Positions 1 through 64,000 of a DNA stretch of 64,000 nucleotides are shown piece after piece. Where the stretch lies: assembly GCA_002105175.1 (NCBI GenBank), contig MCGE01000003.1, positions 1,426,001-1,490,000 on the forward strand, in the 5' to 3' direction. The position numbers were made by a program, and so were the translations under genes. The notes below the pieces were generated by a model. It made no database searches, had not been told where the DNA came from, and was given only the letters and a program-made list of their open reading frames with translations. Each line of letters opens with the position of its first letter. Position 1 is the stretch's first letter. This DNA comes from Absidia repens. Taxonomy: Eukaryota > Mucoromycota > Mucoromycetes > Mucorales > Cunninghamellaceae.

Positions 1-471
1 GTCGTTGATCCGTTCCCGCCGCCGCTTTTCAATCGCACTGTGTGAAAGTCGTCGATGTGTTTCTCGTTCACTAGCTGTTTTTGCGGCTGGTGAGTGTATG
101 CCGTCAATCGCTGTCGTAGAATGTGATAACGAAGGTGTCTTTTTTTTATGATGAACCCCATTATTGCTTGTGTTCTGCGATTTTTTTCGGTCGGAAAAGG
201 GTGGTGAAGAGGAGGGCGTTGGTTGTAGAGAGGGGGATGTGGTAGGGGAAATTGAATGGAGAGGGTGTGGAGGTGGTGGAAAACGAACTATAGAGAAGGG
301 AACGGATGGAAGCGGAAGTTCGATTGGTGGTAGTGGTGTCATTCGAGGTGAGGTCGACGGTGCGCGGTCCTTGTCCTTGTCAGTTGGGTTGAACATCGCT
401 GGTGATTTACGTGTAGGCGAAGAGGAGGAGGAGGAGGACGAAGAAGAAGGAGAAGGTGAATAGCAAGACAT
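1..471 (-). CDS. bHLH transcription factor, N-terminal part, truncated by window edge
   Basis: An uninterrupted frame runs from an ATG at 471-469 to base 1 (157 codons) and continues beyond the window. The first 135 residues are Ser/Pro/Thr-rich and low in complexity, starting with a poly-Ser run. The last visible residues, HSAIEKRRRERIND, match the basic region and start of helix 1 of a basic helix-loop-helix domain; the His, Glu and Arg that contact an E-box in class B bHLH proteins are all present. The rest of the HLH lies outside the window. It should be a nuclear E-box-binding regulator, comparable to fungal Esc1/Ino4/Cbf1-type factors, but the subfamily cannot be decided without the helix-loop-helix and any zipper. 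No intron is needed in the visible part. Confidence 0.85.
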   Translation of the reverse strand, partial: MSCYSPSPSSSSSSSSSSPTRKSPAMFNPTDKDKDRAPSTSPRMTPLPPIELPLPSVPFSIVRFPPPPHPLHSISPTTSPSLQPTPSSSPPFSDRKKSQNTSNNGVHHKKKTPSLSHSTTAIDGIHSPAAKTASERETHRRLSHSAIEKRRRERIND

Positions 472-929
472 AAGAATGCAAAATTATGTGTTGAATATAA
501 TATGTAAAAAGAAAGAAAGAAAGACAGAAAAAAGAAAAAAAGTGCACAAATAAAGGGTTTTTAGATAGAGAAACGACGGAGTCTGACAGCATGGAGCAAC
601 CCTTTTTTTTTATTGGCTGGTTTTTTGCTTTAAAATACAAAACAGAGCAAATGAAGCATGTGATCATTTCAAGTTTTTTGGCTGGCTCATTTTCCACTAG
701 CACGGCACACACACGTCCCAAATACCCATACACCAACACACCCCTTATATGCATTGGAAAATATATACACAATATAAAAAAATAATTTTATTATAAGTTG
801 AGAATTTCTATGTAAGATGGAGGAGAGGAATAATCTAAACTAAAGAAATAAATTACAATAGCATAGTACAAATGTATCTACAAGTATATAATAAAGGAGG
901 AAAAGGGTCTAATAAAGTACTATTGCTAC
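472..929. other. Intergenic stretch between divergent bHLH 5' end and IFRD 3' end
   Basis: A/T-rich DNA with GAAA-rich and poly-T runs. It should hold the bHLH promoter and 5' leader (472 upward) and the 3' untranslated region of the IFRD gene (around 780-929, with minus-strand AATAAA-like motifs). I see no convincing gene here. Confidence 0.5.
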
Positions 930-2633
930 TTATAAGCGGTCTTTTCCAGATCTAGCTGCACCGAGTCGTTTTGTCCTTGATTTCTTGTTTTCTTGATACA
1001 CCATACTCTTATCGAATTTGCTGACGTTGCTAGCATATTTGATGGAGGCTGCCAAACTTGGTTCATCCACTGATTCTTCTGAATCTGATCTTTCATCGTC
1101 GTCCTTCCCAAAGATTTGCCAGATAGCATCGTTGGACTATTAATAAGAATAAGAATGTTAGCTATACCCACGATATCATCCTCTTACTTTTTTTTCTTAC
1201 CTTGTAATGCTGATCCAAACCACTATGTCCCAAATACCGATGGAATGCATTCAATGGAATGATCTTGGCTATATAATAACGAAAGTCAGTTAGATCAACG
1301 ATACCCATTTTATAATTAATATTATTATTACTATTTGGATACTTACACCATCGGTCTAGTACAAACGATTTCCCATCGATTTCTATTTCATGATAAGGTT
1401 GGCTACCATCTTCAACAGTGCTGAGAATATCTTGGAACATATACTCGTCTTCATCTTGTTCCATCGTTAACGTCCGAAGAGTGTGTACTAATTCGTTGAG
1501 TTCAGTTTGATGTTGATCTTCAGACTAGTTCATAAAGTAAAAGAAACGATCAATACAGTAGTTCAGTTTCATCTGATTTGGGAATAAACTTACTTTGTCG
1601 GTAATTGATCTTAAAGATTCAAACATAAGAGCCACCGCTTGTCCAGCCGAAGTTTGGAGAGTGCCAGGAAATTCCATGAGTAGCTCCAATTCACCAATCA
1701 CCCTAAGAAATAAAAATCATAATATTGTGTGTAAGCAAAAAGTAAATCAATTTCCTTATTTGTTCTTATCATCATCATCATCATCATCATCATCATATTC
1801 ACTACTTACTTATCCATTTCTTCTTGAATAATATCTATATCTACAGGTCCTTGACAAAACGAGACAACAAACATCAATGCATATGCACGAGTAATGGATG
1901 TCATCAAGATGTCGTTGTCATCATTTTCATCATCATCATTGTCGTCGTTATCGTTATCTACGTCATTATCATCATCCGCATTTGCCACCATTCGATTGTA
2001 CATCTCGTGGCGGATCATTTGAGCATCGATTTGGGAAGATATGATATATGTGAGGAGCGCCAAGGTTTCATAACACTAGTAAAGAAAATATAAAAGTACG
2101 TAAATTGTGTATTATCATAATAACCGTAAGTGAGAAGGAGGACCTTACCTGAGCTTTGATCTTTTTGCTTCTTGATTTTTGGAGCTTGTCTTTGAGCCTT
2201 TCAGAAGCTTCTTGGTATAACAGTTCCTGATCGGCATGAGAAAAGTCGTCGTTATGGTTGATAAAAGCTAAGCCCAATATCTTGATCGCCAAAAGAGTTT
2301 CTTGGAGACTTTCACCTTGGTCTATCCGGTGCATCAAAATCTCCACAAGTTCTTCGGTGCGGGAAGCCAAAGGTTTCATAGCATTGTGTTGTTGTAGTAC
2401 TGATATCAATCTTTCAAGAGCCTTTTCCCGAATCCTATGTGTTTAACATACAAAAAAAAATAATAATAATTAGATGGCGAGATCCTTAATGACTATCTGA
2501 ATGAAAAGACTTACGATAATCGATTTACGTTCAAGTCATCGATGGCTTGATCAAGTGTTCCTATCCAAGAAGGGGGTTCGTCTTCTTCATCTTGTGTATG
2601 CTTCGTTCTTCTTTTCCCAGAATGAGCTACCAT
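930..2633 (-). CDS. IFRD-family (interferon-related developmental regulator) protein
   Basis: Seven exons: 2633-2515, 2434-2149, 2075-1810, 1702-1594, 1524-1347, 1268-1201 and 1136-930. Joined, they give 410 aa with the frame closing at TAA. The helical N-terminal two thirds (exon 2: ERLISVLQQHNAMKP and following) correspond to the IFRD domain. The C-terminal part carries the FVLDRWSKIIPLNAFHRYLG-type segment and a short NDAIWQIFG motif typical of IFRD C-terminal regions. A strongly acidic Asn/Asp insert of about 25 residues (near 1900-1990) is encoded by a TCA/TCG-rich tract. Animal IFRD1/2 proteins are transcriptional co-regulators, and IFRD2 has also been reported on idle ribosomes; which role applies here is unknown. 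The basic first residues (MVAHSGKRRTKH) could be a nuclear signal. Confidence 0.88.
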
Positions 2634-3003
2634 TGTTCAATGTAAGTAGTAATAAATGAAAATAAAAATAAAAGGGAAGAAAGTTTAAAAAGGCAAAAAG
2701 ATAAGAAATGTGCAAATAAAAAAAAAAAAAAAACTAAAAAAAATAAAAAAAAATGTTTCAATTTCATGCCGGACGTGACTTTTTTGCGCTATCCGGTTGG
2801 CCATTGTCCTAACCACTGCAACCCCCCCCAGCCTTACACTATATATCTAACAAATACCCCAGTAAAATCAGGAAAACACCATTCAAAATCGATCAAGTCA
2901 ACCCAATGTTCTTTTATTTAATAAAAAACGCAAATATACTAATTCACTAAAATAAAAATAAAAAAATCTATATCCCAAGTATCTAATCTAAATTCTAATA
3001 CCT
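2634..3003. other. Intergenic: IFRD promoter and Zim17 3' region
   Basis: A-rich DNA with poly-A runs near 2718-2755 and a C-run at 2822-2829. The minus strand of 2765-2830 has a stretch faintly like a tRNA D-arm, but no tRNA can be folded (see rejected items). No gene seen. Confidence 0.4.
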
Positions 3004-3651
3004 CTAAACATCATCATTTTCCTTTTCCTTTTCACGTAACTGCCGCGCCTTGTCATTTGCTTCCTTGATCCTTTGTTCCTCTTCTGCTGCCACTGTAGGT
3101 ACCCATTCCATCAAATGTTCCACAGGTAGCTTGTTGCCTTGTTCATCCACCACCACCTTGCGTATCGCTTCACCTTTTTCCTTCACCAAATCTTCCACAT
3201 TGGTTTTTGTATCTTTGAACCACCCCAAATTGTCCGCAATCAAATGTCGGTTTTTGCAGTCGGGACACTGGATAAGGACAACCCCTTTTGTGTAGGCGTG
3301 TTTTGACATAACATGGTGCGACCGCACTTCACATACTTTGCAAGTAAACCCAATGAGAAGTTGGTGCTTGGGATCCAGGACTTGCTCTTCCGGTTCTTGA
3401 GCTTCCGTTTGAGAGGGTGGTGTTTCGTGCCAGCAACTGGGTGAGTGGTGCAATTTTCTTTTTTGTTGAAGAAGAAAAAGGCTGCTGCCGCTATTGCTGC
3501 TATTGCTAGTGTTGACAGGGTGTTGCTGCTGCTGTAAGGTCCACGAAAGGCTGACAAATCCACGATGGTGTAGTGCTGATCGAATCGATCTTGTTTGTAA
3601 ATGCTTTTGGTATCCAGATATACGCTGAGGTTTTACTAAGGTTCGAAGCAT
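3004..3651 (-). CDS. DNL-type zinc-finger protein, mitochondrial Hsp70 escort (Zim17/Tim15/Hep1-like)
   Basis: Single-exon frame of 215 aa from the ATG at 3651; an upstream extension in the same frame exists, but this ATG begins a typical mitochondrial presequence ([21 protein letters not shown]), rich in Arg and lacking acids. The C-terminal half holds the DNL zinc finger: [19 protein letters not shown], then [22 protein letters not shown], giving two CxxC pairs about 36 residues apart and the family signature [10 protein letters not shown]. Family members keep mitochondrial Hsp70 soluble in the matrix and so support protein import and folding. A longer, polar linker (with a Gln/Ser run) separates presequence from finger, and a charged tail follows it. 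Start choice is an inference from the presequence. Confidence 0.92.
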
Positions 3652-4215
3652 GTTGTGTAAGGCTATGGGGAATAAAAAAGAAAGAGAATAGCGAAAAGAA
3701 AAGAATGGAAGCAGAAAGAGAAAAAATATTTCTATCCCCGGGTCCACTTCGAGCGCTTTTAAAACTCCGTTGGTTAGTCCTTGGTTTGTCATCAAGGAAA
3801 GCAACTAGGCAGGTGACTATATTTTACATGATAATTACTATTTCTCGTCACCTTTCATACTTTCTCCGTATATTTATATATATCTAGAAAGCATAGAGGG
3901 GAAGTTTGGTGGTTCCTATTCAAGCTCGATTTCATTATTTCAGGTTATCTATTACCCCTACTACTTCCAAAAAGAGCAATCGGGGTCAGAGAAAGCATCA
4001 CAATAAGCTGACTTGGACATCATGCTGGTCTCAAATCATGTATACAATCTTGCATTATGATAAAAAATATTTTTCTGGGTGTCAAAATGTGGGTTTTGAT
4101 GGGATACGATTTGATATTTTCGTCATTTCGTAGTTTGGTGGGCACCCACCCCTTTTTAGGCGCGCCAGCTGGATTGTCGTTTGGGACTTGTCGTATTTTT
4201 TTTATTGCAATACAC
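3652..4215. other. Intergenic stretch without recognisable gene
   Basis: AT-rich DNA between the Zim17 promoter and the left end of dispersed repeat copy 1. It has a few short open frames (for example 3906-4133) with no recognisable family, no coding-like composition and no intron structure. Confidence 0.4.
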
Positions 4216-4219
4216 CTTC

Positions 4220-5490
4220 CGCAACAAAAGTCGCGGGCTGAATATATATAGTATATTCACTACACTCGACATATGGTACTAGTTGATTGATATGAATGAT
4301 GGAGCAGACATTAAAAAACAATCTCCTGAGCACTTCCTATTATTACGAATATTACAACAGCGTGCTGTCCAGAATAAAAGGAAAATAATCTACAGTACTC
4401 TACGATACAACGGCGGCTACATTCACTACATGACCAATCTTATTAATATGATAGGTCGAAGTGGGAATAAACTCATCTTTCATATTAGATAACCTCGGAC
4501 TCCATCCAGTCATTGTAGCTATTGTGGTGGGAGGCTAAGAATAGTCATAAAGAAGGAGTGAATGATCGATAGCGCCTTATATAATGGTAAAATTGCTTGG
4601 ATTCATGAATATGAGTAGCTGAGCGGATAGAGAGCTATCTTTGATACTAAATGACTTTGGACGATCAACAATTCGTTAGTATTATATTGGGAGAAGCAGT
4701 GAATGAACTAGAAAGTAGGTGTTCGATAGATAACTCAAAAAAAGAGCTATGATAACGTTTTTATCGTTAATAATACTTAAGAGGATGAATAATGAAAAGA
4801 CATATTTTATTTAAATGAATATGGTAAATACTATACTAATCCCCCGGGGTTCATTGTAACAAGGGATCTAATGGAGGTACATCAGCACGAGGGAAACTAC
4901 ATTGAGATCTAAAGAATGACAAACACGAATCTAAATGGACAACTGTAAAATGGGAATCAAATAATGCACAGTTTATGACAAGAACAAAAGCAGTGGTATT
5001 TATGGAAACTTGCGCATAGTCAAAAAGTGTGATTGTAGTAAAAAAAGGGATCTATTGTAGATGACATGAAGGAAGCCTCTGGGATATATTTCTTTGAAGC
5101 AAGTAAAAAGACACGAATTTTATTCAGATGTAAATAAAAACTATGAACAAGCTAATACTAATCTAACACTAAACTAAGCTAATGAAGGCTCCAAAGCTAA
5201 CTACTGAAGATTCTAAATCCTAGATCCAAAATGAAAGGATTTCCCCATGCATGTTGTAATCCCTGAGCTGAAACCCCTTCTAAACTAGTCCTGACAGTAA
5301 TCTAAGTCCAATACGGCCACATAGAAGTTGAATGGTGAAGAAAAATTGAAATGAAAAAAAAAGGAAAGAGAGCCGAAAAAATAAAATAGGCGGGAGAGAA
5401 AATAAATATTTCACGTGGGCGGAATCTGAAATCTTTTTTTTTTTTTTGTGGAAGTAGGTCGAACGATTTTTTTCCTTCACAAAAAAGGTC
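4220..5490 (+). repeat. Dispersed repeat family, copy 1
   Basis: About 1.27 kb that recurs, diverged, at 16.2-17.3 kb, 44.1-50.5 kb (interrupted) and, inverted, at 55.5-56.5 kb. The left end (GGCTGAATATATATAGTAT near 4229) is poorly conserved. The right third is strongly conserved: a core starting CTAAGCTAATGAAGGCTCC (about 5174), then ATCCAAAATGAAAGG, GTTGTAATCCCTGAGCTGAAA, a GAATGGTGAAGAA block, an A/G-rich tract, and the terminal motif CACGTGGGCGG (CACGTG at 5412-5417). Internal CATATTTTATT motifs lie near 4801 and a degenerate one near 5115. It encodes no recognisable protein and shows no clear terminal inverted repeats, so its class (non-autonomous element, or relic) is open. Confidence 0.8.
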
Positions 5491-5917
5491 TCCCCTTTTT
5501 TTTCCATTTGAAAAAGAAAGAGAACAAGGCCAGGCATTGGGTTTCTAAAAGAATACTGTGACAGTGTAAAATAAGCTAAATTTTTAAATCTGTCGTCCAC
5601 GCTTCAATCCACTCCCCTAACACTCGACATGTACGTACTTCCCGAATCTTCAACGTTGTGTTATGAAAAAGTGATCTCATGGTGCCACAAGGATCAAAGG
5701 AATATGCATAATTGCCAAGACAGTTTTCATTTGTATTTTGTTTGAAGGCTTTGAATTTTATTGTATATACTATTTATATGGATTCAAATGGAGGATAATA
5801 ATTATGAATATTTATGATGTAAGGGGAAATATGTGGAACAGGAAAGGAAAAAGAGACCACGCTCAATTTTTTTTTTCTATTTGGTATCATGATTTGCATT
5901 TTCTACAGTGCAGCCTC
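5491..5917. other. Intergenic stretch right of repeat copy 1
   Basis: AT-rich sequence leading to the 3' end of the small minus-strand gene at 5918. The short open frame at 5738-5995 on the plus strand is antisense to that gene and has no recognisable content. Confidence 0.35.
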
Positions 5918-6127
5918 TTAGAGACCACCGCCACTTCGCCCAACATCCACGAGACTAAGACCATTGTTGATTTTCATCCATTGTTGTTGTCCTGATTTAT
6001 CGGAGCCCTTTGATGTCATAATATGTGTGTGTGCTGGAGAGGGTTGACTGGTGGATCGAACATAGGTGGCATAACCAGCAGCACCGGTAACAATTGGAGT
6101 GAGAATAAGAGCAGCAGGACGAGCCAT
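5918..6127 (-). CDS. Small hypothetical protein with one N-terminal hydrophobic segment
   Basis: A 69-aa single-exon frame beginning MARPAALILTPIVTGAAGYATYVRS. The first about 20 residues form one hydrophobic, glycine-containing helix followed by Arg and a polar, Ser/Gln/Lys-rich tail, consistent with a small single-pass membrane or organelle protein. The ATG is the only sensible one and an A/T-rich leader precedes it. I do not recognise a family. It stands alone between repeat copy 1 and a gene-free AT-rich stretch. Confidence is limited by length. Confidence 0.5.
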   Translation of the reverse strand: MARPAALILTPIVTGAAGYATYVRSTSQPSPAHTHIMTSKGSDKSGQQQWMKINNGLSLVDVGRSGGGL

Positions 6128-7569
6128 AATGAATAATTTTTATTTGATTTGAATTTTTGTATGTATTAATGTATGTATTAGGAAAAATAGAAAAAAAGGC
6201 CGTCCTTTTATATTCCAGAAGAGCCAACGCTATCGTTATCTACAAATCAGAACTAAGACCCTTTTCTTTACCGGAGTTTGAGATGACGTACAGGAACATG
6301 CGGATTTTATAGCTGCGTCTAAATCTCAATGCTTTTATGGTCAAACGCTATCACTTGTTCTTCTCACGCAGTTAGATAGTTAACTTTTTTTTTTTTGTGG
6401 CGGAATATGTAATAATGATGACAATTCAACTAATCGAGGAAAGAGATGATAGCTATAATGAATATTTTGATAGATAATGATGGTATAAGCCTGTTTAATC
6501 GAGTGAATGAGACTTTGGGTAATTGATGTCAAAAGCCCACACTTGGCACTTATTTATCGATTCACATCGTTTCACACTTTAAACAGCCGTTTAACAAATG
6601 CTTAAAAAAGAGGGGGGAACCGATCTTTAGTATATAGTTTAGTTGCCTGTCATTAATATTCCGATAAGGGGTTCTTCCTAATTATGCTTCACTGGCCAAT
6701 AACCTCTAAAATTACACTAATTCAAGAAAAAAAATATGACATGACCTTTTCTCTTCTCCTCCCTGATCATAACATTGCTTCATTGATAACACAATATATA
6801 TGATTAACCTTTTAGTACGCATATTTGATCGATAGGAGAAAGGCAAAATAAAAAAAAAAATAAAAAAAAGGCTCAATCGCATTATACGACCATGATAAGC
6901 AATGACATGTGTAACCATCTGAGGTCATATCGCCGTGGCATGTGTTTAAGATTTGATGGATTTTGAGACTGAAACGGATAAATTTTTACTATGATAGCCA
7001 AAATGCTCTGTCAAATAAAAGGCCTGACACATATTTTTACCATTACGGGAAATAAGACATCGTTAATAGATCAAAATTGATAAGTTGGTTTTCAGTAAAA
7101 AAAAAAAAAAAAAGGGGAGGATGGAAAATATAAAATTAATTTTCAATATTTTCATGAAGATAATCAATTTTCTAGTGCATTCGTTGTCAGAATATGTTTC
7201 AAAGCTAAGTTTTAAAAAAAGAATAAATGTAAGCTTCTTTTTTGTCTTGATGAAAGTGAGACAACGATGATGCATATTTTTGTGGGGAGAGCGGCGTTTC
7301 AAAAAGTTCAGGCACCCAAAGAAATATATTGATCGCTGTGATTTTATCATCGTCAAGTTTAAAATGGCACAAACACTATGATTTCCAAGTTCTGACTTCT
7401 TTTTTTTTTAATAATTTGTTGGAATGTTAGTATACACGTCAAATAAAAAAATATTCCGCTTATATAAACTCATATGATTTATTATTCCGTACTGATTTTC
7501 CAATTTCTTTCTCTCATCTAATTCTATCTCTTCATATACCATATAATACTATCTTATCTTACTACATAA
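6128..7569. other. Long AT-rich intergenic region
   Basis: About 1.4 kb without a convincing gene. Poly-A/poly-T runs (6383-6396, 6846-6868, 7097-7113) break all frames. The right end should contain the promoter of the plus-strand GPI-protein gene starting at 7570; TATATAAAC at 7461 lies about 110 bp upstream of the ATG and may be its TATA element. Confidence 0.4.
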
Positions 7570-8254
7570 ATGACTTGCTCTATTTTTTTCGCACTCATGC
7601 TTGTGTCTATGATGGTGATGGTGGTCAAAGCAAACATGTCACCTTCATACCCAGAACCCGGCAGCGTATGGACGACTGGCAAAGAATACGAAATTACTTG
7701 GGGTATTGTTGCATATAGATAAAAAAAAAACGGAACGCAGTAACGCCTTACTGATTTTTTTTTATTAGAGGAAGACAATGCTGAGCCCACCATCAATTCT
7801 ACATGGAAAAACTTCCGAATTGGTAATTTTTTTTTTTTTTTTTTTTTTAGCTAGGATCATCGTGTCTCAGACTAATGTGCATATTTATTAGATTTAATGA
7901 CTGGGGAGGACCTTGACCAGCAGTTATTGACAAATATTGCTGAGAATGTTAAAGGAGATGCCATGAAATATAAATACACAGCGCCTGAAGTGGCTCCACA
8001 CGCCCCGATTTACTTTTTGATGTTCACCAGCGGTAAAATATATATATATATAAGCTGCGAAATTTACTTGACACTTTTGACTGAGGTTTTTTTTTTTTTT
8101 CTTTAACATAGACAATGGGGAAAATGCGTGGTCCTCTAGATTTTCTATTGTGAGCCAAGATGGAAAACAAGAAGTACCAGAAAATTCCGCTCAGCCTAAT
8201 GGTACTACTTCATATCTTTCAAAAGAAAGGTGTGAAAGGCCTATCCTTTGATAC

Positions 8255-8293
<39 letters not shown>

Positions 8294-8650
8294 GTAGGCG
8301 AAAAAATCCCTTGGGGTACTGGTAAATTGGTAACAGATGCTTTATCAGCTTCATCATCTTCCTCAGAAGGATCAGCGGAAGTTGTCGATAAGAGTAATGC
8401 CTCTGCTTCCCCCGCTATAGCAGCACCATCTGCTCCTGCTAACCAAGGCTCAAAATCAATCAATACCGCCTCTGCCTCAGCATCAAATGCCCATTCTGCC
8501 TCCACTTCTCCCTCTAACGCCTCTGCCCGTAAAGGAAATGTCAGTGCTTCTCAGAAGAAACAAATGTCCGATGCTATTTCACATACGTCGGGCGTTTTCC
8601 CTCTTGCCGCTGCCTTTATTTCAGCTGCTGTGGGGTGGTTTTTGTTCTAA
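7570..8650 (+). CDS. Secreted GPI-anchored protein with Kre9/Knh1-like domain
   Basis: Five exons (7570-7702, 7769-7822, 7892-8032, 8112-8201, 8298-8650), all introns in phase 1, give 256 aa. Residues 1-21 are a signal peptide (MTCSIFFALMLVSMMVMVVKA). The next about 100 residues contain YPEPGSVWTTGKEYEITW and a C-terminal SRFSIVSQDG strand, the pattern of the fungal Ser/Thr-rich GPI-anchored family related to Kre9/Knh1, whose members act in the cell wall, often in beta-1,6-glucan matters. A Ser/Ala-rich stalk (about residues 150-235) follows, likely O-glycosylated. The C-terminus ends in a hydrophobic segment (GVFPLAAAFISAAVGWFLF) typical of a GPI-attachment signal. Intron 4 ends in a 34-T run just before its acceptor. 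Exact biochemical role is not shown by sequence. Confidence 0.88.
8259..8292 (+). repeat. Poly-T run (34 nt) beside a splice acceptor
   Basis: Uninterrupted T tract in intron 4 of the GPI-anchored protein gene, ending four bases before the TAG acceptor at 8295-8297. It acts as, or has expanded from, the polypyrimidine tract. Confidence 0.85.
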
Positions 8651-8721
8651 AAAAAAAGAAGGCCGATTATAGTCATACAATATATTCCAAAAAAAAGTAG
8701 TACTATTTTTCTTTATTTGAC

Positions 8722-8810
8722 AATATCATATCAGTAGCAACAATAAAAAACATACATCTAGTTGAAATATCATATCAGTAACAACAATAAAAAAACGTAC
8801 ATCTAGTTGA
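8722..8810 (+). repeat. Tandem duplication of a 44/45-bp unit containing a poly(A) signal
   Basis: Two adjacent copies (8722-8765 and 8766-8810) of a unit starting AATATCATATCAGTA and ending CATCTAGTTGA, differing by two substitutions and one A. Each copy carries CAACAATAAAAAA, so an AATAAA-type signal is doubled (8742 and 8786). The unit lies 70-160 bp after the stop of the GPI-protein gene and just before the 3' end of the RVB2 pseudogene. Confidence 0.85.
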
Positions 8811-8894
8811 GTACTAAGAGGAATGGGTGAGGGGGGTAACGATGGAATGATATGCTCGCTAAGTATATAAACCAAAAAACTAAACTAAACTAAA

Positions 8895-10997
<2,103 letters not shown>

Positions 10998-11460
10998 GTC
11001 AATAGCAAATTAGTTCACTTTATGGCAGGCATCATATAATACAATCATGAACAAAGTTTATAAGCTTGGGGAAGTATTTTTTACCATTGTATTAGGCAGT
11101 GTACCTTTTTTCTACAAAAGAGAAAAAAGAAAAGAGAAATATGCTCTTCTGTTAAAGCGCAACTCTTTTCCCTCCTTATTTTAAACGCCGACCAGACACT
11201 TTGAGCAGGATTAATTTACTGGAAGAGGCAATGCTTCCAACACACATTGGAGCCATCTTCCGCGTTTCCACGGTGATAAAACATCAATATATATTCATAT
11301 AAATAGGTAATTTATTTAATAGAGTGATTTATTCAATAGAGTATATAAAGTAAAATAATGAGAGTAAGAAGTATTATGAATGTAAGATAATAATAATGAT
11401 AAGGTATAATGTAAGGATAAAACGTATATGAAAAGAAAAATGATGGAGTTGGTTGGAAGT

Positions 11461-11727
11461 TTATGCGCCAGTATTAGTCACATCATAGCCAGCTTGATAC
11501 ACCAAGCGTCCGCCCATGGGATCGACAAAATAGCCAACAGCATCAGGGTGAGAGTTTGTTCTCATAGGATCATTTAAATACTTGGCTTGAGCAGCAGGTG
11601 ACTGAGCAGGGTAACTGGGTTCATAGAGAGAACTTGGTCGAGAGGCATCCCTAGATTGAGAAGGGGTAGAAGTAGTACTTGATCCATGTTGGGTCAATTT
11701 CTTCAAGAGGTCGTGGATGTTCATCAT
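11461..11727 (-). CDS. Small hypothetical protein, Ser/Pro-rich middle
   Basis: An 88-aa single-exon frame starting MMNIHDLLKKLTQ (a second ATG follows at once). A short amphipathic N-terminal helix is followed by a Ser/Thr/Pro-rich linker and a more ordered-looking C-terminus with Tyr, Gly and Asp (GYFVDPMGGRLVYQAGYDV). Residue choice is even and unlike a random AT-rich frame, and the flanks look like untranslated regions, so I treat it as real. I do not recognise a family and cannot assign a function. Confidence 0.55.
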   Translation of the reverse strand: MMNIHDLLKKLTQHGSSTTSTPSQSRDASRPSSLYEPSYPAQSPAAQAKYLNDPMRTNSHPDAVGYFVDPMGGRLVYQAGYDVTNTGA

Positions 11728-12729
11728 GATGAGTAAAGTAGTATGTAATAGAAGAGAGAAAGTTTGATTTAATTTGATAATAATAATAAAAAAAATTCTA
11801 TCAGGGGGCGGTTAGTTTATATACTTTTTGTGATTGTTGCACTGTCAAAACGGTTATCCGGTGAAACTCCGACATCGTTCCGTCCTGTGTTCTTCCTTTT
11901 TTTTATATCTTGAATTTTGACTCTATTAAAACACATCAACCAAAAAACAACAACATAACAGCTACTTAAAAAAATATCATTTAGATGACTAGCGTTATGA
12001 TTTATTATTATTGTTTTACTTTCAAAAAGAGGTTATATGATTGTAAATTTATCGTATTGTCTTCGATTAAGCGTTTATACTTGATCCGCGGTGCGGAGCT
12101 CGGATAATACATTAGACGGGACCAACCAAAAGCCCACCTAAATCAGGTGGAGTATTTTAAGGGAGACATTCACAACGTTTATCCAACGACTCACACACAT
12201 CTACCGTTGTACCTAGTTGGTTCGTTTTCTTCAATCACGCAAACTGATCAATCACCTTCATTGTATCAATAGATCAGTATGCTCCTAAATAAAGGTATTC
12301 TTCCCATCCCTTCCTATCCCTGTTTTCAATTACGACAGTAAAAACCAATGGAAATGACCCCCTCCCCTTTATCAATAACCCAATTATCCAATGAAATGGC
12401 GTGCATTATTTTCGGTTATAAAAAAAAAGTCAAGTCAAAAGAAGAAAGAGTATTTTTGTTTATTTCGAATGAATAGACTAAAAAAATATGATATATATAT
12501 ATATATATATATATAGGAAGTATGAGGGTAGCAGAAGATAAGAACAATAATAAAAAGTAATGCAGAAAAAAAGAAGAAGATAAATACTAAAAAAACGTAA
12601 GAGTAAAATGTGGGGAGATGATGGGGAATGTAGTATTGAGGTAAAAAGGGTAGCGACTAAATCAATACTAATAACAGATGAGGGAGGGGAATCCAAACCA
12701 AATATACACTAACAGGCCATCGCTTTTTG
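11728..12729. other. Intergenic, with a TA microsatellite
   Basis: About 1 kb without a gene. It holds the promoter of the small gene at 11461-11727, a (TA)n tract at 12489-12514, and the 3' untranslated region of the PWWP gene (12480-12729). The short frame 12478-12696 (-) is low-complexity and not credible. Confidence 0.4.
12489..12514. repeat. (TA)n microsatellite
   Basis: Alternating AT/TA run of about 26 bp in the 3' flank of the PWWP gene. Confidence 0.8.
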
Positions 12730-14302
12730 TCATTCCTGTAAAACTGGGAGCGGTTCCTTATTGTGTCCAGGTGCCGTATCATTGGCTTTCACTTGGTCCT
12801 TTGACTCGACAAATGTTTCCTTCCATTTCCGCATCAAATGCTGACATCGTTCCTGAATGTTGAATTCTGTATCGTTTTCAAATTCATAGTTGATCCCGCA
12901 CTTGACCACCTTGCCAATTTTTGTATGCTATACATAAATATATACTATCAGTAACTATCCATATTTCCGTCCAATATTTGCCTAATCCATTCCATTTCCT
13001 TACCCTTAATAAATCATATGTCATTGGCGCTTCTTCCACGTCCTTGAGTGTCTGTGAGATCTTGGGATAATCATCTAATGGAATTGAGCCCTAGAACAAT
13101 CGAATGATATATAAATACCTCTGGAATCCATTCACCACATTAATGTATTTCAACACAGTTTTTGCTTCCTATTCCTCTTTACCTTTTCCTTTTCATACAT
13201 CAGTTTTTGTAGTCGGTGTCGAAGATGATACATTCTTTTGAATTCGCGGGTAATTTCTAGTGGGACATTATCCTTGGATGATACTGATGTTGTGCTTGAG
13301 TGATCATTTCCACTTGATTGATGATTTTCCTTCTCCATTGACAATGACTTGCGCTACCATTAAAAACAAACAAACAAACAAATTAGTATTCAAACACGAT
13401 ATTCTATAAGCCACATCTTTACACACTACCCCTCTTTGTTGTTCATTGCGCCGTGTCTATCGTACATACCCTTTTCTTCTTATCCATCGAGTCGCTGCTT
13501 TCAGTAATACCGCGTTTGTTGTCATTTTTATGCTTATTCGATTGGGTATCCATGTCTTCATCACTTGAGGCCCTTGATGCCCCTGATTTCTTGGCAGATG
13601 CTGGTGAAGATCCTAATGCCGTTTCCGATGATTTTGCTCTAGCAGATGTGGCCTTCTTACCATCCTTCCTAGTTGATTTCTTCTCTCCTTGAGGTATTTC
13701 TTCTTGTTCATTATCTTTGCCATGATCGTCATCGAAGTCGTATATTCCATCTTCCATCAATGCTGGGTTCAGAGCTTCGCGTACCGCTAATTCTAAATCC
13801 TTTGTTTTGAATTTTTTCGCCTTCAGGTCCTTTTCTACATTGGCTTTGTCGAAAGGTCGAATCGAGTCCGGTCCAAAAAACCCACTAACATGCAATAAAA
13901 GGAAAAAAATAAAAAAAAAGTTTCAGTCTGGTGAATACCCATGATTGATAAGTTGTAATAATGCCCTTGTAATGAATGTGACCTACTCTCTCTATGCACT
14001 TACTAGTCCTTTGAGCCGAAGAAAAACACAGTCCATAGAGGCGCCTTTGCCTTGGTCTTTTGTTTCATCACCTTGAATGGCACCATTCGTTCATCTTCAA
14101 TCTATAAAACAAACCAAGCGAAAACAATACAGCGTGTTTAACAATTGTCGTCATCTACCTGTCCGCCACTACCGGAATGTCCTTCACTGTAACCACGTTA
14201 CTTTTCTTCCTTCCTTACCTTTGCTGGCCACCAAGGGTATCCTTTCAATTTTGCAAATACAATTGTTCCAGGTGGATAGGCGTCGTCTTGTTGTTGAGCC
14301 AT
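12730..14302 (-). CDS. PWWP-domain protein with C-terminal IBD/TFIIS-N-like domain (HDGF/LEDGF-like architecture)
   Basis: Six exons (14302-14219, 14101-14004, 13884-13470, 13353-13183, 13090-13004, 12927-12730) give 350 aa. Residues about 10-85 are a PWWP domain: PPGTIVFAKLKGYPWWPAK opens it, and WTVFFFGSKDYGFFGPDSIRPF closes it. Such domains read methylated histone tails on nucleosomes. A Lys/Ser/Ala-rich, basic linker (about 120-225) follows. The C-terminal about 110 residues are helical, with RLQKLMYEK, a T..L..T.IGK core and LMRKWKETF, the pattern of the integrase-binding/TFIIS-N-like fold of HDGF2/LEDGF. That fold binds transcription-elongation and chromatin partners. The IBD call is by pattern only. 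Expected site: nucleus. Confidence 0.85.
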
Positions 14303-14638
14303 GGTTTGTGTTTGTGTATTGAGGAAAGGGAAGAAGGTGCGTGTGTAAAAATAGTGTATTTGACAGAAAAGGAAAACGCAAAAAGGAATCGAACAAGTAT
14401 TTCTTTTTCCTTTTTTTTCAGTCACTAAAGTAAGAGTAAAAAAGGGGAAGGTGTGGAAAGGGTAAGGGGAGTGGGAAGAATGGAGAATCAAAAGACAGTG
14501 TGTCTATTTGAATGGAAAGCAAAATAAAGAAAGAAAAAAATCAACAACAAAAAAAAAAAAAAAGGCATATGTGTGGAAAAATTTTATTTTCATAGTCAGC
14601 CAATCAAAAAAAGCGAAAAGCAAAAATACGACAATAAT
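14303..14638. other. Intergenic between PWWP gene promoter and kinase 3' end
   Basis: GA/AAAG-rich, 336 bp. It serves as promoter and leader of the PWWP gene (right to left) and 3' flank of the kinase gene. No gene seen. Confidence 0.4.
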
Positions 14639-14786
14639 CTATTCAGTATATTGACGGACGATCTTATTAAACGCCTGTAACAAAGAATGACGCCTATGAT
14701 ACGTCGCCCATCCAACATACCCCAATGTACATGCCGTCAAAATCAATGTAGATCGTCTAATCCATCTATAATTGCCTAAACTATTT

Positions 14787-14823
<37 letters not shown>

Positions 14824-15826
14824 CACTGCCAGTATTAGCAGGAGAGATAAGCCGAGATTCCACTACACGACGGTTTTGATCCAACATCATCCGAAGATGC
14901 CTAGCAAGTTCATTGTCACTGTATCCACCATCCGATCGGATCCAACCTTCATAATCGCGGCATTTTTGACCTTGTTCCACACCAAAGAAACCCACTTGAT
15001 TCAAACGAGGTAAATAAAGTGTATAAGCCGGCATATATGTATCCACAAAAGCCCGTACCGCATCGTCCGCCAATCCTTCGACGTTTCGTGTTTGCCGCAT
15101 GTAATGTTCTTGTTGTAACCGCCATTGATACACTTGCTCCAGTTCTGTCGGTGCCAGATGTAAGAAAATATCCATCTTGGGATAGAGAAGCTGTTCATAC
15201 TTGACCAGAAATTCGTTGATGACCTCCAAATGATGCAAAGAGTGATGTTGTCGTAGGATGTCGAACTGTTGGTGCATTTGCTGTAGTTGGTCTGAACTGA
15301 CTGATTTGAATCCCAGAGACCAACCTTCAAACAGGATGATGTCCACTTGTCCGTGAATATGCTGCCAATCCTTGCGTTCGAGTCGATCGCCTAGTCCGCC
15401 ATAAAGTGACTTATCGTAAACAGGAATAGAGACAGTTGAGTCGGGTCCAGCCGCCAAAAGTGCATCAAAGGTTGTTTCGGCCAAGGCCAAGTCATGGGAT
15501 CCAGGTTGCCCGCGGTATTGTAAGAGCCGGTTATCAGAGTTGCGCGATCCGAGTGCCGCCTGTTCATCCCGTGTTAAGTACAAGTCATCCAAGGAGAAGC
15601 TAACCACATTATAGTTGTGAGCATCGGTACGAAGCAAATGCACCAATGTAGTGCACAATGTTGTTTTCCCACTGCCTTGGCATCCTGAAACACCTACCAC
15701 CAAAGGCTTGTGCCTGAGATTCCTAGCTTGTCTGTCTTGCATAAACCGTTTGTAATGATCAAGAATATAGTCTAGAGATTCTTTCGTCTGTGGGAGAATA
15801 GCATAGTTGGATGAGGAAGACGCCAT
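14639..15826 (-). CDS. P-loop kinase, Tda10/plant-type glycerate kinase-like, with C-terminal membrane segment
   Basis: Single exon, 395 aa. A Walker A motif GVSGCQGSGKTTL (residues about 44-56) begins a P-loop kinase fold; FSLDDLYLT and the IILFEGWSLGFK strand, with the RGQPGSHDLAL segment between them, match the family of yeast Tda10 and plant D-glycerate 3-kinase. The reaction would be ATP-dependent phosphorylation of a small molecule such as glycerate, although fungal members lack firm substrate proof. Compared with the roughly 290-aa yeast protein it is about 100 aa longer: after a poly-Ser tract (about 335-350) there is a hydrophobic helix (STLILTACTLGYVGWATY) followed by basic residues, which could anchor the C-terminus in a membrane. 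Confidence 0.87.
14778..14820 (-). repeat. AGT trinucleotide tract coding poly-Ser
   Basis: Plus-strand CTA repeats (about 14 units) in the kinase gene, coding the Ser run between the kinase domain and the C-terminal hydrophobic helix. It keeps frame, as expected for a triplet microsatellite. Confidence 0.8.
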
Positions 15827-16219
15827 TTAAATGAATTTTTTTCTATAGAGTAATAAAAGAAAAAGGAAACACAGAGGCGAGAAACGGAGAAAAACGACTG
15901 GCAAGGAAAATAGATAATTGTAACCCCGCATCATCCGGCCAATCATTTAGCCAATCTCATTGCAAAACTCCATACATTCTTATTATTATGCAGTTCAAAA
16001 TATTTTTATATCCAGTTTCAAATATCCTGACACTTGCCAGAAATTCTAGATCTACTGAGTGTCAGGGGGCGGGGAAGGAGTTGTTAATATACGAATTTTG
16101 ATGAAATCAGGCACTTCCGTCATATTGCAACCCCTTAATAGACCGCCCCTCGGCCCCAACTGACTACAGTTTAGCGATGAGGGCTTAAAACTACTTTCAA
16201 AATATAAATAAAATAATGA
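15827..16219. other. Intergenic left of repeat copy 2
   Basis: Kinase promoter region followed by AT-rich DNA with no gene. A GC-richer patch (16055-16160, with GTCAGGGGGCGG) stands out but matches nothing I know. Confidence 0.35.
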
Positions 16220-17325
16220 AAATATAATGAGCTGGGTATATATAGTATGTCCATTTTATAGGGGGCTGGCGGTGCTGTTTAGGTCTATAATTATGAATGA
16301 TTGAGCAGTAATAGCTCCATGTTTCATATCAAGTGACCTAGAGCATTGTTAACATGTCGCTGGGTTTCGGGACATAAACAAGTAATTATGAATATACTAG
16401 AAAACAGTACAAACTGCTCTATAGCTGTGGATACATGCATAACTCGATCTAGATTCATCTATATAATCGGTCGACTAGAAATATGACTAACTTTGCAGTA
16501 AGTGAACTAAAACTACCAACTAGTTCTTCCAGCACTAGGGAAAAATAGCCATAGTGGATAAACTAGAAGGTAAATTTTTAGCAGGACATTCATAAAACAA
16601 ATACAATAGCGCCATTGTTTATTTCCATATGAGTCAGAAAGTGTTTAGTAAAAAACAATATTTTATTGAAGCATAACTGATGGATACTAAAATTGAGGTA
16701 TGGGATTCAACATAACAATGGATTTAACGGAAAGATTTATTGGAGGAAGCTTGAGGGAGATTAAGCTAATGAGATCTGAATAATGGTCAACAGTAATCTC
16801 AAGGGACAGCTGTGAAAAGCACTCTGGTATATTGCGCAGGGAATGAGAAAGACTATGAATGGATATCTTTCATTAAAGTACAGTACAGCAACTGTTAACA
16901 CTAATCAAAAGAAGACGATGGTAATAAAAAAGGGATCTAATGCACAAGACATGGAAGAAATTAATGGGACAAATTTCATTGAAAGCAAGTAAAAAGACAC
17001 ATATTTTATTCAGTTCTTGATATAAACTAAAATTAAACTGAGCTAATGAAGGTTGCAAGAAACCAACTAATGGGTGGTTCTAAATCCTGAGTCCAAAATG
17101 AAAGGGTTTCCCCATTCATGTTGTAATCCCTGAGCTGAAAACCCTTCTAAACTAGTACTGCCACTAATCTAAGTCCAATTTAGCCTCAAAGTAGTTAAAT
17201 GGTGAAGAAGAAAAAACTGAAAATGAAACGAAAAAGAGAGCAAAAAAAAATTCGGGGTAAATAAATATTCACGTGGGCGGAATTTAAAATTTTCTGTGGC
17301 CTCATGAGGACTAGTTTTGTCGATC
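16220..17325 (+). repeat. Dispersed repeat family, copy 2
   Basis: About 1.1 kb homologous to copies 1, 3 and 4. The left part begins near GAGCTGGGTATATATAGTAT (about 16230) and is only moderately conserved, best against copy 3 (for example TAGATTCATCTATATAATCGG against TAAATTCATTTATATGATGGG). Internal ATATTTTATT motifs lie near 16660 and 16995. The conserved core starts near 17036 (GAGCTAATGAAGGTTGCAAG) and ends with CACGTGGGCGG (CACGTG 17270-17275) and a decayed GAGGACTAGTTTTGTCG tail. The uninterrupted GGGTTTCCCCATTCATG at about 17105 shows what the site looks like without the LTR element that splits copy 3. Confidence 0.8.
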
Positions 17326-17834
17326 CCGCAGCAACACCGAACAACTCCAATGCACAATGAGACTTTTTAGGACCCTTCCAACCATGCAACTTCGTTCCTT
17401 TTCACCTTTACTACGCTATGACGTGGTTAAAACTTTTATTGTCAAATAAAAAAAAATGCAAATGGCTGACCTTGTTGAATTATATCATGTATTCACTGTA
17501 ATACAGCATAGCGATCTCTAAAAGAAATAAAAGAAATAAAATGTCACATAAAAAAGGTCGATGTTGACTTTAAATTCAAGAGGACAAAATCAAAAATCAT
17601 GTAGTGGATATTCATAAAATACAAAGGGCGTTTGCAAGATGTTTTATTGATAAAAAGTAGTACATAGGATGAGTCCAGCTCAAAAAAAAAAAAAAAAGGT
17701 GTGATGAAGGAGGAAGAATAATGTGAAAATAAGACTAAATATATCTACATGGAATAAAAAAAAAACGATAAAAAGACAGGATTGGAGGAGTGAGGTGTAT
17801 ATGGTAGGGGAACGGAGTAATCAACTAGCAGCTA
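17326..17834. other. Intergenic, 3' flank of the RhoGAP gene
   Basis: AT-rich; minus-strand AATAAAAC near 17640-17650 is a plausible poly(A) signal for the RhoGAP gene. No gene seen. Confidence 0.4.
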
Positions 17835-20475
17835 CTAAATAAAACCAGCATTTTCACGAGGAGGAATGGCAGGAGCAGGGAGGCCAATGGATGCTTCACG
17901 GCGATGGCGAGTGGGCAAAGACTTCTTCCGGATGGGCAAAGGGGCGGATTTGTTTGCTTCTGGCACAGGATCATCAAATATTTCCATATGGTTGAGAATA
18001 AATTCTATGCAGCCGATTTTGTGATTCATTTCCACCAGGTCCATAGTTTCATCCACATGCCGCATCAACGTAGGGCCAAACACCACTGCCAAATTCTTTG
18101 CTGTCATCAAATTTTCGCTGTTTCTGGTATTGATTCTATGTAAAAATATATATAAAAGTCAATATAATCCCTTTACCACGTCAATCACTATGAACTCCAC
18201 TTACTTCGCCAAGTGCTGCATAAGATATTTCAATGTGGTGAGATGCTCGACAGGTATAACATAAAGAAGTTTTTGAAAAGTTTCCACCTTCGATTTGGAA
18301 TCATTTGATACTAAAGTGAAGTGAAAAGTGAGAAATAAGGTTAATGAGAATCATCAACAAATGAATATATTTGTACTTACGAATGGCATCCACCCACTTT
18401 TGATGATGTTCGAAGGTAAAGAGAGGATTGGGCAAATCACGGAAGTATTGTTTCAGCACACTGGACACAGCACAAATGTCGTTCCACTGATCATCGTCAC
18501 AGAGATCGATTTCTTCGTTTTGCTCAAAAGACTGTTGAATCATACGCATTTGACCGGCGCCGCCTGATTTTCGATAAATCCCTTCATAGTCCATCCCCCG
18601 TTGTTCCACAGCTTCAATACATTTTCGAACCACCAATGGGACTTGATTGTCTTCTGATTGTACTTGCTTGATCAATTCTTGCCCAAACATCGATACTATG
18701 CATTAAAAAAAAAAGATGTGAATAAAAACCAATACCAGTGTGTTGTATTTCTAGTTATTACCTTTTTGAGATCCATCCGAGTTGACAGAATCAGAGGTCG
18801 ACTTTCGCTGGCAAGTTATCGTACGGTAAACACATTTTGTATGGCAAATGGTATTGCATTCTATCAAAAAGAAGAAAAAGAAAACCATCAAAAACCGATC
18901 TCTTTTATTTATTTTGTTTTCTTGTTCTTACCTTGACATTTCAACTCGCTGCCACGCCACATCTTTTCACTACAAACATCGCATTTGGTAGGGCGTAAAA
19001 ACTTGGTATGGTTGAAAAGATGATTTCCGATACGCAGTTGACCTTCTTGTTTTTCCACAATCACTGGCATATTCGTATCGTAAGGCATACCGATCAAAGT
19101 GTCGCCATTCGCATCCTTCTTGTCGTTGTTGCTGCTCTCTTCTCCACCACTTCCAGCGGCGCTTCGTTTGCTCCGGTTTCGTCTAAATTTGAACCGCCGA
19201 GGAGGTGCAACTGCTGCAGCGTCGTTGAAGCTATCCCGATGTGCTGTCAGTTTTGGCGATACAAGTTGTTTGAGTTGTTGATCGGGTGATTGCCGTCCAC
19301 TTGATGATATCGGTTCTGCAATAGAATCGTCCGGTAAGAAGCTCGTTCCTGCCATCACTGCAATCGCTTCACGTTCCCGTTCCGTCATACGCCGTGATAG
19401 ATCGTTGTTCAAACTGGAAAGTTCCGCATTTTTCGTATTAAGCATAATCATCTCAGTAATAATGTCATCCCGCGCCTTGACCAGTCGATCGTAACCAAGT
19501 TTCGCGTGATTAGTGTCATGTTGTAACGAGACGAGTTGCTGCTGATGTGCTGTTGCAAAACGATCCCATTGGGCCATTTTTTGTCTACAGAAACGAAAAA
19601 AAAACTGATTCAATACACTGAATGACTTGTTTGGCTCCTCTGTTCCTCATTACCTATCAATTTCTTCAAATATGATGTCACGTTGCCTCCGTAAATCATT
19701 CACCGATTGTTCCACTTGTGCCCTGACTTTATGTAGTTGAGCCAATTCTTCCTTTGAGTACTGCGCGAGTTCGGAAGGACCAAAAATATTGAGATGATGA
19801 TAAAAGGACAATTCGTTTTGTAGCTTGACCATCTTGGATTCGGTTTCTTGTCGAGTAGTAGTTTCTGCATTGATGCGATCCTTGATGATTTTGTATTCGT
19901 CCAAAGCTCTTCGACTGATATCCTATGTTTCACATACCGTATAAATTAATAGGAGAATGTTAGTCAGTCATTCTTATATATACTTTTTATTTTTATTTTT
20001 ATGTACCTTCAATTGACCGAATTTGTTTTCTACTTGATACAGTTTTGCTTTGGTGTGTTCAAGTTCCTGCTGGATATTGTAAAGATCGTCATTGGAGTTG
20101 GATTTCAATAAAGTAGTTGCGCCACGTGTTTCAGGGGGAGGACTGGGGATGTGGTCACCTTCTATAGCCGCATTCAGCATCTTGTTTAGTTCAATCAATT
20201 CTTGCGTTGATAGTTCTGATAAAGTAGATTGTTGCTGACTTGTCTGAGTGGTGAAGGATGTTGTTGGTGGATTAGATGTTCCTTCTACATAGTCGTTCAA
20301 AATAGAATTGGCCGAAAGTTGTCGAGACATTTCTGGTGAATTCCAAGTTTCTGAGGGGAAGATGCGCCGAGAATATAAAGACGAATTGATATCGAGGCCG
20401 CTGAGAATAGAGTTGTGTCGATTCTATAGTAGCAACAGCCAAATTAAAAATATAAAATCAGTATTCAATTTTTTA

Positions 20476-20506
<31 letters not shown>

Positions 20507-21277
20507 TTCGTTTGATGTAGAAACTAACTCACCTTCCTGTAGTCATCTAAACCAGACTGGTCCAAACCTTGATGCATAAGTCGTTCAGATTGATCTAATT
20601 CTTGCTGCTGTTGTTGCCGAAGTTTTTCTTCTTTTCGTTTTTGCCGTAATTGTTTTCGAGTTTCGTGACATTGTGTACAAAAAATCCCCTAAATAGACAA
20701 AGAATATGAGTTTCATTGTTGAATAAAATACTTTTACAATGTTTTACTTTGCTTGTTTGAGTAAATACAAGATCATCAATTTTCGTATGACATTGAACAC
20801 AACGGAAGCATTCCGCATGATAAGCTTCCTCGCCTAAAAATAAAATAAAATAGAAAAAAAGAAGTGTTAGGGTGATACAAGCTCAGCAAGCCATAATTTT
20901 TCAATATTCACGATGTTAATTTTTACCAGTCATAATAGCTTCGTCCTTGATAGTCTTGTGGCAGAGGTGGCAGTTATAAGAGCACTGTTCACATATGGGG
21001 CTGCCATCACGTAGAAGCAGAAGATTGCTGTAACATTCGACCAGTTCATTGCACTTGGAGCATCGAAAGCTGTAAATAGTACAAATAAAGATAGAGTCAA
21101 CGTTAGTGGAAAAAGCGCCCTAGGCTCTCGTGTTGTTGTTGTTTACCATTCAAAGTGCCAGATACCATCGCCAAATTGGACTACGGAGCCATCGTCTATA
21201 GGCTGACTACAGCCTTGACACCGAGGATCTTCATATTCTTCGCCGGTAAAAGAACCATCGTCTATATAAGAATCCAT
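17835..21277 (-). CDS. LIM-LIM-C1-RhoGAP protein (Rga-type Rho/Cdc42 GTPase-activating protein)
   Basis: A multi-exon gene starting at ATG 21277 (MDSYIDDGSFTGEEYEDP). Domain order: two LIM domains (about 21270-20640: CQGCSQPIDDG, WHFECFRCSKC, CEQCSYNCHLCHK, HAECFRCVQCH, CTQCHE); coiled coils (20330-19400: QQELEHTKAKLYQVENKFGQ, then a second segment in the exons at 19650-19920 and 19400-19570); a C1 finger (19010-18800: HLFNHTKFLRPTKCDVC, then CNTICHTKC); and RhoGAP (18690-17950) with the arginine finger in GIYRKSGGAGQ and the NLAVVFGPTL motif. Such proteins switch off Rho/Cdc42 GTPases at growth sites; yeast Rga1/Rga2 and fission-yeast Rga-type proteins share LIM plus RhoGAP. The last 40 residues are basic, Pro-rich. 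Introns include a long (TA)n tract at 20479-20506. Confidence 0.9.
20479..20506. repeat. (AT)n microsatellite in a RhoGAP intron
   Basis: About 14 AT units in the intron between the LIM-proximal coiled-coil exon and the next exon. Confidence 0.8.
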
Positions 21278-22277
21278 CACAAAACTAATATATCTATAAT
21301 ACTACAATACAAGGGAGGAATAGATAACCAATACACGTTTCGCAATAGATAAAGGAGTATAAAGTCAAATGAGTGAAAGGATCAAGTGGGATAAAAAAGC
21401 AAGAATAAAAAGAATAAAAGAAAAGAAAGGTCCAAAAAAAAAAAAGTTTACATTAAAATTAGAAAATGGCGTAGTTTTAAAAAATTATATAGGATCATCT
21501 GGCAAAAGGGGTACACCCAAAACCAATAAAGGCAGGTATTCACTGATTGCTGAGAGGCGAGGGGCTAGAAATGGGATTTCAAGAAGTATCTTTTTTTAAA
21601 TCATTGTAGTACCGACTCCGTAGTGGCGAGTGATTTCAGTTTCCAAGGAGAATAATGAGAATCGAAGAAAAAAAATATATACACAGTGGAACCCCCTGGT
21701 AATTACCTACATTAAGTAATAATTGATGCTTCAACCTATTTTATTATATACAATAACAGTGATTTGAAAAAGATACATACAGGTCCCATCATAGAATTGG
21801 ATGACGGGCTTTGATCCCGCACCATTCGAATTTGTTGGACCTGAATTATTATTTATTTTAGGCCACAGAACTTGGACCTAATATTTTCTCCGCTTAGACT
21901 GATCCAATAGCCTACACCAAGTTCTGGAACACTATAAATTCTGACAAAAGACCCTTTTTCAGATACGACACCCCATTTCCTTTTTGCATTGTTCAATTTG
22001 TATCACTCTTCATTTTCCAGCCACTCGCTTGCTTACATACCCTTTTCAATGCCAAGCATAAACGGAGAAGTTAATTTAATGTAACAAAAAAAATATGATT
22101 GGCTAATTTTTTTTGTGTCTTTTGAAAGCCACACACCCTTTAATAATTGATAATCAAAAAAATACATAATCACAGGCAAAATTAAATGAGACACAATGAA
22201 TATGAGAAGAATAAGCGAGATATTAGCAAAATAAGTAATTTCTTTATTCAAGCAAGAATCAAAATAAAAGCAAAATA
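21278..22277. other. Intergenic between RhoGAP promoter and GatA 3' end
   Basis: About 1 kb of AT-rich DNA. The only structured sequence seen is the tRNA-Gln-like relic at 21782-21842. The Lys-rich frame 21369-21599 (+) is an A-rich artefact in my view. Confidence 0.4.
21782..21842 (+). pseudogene. Degenerate tRNA-Gln(TTG)-like sequence
   Basis: About 61 nt with tRNA-like ends: 5' GGTCCCA pairs with 3' TTGGACC at six of seven positions, followed by T as in eukaryotic tRNA-Gln. A clean anticodon arm is present (CGGG, loop CTTTGAT, CCCG), placing TTG as anticodon. A TTCGAAT box marks the T-loop. The D arm is shortened and the T stem does not close, so the molecule is too short (normal about 72 nt) and probably not functional. 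It is a decayed copy of a cytosolic-type tRNA-Gln gene rather than a working one. Confidence 0.55.
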
Positions 22278-24516
22278 CTATTTCTCAATTCTAGCACTAA
22301 TATCAAGTAAGAATCTATCATAACCATATTGTCCAATCAACTGTAAGCCAATTGGATACCCATTTGTTGCTGATCGTCCAAAGGGGATGGTAATCGCCGG
22401 TAGACCAGCCAAACTTGCTGGAACAGTCATCACATCATTCACGTAAGCATCCACCACACCATGATTGTCTTTTGATTGCGTAGGTAAACTATCTTGAAGT
22501 GTTGGTGCTGTGGAAATAGAACTTGGTGTTAATAGGACGTGTACTTGCTGAGGGACATCGCCGCCTAAGGTTGCTGTGTCGTTTCTGATGAGATTGTTTT
22601 TGGGAAGGAAGACCTTGTTGAAATCATTCACAATCATTCGTCTTGCTTGTTGTGCAGGTAAGAAATGGCTTTCATAGGTTCTATTCCCCCCCCCCAAAAA
22701 AAAAAAAGAAAAAAAAAGTTCAGAGAAATCGATAATCTTTTTTTTTTCGCTTTTCACTTACCCAGCAGTCAACACGTGTGTTCCAAGTAAGATCCGGCGC
22801 TGTACTTCAGATCCAAACCCTTCCGCCCTAGTGTCTGCGTAGATCAAATCGGTACCAGATGCATTTTGGCTGTGGTGACCTAAAAAAAAAAGGAAAAACG
22901 TTGGCTATTGAATAGGCAGTCTTATTGTATCATTTTTCTTCTTTCAACTCACCGTAGCGTACACCATCAAATCTAGCCAAGTTTGAGCTTGCTTCAGCCA
23001 AAGCAATAATATAATAAGCGGGGAGGGCATATTTGGTATGAAGCAAAGAAACTGGAACGATCGAGGCACCACGATCCCGCAAGGACTGAATTCCGTTTCG
23101 CCAAGTGTCTAGTACTTCTGATGAGAGTTGATCGACATAATATTCATTTGGGATCCCGACACGGAGACCTGAAAGATCGCCCGACGCTGAAACTTGCCAA
23201 TTCTGAAATAGTTCGTTTTCCTGGTCCACTATTTTTGTTCGAAGGTCGACGGGTATTGACGTAGGATCTTTTTCATCATAGCGGGATATCACATCTATAG
23301 TTATCACATCCAATAATAAAAGCCAATGATGAGAAGTCAGTAAAATCAAAACACTATATTTATCCACCCGCTCCTGCTCACGATAAAATAATACGTACTG
23401 TAGACAGTCGAGATATCTTGTACCGATTGACCAAGTAAGCCCACAGTATCTAGAGAATTGGCATAAGCAACAAGACCTGTTCTTGATATTTGGCCATAGG
23501 ATGGTTTGAATCCGACTACACCACAATAAGCGGCTGGTAGGCGTACCGATCCTCCAGTGTCCGATCCCAGCGCCCTAAGAAACCGAAGTATAAAAAAGCG
23601 ATCAGTCTTGACATCAGGCTCAGCATATCGTATGATATATACTACTTACACAGAACACATATTCATAGCAACAGCTGCAGCACTACCACCTGAGCTTCCA
23701 CCCGCTACTCGTACCAGTGATGGGTCGTCTAATGCAGTATGGTTCGATTTATAGTCCCATGGATTTTTGACAGCACCAGAATCACTGTAAATATTGGCAG
23801 ACCTATATACATTCCCCACCCATGATAAAGCTAGAGTTACAATCTCTTTTGTTTTTGTATCGTGAGACCCTATATGTCTTACCCCATGCCAAATTCATCC
23901 ATGTTCGTTTTTCCAATCAATTTTGCGCCAGCTTGTGACATCAAATCAACTACAGTCGCATCATACGGTGACATAAAATCTAGTAATGCCAATCCCATCC
24001 ACCCACCAGAAATTGTCAGTCAAACCCTTCGTCCAATCCCATTCCTGTTCCCCCCTCCCCCAAAAAATTACTATTTTCTGCTACCTTTCAGCATATTAGA
24101 TCCACATGTTGTGGGTAACGTGGAAGTACAAAAATTATCTTTCACAGCAATAGGCATATTGTTCAAAGGAGTATCTATATACGTGAAAGAAAGAAGTTGA
24201 GTATTAGTATCAAGTTTCGATAATGCATAAAAACAAAATTAATACCACTGTTTTTTACCTTCTCCAAGTTGCTTATTTGGTGAATCCAGTACCGCTTTAT
24301 CTTGAATGGAGACAAAAGCGTTGATCTTGTCATTGTGAGCGTATATTCTATCCAAGCAGTCTGTCCATGTCAGAGTAGATAATGAGCGATGGTTCTATGT
24401 AAAATTACAATGTCAATAAAATATTATATATTTATTCCCAATCACAAACCTCTTTACTTATTTACCCAGTATCTATTCAGAAGTACTCGCGCTCTTTGAC
24501 TTGATAGCATAAACAT
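22278..24516 (-). CDS. gatA: Glutamyl-tRNA(Gln) amidotransferase subunit A, mitochondrial (GatA)
   Basis: Nine exons (24516-24466, 24394-24259, 24174-24085, 23979-23883, 23802-23650, 23574-23399, 23294-22953, 22879-22762, 22680-22278) give 521 aa. It is an amidase-signature enzyme: the catalytic Lys lies in [10 protein letters not shown] (exon 3), the Ser cluster in [13 protein letters not shown] (exon 5) and [16 protein letters not shown] (exon 6), so the Ser-cis-Ser-Lys triad is complete. The C-terminus [12 protein letters not shown] and [15 protein letters not shown] is typical. With GatB and its partners it converts Glu-tRNA(Gln) to Gln-tRNA(Gln) in mitochondria, releasing ammonia from glutamine. 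The N-terminus ([17 protein letters not shown]) is Arg-rich and suits import. It is divergent from the lipase gene, 220 bp between the two start codons. Confidence 0.93.
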
Positions 24517-24560
24517 GGAACTAGAGTAAGGAAGACGACCAAAAAAACACACACACACAA

Positions 24561-24600
24561 ATGACCGCCCGGCCATTGGAGGCGACTGCCCGGCAAAATC
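24561..24600. promoter_or_regulatory. Candidate shared promoter element between gatA and lipase
   Basis: Within the 220-bp divergent promoter, GCCCGGC occurs at 24567-24573 and again at 24588-24594, exactly 21 bp apart (two helical turns), with an ATTGG (inverted CCAAT) at 24575-24579 between them. It is a GC-rich island in AT-rich DNA. The binding factor is unknown. Confidence 0.4.
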
Positions 24601-24736
24601 TGAGTTTAAAAACTAGCCCGTGACGAGACCAGTGGCATTAAAAAAGGCTCTTGGCTCGTTTCTGTTGTATCGACCTTTTTCTTATTTTTTTTTTTTTGTT
24701 TTATCTTTCTCATACGCTTCATCAGACAACATACCT

Positions 24737-27644
24737 ATGCCAACGAACTCAATAAATTCCTCTGTTTCAAAAGGAACCGAGTACACTGGAAAGCTCAAAG
24801 TATGTAACATACCTTCAACCGTTGATCGCAATGAATGTTTGTATGTCATGGCTTTACTAACACAATCCTTGTTTTTTCTATTACCCTCTCTTTTATCAAC
24901 TAGATTCATTTAAATACTTGTCATCTTGACGTAAAAGTTTCTCGTCCCTATGTGATTATAACGATGGGTGGTAAGTGACACTAACAAAGACCCAAAAACC
25001 AAAAAAAGCGAATGTGTTATGTTTGCCACGTGAAAATCCAACAAAAACATCAACGTTTACTTATTTAAACCCCATTCATATATAATTCAAACGCAAAATA
25101 GATCAGATCTACCAAACGTCTATCTCGGAATATCCCGACGGCAAGTGGAACGAAGGATTTGAACTCAAGGTGACGTACCATGCTCAACTCTTTGATACGA
25201 TACAACTGGATGTTTATGATTCTTATATGCTTCTTCCGGATCGGCATGTGGGACGGGCAGAAATACGTTTGGTACAACTGGATGGCATGCCTGAAATATT
25301 CACAAGCTTCTATGAAATTTGGGACAAGAAACTCTCTTCTGGTGCAAGTTCACATGCTGTGCGAAAAACAACCATGTCAACCAATGTCGGTGCCATTCAA
25401 GCGAAAATCACATACCAATTCCAGAAGTTTTCCTTGTCATCATCAATGGAAGAAGACGACAGATTACTGCTATCGCGATCATCAATGGAGCAAGAAGACA
25501 GTAACGCCGACTTCACCAATGGATTAGTATCAACAATGGGCAATGATGGATCAGCAGACGCAATCACCTTTAGACGACATTTACAACGGGATCGGGATGC
25601 ATCTGCTATTCGGTTTCGCAAGTACGAAGAAGGTGCAGAAAACAACAATGATAGTAATAATCAACAACAAGTATCTAGTGACAACGGGAGAAAGCTTGAT
25701 GCTCCTCAACCTGCATCACCTTTAGAAAATGAAGATCTCCCTGACAACAGCGAAAGCGACTCTGACTCCAACTACTCATCTACTTTGGCTTATTCGGTGA
25801 GAAGAGCCAACAGCAAATTGCATACCACCGGTCCATCCTCCTCTCAGCAAACACAAGGCAAAGGCACGATGTTGGATTCATTCAGCTCATGGTTTGGCAT
25901 GTCGTCTTCACCTTACCCAGTACAACACCCACCCACGTCTACTCCGATATCCAACACATCCAACACGCCGATTAATCACTATCCTCCAACTGTTTCCATC
26001 ACCTCCGATAACCAAGATGCTAAGAAGCAACAACAACAACAACAACGAACCACCGAAAATCTGAGCAACATGGATATTTTGAATGATTTGGACGACAGCT
26101 TGAAAACATTTCCTCTTCTGGACACGATAGGCTCTTGGACTGTCAGCAAAGAAACAAATCAAATATTACGGGCAATCGGAAAACTGCTTGCGGCTTTTGT
26201 AGGTTGAATAAAGGGGAGAGAGTATCTAGTATATATATATATGTTGTTTGAATTGACTGTTTTTTTTTTTTATATACTTACTTTCGATACTTTAGGGTCA
26301 AGGGTTTGAGTTGTCTCATCTACAAATCCTTACTGGTTTTGCAGTGGTGGAAAAATTCTATCAGGAACTTCCACGGGAACGGACATGGGACCTTGTGACG
26401 GATTTATCTGAAATTCAATTGGCATCTCATATGTGGCGATTTTCTATGGCATCGTATGGATGGAAGGGTCTCAATTTTATTGGGAAAGGGAACGGGTACC
26501 TGTCTGACGCTGTACGAGACCATTCAGATGCTAGATCGATTATGGAACATCTCTCATTACCAAAGGAAGATTTACTAGCCTATGAATTCAGAACAGGGGA
26601 AGCTTTCCGACCCAGCTATTTTGTGGCCCATGATCGATCTACCAACTCCATCGTGTTATCTATTCGAGGTACAATGGTAAGGCACAAAAAAAAAAAAACA
26701 GAAACCAAAAATTAGGAAACATATGTCTAAACTCCATTTCATAGAGCGCTTTTGATACAATGACGGATCTGGTATGTGACTATGAACCTTGGAAAGGCGG
26801 TATGGTCCATAAAGGCATGAAGGTAATACACATATAAATGCTCAGATGTGGATGTAGAAAAAAGGAATAAAAAGGAATAACTCATTCGATTTTTTTTTTT
26901 TTTCATGATTAGGCTTCGGCGATGTGGTTCTTCCATCATCTTGGACCCAAGCTGATTGCTTATAGCAATGCACAGTCTACAACAGCGTTGTATATTGTAG
27001 GACACTCACTTGGTGCTGCCACTGCTTCTATTCTTACTATTATGCTGCTGGATTATATGGATGAATTGAAAAAGGGCAAAACGGACGACTTTACTCTTCA
27101 ATGTTTTGGGTTTGCACCGGCTTGCTGTCTGTCATTGGATCTTTCTGAAAAATACAAGGTAGGCTGATTAAAAAAAAAAAGTATAGTTTCCATATAATCA
27201 TGGTATAGACTCAACTTAATGGACATTTTGTAGGACCATATCCAGTCCATCGTATTTGCCGATGATGTGGTTAGTAAGCTTTGTTATGGAACAATGATGG
27301 ATGTCAAACAAATGATTATTGCGGGTTCTGAAGCAGCTCAACACTTGGGTATTGGACAATTACTCTGGACTGATGAACTCGGAAAACAGAAATGGAAAGA
27401 AGCTTTCAAGCAAGTGGCTGAATGTAGGCAACGATGTATCGAATCCCTGGAAAATCCTAGGGTATGTGAAAAAGAGCTATTGGTGTATGGAATATTTATA
27501 TACTTATATGTATTGCTGGTATTTTTTTTTTTAGCTTTATGTTGCAGGAACAGTGTACCAATTTTGGCTGGTAAGAATATATCCATTCCCCCGTCCCCCC
27601 CCCACCCCTCTATTTTAAGAACAAGCTATTAAAACAACAATCTC

Positions 27645-27706
<62 letters not shown>

Positions 27707-28042
27707 GATCCTACACCCAAAAATGAAACCAGGATTGTGGTAGAACGAACAACAGCGAAAAGAGTGTCGAGTGAACTGATACTGAAAAAGTCGATCGTCC
27801 TTGACCACCTTCCCTCCAATTTTGACATTGCATTTAAACGTGCCACCGAATCCATGATGACCGACGCAAAGGATCAACAGGACGGTATTTTGGACAAGAA
27901 ACCCAGTACAGAGCAAGAAGGACATGGTATTGGATCGGCGAGAACCAAAGCAAAATCCAAATTGGCTGAATATGAACTCAAGAACACATCCAAGCGTGGT
28001 GGTGGCCAATCTGAAATGATAGATGATCAGTATACCCGTTAG
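24737..28042 (+). CDS. C2-domain class 3 lipase (sn1-specific diacylglycerol lipase-like)
   Basis: Nine exons (24737-24799, 24904-24970, 25102-26198, 26296-26676, 26745-26822, 26913-27158, 27234-27461, 27535-27570, 27707-28042) give 843 aa. Residues about 17-120 form a C2 domain (GKLKIHLNTCH, RPYVIITMG, WNEGFELKVTY, DTIQLDVYDSY), expected to bind membranes, possibly with calcium. A long acidic, Ser/Gln-rich linker follows. The lipase domain starts about residue 410: SIVLSIRGTM holds the oxyanion strand, IVGHSLGAATAS the nucleophile Ser elbow, and FADDVVSK a likely acid region. Animal diacylglycerol lipases and plant/fungal class 3 lipases share this core; the substrate here is inferred. The C-terminal 110 residues are polar. 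No signal peptide, so cytosolic or membrane-associated. Confidence 0.9.
27649..27704 (+). repeat. Poly-T run (56 nt) at the acceptor of the last lipase intron
   Basis: Uninterrupted T tract occupying over a third of the intron 27571-27706 and touching the AG acceptor. It is the longest homopolymer in the window, and its length should be treated with caution because such runs are hard to sequence. Confidence 0.85.
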
Positions 28043-28654
28043 TTTATTTAGAGCATTTATTATTATTATTATAATGATGATATTATATTTTTTATCTCCC
28101 CACCCCCTTATAGTTTATATATTTGTAGTTGTATATTTAAGTTTTTGTTAGCATTAATAAAAATAGAAATAATATTTATTTATTTGGATTGATGATCGTT
28201 ATGAATACATGGAATGGAATGGGGAATGTTGTCTGGGTGACTCTAGTTGGCATTGACGGATTTTTTTTTGTTTTTCTTTTTCAAGATGATGGTGTTTCAA
28301 TACCATAATGGAATCCTGCAATGATTGTACCTTTTTTTTTAAAAAGCCGCGACAATTCTTAGCAATGATAAAGAAAAACATACTATAGAAACCTGGGAAA
28401 GCAAAGATCATTCTGTTTTTTTATTTATATTACACAAATAGACACGACAAACACACATACAAAAGCAGCAACAACAACAAGTATATATAAGTCTTCTAAT
28501 TTTTTTTTTATTGGAGAGGAAGAGAGATGGAAAGATGAATGCGAGGGTAGTATTGTAAAGGGTAAGGAGAAGAGGTGGGGAATAGACAAATAGTGGGAGG
28601 GGATGTTCCTGAACTAATAAGATGTGTAAATATAGACATATAATAAAAGCTAAG
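28043..28654. other. Intergenic between convergent lipase and acidic protein genes
   Basis: Contains AATAAA at about 28154 (lipase poly(A) signal) and A/T-rich DNA. A 70-codon minus-strand frame at 28199-28411 is not supported well enough to call a gene. Confidence 0.4.
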
Positions 28655-29035
28655 CTAGTTTGATGAAGGGGTAATAGGGGAAGCCGTGGTGGTAGCAGAT
28701 TTCTTGACACCAGCATCCACAGCTGCTTCAGCAGCGGCGGCAGTGAGACCGTCAGGTTTGGAGATGGGTGCCTCTTTTTCTTCTTCTTGGTCCTCATCGC
28801 TATCGTCATCGTCATCTTGATTTACTTGTCCATCAGGAGTAGCATTGTTGTCATCGTAATCACCCACTTGAGCCATCATATCTTCCAAAGAGATCCCTTG
28901 CCCCAAAATATTCTTTTCATCCAACCCGACCGTTCGTGGAACAGCAGTGTTCACGTCCTTGACATTGTTGCTGTTGTTCAGAGTGGTGGTGGTGGGTTTG
29001 TTTCCAAAAACATTGTCAAGATTGCCGATATCCAT
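28655..29035 (-). CDS. Small acidic hypothetical protein
   Basis: A 126-aa single-exon frame starting MDIGNLDNVFGNKP. A polar Asn/Thr-rich N-terminus is followed by an ordered-looking segment (GLDEKNILGQGISLEDMMAQVGDYDD), a strongly acidic Asp/Glu tract and an Ala/Thr-rich tail. I do not recognise the family. The acidic block and lack of hydrophobic segments suggest a soluble, perhaps nuclear or chaperone-like protein, but this is inference only. It ends tail-to-tail with the lipase gene, about 610 bp away. Confidence 0.6.
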   Translation of the reverse strand: MDIGNLDNVFGNKPTTTTLNNSNNVKDVNTAVPRTVGLDEKNILGQGISLEDMMAQVGDYDDNNATPDGQVNQDDDDDSDEDQEEEKEAPISKPDGLTAAAAEAAVDAGVKKSATTTASPITPSSN

Positions 29036-29455
29036 ATTGATTACGAATTTTTAAAATTGTGAATAAAAAAGTTGGGGAGAGAAAGAGAAAGAGAAACGAA
29101 AGAAGGAAAAAAAAATAGATATAATTAAAAGAATGATCTAGTACCCTTGGCGTGGCACACTAGACTAGCTAGATCGGTAGGCCGGCACGAGCGGAGTTTT
29201 TGATGTAAAGTCCAAGATCGTGGATCTTCGAGACCAGGCTGCACGTTCTGTACATGAATTTACCCCTGCCAAACCCCACTCCACTACTTCCAAGCACGTA
29301 CAATGTAGCCCTCTAATTTCAATCACATGCAATATATTTCAACTAATTTTATTCACATATTCATTCATACATATGTATTAAAAAAATAAACAACTAAGCT
29401 AAAATAACTAAACTAAAGAGGCGGGGGGGTTAGAGATAGGGATACTAGGCTACAA
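29036..29455. other. Intergenic: acidic-protein promoter and peroxiredoxin 3' flank
   Basis: About 420 bp. A GC-richer part (29145-29260) and an AT-rich part with tandem CTAAACTAA-type motifs near 29395-29415 at the peroxiredoxin 3' end. No gene seen. Confidence 0.4.
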
Positions 29456-30299
29456 TTAAAAAGGGGACTTGGTGAGACGGAGGTAAGGCTTGACCACACG
29501 GACATTCTTGAAAATCTTGTGGGCTTCTTCGGTGGTGACGCTAGGATGGACAATGACATCGTCACCCTTCTTCCAGTTACCAGGGGTAGTGATACGATGT
29601 TGGTCACCCAATTGAAGTGAATCGACGACACGAAGGATTTCATCAAAGTTGCGACCGGTAGAGGCAGGGTAGGAGAGGATCAAACGGATAGTTTTCTTGG
29701 GATCAATGATAAATACTGAGCGCACAGTAAAGGGGATACCTTTAGCGTCCACGTTGGAAGCATCTTGGTGGTCCAACATGTCATAGAGTTCAGATACCTT
29801 GCGGTCAGCATCGGCAATAATGGGAAAGTTGAGTTCCACAGAGTTGACTTCATTGATATCTTCAATCCATTTGGCATGGTCTTCAAGTCCATTAGCAGAT
29901 AAACCGATCACTTGAACACCGCGCTTTTCCCATTCATCTTCAAGAGCGGCAACCAAACCAAGTTCAGTGGTGCACACAGGAGCTAAAGTACAATAACAAA
30001 TAAATGAAGGATGAGTATGATTCTCCAACCAAGATGACTTGTATGTGTCAGTGTCCCTCTCTCCTTATAAATGTGTATATATTGTAGATAACTTACTAAA
30101 ATCAGCAGGGTGAGAGAAAAGGATAGTCCACTTGTCACCAACAAATTCGTGGAATTTGATGTCACCTTTGGTGGTTTGAGCTTCAAAGTCTATATTAACA
30201 AGCAACAATAAAGTGACATTAGTACGCATCTTCAAAAAACTTATGTATATTTTTCTAAAACACTTTACCAGGAGCAATAGAGCCAAGTCGAAGAACCAT
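29456..30299 (-). CDS. 1-Cys peroxiredoxin (Prx6 type)
   Basis: Three exons (30299-30269, 30189-30097, 29982-29456) give 216 aa, the usual length for Prx6-type enzymes. The peroxidatic Cys sits in HPADFTPVCTTELG (about residue 47), split by intron 2. LSANGLEDHAKWIEDI, NFPIIADADRKV and the arm motif VRSVFIIDPKKTIRL are typical, and the C-terminal extension GNWKKGDDVIVHPSV marks the 1-Cys subgroup; there is no second resolving Cys. The enzyme reduces hydrogen peroxide and organic peroxides, regenerated by thiol partners. No targeting sequence is evident (MVLRLGSIAPDF), so a cytosolic location is likely. It is adjacent to the SIN3 3' end on the same strand. Confidence 0.95.
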
Positions 30300-30695
30300 G
30301 TTTGATGTTTACAGATAAATGTGATAAGAGTAAAGAGAAAAAAAAAAAAAAGGGAAAAGGAAGAAAAATCCGCCTCCGCAGGCTGCCCATTATATAGCAA
30401 AGCAGGCGGCGAGCGGGATTTCAACTATACAACCATCATGGCACCATCTCTCCTATTGGACAGTGACCAGCATTGCGCGATCAATGATCCTACTGTTCTA
30501 ATTCATTTTTCATTACACAACTAAAAAGCTTATTTTTTAATTTACCCATCATACGCAACAAGCACGTACATACACATACAAAGGCTAAAAGACGATTGGT
30601 TGAACTAAAACAAATAATATTTTTATTAGAGAAAAAATCAAATAAAAGGCAGGGGAAGGGGGAGAGGGGAATATATTTTATATATATATATAAAA
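30300..30695. other. Intergenic: peroxiredoxin promoter and SIN3 3' flank
   Basis: Short, with an A-rich run at 30340-30352 and a (TA)n run near 30679-30690 close to the SIN3 stop. No gene seen. Confidence 0.4.
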
Positions 30696-33600
30696 TCAAT
30701 GGATCTGTTGTCTATCCTTGGCAATCATCAGGTCTTGAGTTTGGACTTCAGTATCAGGTGTGAGTGAGCCGTTTCTTTTTGATAACAAACAAAGCATATC
30801 TTCAGATCCAGGTCGGAAGCCAAGTTGGTAAGTGTCATGACGGATGCAATACTGTAACTTGTTTTCCACCACTACATTTTCCAACGACTTGAATCCAGAT
30901 CGAATATTCCTATAGCAAAAAAAAAAAAAAAAGAAAAAAAAGAATCGAATGATCACACATAAAGGTTTGAATTCCATCATTCCATACACTCAGAGCTTTC
31001 TTCTTACCTTAATAAATATGATTTAGTTCGCTTTTGTGTCACTTTTTCCATTTTTGTCCAGTTCATAAAGCTTTCCAAATAGTTTTCATGTTGTAGATTT
31101 TGATCATCCAGTTTTTCATCTTGACCCAACAAGTGAATGGATAATTGTTTCTTATCAATATTCTATATACATATGTATAAGAAAAAGGCATCAATGAGAG
31201 TCATCCCGGTCCTGCGTTTTCTTGTTTTGCTTACGAAATTAAGTTTGAATAAATGTTCATTCTGGCCAGTAATGTCTTCCGCTTGAGAATGGTACACAGA
31301 CAAAGGTTGATAGGTTGCTGCATCAGATATTCGTTGGTTATCTTGGTACAACCGGATTAGATGCATCGATTTTTCATCACCTGCTAATGTTTGGATCTAG
31401 AGAATAAGACATGTCAGCTTTGATCTTTCCTTTTTTTAGCGCTAACCTGTCTCTTTCCCTATTTACCTGCTTCACAATAGCATGGACCAGTTTATCCACA
31501 GTAAAAAAGACATATGCTTCAGTTTTGAATAAGTACCGAATGATTTCCTCGTACATGGTTGAATCGACATTTGAGCTAAATAACCGATCCGTTTGTTCCA
31601 ACAATGTTTGGTAATATCCATGAGTGGTGTCCACATCTATTGGTATAAAACAAAGGTTGCTTGGTCAGTTATCCATCCATCAAGCACTGCCGCCCCCCCC
31701 CATCTTCTCTTTTCATTTTTCGCCTGTACCATCAAATCGAGTGCCTTTCAGTCCCAGTTTCATAGCGGTTGCATTAAATTGACCACGTTTTGGATTGGCT
31801 TGCATCCTCTTGTCCAGTTGCTTCATCTTATAAAGTCTTGCGTAAAGAGTCTAAATACAAGAGCCAAAAAAAGAAAAGGGTGTTAACATATTATTCTAAT
31901 AATATTGAATGTTGATCACATTTTTTCTGCTTACCTCAAATAGCCTCAAGAAGCAATAGAGATGCGAATTTCCAAAAAGACTGTTGACATCACGCTTGTA
32001 AAACTTGGGCGTCGTTAGTTTTGCTGCCAATACCAAATGCTGTAGCGGCAGTTGATTTTCGTTATTCATAGAAGATGAAACCGAGGAGCCAGCTACTTCG
32101 GATATAGGTGATGGCGATGAGATGAGGTTGTTCGTTTGCTGATCAGACGGATTACAGGTGTTGTTGAGTTCATCGGTTGCTGTGAGTGGTTGAGACTGTT
32201 CTAAATTTGATTCATTGTCGTCGCTCGTCGAATCCAATTTGACCTCCTTGTCCGTCGATTGCTCTTGAGAGCTGCTCAACGATGCATTCTTAATCCGTGA
32301 CGATGCCCTGGATGCCCTGGATGCCCTGGATGTTCTGGATGTCCTGGATGTCACTTGTCGCTGTTGTTGTTTCTTCTTTCCACCTTTACCTTGCTGACCA
32401 ACATCAGAGGAATCATCTGAAGGTGTTGATGTCGAATTGGTGTCATCATCATCGTCATCGTCGCCGTCGTCGTCATCCTCGTCGTCCTCGTCGTCATTTT
32501 CAGTCGTCCCAGCGTTTTTCGCACCATCATTCTTGTTTCGCACAAAATGGGAGTAGTGATCGCCGTCGGCAGCAGCACCCGTGTATCCAATAGGAATCAC
32601 ATCATCAACAAGAAAAAAGCTGGGGATGAAATTTTGTATAAATCGTCGCACCCTATCGCAATCTGCTTTGCTGAATCCATTTTGGTGTTCCATGTAAGAC
32701 AGAATCAATAGAGAAATATCTTTAAATATCTCCTCGTCGCCAAAGGTGTACATAAATTGTGAGTAACTGCCATTTATAATACGCGTTGTTCGTGATGATG
32801 ACGATGTCGATTTTTTTTTGCGCCCTGTTGATAATGAATCAGTGCCAACCCTGTCCAGATCGCCGTCGTTGTCTTCATGATGGTACTTTGATTCGATTTC
32901 GTTTAGAAGATACCTAGAAGTGAGGGTTTTCCGTTCGCTTGCCTTGATCGTCAGTCCTTGATAGTCGAATGATTTGTAATAGTTCTTTTCGTCGATTTCC
33001 CGCCATACTCTATTCCATTCGCGCTATGATAAACCAAACAAAGAAAAATCATAAGAAAGATTGTTGTTTTTCGGTTACTGACTTTTTTATATTCCTTACC
33101 TGCCCTTTCGTCCATTCTTCATCCTTTTGTTTTAGTCGCTTCATCACAACAGGCGCCACTCCCGCAGGGTTGGAGTAGAGCATTTGAATGACCTCACCAC
33201 CACGTTCAACACCATAAATTTTCTTGATGATACGTTCATATATTGAAGTGGATTCACCGCCCAAGCCAGGGGAAAGGGTGTAGACTTCTTGTTCTTCGAG
33301 CGACATGGTTTTCAAATTTTTAATGATAGGCTCCAATAAGGCAATGCTGCTGAGATTGGCATCAATATTGAGATCGTAATCATACCTGTTAAAAAAAAAG
33401 CCCCAGTATTCATGAGTTTGCCGGCAACTGTCAATATATATAAATTTTCTTTGGGAAAAGCCCGTACCTTTCTTCTTCACATCGGTGCATGGCTTCTTCA
33501 TATGGATTCTTTTTGGACGCCACAAATCCGCTTTCTTCACTTGCCCAAATAGGATGAGATACGTAAGCATCATTGAGTACTTCCCAGCATAAGCTATCCC

Positions 33601-35887
33601 TGCCAGAACAAGGTTGGTGCTGCCACTAATCGCATTCCCCACGAAAATAAATATAAACATTTATCAAATCAATGTCTTGATTTTTTTTTTTTTTTGAGTT
33701 CACAACTTACGTCCTTCGGCACCAGTCGATAACTTGGACTTTCCATCACAGTATCACAGCGCACCAAATCAGGCTTAGGGATCATATTCATGATCAGCGT
33801 TTTTTCGCCGGCGGAACCGATATTGGAAGAAGATTCAGGATTTGGTTTGTACCCAACAATAGATTTGAACCAATCATATAGCTCCGGTTTGCCGCCCATG
33901 AAAGGATATGCACGTTCCATCAATATGTCCAGATCAATAATATCTTGCGAGTAAAGATTCAGTAGCTTGAGGAAGACTTCATAAGACGGTTTGTTGCCAA
34001 TGTGTTTTCGGATATGTTCAAATAGTTCCACTTCTTCGCTAGAAACGCTAGGATTGTTTGGATCGAAACCTTGTCTTGCACCATAGTCACTACGTTTCAG
34101 GTACCGATGATCTGCATATTCGTTGTGGTCATCAGCAGTAATAGCATCCAATCCTGGCTTGGTTTTTTTATTCTAGAAATAAGAATGAATGAGGGAGATT
34201 TGCATTAATATCTTCGTACATTACTTTTTTTTTAAAAAAAATAGGTATAAATATATATATATACTTACTGCTCCACGCTTCTTTTTCCCGGCTGGTATAA
34301 ATGGAGATATTTCCGTACTAGATAAAACACGTTTGCTAGGTTCTTGAACTAAATAATGAATAATATTGAAGTGTTAAAACAAGACCAAGTAAGAAACAAA
34401 AATAAAAAATAAAAAATAAACACTTACTTTCACCAACTCCGGGTAAAAACTGTTGGAATTCTTCCAGCAGATCAGCATGATCCATAAACAGGACCTTGAC
34501 ATGAGAGTAGACATCCTCGATCTTCTTTTCTTCCTTTTGATAGGTTTGTAGCACTTCCAGAAACTGTTTGTACGAATCAGGATTATTAGTAAATCGGTTC
34601 TATGACAAATAAAGTTGTTAGTTTCGAATTTATACATTCAATATTGACCACTCATTGGATAACTAACCTTGATTTTGTTGACATAGCTGATAGCATTGTT
34701 GAAGTCCAGCAGAGGACGTTTTGTACCAGTGGGGGATTGAGGGGCGCGTGATGCAATTTGTGGTGGCTGTTGCATATTGGGGCAGAAGACTTTGATTGCG
34801 GAGTTTGATCAACGTTGGTTACCGAATTCTGTAACGGAGGATGTTGTGATGGCGGTTGCTGCTGCGGCTGTTGGTGCTGGTATGAAGGTTGAGGATATTG
34901 GTGTGATTGAAGGGGTAGAGATGGATGATGTTGTTGATGGTGGGATTGTAGTGGTTGCGATTGTGGGTAGTTTTGGTGTTGCTGTGGATACTGTTCATAT
35001 TGATAAAAAGGATGAGGTGGGGCGTAATGCGTTTGTGATTGCTGTTGATCATGAGAAGTGGGTGGAAAAGGTGGTGGGTGTGAATGCCCATAAGGAGGTC
35101 CATAATAAATTGGAGCCGTCATCATTGGTGGTTTGTCCATAATAGATGGTGTAGACACCGGGGGATAAGGTCTTTTTGAAGTCGATGTAGTGATGATGCC
35201 AGAGGGAGTGGTGACGCGAATCAAGTCAGGATCTTGTGGGTCAGTCGAACATTCAATGTGATACCCAAATGGTAAGAATGTGTTGAACCCAGAAATCAAT
35301 GCAGGATTGCCTTGGAATAATGTAAATACACGTTCAATCACACCTGGGGTATCTATACTAAATGTTGAATGATGTCAATATGATGATCAACTCGTGCGGC
35401 ATATTTTTACTTTCACTTACATTTGATGTTTGAAATCTTTCATAATATCTAGGAATCGATTGTAAACATCAGGTCGATCACCGAATCGTACTTTGACCTG
35501 GTCCAAATAAGCTAGTGCATCCTTTACATTAAGCGGTCGGTAACCAGGAGTAGAAGCACTGGTATTCGCGGTTTCTGTTTGTTGCGAGGGCGTTGTTTTG
35601 GTTGCTGTTGCTGAGGACGTGTCTGCTGAAGTCGAGGGACGCGTGGGAACAGATAGTGGCATGCTCGACGAGGTTGATGTTGCTTCAGTGTATGCATTAC
35701 TGTTGGCAAAAGCCTTGGGTGGAGTATCGGTCGACTTGCTTGACAATGATGTAGTAGGGTGATGGCTGAAATGTGCTGGTTTAGCTGAGGAGTCGTTCCT
35801 TGAAAGATTGGAGTCCAGAGTTACTGCACTAAGAGGGTGAGACGGGTGAGCTGACGGAGTAGTAGTGGAAGAGGTAGAAGAGGACAT
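30696..35887 (-). CDS. SIN3: SIN3 transcriptional co-repressor scaffold
   Basis: A large multi-exon gene from ATG 35887 to TGA 30696. After a Ser/Thr-rich N-terminus, PAH1 ([20 protein letters not shown] and the [20 protein letters not shown] part, about 35560-35240), a Gln/Pro/His-rich linker, PAH2 ([20 protein letters not shown], about 34640-34430) and PAH3 ([20 protein letters not shown], about 34060-33830) occur in the family order. The HDAC-interaction domain follows ([15 protein letters not shown], then [13 protein letters not shown], about 33730-33180), and the Sin3 C-terminal domain extends to the end. Sin3 holds Rpd3-type deacetylases and bridges them to DNA-bound repressors in the nucleus. 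A His/Pro/Gln-rich linker and a Ser-Arg repeat with an acidic Asp tract (about 32300-32520) are low-complexity insertions. Divergent from the PPOX gene. Confidence 0.93.
32302..32352 (-). repeat. 9-bp minisatellite in SIN3 coding Ser-Arg-Ala/Thr repeats
   Basis: Five to six tandem copies of a 9-bp unit (plus strand ATGCCCTGG and variants) coding [18 protein letters not shown]. Frame is kept because the unit is a multiple of three. It sits beside an Asp-rich tract. Confidence 0.8.
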
Positions 35888-36306
35888 AATTGAAGATGGA
35901 AAAGAAGGGCAACTGATATGGGTAGTTTTGAGCTAGCTGAAAGCTATATCCTGTCCAACTGTTGACTGGTTGTTGTTTACAGTAATGTTTGTGGTGGATG
36001 ACGGTGTAGCTAATGAATAGGTCGACCTATTAGAGTGGAACGAAAAGCCATTCATTTTTGTAAGTAAAAATCAGTTAACAAGGTAAAGTGAGAATTACCT
36101 TACTTTTCTTTTATTATCCAGTATCAAGATAAGATTGTGGTGCTGGAGAAATAGTTATTTTTCCAGTGAAACTACTGAGAGAAAAAGAACCAGGGAAAAA
36201 AAGGGGGGAAGATTTGAGTAAATCATTTTGAATCGGCGACCTAACAACAAAAAAAGGATCACCTGGCGTTGTGTTTTTGCGTGCCTTTTTCTTCTTCAAT
36301 TACAAT
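35888..36306. promoter_or_regulatory. Divergent promoter region of SIN3 and PPOX-like gene
   Basis: A 419-bp stretch between two start codons pointing outward. It includes AT-rich sequence and TTGTTTACAG/GTTAACA-like motifs, but no element can be assigned with confidence. Confidence 0.4.
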
Positions 36307-37271
36307 ATGTTTGGCTTGAGCTCTCCTACTTCTCCTACTTCTCCTCATCCAACACCAAATACAGCGGTGCCTTGGTATTCAGATTTGAAGAAAAGTTATA
36401 ATAGAAATTTTTTATACAGTGATGAACCTGGTAAGTGCTATAAGACAAATGAACTAGAAGAAGTATTGTTTTTCCAACAACTGTTTATCTTTATAGTATT
36501 CCTTTCCATGTCCAATATCAAACGATCTGGTGATATTTCTATGCACTGTATTCAATTCCAATCCTTTGTTGAAGAAGATGAAAGATTTCTTGTATTCCAC
36601 ATTGCACTCAACGACACCCTGATGGGCGATATCAAGTCTGATCCAAACGCTCGGCTATGCTGGTAAGAAATATAGGAATCAACTCTCTTGGCGTGTGTGC
36701 GTGTGTGTATATAACATATATGTAACACAGAAATATTAACAACTGTTTTAAACTATTCCTTCTGCTATGATTTCAGGACCATGCCAAAATCCAAGGAATA
36801 TTTCAAACTGCGTGGAAAATTTTATATTGCGTCTTCACCTCTTCAAGTCACTCGATTCCCTCCACCAAAACCATCTGATAGTAAACTCTCAGCAGTAGAA
36901 TTTTGGGAGAATGAAAGGCAAAAGCAATGGAAATCCTTGCCCAAAAATGTCCGTGCGACTTATACATGGCCCTCGCGTGGTGATTATCCTCGTGCAGACA
37001 ATGCTTCTTTCGCCTGTCAATCATTGGATAGTTATAGCGGCGATGATGGAAGTAAGCTCAAAGTGGTCCATGATATTGCTATGGATAATTACTGTCTCTT
37101 GGTCTACAAGGTTACTGAAATGGAATATTTTGATTACAACTCCTTTCCACCTAGGCGAAATGTAAGCATTAAAAAAAAAAAGTAGAATCATGTAATTTAC
37201 ATTTTCTATTATAGGTATTTACCTTCTCTGTCAAAGAAAACAAATGGTCTACTCAAGAACTCAATCCTTAG
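36307..37271 (+). CDS. Pyridoxamine 5'-phosphate oxidase-like FMN protein (Alr4036 type)
   Basis: Four exons (36307-36430, 36497-36662, 36777-37161, 37215-37271) give 243 aa. The split-barrel flavoprotein pattern is visible: an N-terminal WYSDLKKSYNRN helix, FVVFHI-like strand (RFLVFHIALNDTLMGDIK), LCWTMPKSKEYFKLRGKFYI, then WENERQKQWKSLP and the C-terminal LLVYKVTEMEYFDY strand. This matches the fungal/cyanobacterial Alr4036-type PPOX family, which binds FMN; the physiological substrate is unknown, so vitamin B6 metabolism should not be assumed. No targeting sequence is evident. It lies head-to-head with SIN3 and 382 bp upstream of the kinesin gene in the same direction. Confidence 0.85.
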
Positions 37272-37653
37272 TTTACATATCCTCTTTTCCCCCCCCCATC
37301 TCATCCCTCCCTTCCCTTCTTTATTGTACTTTTTATTTATTCATTATTGGTATTAGTTTCTAGCAGTTGTTTTTGTTGATATATATTTTTATTTTATATT
37401 ATATCTTTTATTAAAAACTAGACGGGTATGCTTTGCGGATCATGGCTCCCGGCGTCCCCTGATTATTCACACTCCGTTGTCTGTGTGTTCTGTGGCACAA
37501 ATATCTCAAATCATTTTAGTTGTTTTTTTTTGTCTCTTCCCACTTTTTTATTCTATTTTTTTTTTTTCCCTCTCTTTATCTTTTTTATTTTATTTTATTC
37601 CATATATTCTCTATATTATACCACCACTTCTTTTTAATAACAGTTGCTGATAA
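37272..37653. other. Intergenic between PPOX-like and kinesin genes
   Basis: T-rich 382 bp. It must serve as terminator of the PPOX-like gene and promoter of the kinesin gene. No gene seen. Confidence 0.4.
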
Positions 37654-40600
37654 ATGACTTCAACAGCCGTAAGGTAAGTCCTTCCGAAGAAAAAACGTAG
37701 GGAATAAATTTTACTGACTATGAAATAATGTAACTGATTCTTTTACGATTCATGTTCGTTAGGGTGGGCCTTCGTGTTAGACCATTGACACAAAAAGAGC
37801 AGCTCAGTAATTGTACCGAATGTGTATCCTTTATTCCAAACGAACCTCAAATATTAATTGGTACCGACAAATCCTTCACTTTTGACTATGTATACGACTC
37901 CAACACTCCACAGGCACAAGTTTATACCACCGCTGCAAACCCTTTGATGGACAAATTTCTTGAAGGGTAATTGGCTGATTTTGATTATTATTCTATTATA
38001 CTGACTCTTTTTTCGAATAGATTTAATGCAACCATTTTAGCCTATGGTCAAACTGGATCAGGGTAAATTGTCTATGTATTTTCTAATCATTGTTGCACAT
38101 ATATTTACACCTATTACTATTATCATTTTTAGAAAAACATACTCTATGGGGACAAGCTTAGAAAACAGTGCCAATGCTGAACAAGAAGGTAATGTCAGAA
38201 ATACATATACAAAGCAACAAAAAATTGACAACAGACAATGAACATAATACCCGTTCCAACTTAAACCATATGCACTGAACTTTATTTCCGCTGTCCATCT
38301 AATAGGTATTGTACCACGGTGTATTGTCCAGTTATATCAAAGCTTACAAGAACGAATGGAATCGACTCCTGGCTTTGATTATCAAGTCTATGTCTCCTTC
38401 CTGGAATTATACAACGAAGAACTCATCGATCTGCTGAATCCTTACAATACCCAAAAGCGAAAAGGTGGGACTATTACCGGTACTACTCCTGCTGAAGTGA
38501 CCATTCGGGAAGACGTAGCTGGCAATATCTATTGGAGTGGTGTCAAAGAAGAACTATGTTCAAGCCCGGAAGAACTACTAGGGTAAGTCTCAATTTTGTC
38601 ATGCACTGCACTTTATTCGGTCTTTAGTCTATTTTTGTACTAACTTTTTTTTTTAGTTTCCTAGCCAAAGGTTCTTTATGTCGTACAACTGGCTCCACTG
38701 ACATGAACACTGTCTCTTCAAGATCTCATGCTGTCTTTTCGGTGATTCTCAAACAAACCCGACCCGACTTGGAAGATACCGATACCCTTACTAGTAAATT
38801 CCATTTTGTTGATCTTGCTGGGTCTGAAAGGGTAATGATAATGATCAAAATTAGAAAAATGAAGCTTTGCATCATGCTTTTCTCACATGATTTTTTTTTT
38901 TTTTTTGCATGCTATAGTTGAAGCGTACAAATGCTCAAGGTGATCGTGCTAAGGAAGGCATTGCTATCAACTCTGGTTTATTGGCTCTTGGTAACGTGAT
39001 TTCGGCGCTAGGAGATGAACATCGCCGCGGCTCGCATGTGCCTTATCGTGACAGCAAACTCACCAGATTGTTACAAGATTCCCTGGGCGGCAACAGTCAA
39101 ACTCTCATGCTTGCGTGTGTGTCACCCGCTGATACCAATTTTATGGAAACTCTCAACACTCTCAAATATGCCAATCGTGCTCGAAATATCAAGAATCGCG
39201 TGGTGATCAATCAAGATTTTGCTGGAAGCTCTATAGAAGTCAATCAACTCCGCGCTCAGTTGGCCCGCCTACGAATGGAGAATGCCAGTTTACGTGCCGA
39301 AGGTGCTGGATCAGGTGGCGGCAACTCAAGTAACAACGGTGCCTCCTCTTACATGGCAATGGATGAAAACCGCGCTTTGAGAAATGAAGTGACTAGGCTC
39401 CGGGATCGCATTCAAGACCTCTCTACAAATTTGATTCAAGTGACCAGCGAACGGGATACAATGGTGATGGAACGTGAACTTGGGGAATTTTTGAAGTATG
39501 AAGAACAAGTGGACGGACAAACATCATCACTACGACCTAGCGGTGATCTGGCAAACAGTCAACATCTACCAGAATTACAACACAGCCAATCTATTTTGGA
39601 ACCAATGTCTACCGATGTGCGAGTCCAATCTCATCCAATGGTGATGCAATACCAAAAAACCATCCAGGATTTGAACAACGAATTGGCGGACACCAAGGAT
39701 CGTCTTGTCTTTTTGGAAAATACCAAACCACCCCCACCTTCCTCTATGGCCTATCAATCTTCTCAGCTCTCTATGTCGTCATCAACTCTCTCCTTCTCAC
39801 AATCATCTCACACAGGCCCCCGTCCACACAAAGCCAACCGACGACGTCGTAGACCTCTCATGTCATCATCAAGCAGCACTACTACTTCTGGTCGCCGGGG
39901 ATCAAGGTCTCGTCGTCCTCATGTATCTCATTCCGGCAGAACGCAATACCTCCCTTACACCGAAGAACTCGATGATGAAGATGACTCACACTCTAACCAA
40001 CAAAACGAGCTTATCCGAACTGGTGTCAAGGATAGCATAGCCAAAGCTAGGGATGAAATTCAAAAGGGAATGAAAGTACTGGAACTTATCAAGGTAAGTT
40101 TAAAAGATACCAATATTGCTGTTGGCTGTTCTTTTGTTTTGACTAATATCTTTTCCTCTTTTTCTAGCCTCTTGAAGATACTGCCGAAGAATGGGAAAAC
40201 GAACTCAAGGTAAAACCCTGAAAAACTCCAATTTTATCAGATAGGGATTTCTCACTTTTGTGTGATTCATTTTATTTTAGGCATTTGAAGAAGCTGAAGC
40301 GAGGTTATATGGTGACAAGGATATGCACCACATGGCATCTGATGAAGGCAACTTTACATCGTCTCCATCTCCAGATGGTCAGCGCAGTGAAAATAGTTTT
40401 TATGATGAAATTGAAGCTTTGGTAAGTGATCATTTTATTTCTCGCCATGAGAAAGAGTTCTTTTCTTATCTCACTTTTATTTTCTTATTTTAAACTGTAG
40501 GCTGTACCTAATTGGGAAGATGACCACAAAACAGCAAATGGGTTCTCGAATGACAACACATCCATCTCTTCATCTCAGGACGATAACGGTGCAACGTCTC

Positions 40601-43485
40601 CCAACCATGCGAAAGGCTCGGAAAACATCACACAACGAGATAAGCACAATCCTCAGCTGGTGCGTATGCTTCATCAAATCCAATCTGATATCCGCGTTAA
40701 AGAAGAATTGGTCTCACATCTTGAAAAGTCTGAAACGGAATATGCGTTTATGCGACGAAAGTTTGATGACAAAATTGGTGATCTGGAAGCAAAACTGGCT
40801 AGTCTACAACGTGAAAAAAACGAAACTCTGACCCGAACCAAATCTGGATTCGCATCAGCGAACAATAGCAACAAACCTGATGGTGCCCATGTACGTGAAA
40901 AACAGCAATTGATCGAAATCCGACACGCCTATGAAAACAAGATGAAGTCGCTGTTATCCGAAATACAAGATCTGCGACACAAGTATTCTCAGACAACAAT
41001 GACAATGCAATCGACTCGAAACCAAAACGACACCCTTCTACGATCCCTTCGAATGAATGTGGAAACGCTTAAAATGGAAAAAAAGCGTATGATCAAGCGC
41101 ATGAAGCAGGAAGCCGAACGCGTTCGGGAACAAATGACACTCCAGGATCGAAAAATCCACCAACTCCAACGAGCAAATGCGGAAGCGAATCAAGCACGAC
41201 GCCGATTAGAACGGGAACATGAAGCACAAAAACTCACCTTGAAACGGCGAAACGAAGAGACACTCATGAACAACAACCAGCTCAAGCAACTGACCAACAT
41301 ACTCAAGAAGGCTGTCCGTGAAGGTGGTGTCCTCGATGAACGTTTACTCGCCAAGGTCTCGAAAACGATGGGTGGCAGTTTTGCCATTATGGCTCGTGGT
41401 GGTGGCTTGTCAATCCGTACCTCCTCCTCCTCGGTTACTTCCGGTCGTCGTCGTACCAAGAACCCTATTCCTGTCCATCTCCGTGCAACTCGAAAGAAAC
41501 AATTATTGGATCGGGCACTTTATCAACTGATTCAAGGAAAGCAAGCAATTGTGGAAATGGAACAGCTGCTATTTAAGAGGGAACGTCTAGCTACTGAAAA
41601 ATTGGAACTGGCTGAGGAACGAAAACAAATTTATCTGGCCGAAAAACAAAATGCGGAATATACTGGTGAACCGATGGACAATATGGGCGTGGAATTCATG
41701 GATGAACGTATTGACATGATCTCGGCAGAAATCTCGTACCTTTCGGCCCGTATTCGTGCTTTACAATCTGAAGCCGCTGGTGAAATGATGGACGACAATA
41801 CTACTCCTACATCTACGACGGAAGTGCCAGCCAAGCACCAGCCTGAAAAGCGTGTGACGTTTGCTGACGAAATCATCAGCGACTCTGCGGCGGCCTCTTT
41901 TGCAGCTCCTCATGACGAATGGATGGACATGGATGCGATGGAAGAACAATTCAACGTACCTTCGACAGCTGCCCCTGAACTAGCCTATGATATGTCTATC
42001 AAGATTCTCAAGTCACTGGAAGTGGACGAATGTCGACGCATTGCCGAAGGACTGATGGATGATATTGTCAATGTACGAACAAGTGAATGCAACCGACAGG
42101 TGACGATGCAAAATTTGGAACGAACGGTGCATGATTTACGGCGGACACTGATTGTGATGAAACGGGCAGCAATTGCAACTACTGTGGACAATGAACGACG
42201 TATTCGAAAACTAGAAGGTGGCCGTTGTAGTAGCGACGATGAAAAGGATAGCGCCATTGACGTCAAAATTGAGGAATATATCAACAACGGCAATACCATA
42301 TTTGACAAAATATACGAAGATGGCTTGCGTGGTATGATTACAACTCCTGAGCCTGGCTCAACCGATTATTATCCTCGAAGTACAAGTGCCAACGGATCAC
42401 CAAATGGCTCATATACTGGTAGTGGTGATGGTGGTGGTGGCGATGGCGGTGTGGATGAGGCAGCGACTCTTTTATCTCCACTGATGTCACCGGCGTCAAC
42501 TACAGGTTCAACGACTAATTCTTCCCAGGGACCCACACGACCCGAACTTCTCAGCAATGCCAGCACCATAACGACCAACAAACCTCCTATTGCGCTCACG
42601 GAAATGGCCAAGCATATCAACCGGGATACGACACCCTCGCCTGATCGCTTTTTCAATATGATACAAAAACGAATGTCCTGGCAGCAACAGCAGCAACAAC
42701 GATCTGAATCACCAATGGCTATTTCTATGATTAATCCTGCCGAATTCGCACGCTATAGCACCACGGACCGCGAATCATCAACATCGTCTCTTAGAAGCAG
42801 TCATTTCCGACGCTCCTCCATGCAATCCGATCAATCATCCTCTCAGCCTGACTCGTCCAATTCTTCCCAAGGCGGCAGCGCGCGACAAAGAGCATTCTCT
42901 TTACAACAGCCTCCAGTGACCACACGACGACGGGCTTCCCTGCGTGAATTATCAGTCATGGGAAATACGGCGCCGACACCGACGACGACGGTTTCAACAG
43001 CCCTTCCTCCACCAAGACATGTAAATACTAATCAACCCGACCCAATCTCGCCCGCTTACCACCAGCAACAACTTCTTCAACAATCGTCATCATTCTACCA
43101 ACAACAACAACAACCGTCTCACTATTATCACAACAAGGATCTCCCGGTTTCACCTCGTGTCTCTGCCTCAGTAGCACATCAACATCATCATCAGCAACAG
43201 CAACATCGCGTGCCAACACTTCGACGACCATCCTCCGTAGCCACATTTGCACCACACTCGACTACAATGAGCTCCATGGGACATGCGATGGAACGTGGCT
43301 CCTCTGCGGGTGGCAGTGGCGGTAGCAACAATGTCTTTGATCGCTTGTCTCAAACGCCCACCAGGGCATCCAGCGCAAAAATGCAATTCCGACATAGTAT
43401 CAGCAGCATCGACGATCTACAGCATCAACAGTGGGACACTACGCAGCGCGCCTCAAGTGTGATGAGTGGTACCTTTTACAACTAG
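37654..43485 (+). CDS. Kinesin-4-like motor protein with long coiled-coil and low-complexity tail
   Basis: Ten exons (37654-37673, 37763-37966, 38021-38062, 38133-38188, 38306-38582, 38657-38831, 38918-40093, 40168-40209, 40281-40421, 40501-43485) give 1705 aa. The motor is N-terminal: [10 protein letters not shown]-loop GQTGSGKT (split by an intron), [13 protein letters not shown] (switch I), [14 protein letters not shown] (switch II) and [20 protein letters not shown]. The sequence pattern is closest to KIF4/KIF21-type kinesin-4 proteins, which act on microtubule dynamics or chromosomes. Several coiled-coil stretches follow (exon 7 and about 40660-41650, with [20 protein letters not shown]). 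The last about 500 residues are Ser/Gln/Pro-rich and likely disordered. Subfamily assignment is by motor pattern only. Confidence 0.92.
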
Positions 43486-44079
43486 GACGTCCGCTACGAC
43501 AGAATGATGTGTGTGTGTGTGTGTGTATAGTGATTTATGAATATACTTTTCTTCTTCTTGATGGCGTGGATTGTCTTTAGGTTGGTGATACCCACTTTTT
43601 TTATATACATACACACCACTGGTTTAATTATTCTTTATTACCTTCATCATGCCCCCCTTCCACATCTGACTTTTTATATATATACATATTTTTTTTGTGG
43701 TGATAGACTATGTATTTGTTTGTTTATTTTTTTTTTCTTTTCTTTTTTTTTTTTTGGTCTTCAATAAAAAAAATATATATCGTCCAATAGAAAAAATGTT
43801 TTTATATTTATGAATATCATAAACACAGGCGTGGCAGGAAATGGATAATTTTTGTATTCAAGATATCATGTGAACAATGTAGAACCGGGTCTCAGTTATC
43901 TTGAGGATTTATATTTTGGTAGTGGTATGGGTGTGTATGTGTCTATATATATATATGTGTGTGTGTGTGTGGTGTGTGTATTTTGCTTTGACTATAGCTA
44001 AATACTATGGGTTAGTTATCATTTGCACTGCAGAAAAACAATCGTCATAGAAAAGAACAAAGAAAGAAAGAAAATAATA
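43486..44079. other. Intergenic, 3' flank of the kinesin gene
   Basis: Contains (TG)n runs near 43510 and 43955, T-runs, and AATAAA at about 43764, a likely kinesin poly(A) signal. No gene seen. Confidence 0.45.
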
Positions 44080-44833
44080 AGCTGGTTCTATGCAGAATAT
44101 TCAGTCTATTGTATTTTCTGTTGGTGGTCCCGTTTAGATTGATTGATATAAATGGTAGAACGAGAATACAGCTACATTTTATATATAGTGACCGAGAAGT
44201 GTCAATCAGTACCTAGGCGTAGGTAAGCTAGAAAGTAATATAAATTACTCTATTGAAGACTACACGTACAACACGACCTAAATTCATTTATATGATGGGC
44301 TGAGCATAGATATAGCTATTTGATAGTAAGTAATCTAAAACTTTCAACCAGTTTCCGGAAGGGAAGGGGGAGGGAGAAGTAGTTATATTAGGTGAATCAG
44401 AGAGAAAGTCTTTGGTATCACACTCAAAATTGCTATAATAGCGACATTGTTTATCATACGGTGATTCAGAGCACGGGTAATAAGAAGACATATTTTATTA
44501 ATGCATATGGAAGATATTAAAACTAAAGGCGAGAGGTCATTGTAACAGGGGATCAATCAATGGAAGGATCTAAGGGGAAAACATGAGGGAGCCTAATGGG
44601 GATCTGGAGAATGGTCAACACTAATCTAAACCGGCACAATGATAAAAAGGAATCTCTTACGCAGGGCATGAAACAGACTATTGCGACATTTTTAATTGAG
44701 AGAGGTAAAAAAGAGGCATATTTTATTTAGATACATATACAAAATATGTACCAACTAACACTATACTAAGCTAATGAAGGCTCCAAAAAGCCAACTAATG
44801 GGGGGCGCAAAATCCTAGATCCAAAATGAAAGG

Positions 44834-44838
44834 GTTTC
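44834..44838 (+). repeat. Target-site duplication GTTTC, left copy
   Basis: GTTTC directly precedes the left LTR and recurs at 50226-50230 directly after the right LTR. Other repeat copies have a single GGGTTTCCCC or GGATTTCCCC at this point, confirming a 5-bp duplication on insertion. Confidence 0.9.
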
Positions 44839-45121
44839 TGATATAGAGTGAAGATTTGTTGTGTAAAAAGAACCTAATTTATTAAAAGTGGGTATTTAGC
44901 ACCCACATCATATTTACATAAAAGAGAAATGAAGGGCGAATAAAATAACACTTACCGACTATGGCCGGTTCAATAAAGTATGTTAAAAAGTAGAGTGGTT
45001 TGAGATAAAAAAATAAGAGGAAGAAGAGAAAGAATGGAAGGTGTAAAAAATATAAACTAAAAAGGGGTAAAAAAAACTAAACCCGAAATGTCAAAATCAT
45101 AAATAAAGCTAAATCACATCA
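44839..45121 (-). repeat. Long terminal repeat (3' LTR of the element)
   Basis: 283 bp, TG...CA ends, identical by eye to 49943-50225. Contains a perfect 6-bp inverted repeat GTGGGT/ACCCAC around a 7-nt loop at 44888-44906. Confidence 0.92.
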
Positions 45122-45132
45122 GTCTCCCCAAC

Positions 45133-46989
45133 TTAATCAGAAGTTATCTGGTTAACCTCTTCATCGGGTTGTCGATATAACTTCAAGTTTTTGGCGTTGA
45201 CCTTATGTTTGAATTTTGTTCCATCTTCTTCCATCAACTCGTACGAGTTATGAAATCCTTTGATGATACGATAGATGATTGGGAAGTATTTGGGATCAAG
45301 TTTACTTTGTCCCCTACGCTTGGAATTGACCATTATAACTTTGTCGCCAGTCTTGAATAGAGGTTTTCCTTTTGCTTGCTTCGATTTTGCTTCTAATTCC
45401 ACAGCATTGGTTTCGAGTGTTTTCCTTAAGCCCCACAATCTGACCAATCTTTCATAGCCAATGACCTTGCCAATCTTAAACAGAACGTCCTCCATAGGGA
45501 AAACAGGGCTTTGTCCATATAATGCTTCGAATGGGGAAATTTTCAATCTAGAATGACATTTGATACGATAAGCATATAACGCAGCAGGTAATAGTAGGTC
45601 CCAATTTTCTTGTTGTTCTTGAGCGATTTTTTTGAGACTTCCAATGATGACACCATTAATTCTTTCGACCATTCCATTACATTCAGGATAATAGATAGAG
45701 GTGAGTTTGTGATTTGTTTTTATGATTTCCAAAAATTGCTTGACAGTATGATTTAAAAAATGTACCCCATTATCCGACAAGAGATGAGTGGGAGGGCCGA
45801 AATTACAAAACAATTCAGAATACATGAATCTAGCAGCAGTAATGGCATCGTTATCCTTAGTAGCGAGGGCAATTGGCCATCTGGAAAAGTTTTCCACCGC
45901 CAGGACGATGAATTTACTTCCTCTTGACGTGACAGGAAAGGGTCCAATAAAATCAATGCTGAATTGTTCGAAGAGTCTTGTACCAACCACATGGTGAGAG
46001 TAATGTGCTTCAATGCCACTTGAGAACATTTGGCAGTCGTGACATGATTGTAGAAAATGCTTGAGATCCTTATAGGCAGAAGGCCACCAATAATGAAGGT
46101 ATAAAATTGACCAAGAAGATTGCGATCCGAAGTGACCATGTCCATCGTGTATCATTTTTATGATACTTTGTCGTTCCGGAATGAAAGGGACAACCACTGA
46201 CCGTTCGCCGACACGTTTGTTTAATTTTCCATTGTGAATAAAGTAAAATCGAGCTTGTTGTTTAACTTTGGAATTGAAGCGTTGAGACCAGGGATGTTGT
46301 AAGAATTTGAAGATCAAGGCAAGTTCAGATTCGTAAAAAGCATCCATTAATAAAAGACCATGATACAGAAATTCGATGTCGTCTTGTCCATTTGATATGG
46401 GTTCATGCGTTGGAGGAAATCTTGACAGTGTGTCGGCTACCACATTCTGTTTACCAGGGAGATGTTTTACAATGAATGAGTATTCCAGGCAACAAAGGGT
46501 CCATCTTTGTAAACGTTGTGAGGCATCTTGCTTGACAAACAGATAGGTCACAGCTGAATTATCTGTGAAAAGGAAAAATTCCTTATCCAAGAGAAACTTG
46601 CGAAATTGCTTGAAAGCGTAGACAACGGCTAACAATTCTTTTTCCACGGTGGGATACTTGATTTCAGCAGCTTGCAATTTTCTTGATATAAAAGCGATCG
46701 GCACATATTCATTTTCATCTTTGTGACATAGGGCGGCACCTATACCGATGTCAGAAGCGTCCGTGAACAGATAAAAGGGCTTGTTTGGATCAGGGTAAAC
46801 CAGTAAACATTTCTGAGACAACAACGATTTCGCTTGTTGGAAACACTTTTCCATCTGTTCAGTCCAGGTAAAGTATGCGTCTTTTTTGAGAAGAAGAGTC
46901 AAAGGAGCCGTTTGATCCGCAAACGATTGTACATGTCGACGGTAAAATCCAATAATGCCTAAGAAGGCTCTGACATCCCTTTGGCACAA
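45133..46989 (-). CDS. pol: Retrotransposon pol, downstream part: RNase H and integrase
   Basis: A 618-codon open frame, best viewed as the 3' part of pol rather than a separate gene. It opens in the RT connection region (RDVRAFLGIIGFYRRHV), then RNase H (LFTDASDIGIGAALC, EKELLAVVYAFKQFRKFL, LFTDNSAVTYL) and the integrase: an HHCC-type zinc finger (HDGHGHFG...CHDCQMF), the catalytic core with Asp in SIDFIGPFPV, Asp in LLSDNGVHF and Glu in YYPECNGMVERING, and a C-terminal module (DKVIMVNSKRRGQSKLDPKYFP). It overlaps the upstream frame at 46959-46989 in another phase. All catalytic residues look intact, so the break upstream is the only visible defect. Confidence 0.9.
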   Translation of the reverse strand: MCQRDVRAFLGIIGFYRRHVQSFADQTAPLTLLLKKDAYFTWTEQMEKCFQQAKSLLSQKCLLVYPDPNKPFYLFTDASDIGIGAALCHKDENEYVPIAFISRKLQAAEIKYPTVEKELLAVVYAFKQFRKFLLDKEFFLFTDNSAVTYLFVKQDASQRLQRWTLCCLEYSFIVKHLPGKQNVVADTLSRFPPTHEPISNGQDDIEFLYHGLLLMDAFYESELALIFKFLQHPWSQRFNSKVKQQARFYFIHNGKLNKRVGERSVVVPFIPERQSIIKMIHDGHGHFGSQSSWSILYLHYWWPSAYKDLKHFLQSCHDCQMFSSGIEAHYSHHVVGTRLFEQFSIDFIGPFPVTSRGSKFIVLAVENFSRWPIALATKDNDAITAARFMYSELFCNFGPPTHLLSDNGVHFLNHTVKQFLEIIKTNHKLTSIYYPECNGMVERINGVIIGSLKKIAQEQQENWDLLLPAALYAYRIKCHSRLKISPFEALYGQSPVFPMEDVLFKIGKVIGYERLVRLWGLRKTLETNAVELEAKSKQAKGKPLFKTGDKVIMVNSKRRGQSKLDPKYFPIIYRIIKGFHNSYELMEEDGTKFKHKVNAKNLKLYRQPDEEVNQITSD

Positions 46990-49673
46990 TGGTCTGGGAA
47001 TGTCTGAATAACTTCCACCCTTTTAGGATCAGGATAATACCCAAATTCGTTGGCAATAAACCCCACAAAGAAGACCGACCGATCAAAGAACGAGCATTTA
47101 TTGGCATTAAGAACCATATTGGCGTTTTTGATACACGCAAAGAATTCTTCCAGGTCAAGGAGATGTTTGTTTGGAGAAGGGGAGTGTACAATGATATCGT
47201 CGATATAGGCCACCACAGACTTGTTTAATAATTCATTTAAAGCAAGGTAGATAGCTCTACAGAAGGTAGAGGGACCATTTTGTATACCAAAAGGCATTAC
47301 CACATAAGAATAGTTCCCAAAAGGAGTAGCGATGGTGAGTTTATTTATGGAAGAATCTTGTACCTTGATTTGATGGAATCCCTTAAGAAGATCCATGGAA
47401 GAGAATAAAGTTGATCCCCCCAATTGTTCCAATAATTCAATCATAATGGGCAACGGCCATGTATCTCTGACCGTAACTTTGTTCAAATCCATAAAATTTG
47501 TGACCAAACGTTTATCACCAGTTTTCTTCTGGATAAGCCGACAAGGGAATGACCATCCCGAAGCTTTGGAATTAGAAGGAAGATAAGTAGTAGGAATAAT
47601 GATACCATTATCAACCATGGCAGTGAGTTCTTGTTTCAAAAATTCCTTTTCCTTGAAAGAGAGATTTCCATAAGGTCTATGGTAGATAGGGAGAGCATCC
47701 CCGGTTTCGACATGTAGAGTGGTAACATCCGTTTGTCTGAGATGTTGATAATCAGTTCCAAAACAATCAACATTTCTTTGAATACAGCCAGTGACTTCAT
47801 CTACCATATTCAAATCTTGAATGACCCTGTTGGATTGTATACGACTAACAAGGTTACCAAGGCGAGGATCCACATCATCATTTTCTGAAGTATTTGAATC
47901 AGCGAGACCAGCAAATGCCACAAGATAGGCAGGGGATTGATCCTGTTCGGTAGGTGATGAGATAATGGATTCAGACGAAACTTGAGAAGAGGTATCGCTG
48001 TCACTATCTTCAATAGATTCAGGGCTAGATTGGGGAGGGAAATTTCCAGTGAGCCTGGTGTGGCGATAGGAAACCTTCAATGGCGATTTATTTCCTTTAG
48101 TATCCATGACAGTCCAAGAGTGTGTTTTCCAATCAGTGTCTATACCCAGAGCATGGAATGCCAACCTTCCAACCAAGAAGTCATAATCATCCACATCCAG
48201 ACAGACGGCTTCAACCGAAACATCCTTGGATTTACCAACAGAGATGAGTAAATTCTTTAATAGACCGAGAGGAGTCACAGTTTTCCCACTAGCCATCATT
48301 AATAGAGTATCCGTAGCATCAAGTTCATGGATTCCGAGATACAAAGCAAGGTTTTTGCTTATAATACATTGGGTAGCACCACCATCCAAAATCATAGGGC
48401 AGTGACATCCTGCAACCATACCTTGTGTGTGAGGTGCAGAATTTCCTTCAGGCAGAGCAAATTCAACTGATTGAGAGTCAGGTACTAGTTTCAGGGCTGT
48501 TCCTTTCTTGACATGATGCTTGGTGAGACCATTTTTCAATGTTGTTCTTATGCTTGGACTAAGATCAGCTAATTGAGAGAGTGAGACTGAGAAGACAGGT
48601 TCATTGAGGAGTTGAATGGCATCCAAAGGATTATCAGTGAGAGGGGTAACATCAGAAGAAGAATTGATTTTAACCTTCAACCGTTTGTTTGGAGTAGCTG
48701 TTTGTAGATCTGCTTCCTTCGCCTTCCTGGTAATGGCCATGGCATCCGTAACCTTCAGGACTTCGGGTAAACATAGTTTTGAATCAACAGCAGGCGTGGT
48801 TTTTTTATGTTGTTCACAATCATAAAACCTATGGTCACCTTCACAGTATTTACAAGGCCTCTTGCATTTGCTAGGACCATGACCTTTTTCATTACAATTT
48901 GTACAAGGATAGTGGGAGCGTGGGATAGACTGTGTACTTTGAGCCTTTGAAGATGACGCCGAATCTGAATTCGCATCCACAATATTTTTCGACATGAGGA
49001 CCACCGTCAGCTTCTTCACTGATTCAACTAATTCCTCCACGTTGGTACTGTTAGGAAGGATGGTAGGTTGACTGATGATTCCAGGCTTGGTTACCAGCTT
49101 GGATGAGATAGAGTCTTGAGAGGATTTAGAGGAACTTGAATGATCAGAATCTAATGACGAGTCCGATTCGTCTTCAGAGCCAGAGAGGTCATTTACATCC
49201 CGGAAACCCTGGATGAAGCTTGCAACAGTGACATAACCTTGCATCCTCAAAGCACAGCGAAGAGATTTGGATTTCAGGCCCTTGATGATGTTTTTGATTA
49301 CAAGCAATTCAAAGGAAGGAATGGGTTCACCAGAATCATTGGCAATAGCTTTATAAGAGGTCCACAATTTGTCTACACGATGGATGAATTTACGATTGCT
49401 TTCTCCACGTTTTTGCTTGATGGAAGTGAGCTTTGAGTAGTAAGTAAAGACGTTTTCCTTTTTCATGTATCTATCCTTGAAGTCCTTGACAAAAGATTTC
49501 CATGAGGTGTGTGATGATCGGATAGCCCAAGATTGGGCCGAGCCAGTCAGAGACATGACGGCCCTGGTTAGCTTTTCATCTTCAGGCCATTCGTTAAATG
49601 AAGCAATCCTTTCAAAGACGGTGAGCCATTCACCGTAACGCTTGTCTAGAAGTTTCGGGGCTTTCATTGACAT
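46959..49673 (-). CDS. gag-pol: Retrotransposon gag-protease-reverse transcriptase polyprotein
   Basis: One open frame covering gag, protease and most of RT; it stays open back to the primer-binding site (49940), but the first ATG likely to start gag is 49673 (MSMKAPKLLDKRYGEW). Gag has the retrotransposon capsid pattern (WLTVFERIASF, SWKSFVKDFKDRY, GYVTVASFIQGFRD) and a CCHC knuckle (CTNCNEKGHGPSKC) followed by a second Cys-rich part. The protease active site reads MILDGGATQCIIS; RT has FCRAIYLALNEL and the YIDD catalytic box (YIDDIIVHSP). Gag and protease-RT share one frame, with no stop or shift between them. The frame closes at 46959 inside the RT C-terminal region, just where homologous elements continue. 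Confidence 0.9.
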   Translation of the reverse strand: MSMKAPKLLDKRYGEWLTVFERIASFNEWPEDEKLTRAVMSLTGSAQSWAIRSSHTSWKSFVKDFKDRYMKKENVFTYYSKLTSIKQKRGESNRKFIHRVDKLWTSYKAIANDSGEPIPSFELLVIKNIIKGLKSKSLRCALRMQGYVTVASFIQGFRDVNDLSGSEDESDSSLDSDHSSSSKSSQDSISSKLVTKPGIISQPTILPNSTNVEELVESVKKLTVVLMSKNIVDANSDSASSSKAQSTQSIPRSHYPCTNCNEKGHGPSKCKRPCKYCEGDHRFYDCEQHKKTTPAVDSKLCLPEVLKVTDAMAITRKAKEADLQTATPNKRLKVKINSSSDVTPLTDNPLDAIQLLNEPVFSVSLSQLADLSPSIRTTLKNGLTKHHVKKGTALKLVPDSQSVEFALPEGNSAPHTQGMVAGCHCPMILDGGATQCIISKNLALYLGIHELDATDTLLMMASGKTVTPLGLLKNLLISVGKSKDVSVEAVCLDVDDYDFLVGRLAFHALGIDTDWKTHSWTVMDTKGNKSPLKVSYRHTRLTGNFPPQSSPESIEDSDSDTSSQVSSESIISSPTEQDQSPAYLVAFAGLADSNTSENDDVDPRLGNLVSRIQSNRVIQDLNMVDEVTGCIQRNVDCFGTDYQHLRQTDVTTLHVETGDALPIYHRPYGNLSFKEKEFLKQELTAMVDNGIIIPTTYLPSNSKASGWSFPCRLIQKKTGDKRLVTNFMDLNKVTVRDTWPLPIMIELLEQLGGSTLFSSMDLLKGFHQIKVQDSSINKLTIATPFGNYSYVVMPFGIQNGPSTFCRAIYLALNELLNKSVVAYIDDIIVHSPSPNKHLLDLEEFFACIKNANMVLNANKCSFFDRSVFFVGFIANEFGYYPDPKRVEVIQTFPDHCAKGMSEPS

Positions 49674-49675
49674 TT

Positions 49676-49815
49676 TGGTTTGTTTAGTTGGTTGTTGATT
49701 CGATTGATTTGGTTGATTTAGTTGATTTGGTTGATTTGTTTGGTTGTTTTTGTTGATTTTGTTGCTTTTGTTGTTTTTGTTGTTTTTGTTGATTTTGTTG
49801 GATTTGGTAATTTTG
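49676..49815 (-). repeat. Short tandem repeats in the retrotransposon leader
   Basis: Imperfect 6-9-bp units (plus strand TTGATTTGG and TTGTTTTTG types) that read on the minus strand as Asn/Lys then Asn/Gln/Pro repeats upstream of the gag ATG. Probably leader sequence, although the frame is open through it. Confidence 0.7.
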
Positions 49816-49919
49816 AAGTGTTTGAATAGACAAAGTGTTTCAAAAATATAAATATTTTGAGGAAAGGTTTCGAAGGTGAGATTCGTTACTATTGTTGAGA
49901 AAGACGAGTATACGATAAT

Positions 49920-49940
49920 CTCCCCTGTAGTGAGCACCAA
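49920..49940 (-). other. Primer-binding site of the retrotransposon
   Basis: Two bases inside the 5' LTR, the minus strand reads TTGGTGCTCACTACAGGGGA; the TGG start complements a tRNA CCA end, as expected for tRNA-primed reverse transcription. The primer tRNA is not identified from this window. Confidence 0.7.
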
Positions 49941-49942
49941 TT

Positions 49943-50225
49943 TGATATAGAGTGAAGATTTGTTGTGTAAAAAGAACCTAATTTATTAAAAGTGGGTATT
50001 TAGCACCCACATCATATTTACATAAAAGAGAAATGAAGGGCGAATAAAATAACACTTACCGACTATGGCCGGTTCAATAAAGTATGTTAAAAAGTAGAGT
50101 GGTTTGAGATAAAAAAATAAGAGGAAGAAGAGAAAGAATGGAAGGTGTAAAAAATATAAACTAAAAAGGGGTAAAAAAAACTAAACCCGAAATGTCAAAA
50201 TCATAAATAAAGCTAAATCACATCA
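49943..50225 (-). repeat. Long terminal repeat (5' LTR of the element)
   Basis: 283 bp identical by eye to 44839-45121; hairpin GTGGGT/ACCCAC at 49992-50010. It should hold the promoter for the genomic transcript reading leftward. Confidence 0.92.
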
Positions 50226-50460
50226 GTTTCCCCATGCATCTTGTAATCCCTGAGCTGAAAACTCTTCTAAATTAGTCCTGACACTATTCTAAGTCCAACA
50301 TAGTTTCAAGGAAGTTGAATGGTGAAGAAAAAAAAGGAAAGGAAAAAAGAAACTGAAAAGAAAGAGCAAAAAATCAAAAAGTGAAGAAAATATTAAAAAA
50401 TCCACGTGGGCGGGTTTTGAATTTTGGGAGGGGGTCTGGTTAGGATTTTGGTTTGTCGCT

Positions 50461-51787
50461 ACGAAAAAAGGATCACTTATTTTTTACAGCACTCAACACC
50501 ATAAAATATCATCAACATGGTGTTTCATTTACCGTGATATATTTTAAGACAAGAGGGAGCGTTTTGGTATAGTTTAATCAACACCTTTCACTGTCGAATA
50601 GTTTGTCGTTTACGTTCAGATATCCTCCCCACACGCACCGCATTTATCTAAATACACCGCTAATATTCTCATACTTAGGTAGATTTTCTGGTTCCATAAT
50701 TACACTAGTTTACGTAGTTTAGTTGTCGAAGTTTATACCTACATCTGAATAAATTATGTTTTGCTTTTACAGTGCCTCTAACATGTTTAGTTTATCTTAT
50801 TGAATTGGTATACCTACTCTACACTTTATAGGTCAGTAGAGAGCCTATGTGAGTAAACAAAATAAAAAAAGAAAAGGATCTGTTAGAGGCAATATCGGTC
50901 AGCCGCTATGCTTAGAGTTTCGTATAATAATATACCGTTCTGGGCTTCGAAACATAGTAATGAGAGAATTTCTTGTATGACTTTAGAAAATGACTTTGTT
51001 GGCCACATGAAAAGAGATGGTGAAGAACGCAAAAAAAATAAGCAGGGACTAGGCATAAAAATATGATAATTGAAACGCACTGGAAGGTATTTAGTTCACT
51101 CGCATAATTATCCCTTTTTTTTTTTTTTGATAAACACTCCCCGACCCTTTACCACCATCAACTAACAACATAAATATCCTTGACATTTCCGTGAGATCCG
51201 ATTTTTTTTATGTGTGTGCTGAACCACTGCACAATGCACTGCACTGTACATACGGTAATGCATAGGAGTGCGCAATAATGAAATCCAAAGTTTCAATAAA
51301 TATGAATATATCATATAACGGGGTCTTATACGAATAAACAAAAAAAAAGAGCTGGAATAGCAGTAATCATATTACACTAAACTGCACAACCTTGCATCCC
51401 CCTCCTCATCCTTTCCGCCCAAGCAAGCCCAAAAAAATATTAACTAAACATCTGGAGCGGATTTCCTTCACCGAGATATCAAAAGACATGGTCTAGAGAG
51501 TATCATGCACCTTAACATACTGGGGCATCTTCAGTATATTTACAATACTAAATCAGTCAATCTCATAACGGCACAATGATAAAAAAAAAAAAAAAAAAAA
51601 GAATGTGTACACAATTGGAAAGATATTTTATTGATATTTTATTAAATAAAATTGGGACTATGGTGAGATTGTAAAGGATATATAATATACATGAGGATAA
51701 AAATGAGGGAAATGAAGAAGTGGAAGTGGTAAGTACTAACTAAAATTCACCAGGAGGACCAGCTGCAGAGTATACACGAGTCGATTG
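50461..51787. other. Intergenic right of repeat copy 3
   Basis: About 1.3 kb without a gene. It holds a small inverted relic of the repeat family (about 50735-50775), poly-A/T runs (51117-51128, 51580-51600) and, at the right end (51620-51655), two minus-strand AATAAAATATC motifs that fit the dehydratase poly(A) signal. Confidence 0.45.
50735..50775 (-). repeat. Small inverted fragment of the dispersed repeat
   Basis: TACCTACATCTGAATAAATTATGTTTTGC closely matches TATCTACATCTGAATAAAATATGTTTTACC at 55787-55816 in copy 4. Flanks share only weak likeness. Confidence 0.55.
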
Positions 51788-53651
51788 TCAAGAGTCGAGT
51801 GTTTTTGGTGGCATAATGTTAGTAGCAGAAGAAGCATCACCTGATTCGTCGCCATGGCCAATGCTAACACCATCAACATGTCCAGAACCATTTGTATGTC
51901 CCCTTTCGTTCTCATTGTCTTGTTTCCCATTCAGACCGTGATCGTCACTATCCAATCCATTGTGATGATCGTCCTCCTCTTCCTCATTATCATGATCGTC
52001 ATCACTATGTTGGTTGTAATCGTCATTTTCATCGTTCCGAGAATACTGAGAAGCCATTGCTGTGTCATCCATGTAGTCCTGAGTCCCAATATCTTCGTCT
52101 CCCGAGCCCATTGTCGCCGATGGTGAATCAATCAAGCCACTGTCGAGTTGCTCTTGCGATGATAATTCTGCCGCCCGTTTAGATCGTAGTTCGTGTAGTT
52201 TCTTCGGTGATATTCCCATCGGCTCCTCCATGTTCACACTGTCCAAGCTGATAAGGGTATCGTCCAGTCGTAAAAACACATCACTGCCGCTTTTAACAAC
52301 TACTGGTGGAGCGTCATAATTTTTCCGATAATCATCCAGGTGATCCAAGCTAATATCTGATCCCCCTGTCACTAACACAACCACATCACATGAAGGAGAG
52401 AGAGATGGCAATATGTCCCGAATGATTTCAGTATAACAGAGTGATAATGCCGCACCAGAAGACGCTTCCACTAGCATTTTGTTATCATCTACGGTAAGCA
52501 TATAAAAAAATAAATATAAGAAAGACATATGATAAAAAAATACATTCTATTTTGTTTCAATACCTGCAAAAAGTCGAGTAGCGTTTGCGGACATGGCATC
52601 ACTCACTGCAAATGGCACCACAGGGTGAATCAAGCTTAGTTCCAAAGTTTTCGCACATACCGATTTCGCCTCCAGACTTGCAGCCAGTGTAGATGTTTTG
52701 GGAAGATGAACCAAAGAACCAGCAACCACCGCCGCTTGGAAAGCATTACTACCATGAGTTTCTACAGCAATCACAGGCACTTGCTTCCATCCAACCTCTT
52801 GCAGTCCAAGAATAATACCGTTCAACAAACCGCCTCCACCCACAGGACAAATAATGGCCGCCGGAGGGTTGTCCATTAGCTGTGTTTTTAGTTCATGAAT
52901 AATGCTTGAATGACCTTGCCAAATATGTTCATGATCCGCAGATGGCACATAGATTCTATAGAAGATAACGATAAGAGGTAAGCGTAAATATGTATATGAA
53001 GACGATCATTTGCACATTTTTCAATCCAAGTCTTACCCATTTCGCTTGACCAGTTTCCGGGCATGAGCTTCAGCTTCAGACCAATCGGCACCATATTTGA
53101 TCAACTGAGCACCTTCTAGCTGAATGGCTTCACATAATCGTTCGCTTGTATTAGTAGGTACCACAATCGTTGCTTCCACACGCAATTGCCTTGCACAATA
53201 GGCCACTGCCAAGGCTGTATTGATTCCTGAGCCACTGACAAACCGTATATCTGTGCCACGAGTCTGTATTTTTCTATAGCAGAAGTTGCCTATGCCTCTG
53301 CCAACCATATAATAAAGAAAAACGGTAAGTATACCGACATTTGACCTTCACTAAGCATGAGGGTGCTAGTTTCGTCTTACCTTATTTTCACAGATCCAGA
53401 AGGCTGAATGCTCTCCATCTTTAAAAATATGTTGCTATTGTGTAAGAAAAAACCAGTAAAAGGTATTGATACAGCGATCTTGTGGTAAAGTAGGTGTATA
53501 TATCAGAATATTCTTTTCTTCAATTTTTTTTTTACCTGTTCAATCGTAGACTGAGGTTCGTCGAATGTATCAACGGTGTGCCAACATGTAAGGTTTGGAT
53601 ATCATCTAGCAATTGGTCTTCATCAGAAGAAGAGTCGTCTTCCATTAACAT
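51788..53651 (-). CDS. L-serine/threonine dehydratase (PLP fold-type II) with acidic C-terminal tail
   Basis: Five exons from ATG 53651 (MLMEDDSSSDEDQLLDD). PLP-enzyme signatures: IFLKMESIQPSGSVKIRGIGN with the Schiff-base Lys, SGSGINTALAVAY (substrate loop), CPVGGGGLLNGIILG (phosphate cup), EASSGAALS and TGGSDIS near the end. Related fungal enzymes (Cha1-type) deaminate L-serine or L-threonine to pyruvate or 2-oxobutyrate plus ammonia. Unusual points: Val instead of the usual Phe just before the Lys, an altered substrate loop compared with the common SSGGNAG type, an acidic Ser/Asp N-terminal extension, and about 115 extra C-terminal residues rich in Asp, His, Asn and Glu (52140-51788). It could be a paralogue with changed specificity, such as a serine racemase-like enzyme. 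Confidence 0.87.
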
Positions 53652-55454
53652 GATGTAAAATGATATAAAATAAAGAGAGAAGGGGCGGGGTGAGGGGAAG
53701 CAAAAAGAAAAAAAAAAAAAAAGGAAATAGGAAAAAAAAAGGTGCGAACCAAAGGAAAATGAAGGAACACGAAAAAATTGTTTTGGTCGCGCAACTTAAA
53801 AAAAGCCTATCATGAACTGTGAATGCTGAATCTCCTTATTCGCCGTTTAGAACCCAAAGCCACATTAGATGGCCATTATTACTCAACACAGTGTCAATAA
53901 AAGGTTATCCGTTATCATCGACGTTTGAATAAAAATGTACGGCATGGACAGTGAAAATAGAGAGGTATATAAGGATCAAAGGGTGGCTCAAAGTCAATGA
54001 TGAATTAGTGATGTTTATATGCTATAAGAATGGGTGGAAAAAACCAACTGACAATAACTAATTTAATATTCAGATCGTTTCGTTGTATATATTCTCGCCA
54101 GTTTGATTATGACTGCCCCCCATATCTTTTTTTTTTTTTTTTTGGCTGCAGTTATGTACTATTCAAATCCACCAAGTCATCCCCCTTATAGAATCACCAT
54201 TTTATGTTAAATCATAAACAAGCTGTAAAATTGAAGTGTATATACATTTTGTTATTTGCGGTCAATTAAAAGTGGATGAATAGACTGGCGTTCTACCTCG
54301 TCAGATTACTGCATGAATATCCAAAGAAGTACCATAATATTTAGAGGTTTTATTGCTAATCGTTCCATCATTGAGATCCGTTACACCAAACCAGACCAAG
54401 TGGAATATGTCGATCAATCATTGTAGAAAATTTAGGCCAGTAAAATTAAAAGTCAGATAGAATCACCTTAACCACTTTAATGAGCACGGTTCAGGACACT
54501 TCTACTTTGCATTGGCATTTCCAAAAAATAAAACATTTTGATTTTTCTATGTATGTGATAATTACGTAAATAAATGGCCCTCACAAATTTATAAGTTAAA
54601 TAGAAAAAGGTCGCCTCCGCCGTTTTTTTCTTCGCCCGTATTATGAAATGAAATAGATTCTCCCCCCCTGTTCAGTATCAGCATCACCTCATATCATGGA
54701 TTTACCTTGTTTATTCACTTTGTTCCAGTTTTCCACGAACCTTCTATTTCTAAAGCCCCTCAAAAAATTCCTCCCACACTTATTTTCAAGTCCATGAGAT
54801 GAATTGTTGAGCACAAATGTTGGTAGAAGCCGTCTCATGCTCAAATATATTTCTATTTAATTTATTTGCACATGCACAACTGCTTTTTCTCCACACGCAC
54901 ATGTACCGTATACAATGCACCGATCCAACAATACAAACCAAACGTAAGAAAGACAAATAATAAAAATGCAGTATGTTTTTTTTTAATTGTAGATATAAAC
55001 TATGACAATAAACAATATAAACTATGACAGTAAACCATAATACATATCTCATAAGACGAGGAGACGCGCACGGAATTTGTATAGAGATTAATGAATATGT
55101 AAAGTGAGAGTGTGCCAGTGGGAATGGTTGAACCTAGTGATGTGGGGGCTGGGTGTTTTGTTGCAGAGTAAACATAACGAGAATAAACAATTATATAATG
55201 AAGGGGTAAACGAAAATAGGTAAAACTATAATATTTGATCTGCAAAGACATCAATAGAAGAGAAGGATCATGCTGTCAACCTTGGCTGGTAAGGTTACTG
55301 CCATAAGAAGATGTGGTCGCCGTGCTATCATTATTGAATGATGAGACTCTCCCCCATTAGAAGAGAACCACCATGGTTATAATGTTGTAATATGCTGGCT
55401 GTTGTAAAATACGGGGTGAGATATTCCTTTTTTGTATTCACCAAAAAAATAAAA
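53652..55454. other. Long gene-free intergenic region
   Basis: About 1.8 kb of AT-rich DNA; poly-A/T tracts at 53707-53742 and 54126-54142. Short minus-strand frames at 54786-55254 are hydrophobic/Tyr-rich artefacts of AT-rich DNA. No repeat, RNA or gene recognised. Confidence 0.45.
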
Positions 55455-56545
55455 ATCGCAAACCAAAAATCCTCACTAGAGACCAAAAAAAAAAAAACGT
55501 AATTCAAAGCCCGTCCACGTGAAATATTTATTTTCTTTCTCCCGCCTTTTTTTTTTTCGTCTCTCTTTCTTTTTTTTCATTTCAATTTTTCTTCACCATT
55601 CAACTTCTATGGGGTTATTTAGGACCTAGAATGGTATCAGGACTAGTTTAGACCGGTTTTCAGCTCAGGGATTACAACATGCATGGGGAAATCCTTTCAT
55701 TTTGGATTCAGGATTTAGAACCAACATTAGTTGAGCCTTTTGGAGCTTTCATTAGCTTAGTACAGTGTTAGTTTGTCCATAGTTTGTATCTACATCTGAA
55801 TAAAATATGTTTTACCTTTTATATGCTTCAATAAAAAAATGTTCCATGGGTCTCGTTCACGTTGTACACAGGAGATCCTTTTTTACAATCCCTTCCAATT
55901 AGTGTTGAGTGTTATTTTGCTTCAATAAAAGATGTCCCTTTTGCCTATTTCATGCCTTATGCTTTACATTAAATTACTTATTGTAATCGACCATTTAGAT
56001 TATAGTTGACTATTTTCAATCTTGATGCTTTGTTATGATAAACCACCGCACCCTTAGTATAGCATTTACCATTTATCCTTCAATAAAATATGCTTTTATT
56101 ATTGGCATGCTCTGATCTATCGGATTGTGATTAACGTCGCCAGTGCAACTGTTTGATGAATGTCGTATGAAGCACTTATATTATTTTTCCTACTATAGTC
56201 TTAGTGACTGGTAGACAGGCCTAGCTCATTTAATACCAAACGTTGCCCTATTCCTGCTCGGCCATTTATATTACTTAGTCAAGATCATGATTGCCAGCGT
56301 AGCCTTTTCTATAAAATAGCCTCGATATTTTTTATATTTTATTCAAATTATTTGTTCTACATATTATGTGGATGCACCTTTCATTCTATTGGTGCTTAGC
56401 TGCATTACGTAAACTATTTATTGGTGCTGGACTCTATTTTAAACAGCATATAATTTATTTATTTATTGGAATTGAGTGTGATATTTTCTATAGCTACCCT
56501 AAATAGCAAATATATTTTGCATTTGATAATCTCTAAAATGTTTAT
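55455..56545 (-). repeat. Dispersed repeat family, copy 4 (inverted)
   Basis: About 1.1 kb, opposite in orientation to copies 1-3. Reading the plus strand left to right: a GGTTTGCG/CCTCACTAGAGACC tail (about 55460), CCCGTCCACGTGAAATATTTATTTT (CACGTG 55516-55521), CT-rich tract, TTCTTCACCATTCAACTTCTAT, TTTTCAGCTCAGGGATTACAAC, the core with GGAGCTTTCATTAGCTTAG (about 55743-55760), then AATAAAATATG-type modules at 55799, 55829, 55921 and 56080. The right third (55.5-55.8 kb) is close to copy 1; the left end near 56545 is diverged. Confidence 0.8.
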
Positions 56546-56593
56546 ATACAGTCATATATGAGACCCACTATTCCAACACTCACACACACAGAC

Positions 56594-56624
56594 ACAAAAA
56601 AAAAAAAAAAAAAAAAAAAAAAAA
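56594..56624. repeat. Poly-A run
   Basis: About 28-29 A bases in the 3' flank of the malic enzyme gene, preceded by a CACACACA tract. Confidence 0.75.
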
Positions 56625-56842
56625 GCACCCCAGTACCCGCCACAGAAAGTCAGGCTTACATATACATGATAGTCGATATCATTAGCAATAACCACATCAA
56701 AATATGTAAAAAAAAAAGTCTTTCTTTATTGATTGAATAATAATAATGGAATAACGAAGGGAGATGATAAATGAGACTAGTAAAATAGCAACAGTGGGAG
56801 CTAATGTAAATAATAAATATATAAATAAACGGGAAAGATAAT

Positions 56843-59412
56843 TTAATGGTAAGAGTGATGAACCAAGGGAACATATTCTGGTTGGAACATGGAGTTTTTG
56901 ACGACTTCACTGAGCAATTCACCTTCCTTGAGCTTGGCAGTAGCAACACCTTCTTCATAGGCCACTTCACACACCCGAGTACCGACAGCCAAAGCGACAT
57001 CACGAAGGTTGGCCACACCAGGGAATAGAGTACCTTGCTTCAGTTGGGCAGGAGAGGCCATATCAGCGATGACACGTGCTGTTTCCAAAAACATAGTGGG
57101 GGTTACTTCATTTGCTCTTGACACAGTGATACCCAAACCAAGACCCTAATAAATAAATAAATGAAATACATGATCAGTTTCATCTTCCCGTCCCTTTTTT
57201 TCATTTTTTTTATTGGTGTTGTCACTTACGGGGAAACTGTAAGAGTTGTTACATTGGTTGGTGCGTCCGATCTTACCGTTGGGCAAGTTGACATTTTCAA
57301 ATGGACTTCCAGAAGCAAAGATAGCGCGGCCCTCCGTCCAGGCAAAAGCTTCTTCGGCAGTACATTCAGCGTGCGTATCAGGATTACTGAGAGGGAATAC
57401 GATAGGCTTTTCTTCATACTTGGCCATGGTTCGGATCGCCTTTTCAGAGAAGACACCTCGGATACCGGTCAGACCCAAGATGGCAGTAGGCTTCACACGT
57501 TCCACCACTTCTTCCAGCGTCAAACGATCGGGTAGGTCTGCCTTGACGTAGCATTGTTGGCGTTCGTCCAGTTGCGTGCGTTCCCCCTTGCGAGCCACTG
57601 TTTGTTGCGCAGCATCTTCTGCCGAGAGAGCTGGGTTACCTAATAAACCATGTTGATCCATCATCCAGATACGGCTGTAGGCTTCATCCCGGGATCGGAC
57701 ACGACCTTGAGCCACCATACAATCGATGATACCTTCGCAAACACCCACACCTGCAGACCCAGCACCAACACAAATGATACGTTCTTGATTCAAGTCTTCT
57801 TGCTTTTTACCGCGTGCTTTGAGACCAGCAAGGATACCAGCCAAGGTGATCGAGGAAGTGGATTGAATGTCATCGTTGAAGCAAGTCACCTTGTTGCGAT
57901 CTGAAATCAGAAGGAAGAACGACATTATTAGTATCTCTACCATCTTTGTCTATTATATATATATATATTTGGTTACTTACATTTGTTCAACAAGTTGTAA
58001 GCATGAGGATACTTGAAATCTTCGAATTGGATCAAAGCATCTATCGAAAAAAAAGGTCGATAAGTACGCCATTTTATAATATCATATTTAAATGTCGACA
58101 ACTTACTTGGCCAGCGACTCTTCACAGCAGTAACCCATTCGTCCACAAAGCTGTAATAATCTTCACCTTCGACACGAGGATGACCCATACCCATATAAAG
58201 AGGATCATTCAGCAAGCTTTCATTGTTGGTACCGACATCCAACACAACAGGTAAGACAGATCTTGGACGAATACCACCAGCAGCAACGTACTATATTAAA
58301 GATTAATTGTTAGCAATAGTGGTACACGTGTGGGGTAAACCTATTTCCATTGTAACCTACCAAACTAAGCTTTCCAATAGGAATTTGCATTCCGTTAGCA
58401 CCCAAATCACCCAAGCCAAGCACTCTTGAGCCATCAGTGACCACAATCACATCTACTTCATCATGAGGCCAGTTGTAAACCATAGCAGACATGGCACCAC
58501 GATCCTGAGTGGAGAAGTACATACCCCGAGACCGACGGTAAATAGAGTGTGAGCGCAAGCAAGCCAAACCAACTAGAACCGGGGTTTAGAAAAAAGAAAA
58601 AATTTAAGAGTTAGATTTGCGACTGCTGGGAAATCACAGGAAGTATTGGGAATATACACTATCAAAAAACCCAGCTATATTTTGCGTTGTTTTTTTTTTC
58701 TGTCATATTTTTTGATTACCTGTGGGAGTGTAAATGATCCCAGCCAATTCTTCCAAATGATTGATCAGTAAACGGTAAAAGAGGGTTTCATTTCGATCTT
58801 GAAGAGCTGATAAAAACACAAACTTGGCCAATGGAGTACGACAATCATCCAAATTTCGCTTCACTCGCAATAATTGTTTGTCCATTTCTTGACAACGAGG
58901 AGGAACAAGACCACGGATGGCTAAACGTTCACGTTCAGCAAGACTAAACGCAGTACCTAATTTTAAAGGAAGAAAAAAAAAAAGGCGCATGGTTAGTTAG
59001 CATTTCCGTGCGCATGTAATCTATATCTATATATATACCTATAATATACCTCTTCTCCTCATATTTCCTTTTCCTTTACCCGGCCGTCCGCCCACCCGTT
59101 CCGGTCTCTCCTTACTTTTTTTTTTTTTTTTCTGTCTTTGGCCAATCCAGTATCCACCTGTGTCATGGACACAACGCCAACCCCAGTTATACCCACACAT
59201 AAAAATAAAAAAAAATAAAAGCCAAGCTTACCTTTTGATAATAAGGGATCGTGAATGATATTGACACCTTTCGAAGAAGTGACTTGAACAGTCTTGTCCA
59301 AACGGGGATCAGAGGCGCCAACAACAGGTGGCACACCGTAATGGCGACGACCTAGTGACCGAGCACTTGACATCCAACTGGATTTAGCTAACGAACGACG
59401 ACACAAGAGCAT
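56843..59412 (-). CDS. NAD(P)-dependent malic enzyme, mitochondrial
   Basis: Multi-exon gene from ATG 59412. The N-terminus ([26 protein letters not shown]) is an Arg/Ser-rich mitochondrial presequence. The malic-enzyme pattern is complete: [28 protein letters not shown] with the catalytic Tyr, [18 protein letters not shown] with the catalytic Lys, [19 protein letters not shown] (metal Asp residues), the dinucleotide fold [12 protein letters not shown], and [11 protein letters not shown]. It oxidatively decarboxylates malate to pyruvate in the matrix, yielding NADH or NADPH; the cofactor cannot be settled by eye. Introns are short; exon joins I followed (for example FP to [13 protein letters not shown]) keep frame. 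It neighbours the AT-hook gene on the same strand. Confidence 0.94.
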
Positions 59413-60216
59413 GGTAGATGAACAACACAAAAATGACAAAAACAAACAAAGAATAGAAAAGGAGGGGACGGATAAGAGAAGGGAAGAAAGAAGTACAAAA
59501 GAAGAAAGGAAAAAGAAGAGAAGGCAAAAAAAAAAAAATTGAAGGGACGCTATTTACGCTGTGAATTTTTTTTTTTTTTTTTTTGCCCAATGGCCGACCG
59601 CAAGGAAAAATGACTCCTGTTTGAGCGGCAGTTGAAAGCATTACCAATCTTTTTGAATGCCCGTCTCCATTTTGGTTGCTGCTGCCCATTACACACACCC
59701 ACCCTTCTCCACCTTCAACGGATCGCCATTACTTTCCTCCACCCATTGCCCCCCCCCCCTTTTTTTTGAACTCCACATTAAAATAATTGTATATATAATA
59801 AAAATAAGAAAATAGTCAACTATATCTATATATATATATATATAAAATGCTTCAATTGTTTATTACATGGGGTTGTAGTGGATGAATATATAATGTAAAA
59901 TATAAAAATAGGGAAACATAGGTACATGGAGTTGTGTATGTATGAAGTGTATAATAAAATAAAAAGGAAAGACTATAAAATGGTAGGTGCGCTAAAACTA
60001 ATAAAGAGTGGCAATATATGTAGGAAAGAAGAAGAAGAAGAAAAAAAAACAAAAGAGTGAGATCATACAATAAAAAAGAGGGTCTGCGTGTGTGAGTGTG
60101 TGTGTGTGTGGGTGTGTGTGTAGAGCTGTGTATGCGTGTATCATATATATATATGGTAATAAATAAATAGAAAAAGCGGGGGGAGGGAGGAGGCTGAGAG
60201 GAGGGGGGTGGAGATC
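59413..60216. other. Intergenic: malic enzyme promoter and AT-hook gene 3' flank
   Basis: About 800 bp with poly-T (59567-59583) and poly-C (59750-59759) runs, a (TA)n run near 59828-59843 and (TG)n tracts near 60090-60120. No gene seen. Confidence 0.4.
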
Positions 60217-61584
60217 CTAGTTTGATAAAGTCGACCGGTCATTCAATGATAAATCCTTTGTCCAATCAATAATAGCATCGGCATCCGTCTTATGTTTGTG
60301 ATTGTGATTTCGATGATGAGAATGAGTGTAAGGATAGGGGGATTGTTTTTTGCTTATCCGTAAGTTGCTTCTATTTGCTGGTAAAAGATGTGGTGGAGGT
60401 GTTGAAGATAATGGTGCTTGCGATGAGCTATTGATGTTGGAATGCGGTGTTTTGACTCGATTGGCGCCACGTTTGGCTGTCAAATCACGCCACACAAAAC
60501 AAGAGTTCCCTGCCAATTGTGTCTTTGGCTTTCTACCACGCTTCTTCTTTGGCATTGTCAACGTGGTGTCCATACTAGTATTGGTAAATGTGTTCAAATT
60601 CTGGTGACTGGAATTCCTATTGCTGCCGCCATTGTTGTCATGGGGCCATAACACAAGCATCACACCATTTTTCGAAGTCATGCTGGTCGCTGCTGCTGCC
60701 GATTCCTGGTGTAATGGTGTTGATGATGATGAGAATGATGAGGAAGAAGATGATGATAATGAAGGTGATAATGATGGATCAGAGAAAGTGGAATTTGGAG
60801 AGGAGGAAGAGGAGGATAAATGATGGTCTTGTTGATTGTCTTCCATATGTTCTGGTAGCTGGGTTCGCTTGACATCCCACACTGTTGGAGTGACAAAAGT
60901 CCAATGATCACGTTGTACTTGTCGATTTGCGTTTGGAGGTCTACCACGTTTTCGTTTGACAACTGGATCACCAGAAGAGGATGACGATGTTGAAGTTGAA
61001 GGACAAGGTTGTTGACAAGGGGAGAGAGATGGAGAAAGAGATTGAGGTCGCTGATACTGGTATGACTGAGGATACTGCTGCTGTTGATCTTGCTGATGCA
61101 TAAAAGGATCGGACAATCGGCTTTCAGGAACTTGAATGGGAGAAGAAGGTGCAGTGACAGCAGTTGACGTAGCGACCGATGACCATGATGATGTAGATGC
61201 ATTAGAATGAGATCTAGAGCGATTCAAGGTATCGGGAGGAGGTAATAAAAAAGGATGATGAGGAGACGAGACAGGGGAAGACTGGGGCGTATCCAAAGAT
61301 TGATAAGATAATAACGGAGAGCAAGTTGGTGAAGAAGAATTTGAAGGTGGATCATAAGGAATTGATAACATGAGAGAGGGGTATTCTTTGTCAGATAAAC
61401 GTAATGAGGGTATAGAAGGAAGATCGTGTTGACAGATTGGTGAATGTGGAGGAGGTGTGGCATGTTGGAGTAATGAACTGACAGGTGGTAAAGTACAGCT
61501 ACCTTTTGGTGAAGGAGGAAGTGGTAAAGTATAAGTACGTTTTGGTGAAGGAGGATGTAGTAAAAATTTAGGTGGTCGTGTCAT
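60217..61584 (-). CDS. AT-hook protein with duplicated AT-hook/aromatic module
   Basis: Single exon, 455 aa. Two AT-hooks are clear: KRKRGRPPN (about residue 212) and KKKRGRKPK (about 345), which bind the minor groove of AT-rich DNA. Each is followed, after a short spacer, by a similar aromatic segment (HWTFVTPTVWDVKR and NSCFVWRDLTAKRG), so the hook plus aromatic unit appears duplicated. The N-terminus has repeats of the type YTLPLPPSPKGSCTLPP, and the rest is Ser/Pro/Gln/His-rich and likely disordered. I do not recognise a named family; a nuclear regulator is the sensible reading. Its start is 288 bp from the divergent start of the gene at 61872. Confidence 0.75.
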   Translation of the reverse strand: MTRPPKFLLHPPSPKRTYTLPLPPSPKGSCTLPPVSSLLQHATPPPHSPICQHDLPSIPSLRLSDKEYPSLMLSIPYDPPSNSSSPTCSPLLSYQSLDTPQSSPVSSPHHPFLLPPPDTLNRSRSHSNASTSSWSSVATSTAVTAPSSPIQVPESRLSDPFMHQQDQQQQYPQSYQYQRPQSLSPSLSPCQQPCPSTSTSSSSSGDPVVKRKRGRPPNANRQVQRDHWTFVTPTVWDVKRTQLPEHMEDNQQDHHLSSSSSSPNSTFSDPSLSPSLSSSSSSSFSSSSTPLHQESAAAATSMTSKNGVMLVLWPHDNNGGSNRNSSHQNLNTFTNTSMDTTLTMPKKKRGRKPKTQLAGNSCFVWRDLTAKRGANRVKTPHSNINSSSQAPLSSTPPPHLLPANRSNLRISKKQSPYPYTHSHHRNHNHKHKTDADAIIDWTKDLSLNDRSTLSN

Positions 61585-61871
61585 TTGTGAAAAAAAAAAA
61601 AAAAAAATTGTAAAAAGAAAAATAAAAAGAGAGAAGAGAAAAGAAAAAAAAAGGGGGGGGAATAAAGGCCTTTATATTTTTTGGGAAGTATTTCACTAAA
61701 TAAGGTAAAATGTTAAACAGGCCAAAAGAATTTTAGAAGGTTCCAAAAGCCTCAGTCGAGTTCCCTTTCAGTCACACAATCAACATTTTAAACTCAGTCA
61801 AAGCTTGGTTGGTATTTCTATTTCTATTTCATATCTTTCTTGTACATGATTGTTTTTTTATAAAAGAAACC
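61585..61871. promoter_or_regulatory. Divergent promoter between AT-hook gene and right-edge gene
   Basis: A 287-bp gap between outward start codons, with A-rich and T-rich runs and no identifiable element. Confidence 0.35.
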
Positions 61872-64000
61872 ATGAATCCTTCTACTCCTTCCTTTTATAC
61901 TATCCTACACACACCTCCTCTTATTGATGCATCAGAGTAAATTATTCCCTTGAAGTACCCTTTACATTATTATCCGCAGATGTTTTTAATTTTTTTTATT
62001 TTATTTTATCAGTCCACGACTTGAGTCTTTTCTTCAGGTTACCTTCCAACGTCATCCAATTAGTGATATTTATAAGGTAACTTTTTTTTACCCCTTTTTT
62101 ATTTTTACTCTATTGTTTTTTAACCTTCTTTCTTTTTCGTTTTACTTCCTTTATATATATGAATATATTAATATCATTAAGAAACATGTTCAAGATCTAG
62201 TACATTATTTGAATCAACCTCAACCTCATGTCAACAAAAAGTCATTGCAACTTTTATTCAAGATGCTGATTCAACAAGAAACATTCCATGAACCCGTAGG
62301 TAAGAATATTTTTGATTTTGTACACGGAAACGCGTTACTTTATCAGATACTAAGTTTGGTATATCCAGATCCAGGCTATTCTTTTAGAAACGTTATCATT
62401 GGCTATCTTTTGAATCAACTGGACTCCCCCTTTTCTTCATCTTGGGCTCTTTTGTTTATACAGAAGGAATGCATGGACTTTATACAATACGAGGAAAAAA
62501 TCAAATTACTAAAACTATGCTTACAGGTAAGGAATTGATATGAACATATAAAGTTAAAACTCATATATCATATTTTTATTCTCGGGTTTTTATAGCTTAG
62601 ATCAACTATTGGTTATGATGACCTTGAACATAATCAAGCTTTGTACAACATACAAAAGGATCTACATCTACCATCATGTGCTTGGAAAGAAGAAATTCTA
62701 GTCAATTGTCAAGATAAACAAAGGTATACAAACAATAAACATACATGGCACACACACAACACACAAAAAATGACACTATTATATATAGGCTTTATGACTG
62801 TGATATACTGCTTGAACGCATTATTCAAGCACCAAATAGTTCTCTTACTTTGATAAATGAATGGCTAAAGGTAAATCATACACACACACACACACGCACA
62901 CACAATAAAAAAAACGAGAGAGAATCAATTTATTGTGTGTATGTAACCTCACTGACTTTATATATATATATATAACAAAAATTTACTTTTTAGATGATTC
63001 CAGATAACAAACATATTCCATCTTCAATACAAACAAGGTACATGTTTCCATTGACACTTTCCATCGAAGTATATCACTGACCAATAGTATGGTTTTTTCT
63101 TTCTTCTTTGTTATTCTTTTTTAGGTTGAAACTCCATGGCGCCACATATCCATTGGAAATAAAGCAATTCAATCGATCACTGACATCCAAGGGTTATTGT
63201 TTACCAGTAGGTCATAGGGGAGAATGATAAAGGAGGGGGGGGGCAACAATATCGAATGGAACGGCTGGAAAAGACGGAAGGTGCTCATGACTTCATTTTT
63301 TTTTTTTACATATACTACCTGTTTTAGACCGTATCACCAGATTTGTTGCGCTTGCTCACTCGAATATCATTGTCCTGTCCACTTTTGGAATTTCCAAGTC
63401 AGGTCGATGACATGGCAGCGATCATCTTGGAGCAATCACAAGTAACTGATAAAACAAATACTTACAATGGATGAATTAGATTCCTTTTTTTTTTTTTTTT
63501 TTTTTTACTTATAATACATCTTGCATTTTATTTATTATTTTAGTGGACTAACGTATCTTTTGATGATGCACTAGTAAAGAACATTCGATCGACTCTAGGT
63601 GTACATGATCAATATGATGGATCATTGCTGGAAGAATGTGCCTTGATGCTGAAAGATACCCCTGCAAGGTAACCGGACAAAAAAAAATGTGACCAGACTG
63701 TATAGAAAAGCAAAAATCATAACCAATCTTTATTATTATTATTATTATTATTGCCTAGATTTATGCCTCACCTTACACTCCTTATGATCATGATGGTAAT
63801 ACATTTCAACGTTATTGATCCTATCACCCCAAACTCCCCTTTTTTATGCTGATCCACATCATTTCTCTTTTTATGTAGACAAGCACAAGTCTGACACTTG
63901 GACTTCCTTTTTGGGTGCAAGCCATAGCACAAAGGGTAGATGAAACGGTTTATTTGAATAGTTTGGATGATCCTTCTGTCATGGATTTGGTTCGGTTGGT
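61872..64000 (+). CDS. Unrecognised many-exon gene, truncated by window edge
   Basis: At least eleven short exons join in one frame: 61872-61936, 62013-62076, 62182-62526, 62596-62723, 62789-62870, 62994-63037, 63125-63206, 63328-63441, 63544-63668, 63759-63795 and 63879 to the edge. The product starts MNPSTPSFYTILHTPPLIDA and is made of alternating hydrophobic and polar helices (DLVHYLNQPQPHVNKKSLQL, KIKLLKLCLQLRSTIGYDDL, LLRLLTRISLSCPLL), which suggests an alpha-solenoid of HEAT/ARM type. No catalytic motif, signal peptide or membrane segment is visible in this part. I cannot name a family. The intron density is the highest in the window. Confidence 0.7.

Follow-up and report, generated by a model that had tools for sequence, protein, structure and literature searches.

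A dispersed non-coding repeat family in a fungal genome, with a conserved core that gene conversion may keep alike

Four repeat copies and a nested retrotransposon

The window, as the whole 64-kb stretch of DNA analysed is called here, carries four copies of a repeat (W1 to W4) in both orientations, an arrangement read in the earlier note and borne out by motif and profile matches. The end motif CACGTGNGCGGNATTTGAA is matched four times with up to three mismatches, against 0.06 matches expected, and the core word at the same tolerance five times, against 1.42; four of these core-word matches fall inside copies, the fifth (14209, three mismatches) being at chance level. On the plus strand, W1 comprises a left arm, core and linker at 4079–5411 (profile matches at 3907–4544 and 4542–5431, with the far-left profile from −1333), then its CACGTG block and a right-arm remnant at 5412–5507 (motif at 5412–5430 with one mismatch, right-arm profile columns 1–91), and its most conserved core block, recognised in a reading of the sequence by low non-consensus columns, lies at 5224–5267. 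W2 occupies 15996–17294 of the same strand, with motif, profile and far-left-profile matches and a CACGTG block at 17270–17288, past which the right arm is unrecognisable, almost nothing of it being left at 17.3 kb. W3, also on the plus strand, is found by profile in a left piece at 44065–44838, cut within the conserved block, and by motif and profile in a right piece at 50226–51213 that holds the remaining core, the linker, the CACGTG block (50403–50421) and the right arm. W4 lies on the minus strand, its left arm, core and linker matched by the profile at 55522–56312, with an uncertain outer edge that the first reading had put at 56545, and its CACGTG block and right arm at 54649–55521 (motif at 55503–55521, right-arm profile at 55521–55319 and 55311–54649). 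A right arm is thus clear at 50403–51213 and 55521–54649 and a mere remnant at 5412–5507, and W1 and W4 have a linker type in common.

The two pieces of W3 are separated by a Ty3/Gypsy retrotransposon on the minus strand (44839–50225) with Pfam matches to gag, aspartic protease, RVT_1, RNase H and integrase. Its LTRs (44839–45121 and 49943–50225) are identical, 283 nt each, starting with TG and finishing with CA, and are flanked by the target duplication GTTTC at 44834–44838 and 50226–50230. W3 is an ordinary repeat copy split by this young element, which is not part of the repeat and to which the reading frames of the 44–50 kb interval belong. The copy described at 44.1–50.5 kb is therefore genuine, but its span includes the nested element. 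Spans of about 1.1–1.3 kb had been given for the copies, which are real, but in some of them the right arm continues past the CACGTG block. Likewise, the absence of a protein-coding frame holds for the copies themselves, where no frame of at least 150 codons is found, but not for the 44–50 kb interval with its retrotransposon frames. Indels between copies, judged by eye, break the frame, and a coding repeat was rejected on these two grounds. The placement of copies between genes stands insofar as none lies in any of the window's long reading frames, and profile comparison of the window copies agrees that the right part is the best conserved.

The genome-wide family and its architecture

The four copies are members of a dispersed repeat family of about 4,000 scattered loci: the 47.4-Mb genome of the host holds 3,958 matches to the core 25-mer at up to three mismatches, and none to the reversed control. 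The host is placed close to Chlamydoabsidia by one protein. The core is present in 30 of 30 loci picked by the end motif alone, and the idea that the motif sites are host promoters was rejected, all 30 having turned out to be repeat copies. The exact core 25-mer is absent from the viral and prokaryotic contigs searched, and no description of the family was found in the literature searched, with subscription papers, Repbase and supplements outside its scope. An apparent strand clustering of core matches on contig 1 proved an artefact, L010 carrying the exact 25-mer there on the minus strand.

Copies were compared in a sample of 66 loci, in which L038 is the same locus as L006 and was left out after the right-arm count; the number of rows varies by analysis. 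Four copies whose end is unmatched by the search pattern (L004, L012, L017 and L025) were left out of most later analyses but still included in the counts of the end motif, of AATAAAAT and of inverted homology. Further omissions were L042 and L048 from the per-site chi-square and linkage tests, L043, L048 and L063 from the shared-tract test and its flank comparison, and L019, L029, L031, L048 and L063 from the profile of identity along the repeat.

Although CACGTG had been taken for an end block, it is internal: CACGTGGGCGG (CACGTG..GCGG) is not an end, since of the 58 rows examined 33 have a right-hand match that continues for at least 150 profile columns after this block (23 of the 33 matching rows built the right-arm profile, and the other 10 are independent of it). 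Leftwards, the best-delimited copies extend about 1.2–1.26 kb from CACGTG; an A-rich stretch at about 1.05 kb was considered as the left end and rejected, homology extending past it. The far-left-arm profile matches 38 of 65 copies, 10 of which seeded it, and the other 27 are unmatched, with which both loss and decay are compatible. A-rich stretches also lie past the right arm in some copies. The outer edges of the repeat are fuzzy in the copies sampled, and neither a TG..CA edge nor a target duplication was seen at them.

Internal inverted homology between the arms is found in 16 of 57 copies and in none of the controls, the segments lying about 180–380 nt from the centre on one side and 400–500 on the other; the arms are partly inverted images of each other. 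In the left arms of 57 copies AATAAAAT points outward 75 times and inward 20 times. Because of this arm symmetry and the outward signals, the repeat may be a bidirectional promoter from which two non-coding transcripts, short and polyadenylated, run outward. Promoter-like and poly(A)-like parts, together with the presence of a young LTR retrotransposon in the genome, would also suit fragments of a larger known element, either solo LTRs or 5'-truncated LINE copies; we regard this as very improbable, given the fuzzy edges with neither TG..CA nor target duplications, the different sequence of the Ty3/Gypsy LTR in the window and the window copies' lack of a 150-codon frame. Membership of a known transposon, which would have overturned the first reading, applies to the nested Ty3/Gypsy element only and, within the reach of the tools used, not to the repeat.

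A structured RNA was rejected, RNAalifold giving about 0 kcal/mol forward and −0.39 reverse for 57 copies, with column-shuffled means near 0. The window with its four copies lacks tRNAs and Rfam matches at E up to 1; with these results, and with Pol III boxes judged by eye, a SINE with a tRNA head was rejected too, and a B-box-like string near the core was dropped as poorly conserved, again by eye.

Conserved core, shared tracts and candidate causes

The graded conservation described earlier is confirmed. Identity to the consensus, 0.60 on the left, reaches 0.89 in the core, with a peak roughly 200–130 bp left of CACGTG, and drops to 0.65 on the right (60 copies). Conservation also differs strongly from site to site (chi-square 1945 on 322 df, 323 sites, 55 copies) in a test that left aside the linker, the end motif and the word used for selecting copies. 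Different truncation histories, one of the two explanations originally offered, are not the main cause, the leftward drop in identity occurring also where the left arm is present. The other, a functional core and end block, is possible, but gene conversion of the core would fit better.

The family looks old, since mean pairwise identity is 70.8% (sd 3.4) in 57 copies, with a maximum of 79.5% apart from one pair at 97%, and no close full-length relative of W2, W4 or L007 is present among the genome matches scored. By score, the best whole-genome relative of W2 is 73% identical over 842 bp and that of L007 77% over 527 bp, while the core of W4 has relatives of up to 87% over 316 bp and its left 706 bp at best 71–72% over about 170 bp; the core relatives of W4 may have lost their left arms. 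Some sub-family structure is present, as seen in the linker type of W1 and W4, these core relatives and the linkage of close sites: 16 of 5,671 site pairs are linked at 0.001, nearly all close together, and at distances above 10 bp linkage stays at chance level (5 of 5,240 below 0.001).

Shared tracts between copies exceed expectation. Fourteen pairs score at least 80, against 0.67 in shuffled columns (62 copies, 12 shuffles), and the top score is 153 against 89, the excess being modest apart from two clear pairs (90–105 against the shuffled maximum). The outer parts of the 14 pairs have a mean excess identity of −0.008 (28 flanks), so that tracts are common to copies whose flanks are unrelated, which is what marks concerted evolution. 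L009 and L016 share 273 columns at 91%, with 100% over 75 bp, between flanks at 0.63 and 0.51. The neighbouring, inverted copies L042 and L043, 2.1 kb apart, are mostly 92–100% identical from about −500 to +100; beyond this tract of about 600 bp they fall to 0.33–0.65 (about 45%), no more alike than background, and each of the two has a recognisable arm on either side. Within copies, deviations are clustered at a 20-column lag (1 of 2,000 permutations); clustering at lags of two and three windows is not significant. Tracts overlap the conserved region with rho 0.87, an overlap partly built in because high conservation itself makes tracts easier to find.

We would give about an even chance to the explanation in which the repeat is ancient and inactive, its core homogenised by gene conversion while both arms decay. 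The family would once have spread by transposition and then stopped, and ectopic gene conversion, in which one copy overwrites a stretch of another, would have kept the core alike. Conversion would occur most often at stretches that remain unbroken in both of two copies and are of sufficient length for pairing, and in this way the core would sustain itself. Conversion may, however, be a consequence of conservation instead of its cause, and mosaics could also come from template switching before insertion.

The last possibility belongs to a wider reading, in which an old transposable element had many sources, was constrained by its own spread and recombined before insertion, variation among the sources mimicking graded conservation. 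The common linker type of W1 and W4, the core relatives at up to 87% and the locally linked alternative states agree with it, and template switching is expected to give mosaics; we nevertheless find it quite improbable, since the left arms of the three queried copies are without a close relative among the scored matches, for which very many sources would be needed, and an internal tract in neighbours such as L042 and L043 is a prediction of conversion in place.

The main rival to gene conversion, and one that may contribute, is host selection: each copy would be a regulatory element between genes (a bidirectional promoter, boundary or terminator), its core, CACGTG block and outward poly(A) signals being maintained by purifying selection. 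It is favoured by invariant columns adjoining 50% columns in the 57-copy alignment, by the far from uniform per-site conservation and by the outward excess of AATAAAAT. Conservation of CACGTG is overstated in motif-chosen samples; of 36 copies chosen without it, on which it was remeasured, 19 have the exact end motif and 33 have it with at most two mismatches, which speaks for selection, but among the cases counted are 7 with a transition at the CpG of CACGTG. In 65 copies sampled, 14 of the 25 with both neighbour genes called sit between converging genes, against an assumed expectation of 25% and with calls from a hexamer model whose training set was 16 window frames; the placement would suit host function, though this over-representation is likely due to the purging of insertions in promoters. 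Against selection, mosaic tracts require conversion regardless, about half of the copies lack a recognisable right arm, nearly 4,000 loci under selection in a genome of 47 Mb are a heavy demand, and on contig 1 the gaps between 77 exact motif sites fit random, with no even spacing. On balance, selection as the leading cause appears somewhat unlikely.

A stronger form of the gene-conversion explanation, which we think unlikely, makes the core a genome-wide conversion hotspot, either because breaks would arise in it or because it would seed repair, and the roughly 4,000 loci one recombining pool conserved by copying and not by usefulness.

Implications and known systems

One fungal genome thus offers about 4,000 old copies as a place to test conserved repeat cores and, conversion-like tracts being visible in them, strain comparison can separate conversion from selection. 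If conversion is the cause, a conserved core in a repeat cannot be taken as a sign of function; if selection is, thousands of bidirectional intergenic elements form an unrecognised genome layer. The hotspot reading, if true, would give a fungal counterpart of SINE conserved domains and offer a mechanism for them.

The HCD-SINEs (CORE, V, Deu and others) are also short, non-coding and dispersed, with an inner domain far better conserved than the rest, as PMC6887750 describes; in the repeat, too, the inner domain is much more conserved than its flanks. According to PMC6887750, the reasons for this conservation in SINEs are debated, the hypotheses including module exchange and host advantage, and the HCDs that it names are animal. 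The repeat differs in being longer (1.2–2 kb) and fungal and in being built of two partly inverted arms around CACGTG, and no tRNA, 5S or 7SL head was found in the window copies. Ty3/Gypsy LTR retrotransposons are represented inside the originally reported span by an unrelated, young element inserted into an old repeat copy. MITEs and foldback elements are likewise high-copy and non-coding and have inverted homologous segments, whereas the inverted segments of the repeat are internal, its outer ends being fuzzy, with no terminal repeats or target duplications found. Gene families under concerted evolution by ectopic conversion are also kept alike through fragment exchange, as set out in PMC3924837; the repeat, in contrast, is non-coding and has thousands of copies on many contigs, and exchange is apparently limited to its core while its arms drift to about 60% consensus identity.

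Abundance and anatomy of the repeat

The repeat is a real family, spread genome-wide, with a conserved core. In the 47.37 Mb host genome (79 contigs), the core word CTAAGCTAATGAAGG has 447 exact matches (reversed control, 1) and the end motif CACGTGNGCGGNATTTGAA has 860 (control, 0), the core being present upstream of the end motif in 30 of 30 loci selected by CACGTGNGCGGNATTTGAA. With up to three mismatches allowed, a core 25-mer yields 3,958 genomic matches, about one per 12 kb (control, 0), and because only 47 of 57 sampled copies satisfy this limit, the real copy number is likely to be higher. Reckoned at 1–2 kb per copy, the repeat would account for about one-tenth of the genome. The protein at 14639–15823 has a metagenome protein as its top match (72%) and, among named records, matches in Chlamydoabsidia padenii (70%), Halteromyces radiatus (65%) and Cunninghamella species (55–58%), with 7,999 candidates scored, which suggests that the host is a Mucorales mould close to Absidia.

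The left arm measures about 1.2–1.26 kb in the copies with the clearest limits and includes a core of about 330 bp, which adjoins a purine-rich linker; to the right of the linker lies the CACGTGNGCGG block, followed by a right arm that 33 of 58 rows match over at least 150 columns of a profile built from 23 of those 33. The edges in the earlier note, which named the CACGTG stretch as the right end, are wrong in view of this right arm and of the length of the left one. Matched against the reverse complement of the left arms, the right-arm profile finds matches in 16 of 57 copies (E up to 1) and none in 57 when the left arms are simply read backwards, 10 of the 12 best listed matches falling 183–380 nt away from the centre, at columns of about 395–604 in the profile. 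Of the AATAAAAT motifs in 57 left arms, 75 face outward and 20 inward; in 23 right arms the figures are 13 and three. Judged from sequence, the repeat may comprise two short transcription units placed head-to-head around a putative bidirectional promoter.

Further features were observed in and around individual copies, including copies sampled elsewhere in the genome (L numbers). Many left arms carry diverged units of about 100 bp akin to the segment immediately left of the core (weak profile matches), several of them containing ATTTTATT. The left flank of L014 holds an inverted, near-complete right-arm match (columns 195–914, E 1e-67), suggestive of an adjacent second copy. An alternative right-hand sequence seems to be shared by L001, L005, L014 and L055 where the usual right arm would lie, and in L014 and L055 it includes a string resembling TTACCCACAATAACG; L006 and L021 share another, seemingly unrelated sequence right of CACGTG, perhaps a separate repeat, and L008 has a tRNA-Leu-like stretch (by eye) about 0.87 kb right of CACGTG.

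Graded conservation and divergence between copies

The key observation of the earlier note, graded conservation, is correct: scored over 60 copies in 50-column steps, consensus identity starts at 0.60 on the left, peaks at 0.89 within the core, then drops to 0.70 at the linker and CACGTG and to 0.65 further right. Per-site non-consensus frequency is far from uniform (chi-square 1945, 322 df; 323 sites, 55 copies), and the slowest-changing part is the C/G-rich core block, despite faster change at C and G sites than at A and T sites. A right-arm 25-mer has 99 genomic matches, the core 25-mer 3,958. Allowing up to three mismatches, the former is present in 8 of 23 right-arm copies and the latter in 47 of 57 sampled copies; many copies, moreover, lack a recognisable right arm.

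Mean pairwise identity among 57 copies is 70.8% (sd 3.4, about 450 columns) and, one pair at 97% excepted, does not exceed 79.5%. In whole-genome searches, each scoring 40 of several thousand candidates, the top-scoring relative of W2 (15996–17294) matched 842 bp at 73%, shorter matches reaching 79% (best 40 of 3,401), and that of L007 matched 527 bp at 77%, shorter ones reaching 83% (best 40 of 3,649). The core of W4 (54649–56312, minus strand) has relatives to 87% over 316 bp (best 40 of 3,763). Among the best 40 of 71 for its left 706 bp, relatives reach 71–72% over about 170 bp, higher identity is confined to scraps of 65–75 bp, four core relatives recur solely in the core-adjoining part and the two nearest core relatives are absent; W4's core relatives have possibly lost their left arms. 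The material examined shows no sign of recent spread.

The interval from 44.1 to 50.5 kb, previously taken as a single copy, proved to be one copy, W3 (44065–51213), split by a 5.4 kb minus-strand Ty3/Gypsy retrotransposon (44839–50225) that carries gag, protease, reverse transcriptase, RNase H and integrase domains. The insertion interrupts W3 at GGGTTTC, within the most conserved block; the LTRs (283 nt each, TG..CA) are identical, and GTTTC flanks the element on either side as a 5-bp target duplication. The repeat copy therefore predates this young-looking element.

Shared tracts, probable gene conversion and possible host selection

In a transposon family with few sources, linkage is expected between distant diagnostic sites. 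Close sites are linked here, with some sub-family signal near the linker, and of the 5,240 site pairs separated by more than 10 bp, 5 fall below 0.001, the chance level. Pairs of copies sharing long, near-identical tracts were in excess, numbering 14 at a score of 80, against 0.67 when columns were shuffled among copies (62 copies, 12 shuffles), and 47 at a score of 70, against 2–14 (60 copies, 8 shuffles); similarity in the flanks of the 14 pairs is at the average level (mean excess -0.008, 28 flanks).

Conversion of the core between copies would leave breakpoints within the repeat and unrelated arms outside, and two pairs are read as gene conversion because they carry this expected trace. 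L009 and L016, about 600 kb apart, share 75 bp at 100% and 273 columns at 91%, with 0.63 and 0.51 outside, and the top genome-wide match of the L016 tract is the L009 locus (92% over 249 bp; best 40 of 3,566). L042 and L043 are neighbouring, oppositely oriented copies that lie about 2.1 kb from each other on contig 1 (about 1,493–1,495 kb); they are mostly 92–100% identical over about 600 bp of core: 84% at -500 (negative positions lying left of CACGTG), 96–100% from -450 to -50, 81% in the step immediately left of CACGTG and 92–98% up to +100. Outside the tract, identity is at background (0.33–0.65), yet in each copy the two outer parts can still be recognised as repeat arms. Counted in 20-column windows, deviations within copies cluster at a lag of one (p 0.0005) and show no clustering at two or three (p 0.18, 0.88). 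Tract positions coincide with the conservation peak (rho 0.87), tracts being more easily detected in conserved parts.

Gene conversion of the core is thus the most likely cause of the graded conservation; the chief rival, that host selection keeps the core, is possible. Some columns near 50% directly beside columns near 99% could reflect functional wobble, and equally variants drifting in a converting pool. In 36 copies selected without the end motif, CACGTGNGCGG is exact in 19 and within two mismatches in 33, while nearly all of 112 random stretches have at least three; the CpG of CACGTG shows seven transitions. Among 65 copies examined, 14 of the 25 with both neighbours called sit between converging genes (the 25% expectation being an assumption), and the nearest coding stretch is oriented toward the copy on the left in 23 of 32 cases and on the right in 28 of 38, a placement explained as well by purging of promoter insertions as by function.

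Relation to known repeat classes

No conserved RNA fold was found in the repeat, no Rfam family or tRNA in the window, no 150-codon reading frame in the four copies of the window, and no exact core 25-mer in the viral or prokaryotic contigs searched. The sampled copies, with their fuzzy outer ends, demonstrate no SINE, MITE, LTR or LINE membership, and no description resembling the family was found in the literature searched. Among the published concepts found there, SINEs that carry a highly conserved domain come closest, the conservation of that domain being discussed as unexplained (PMC6887750).
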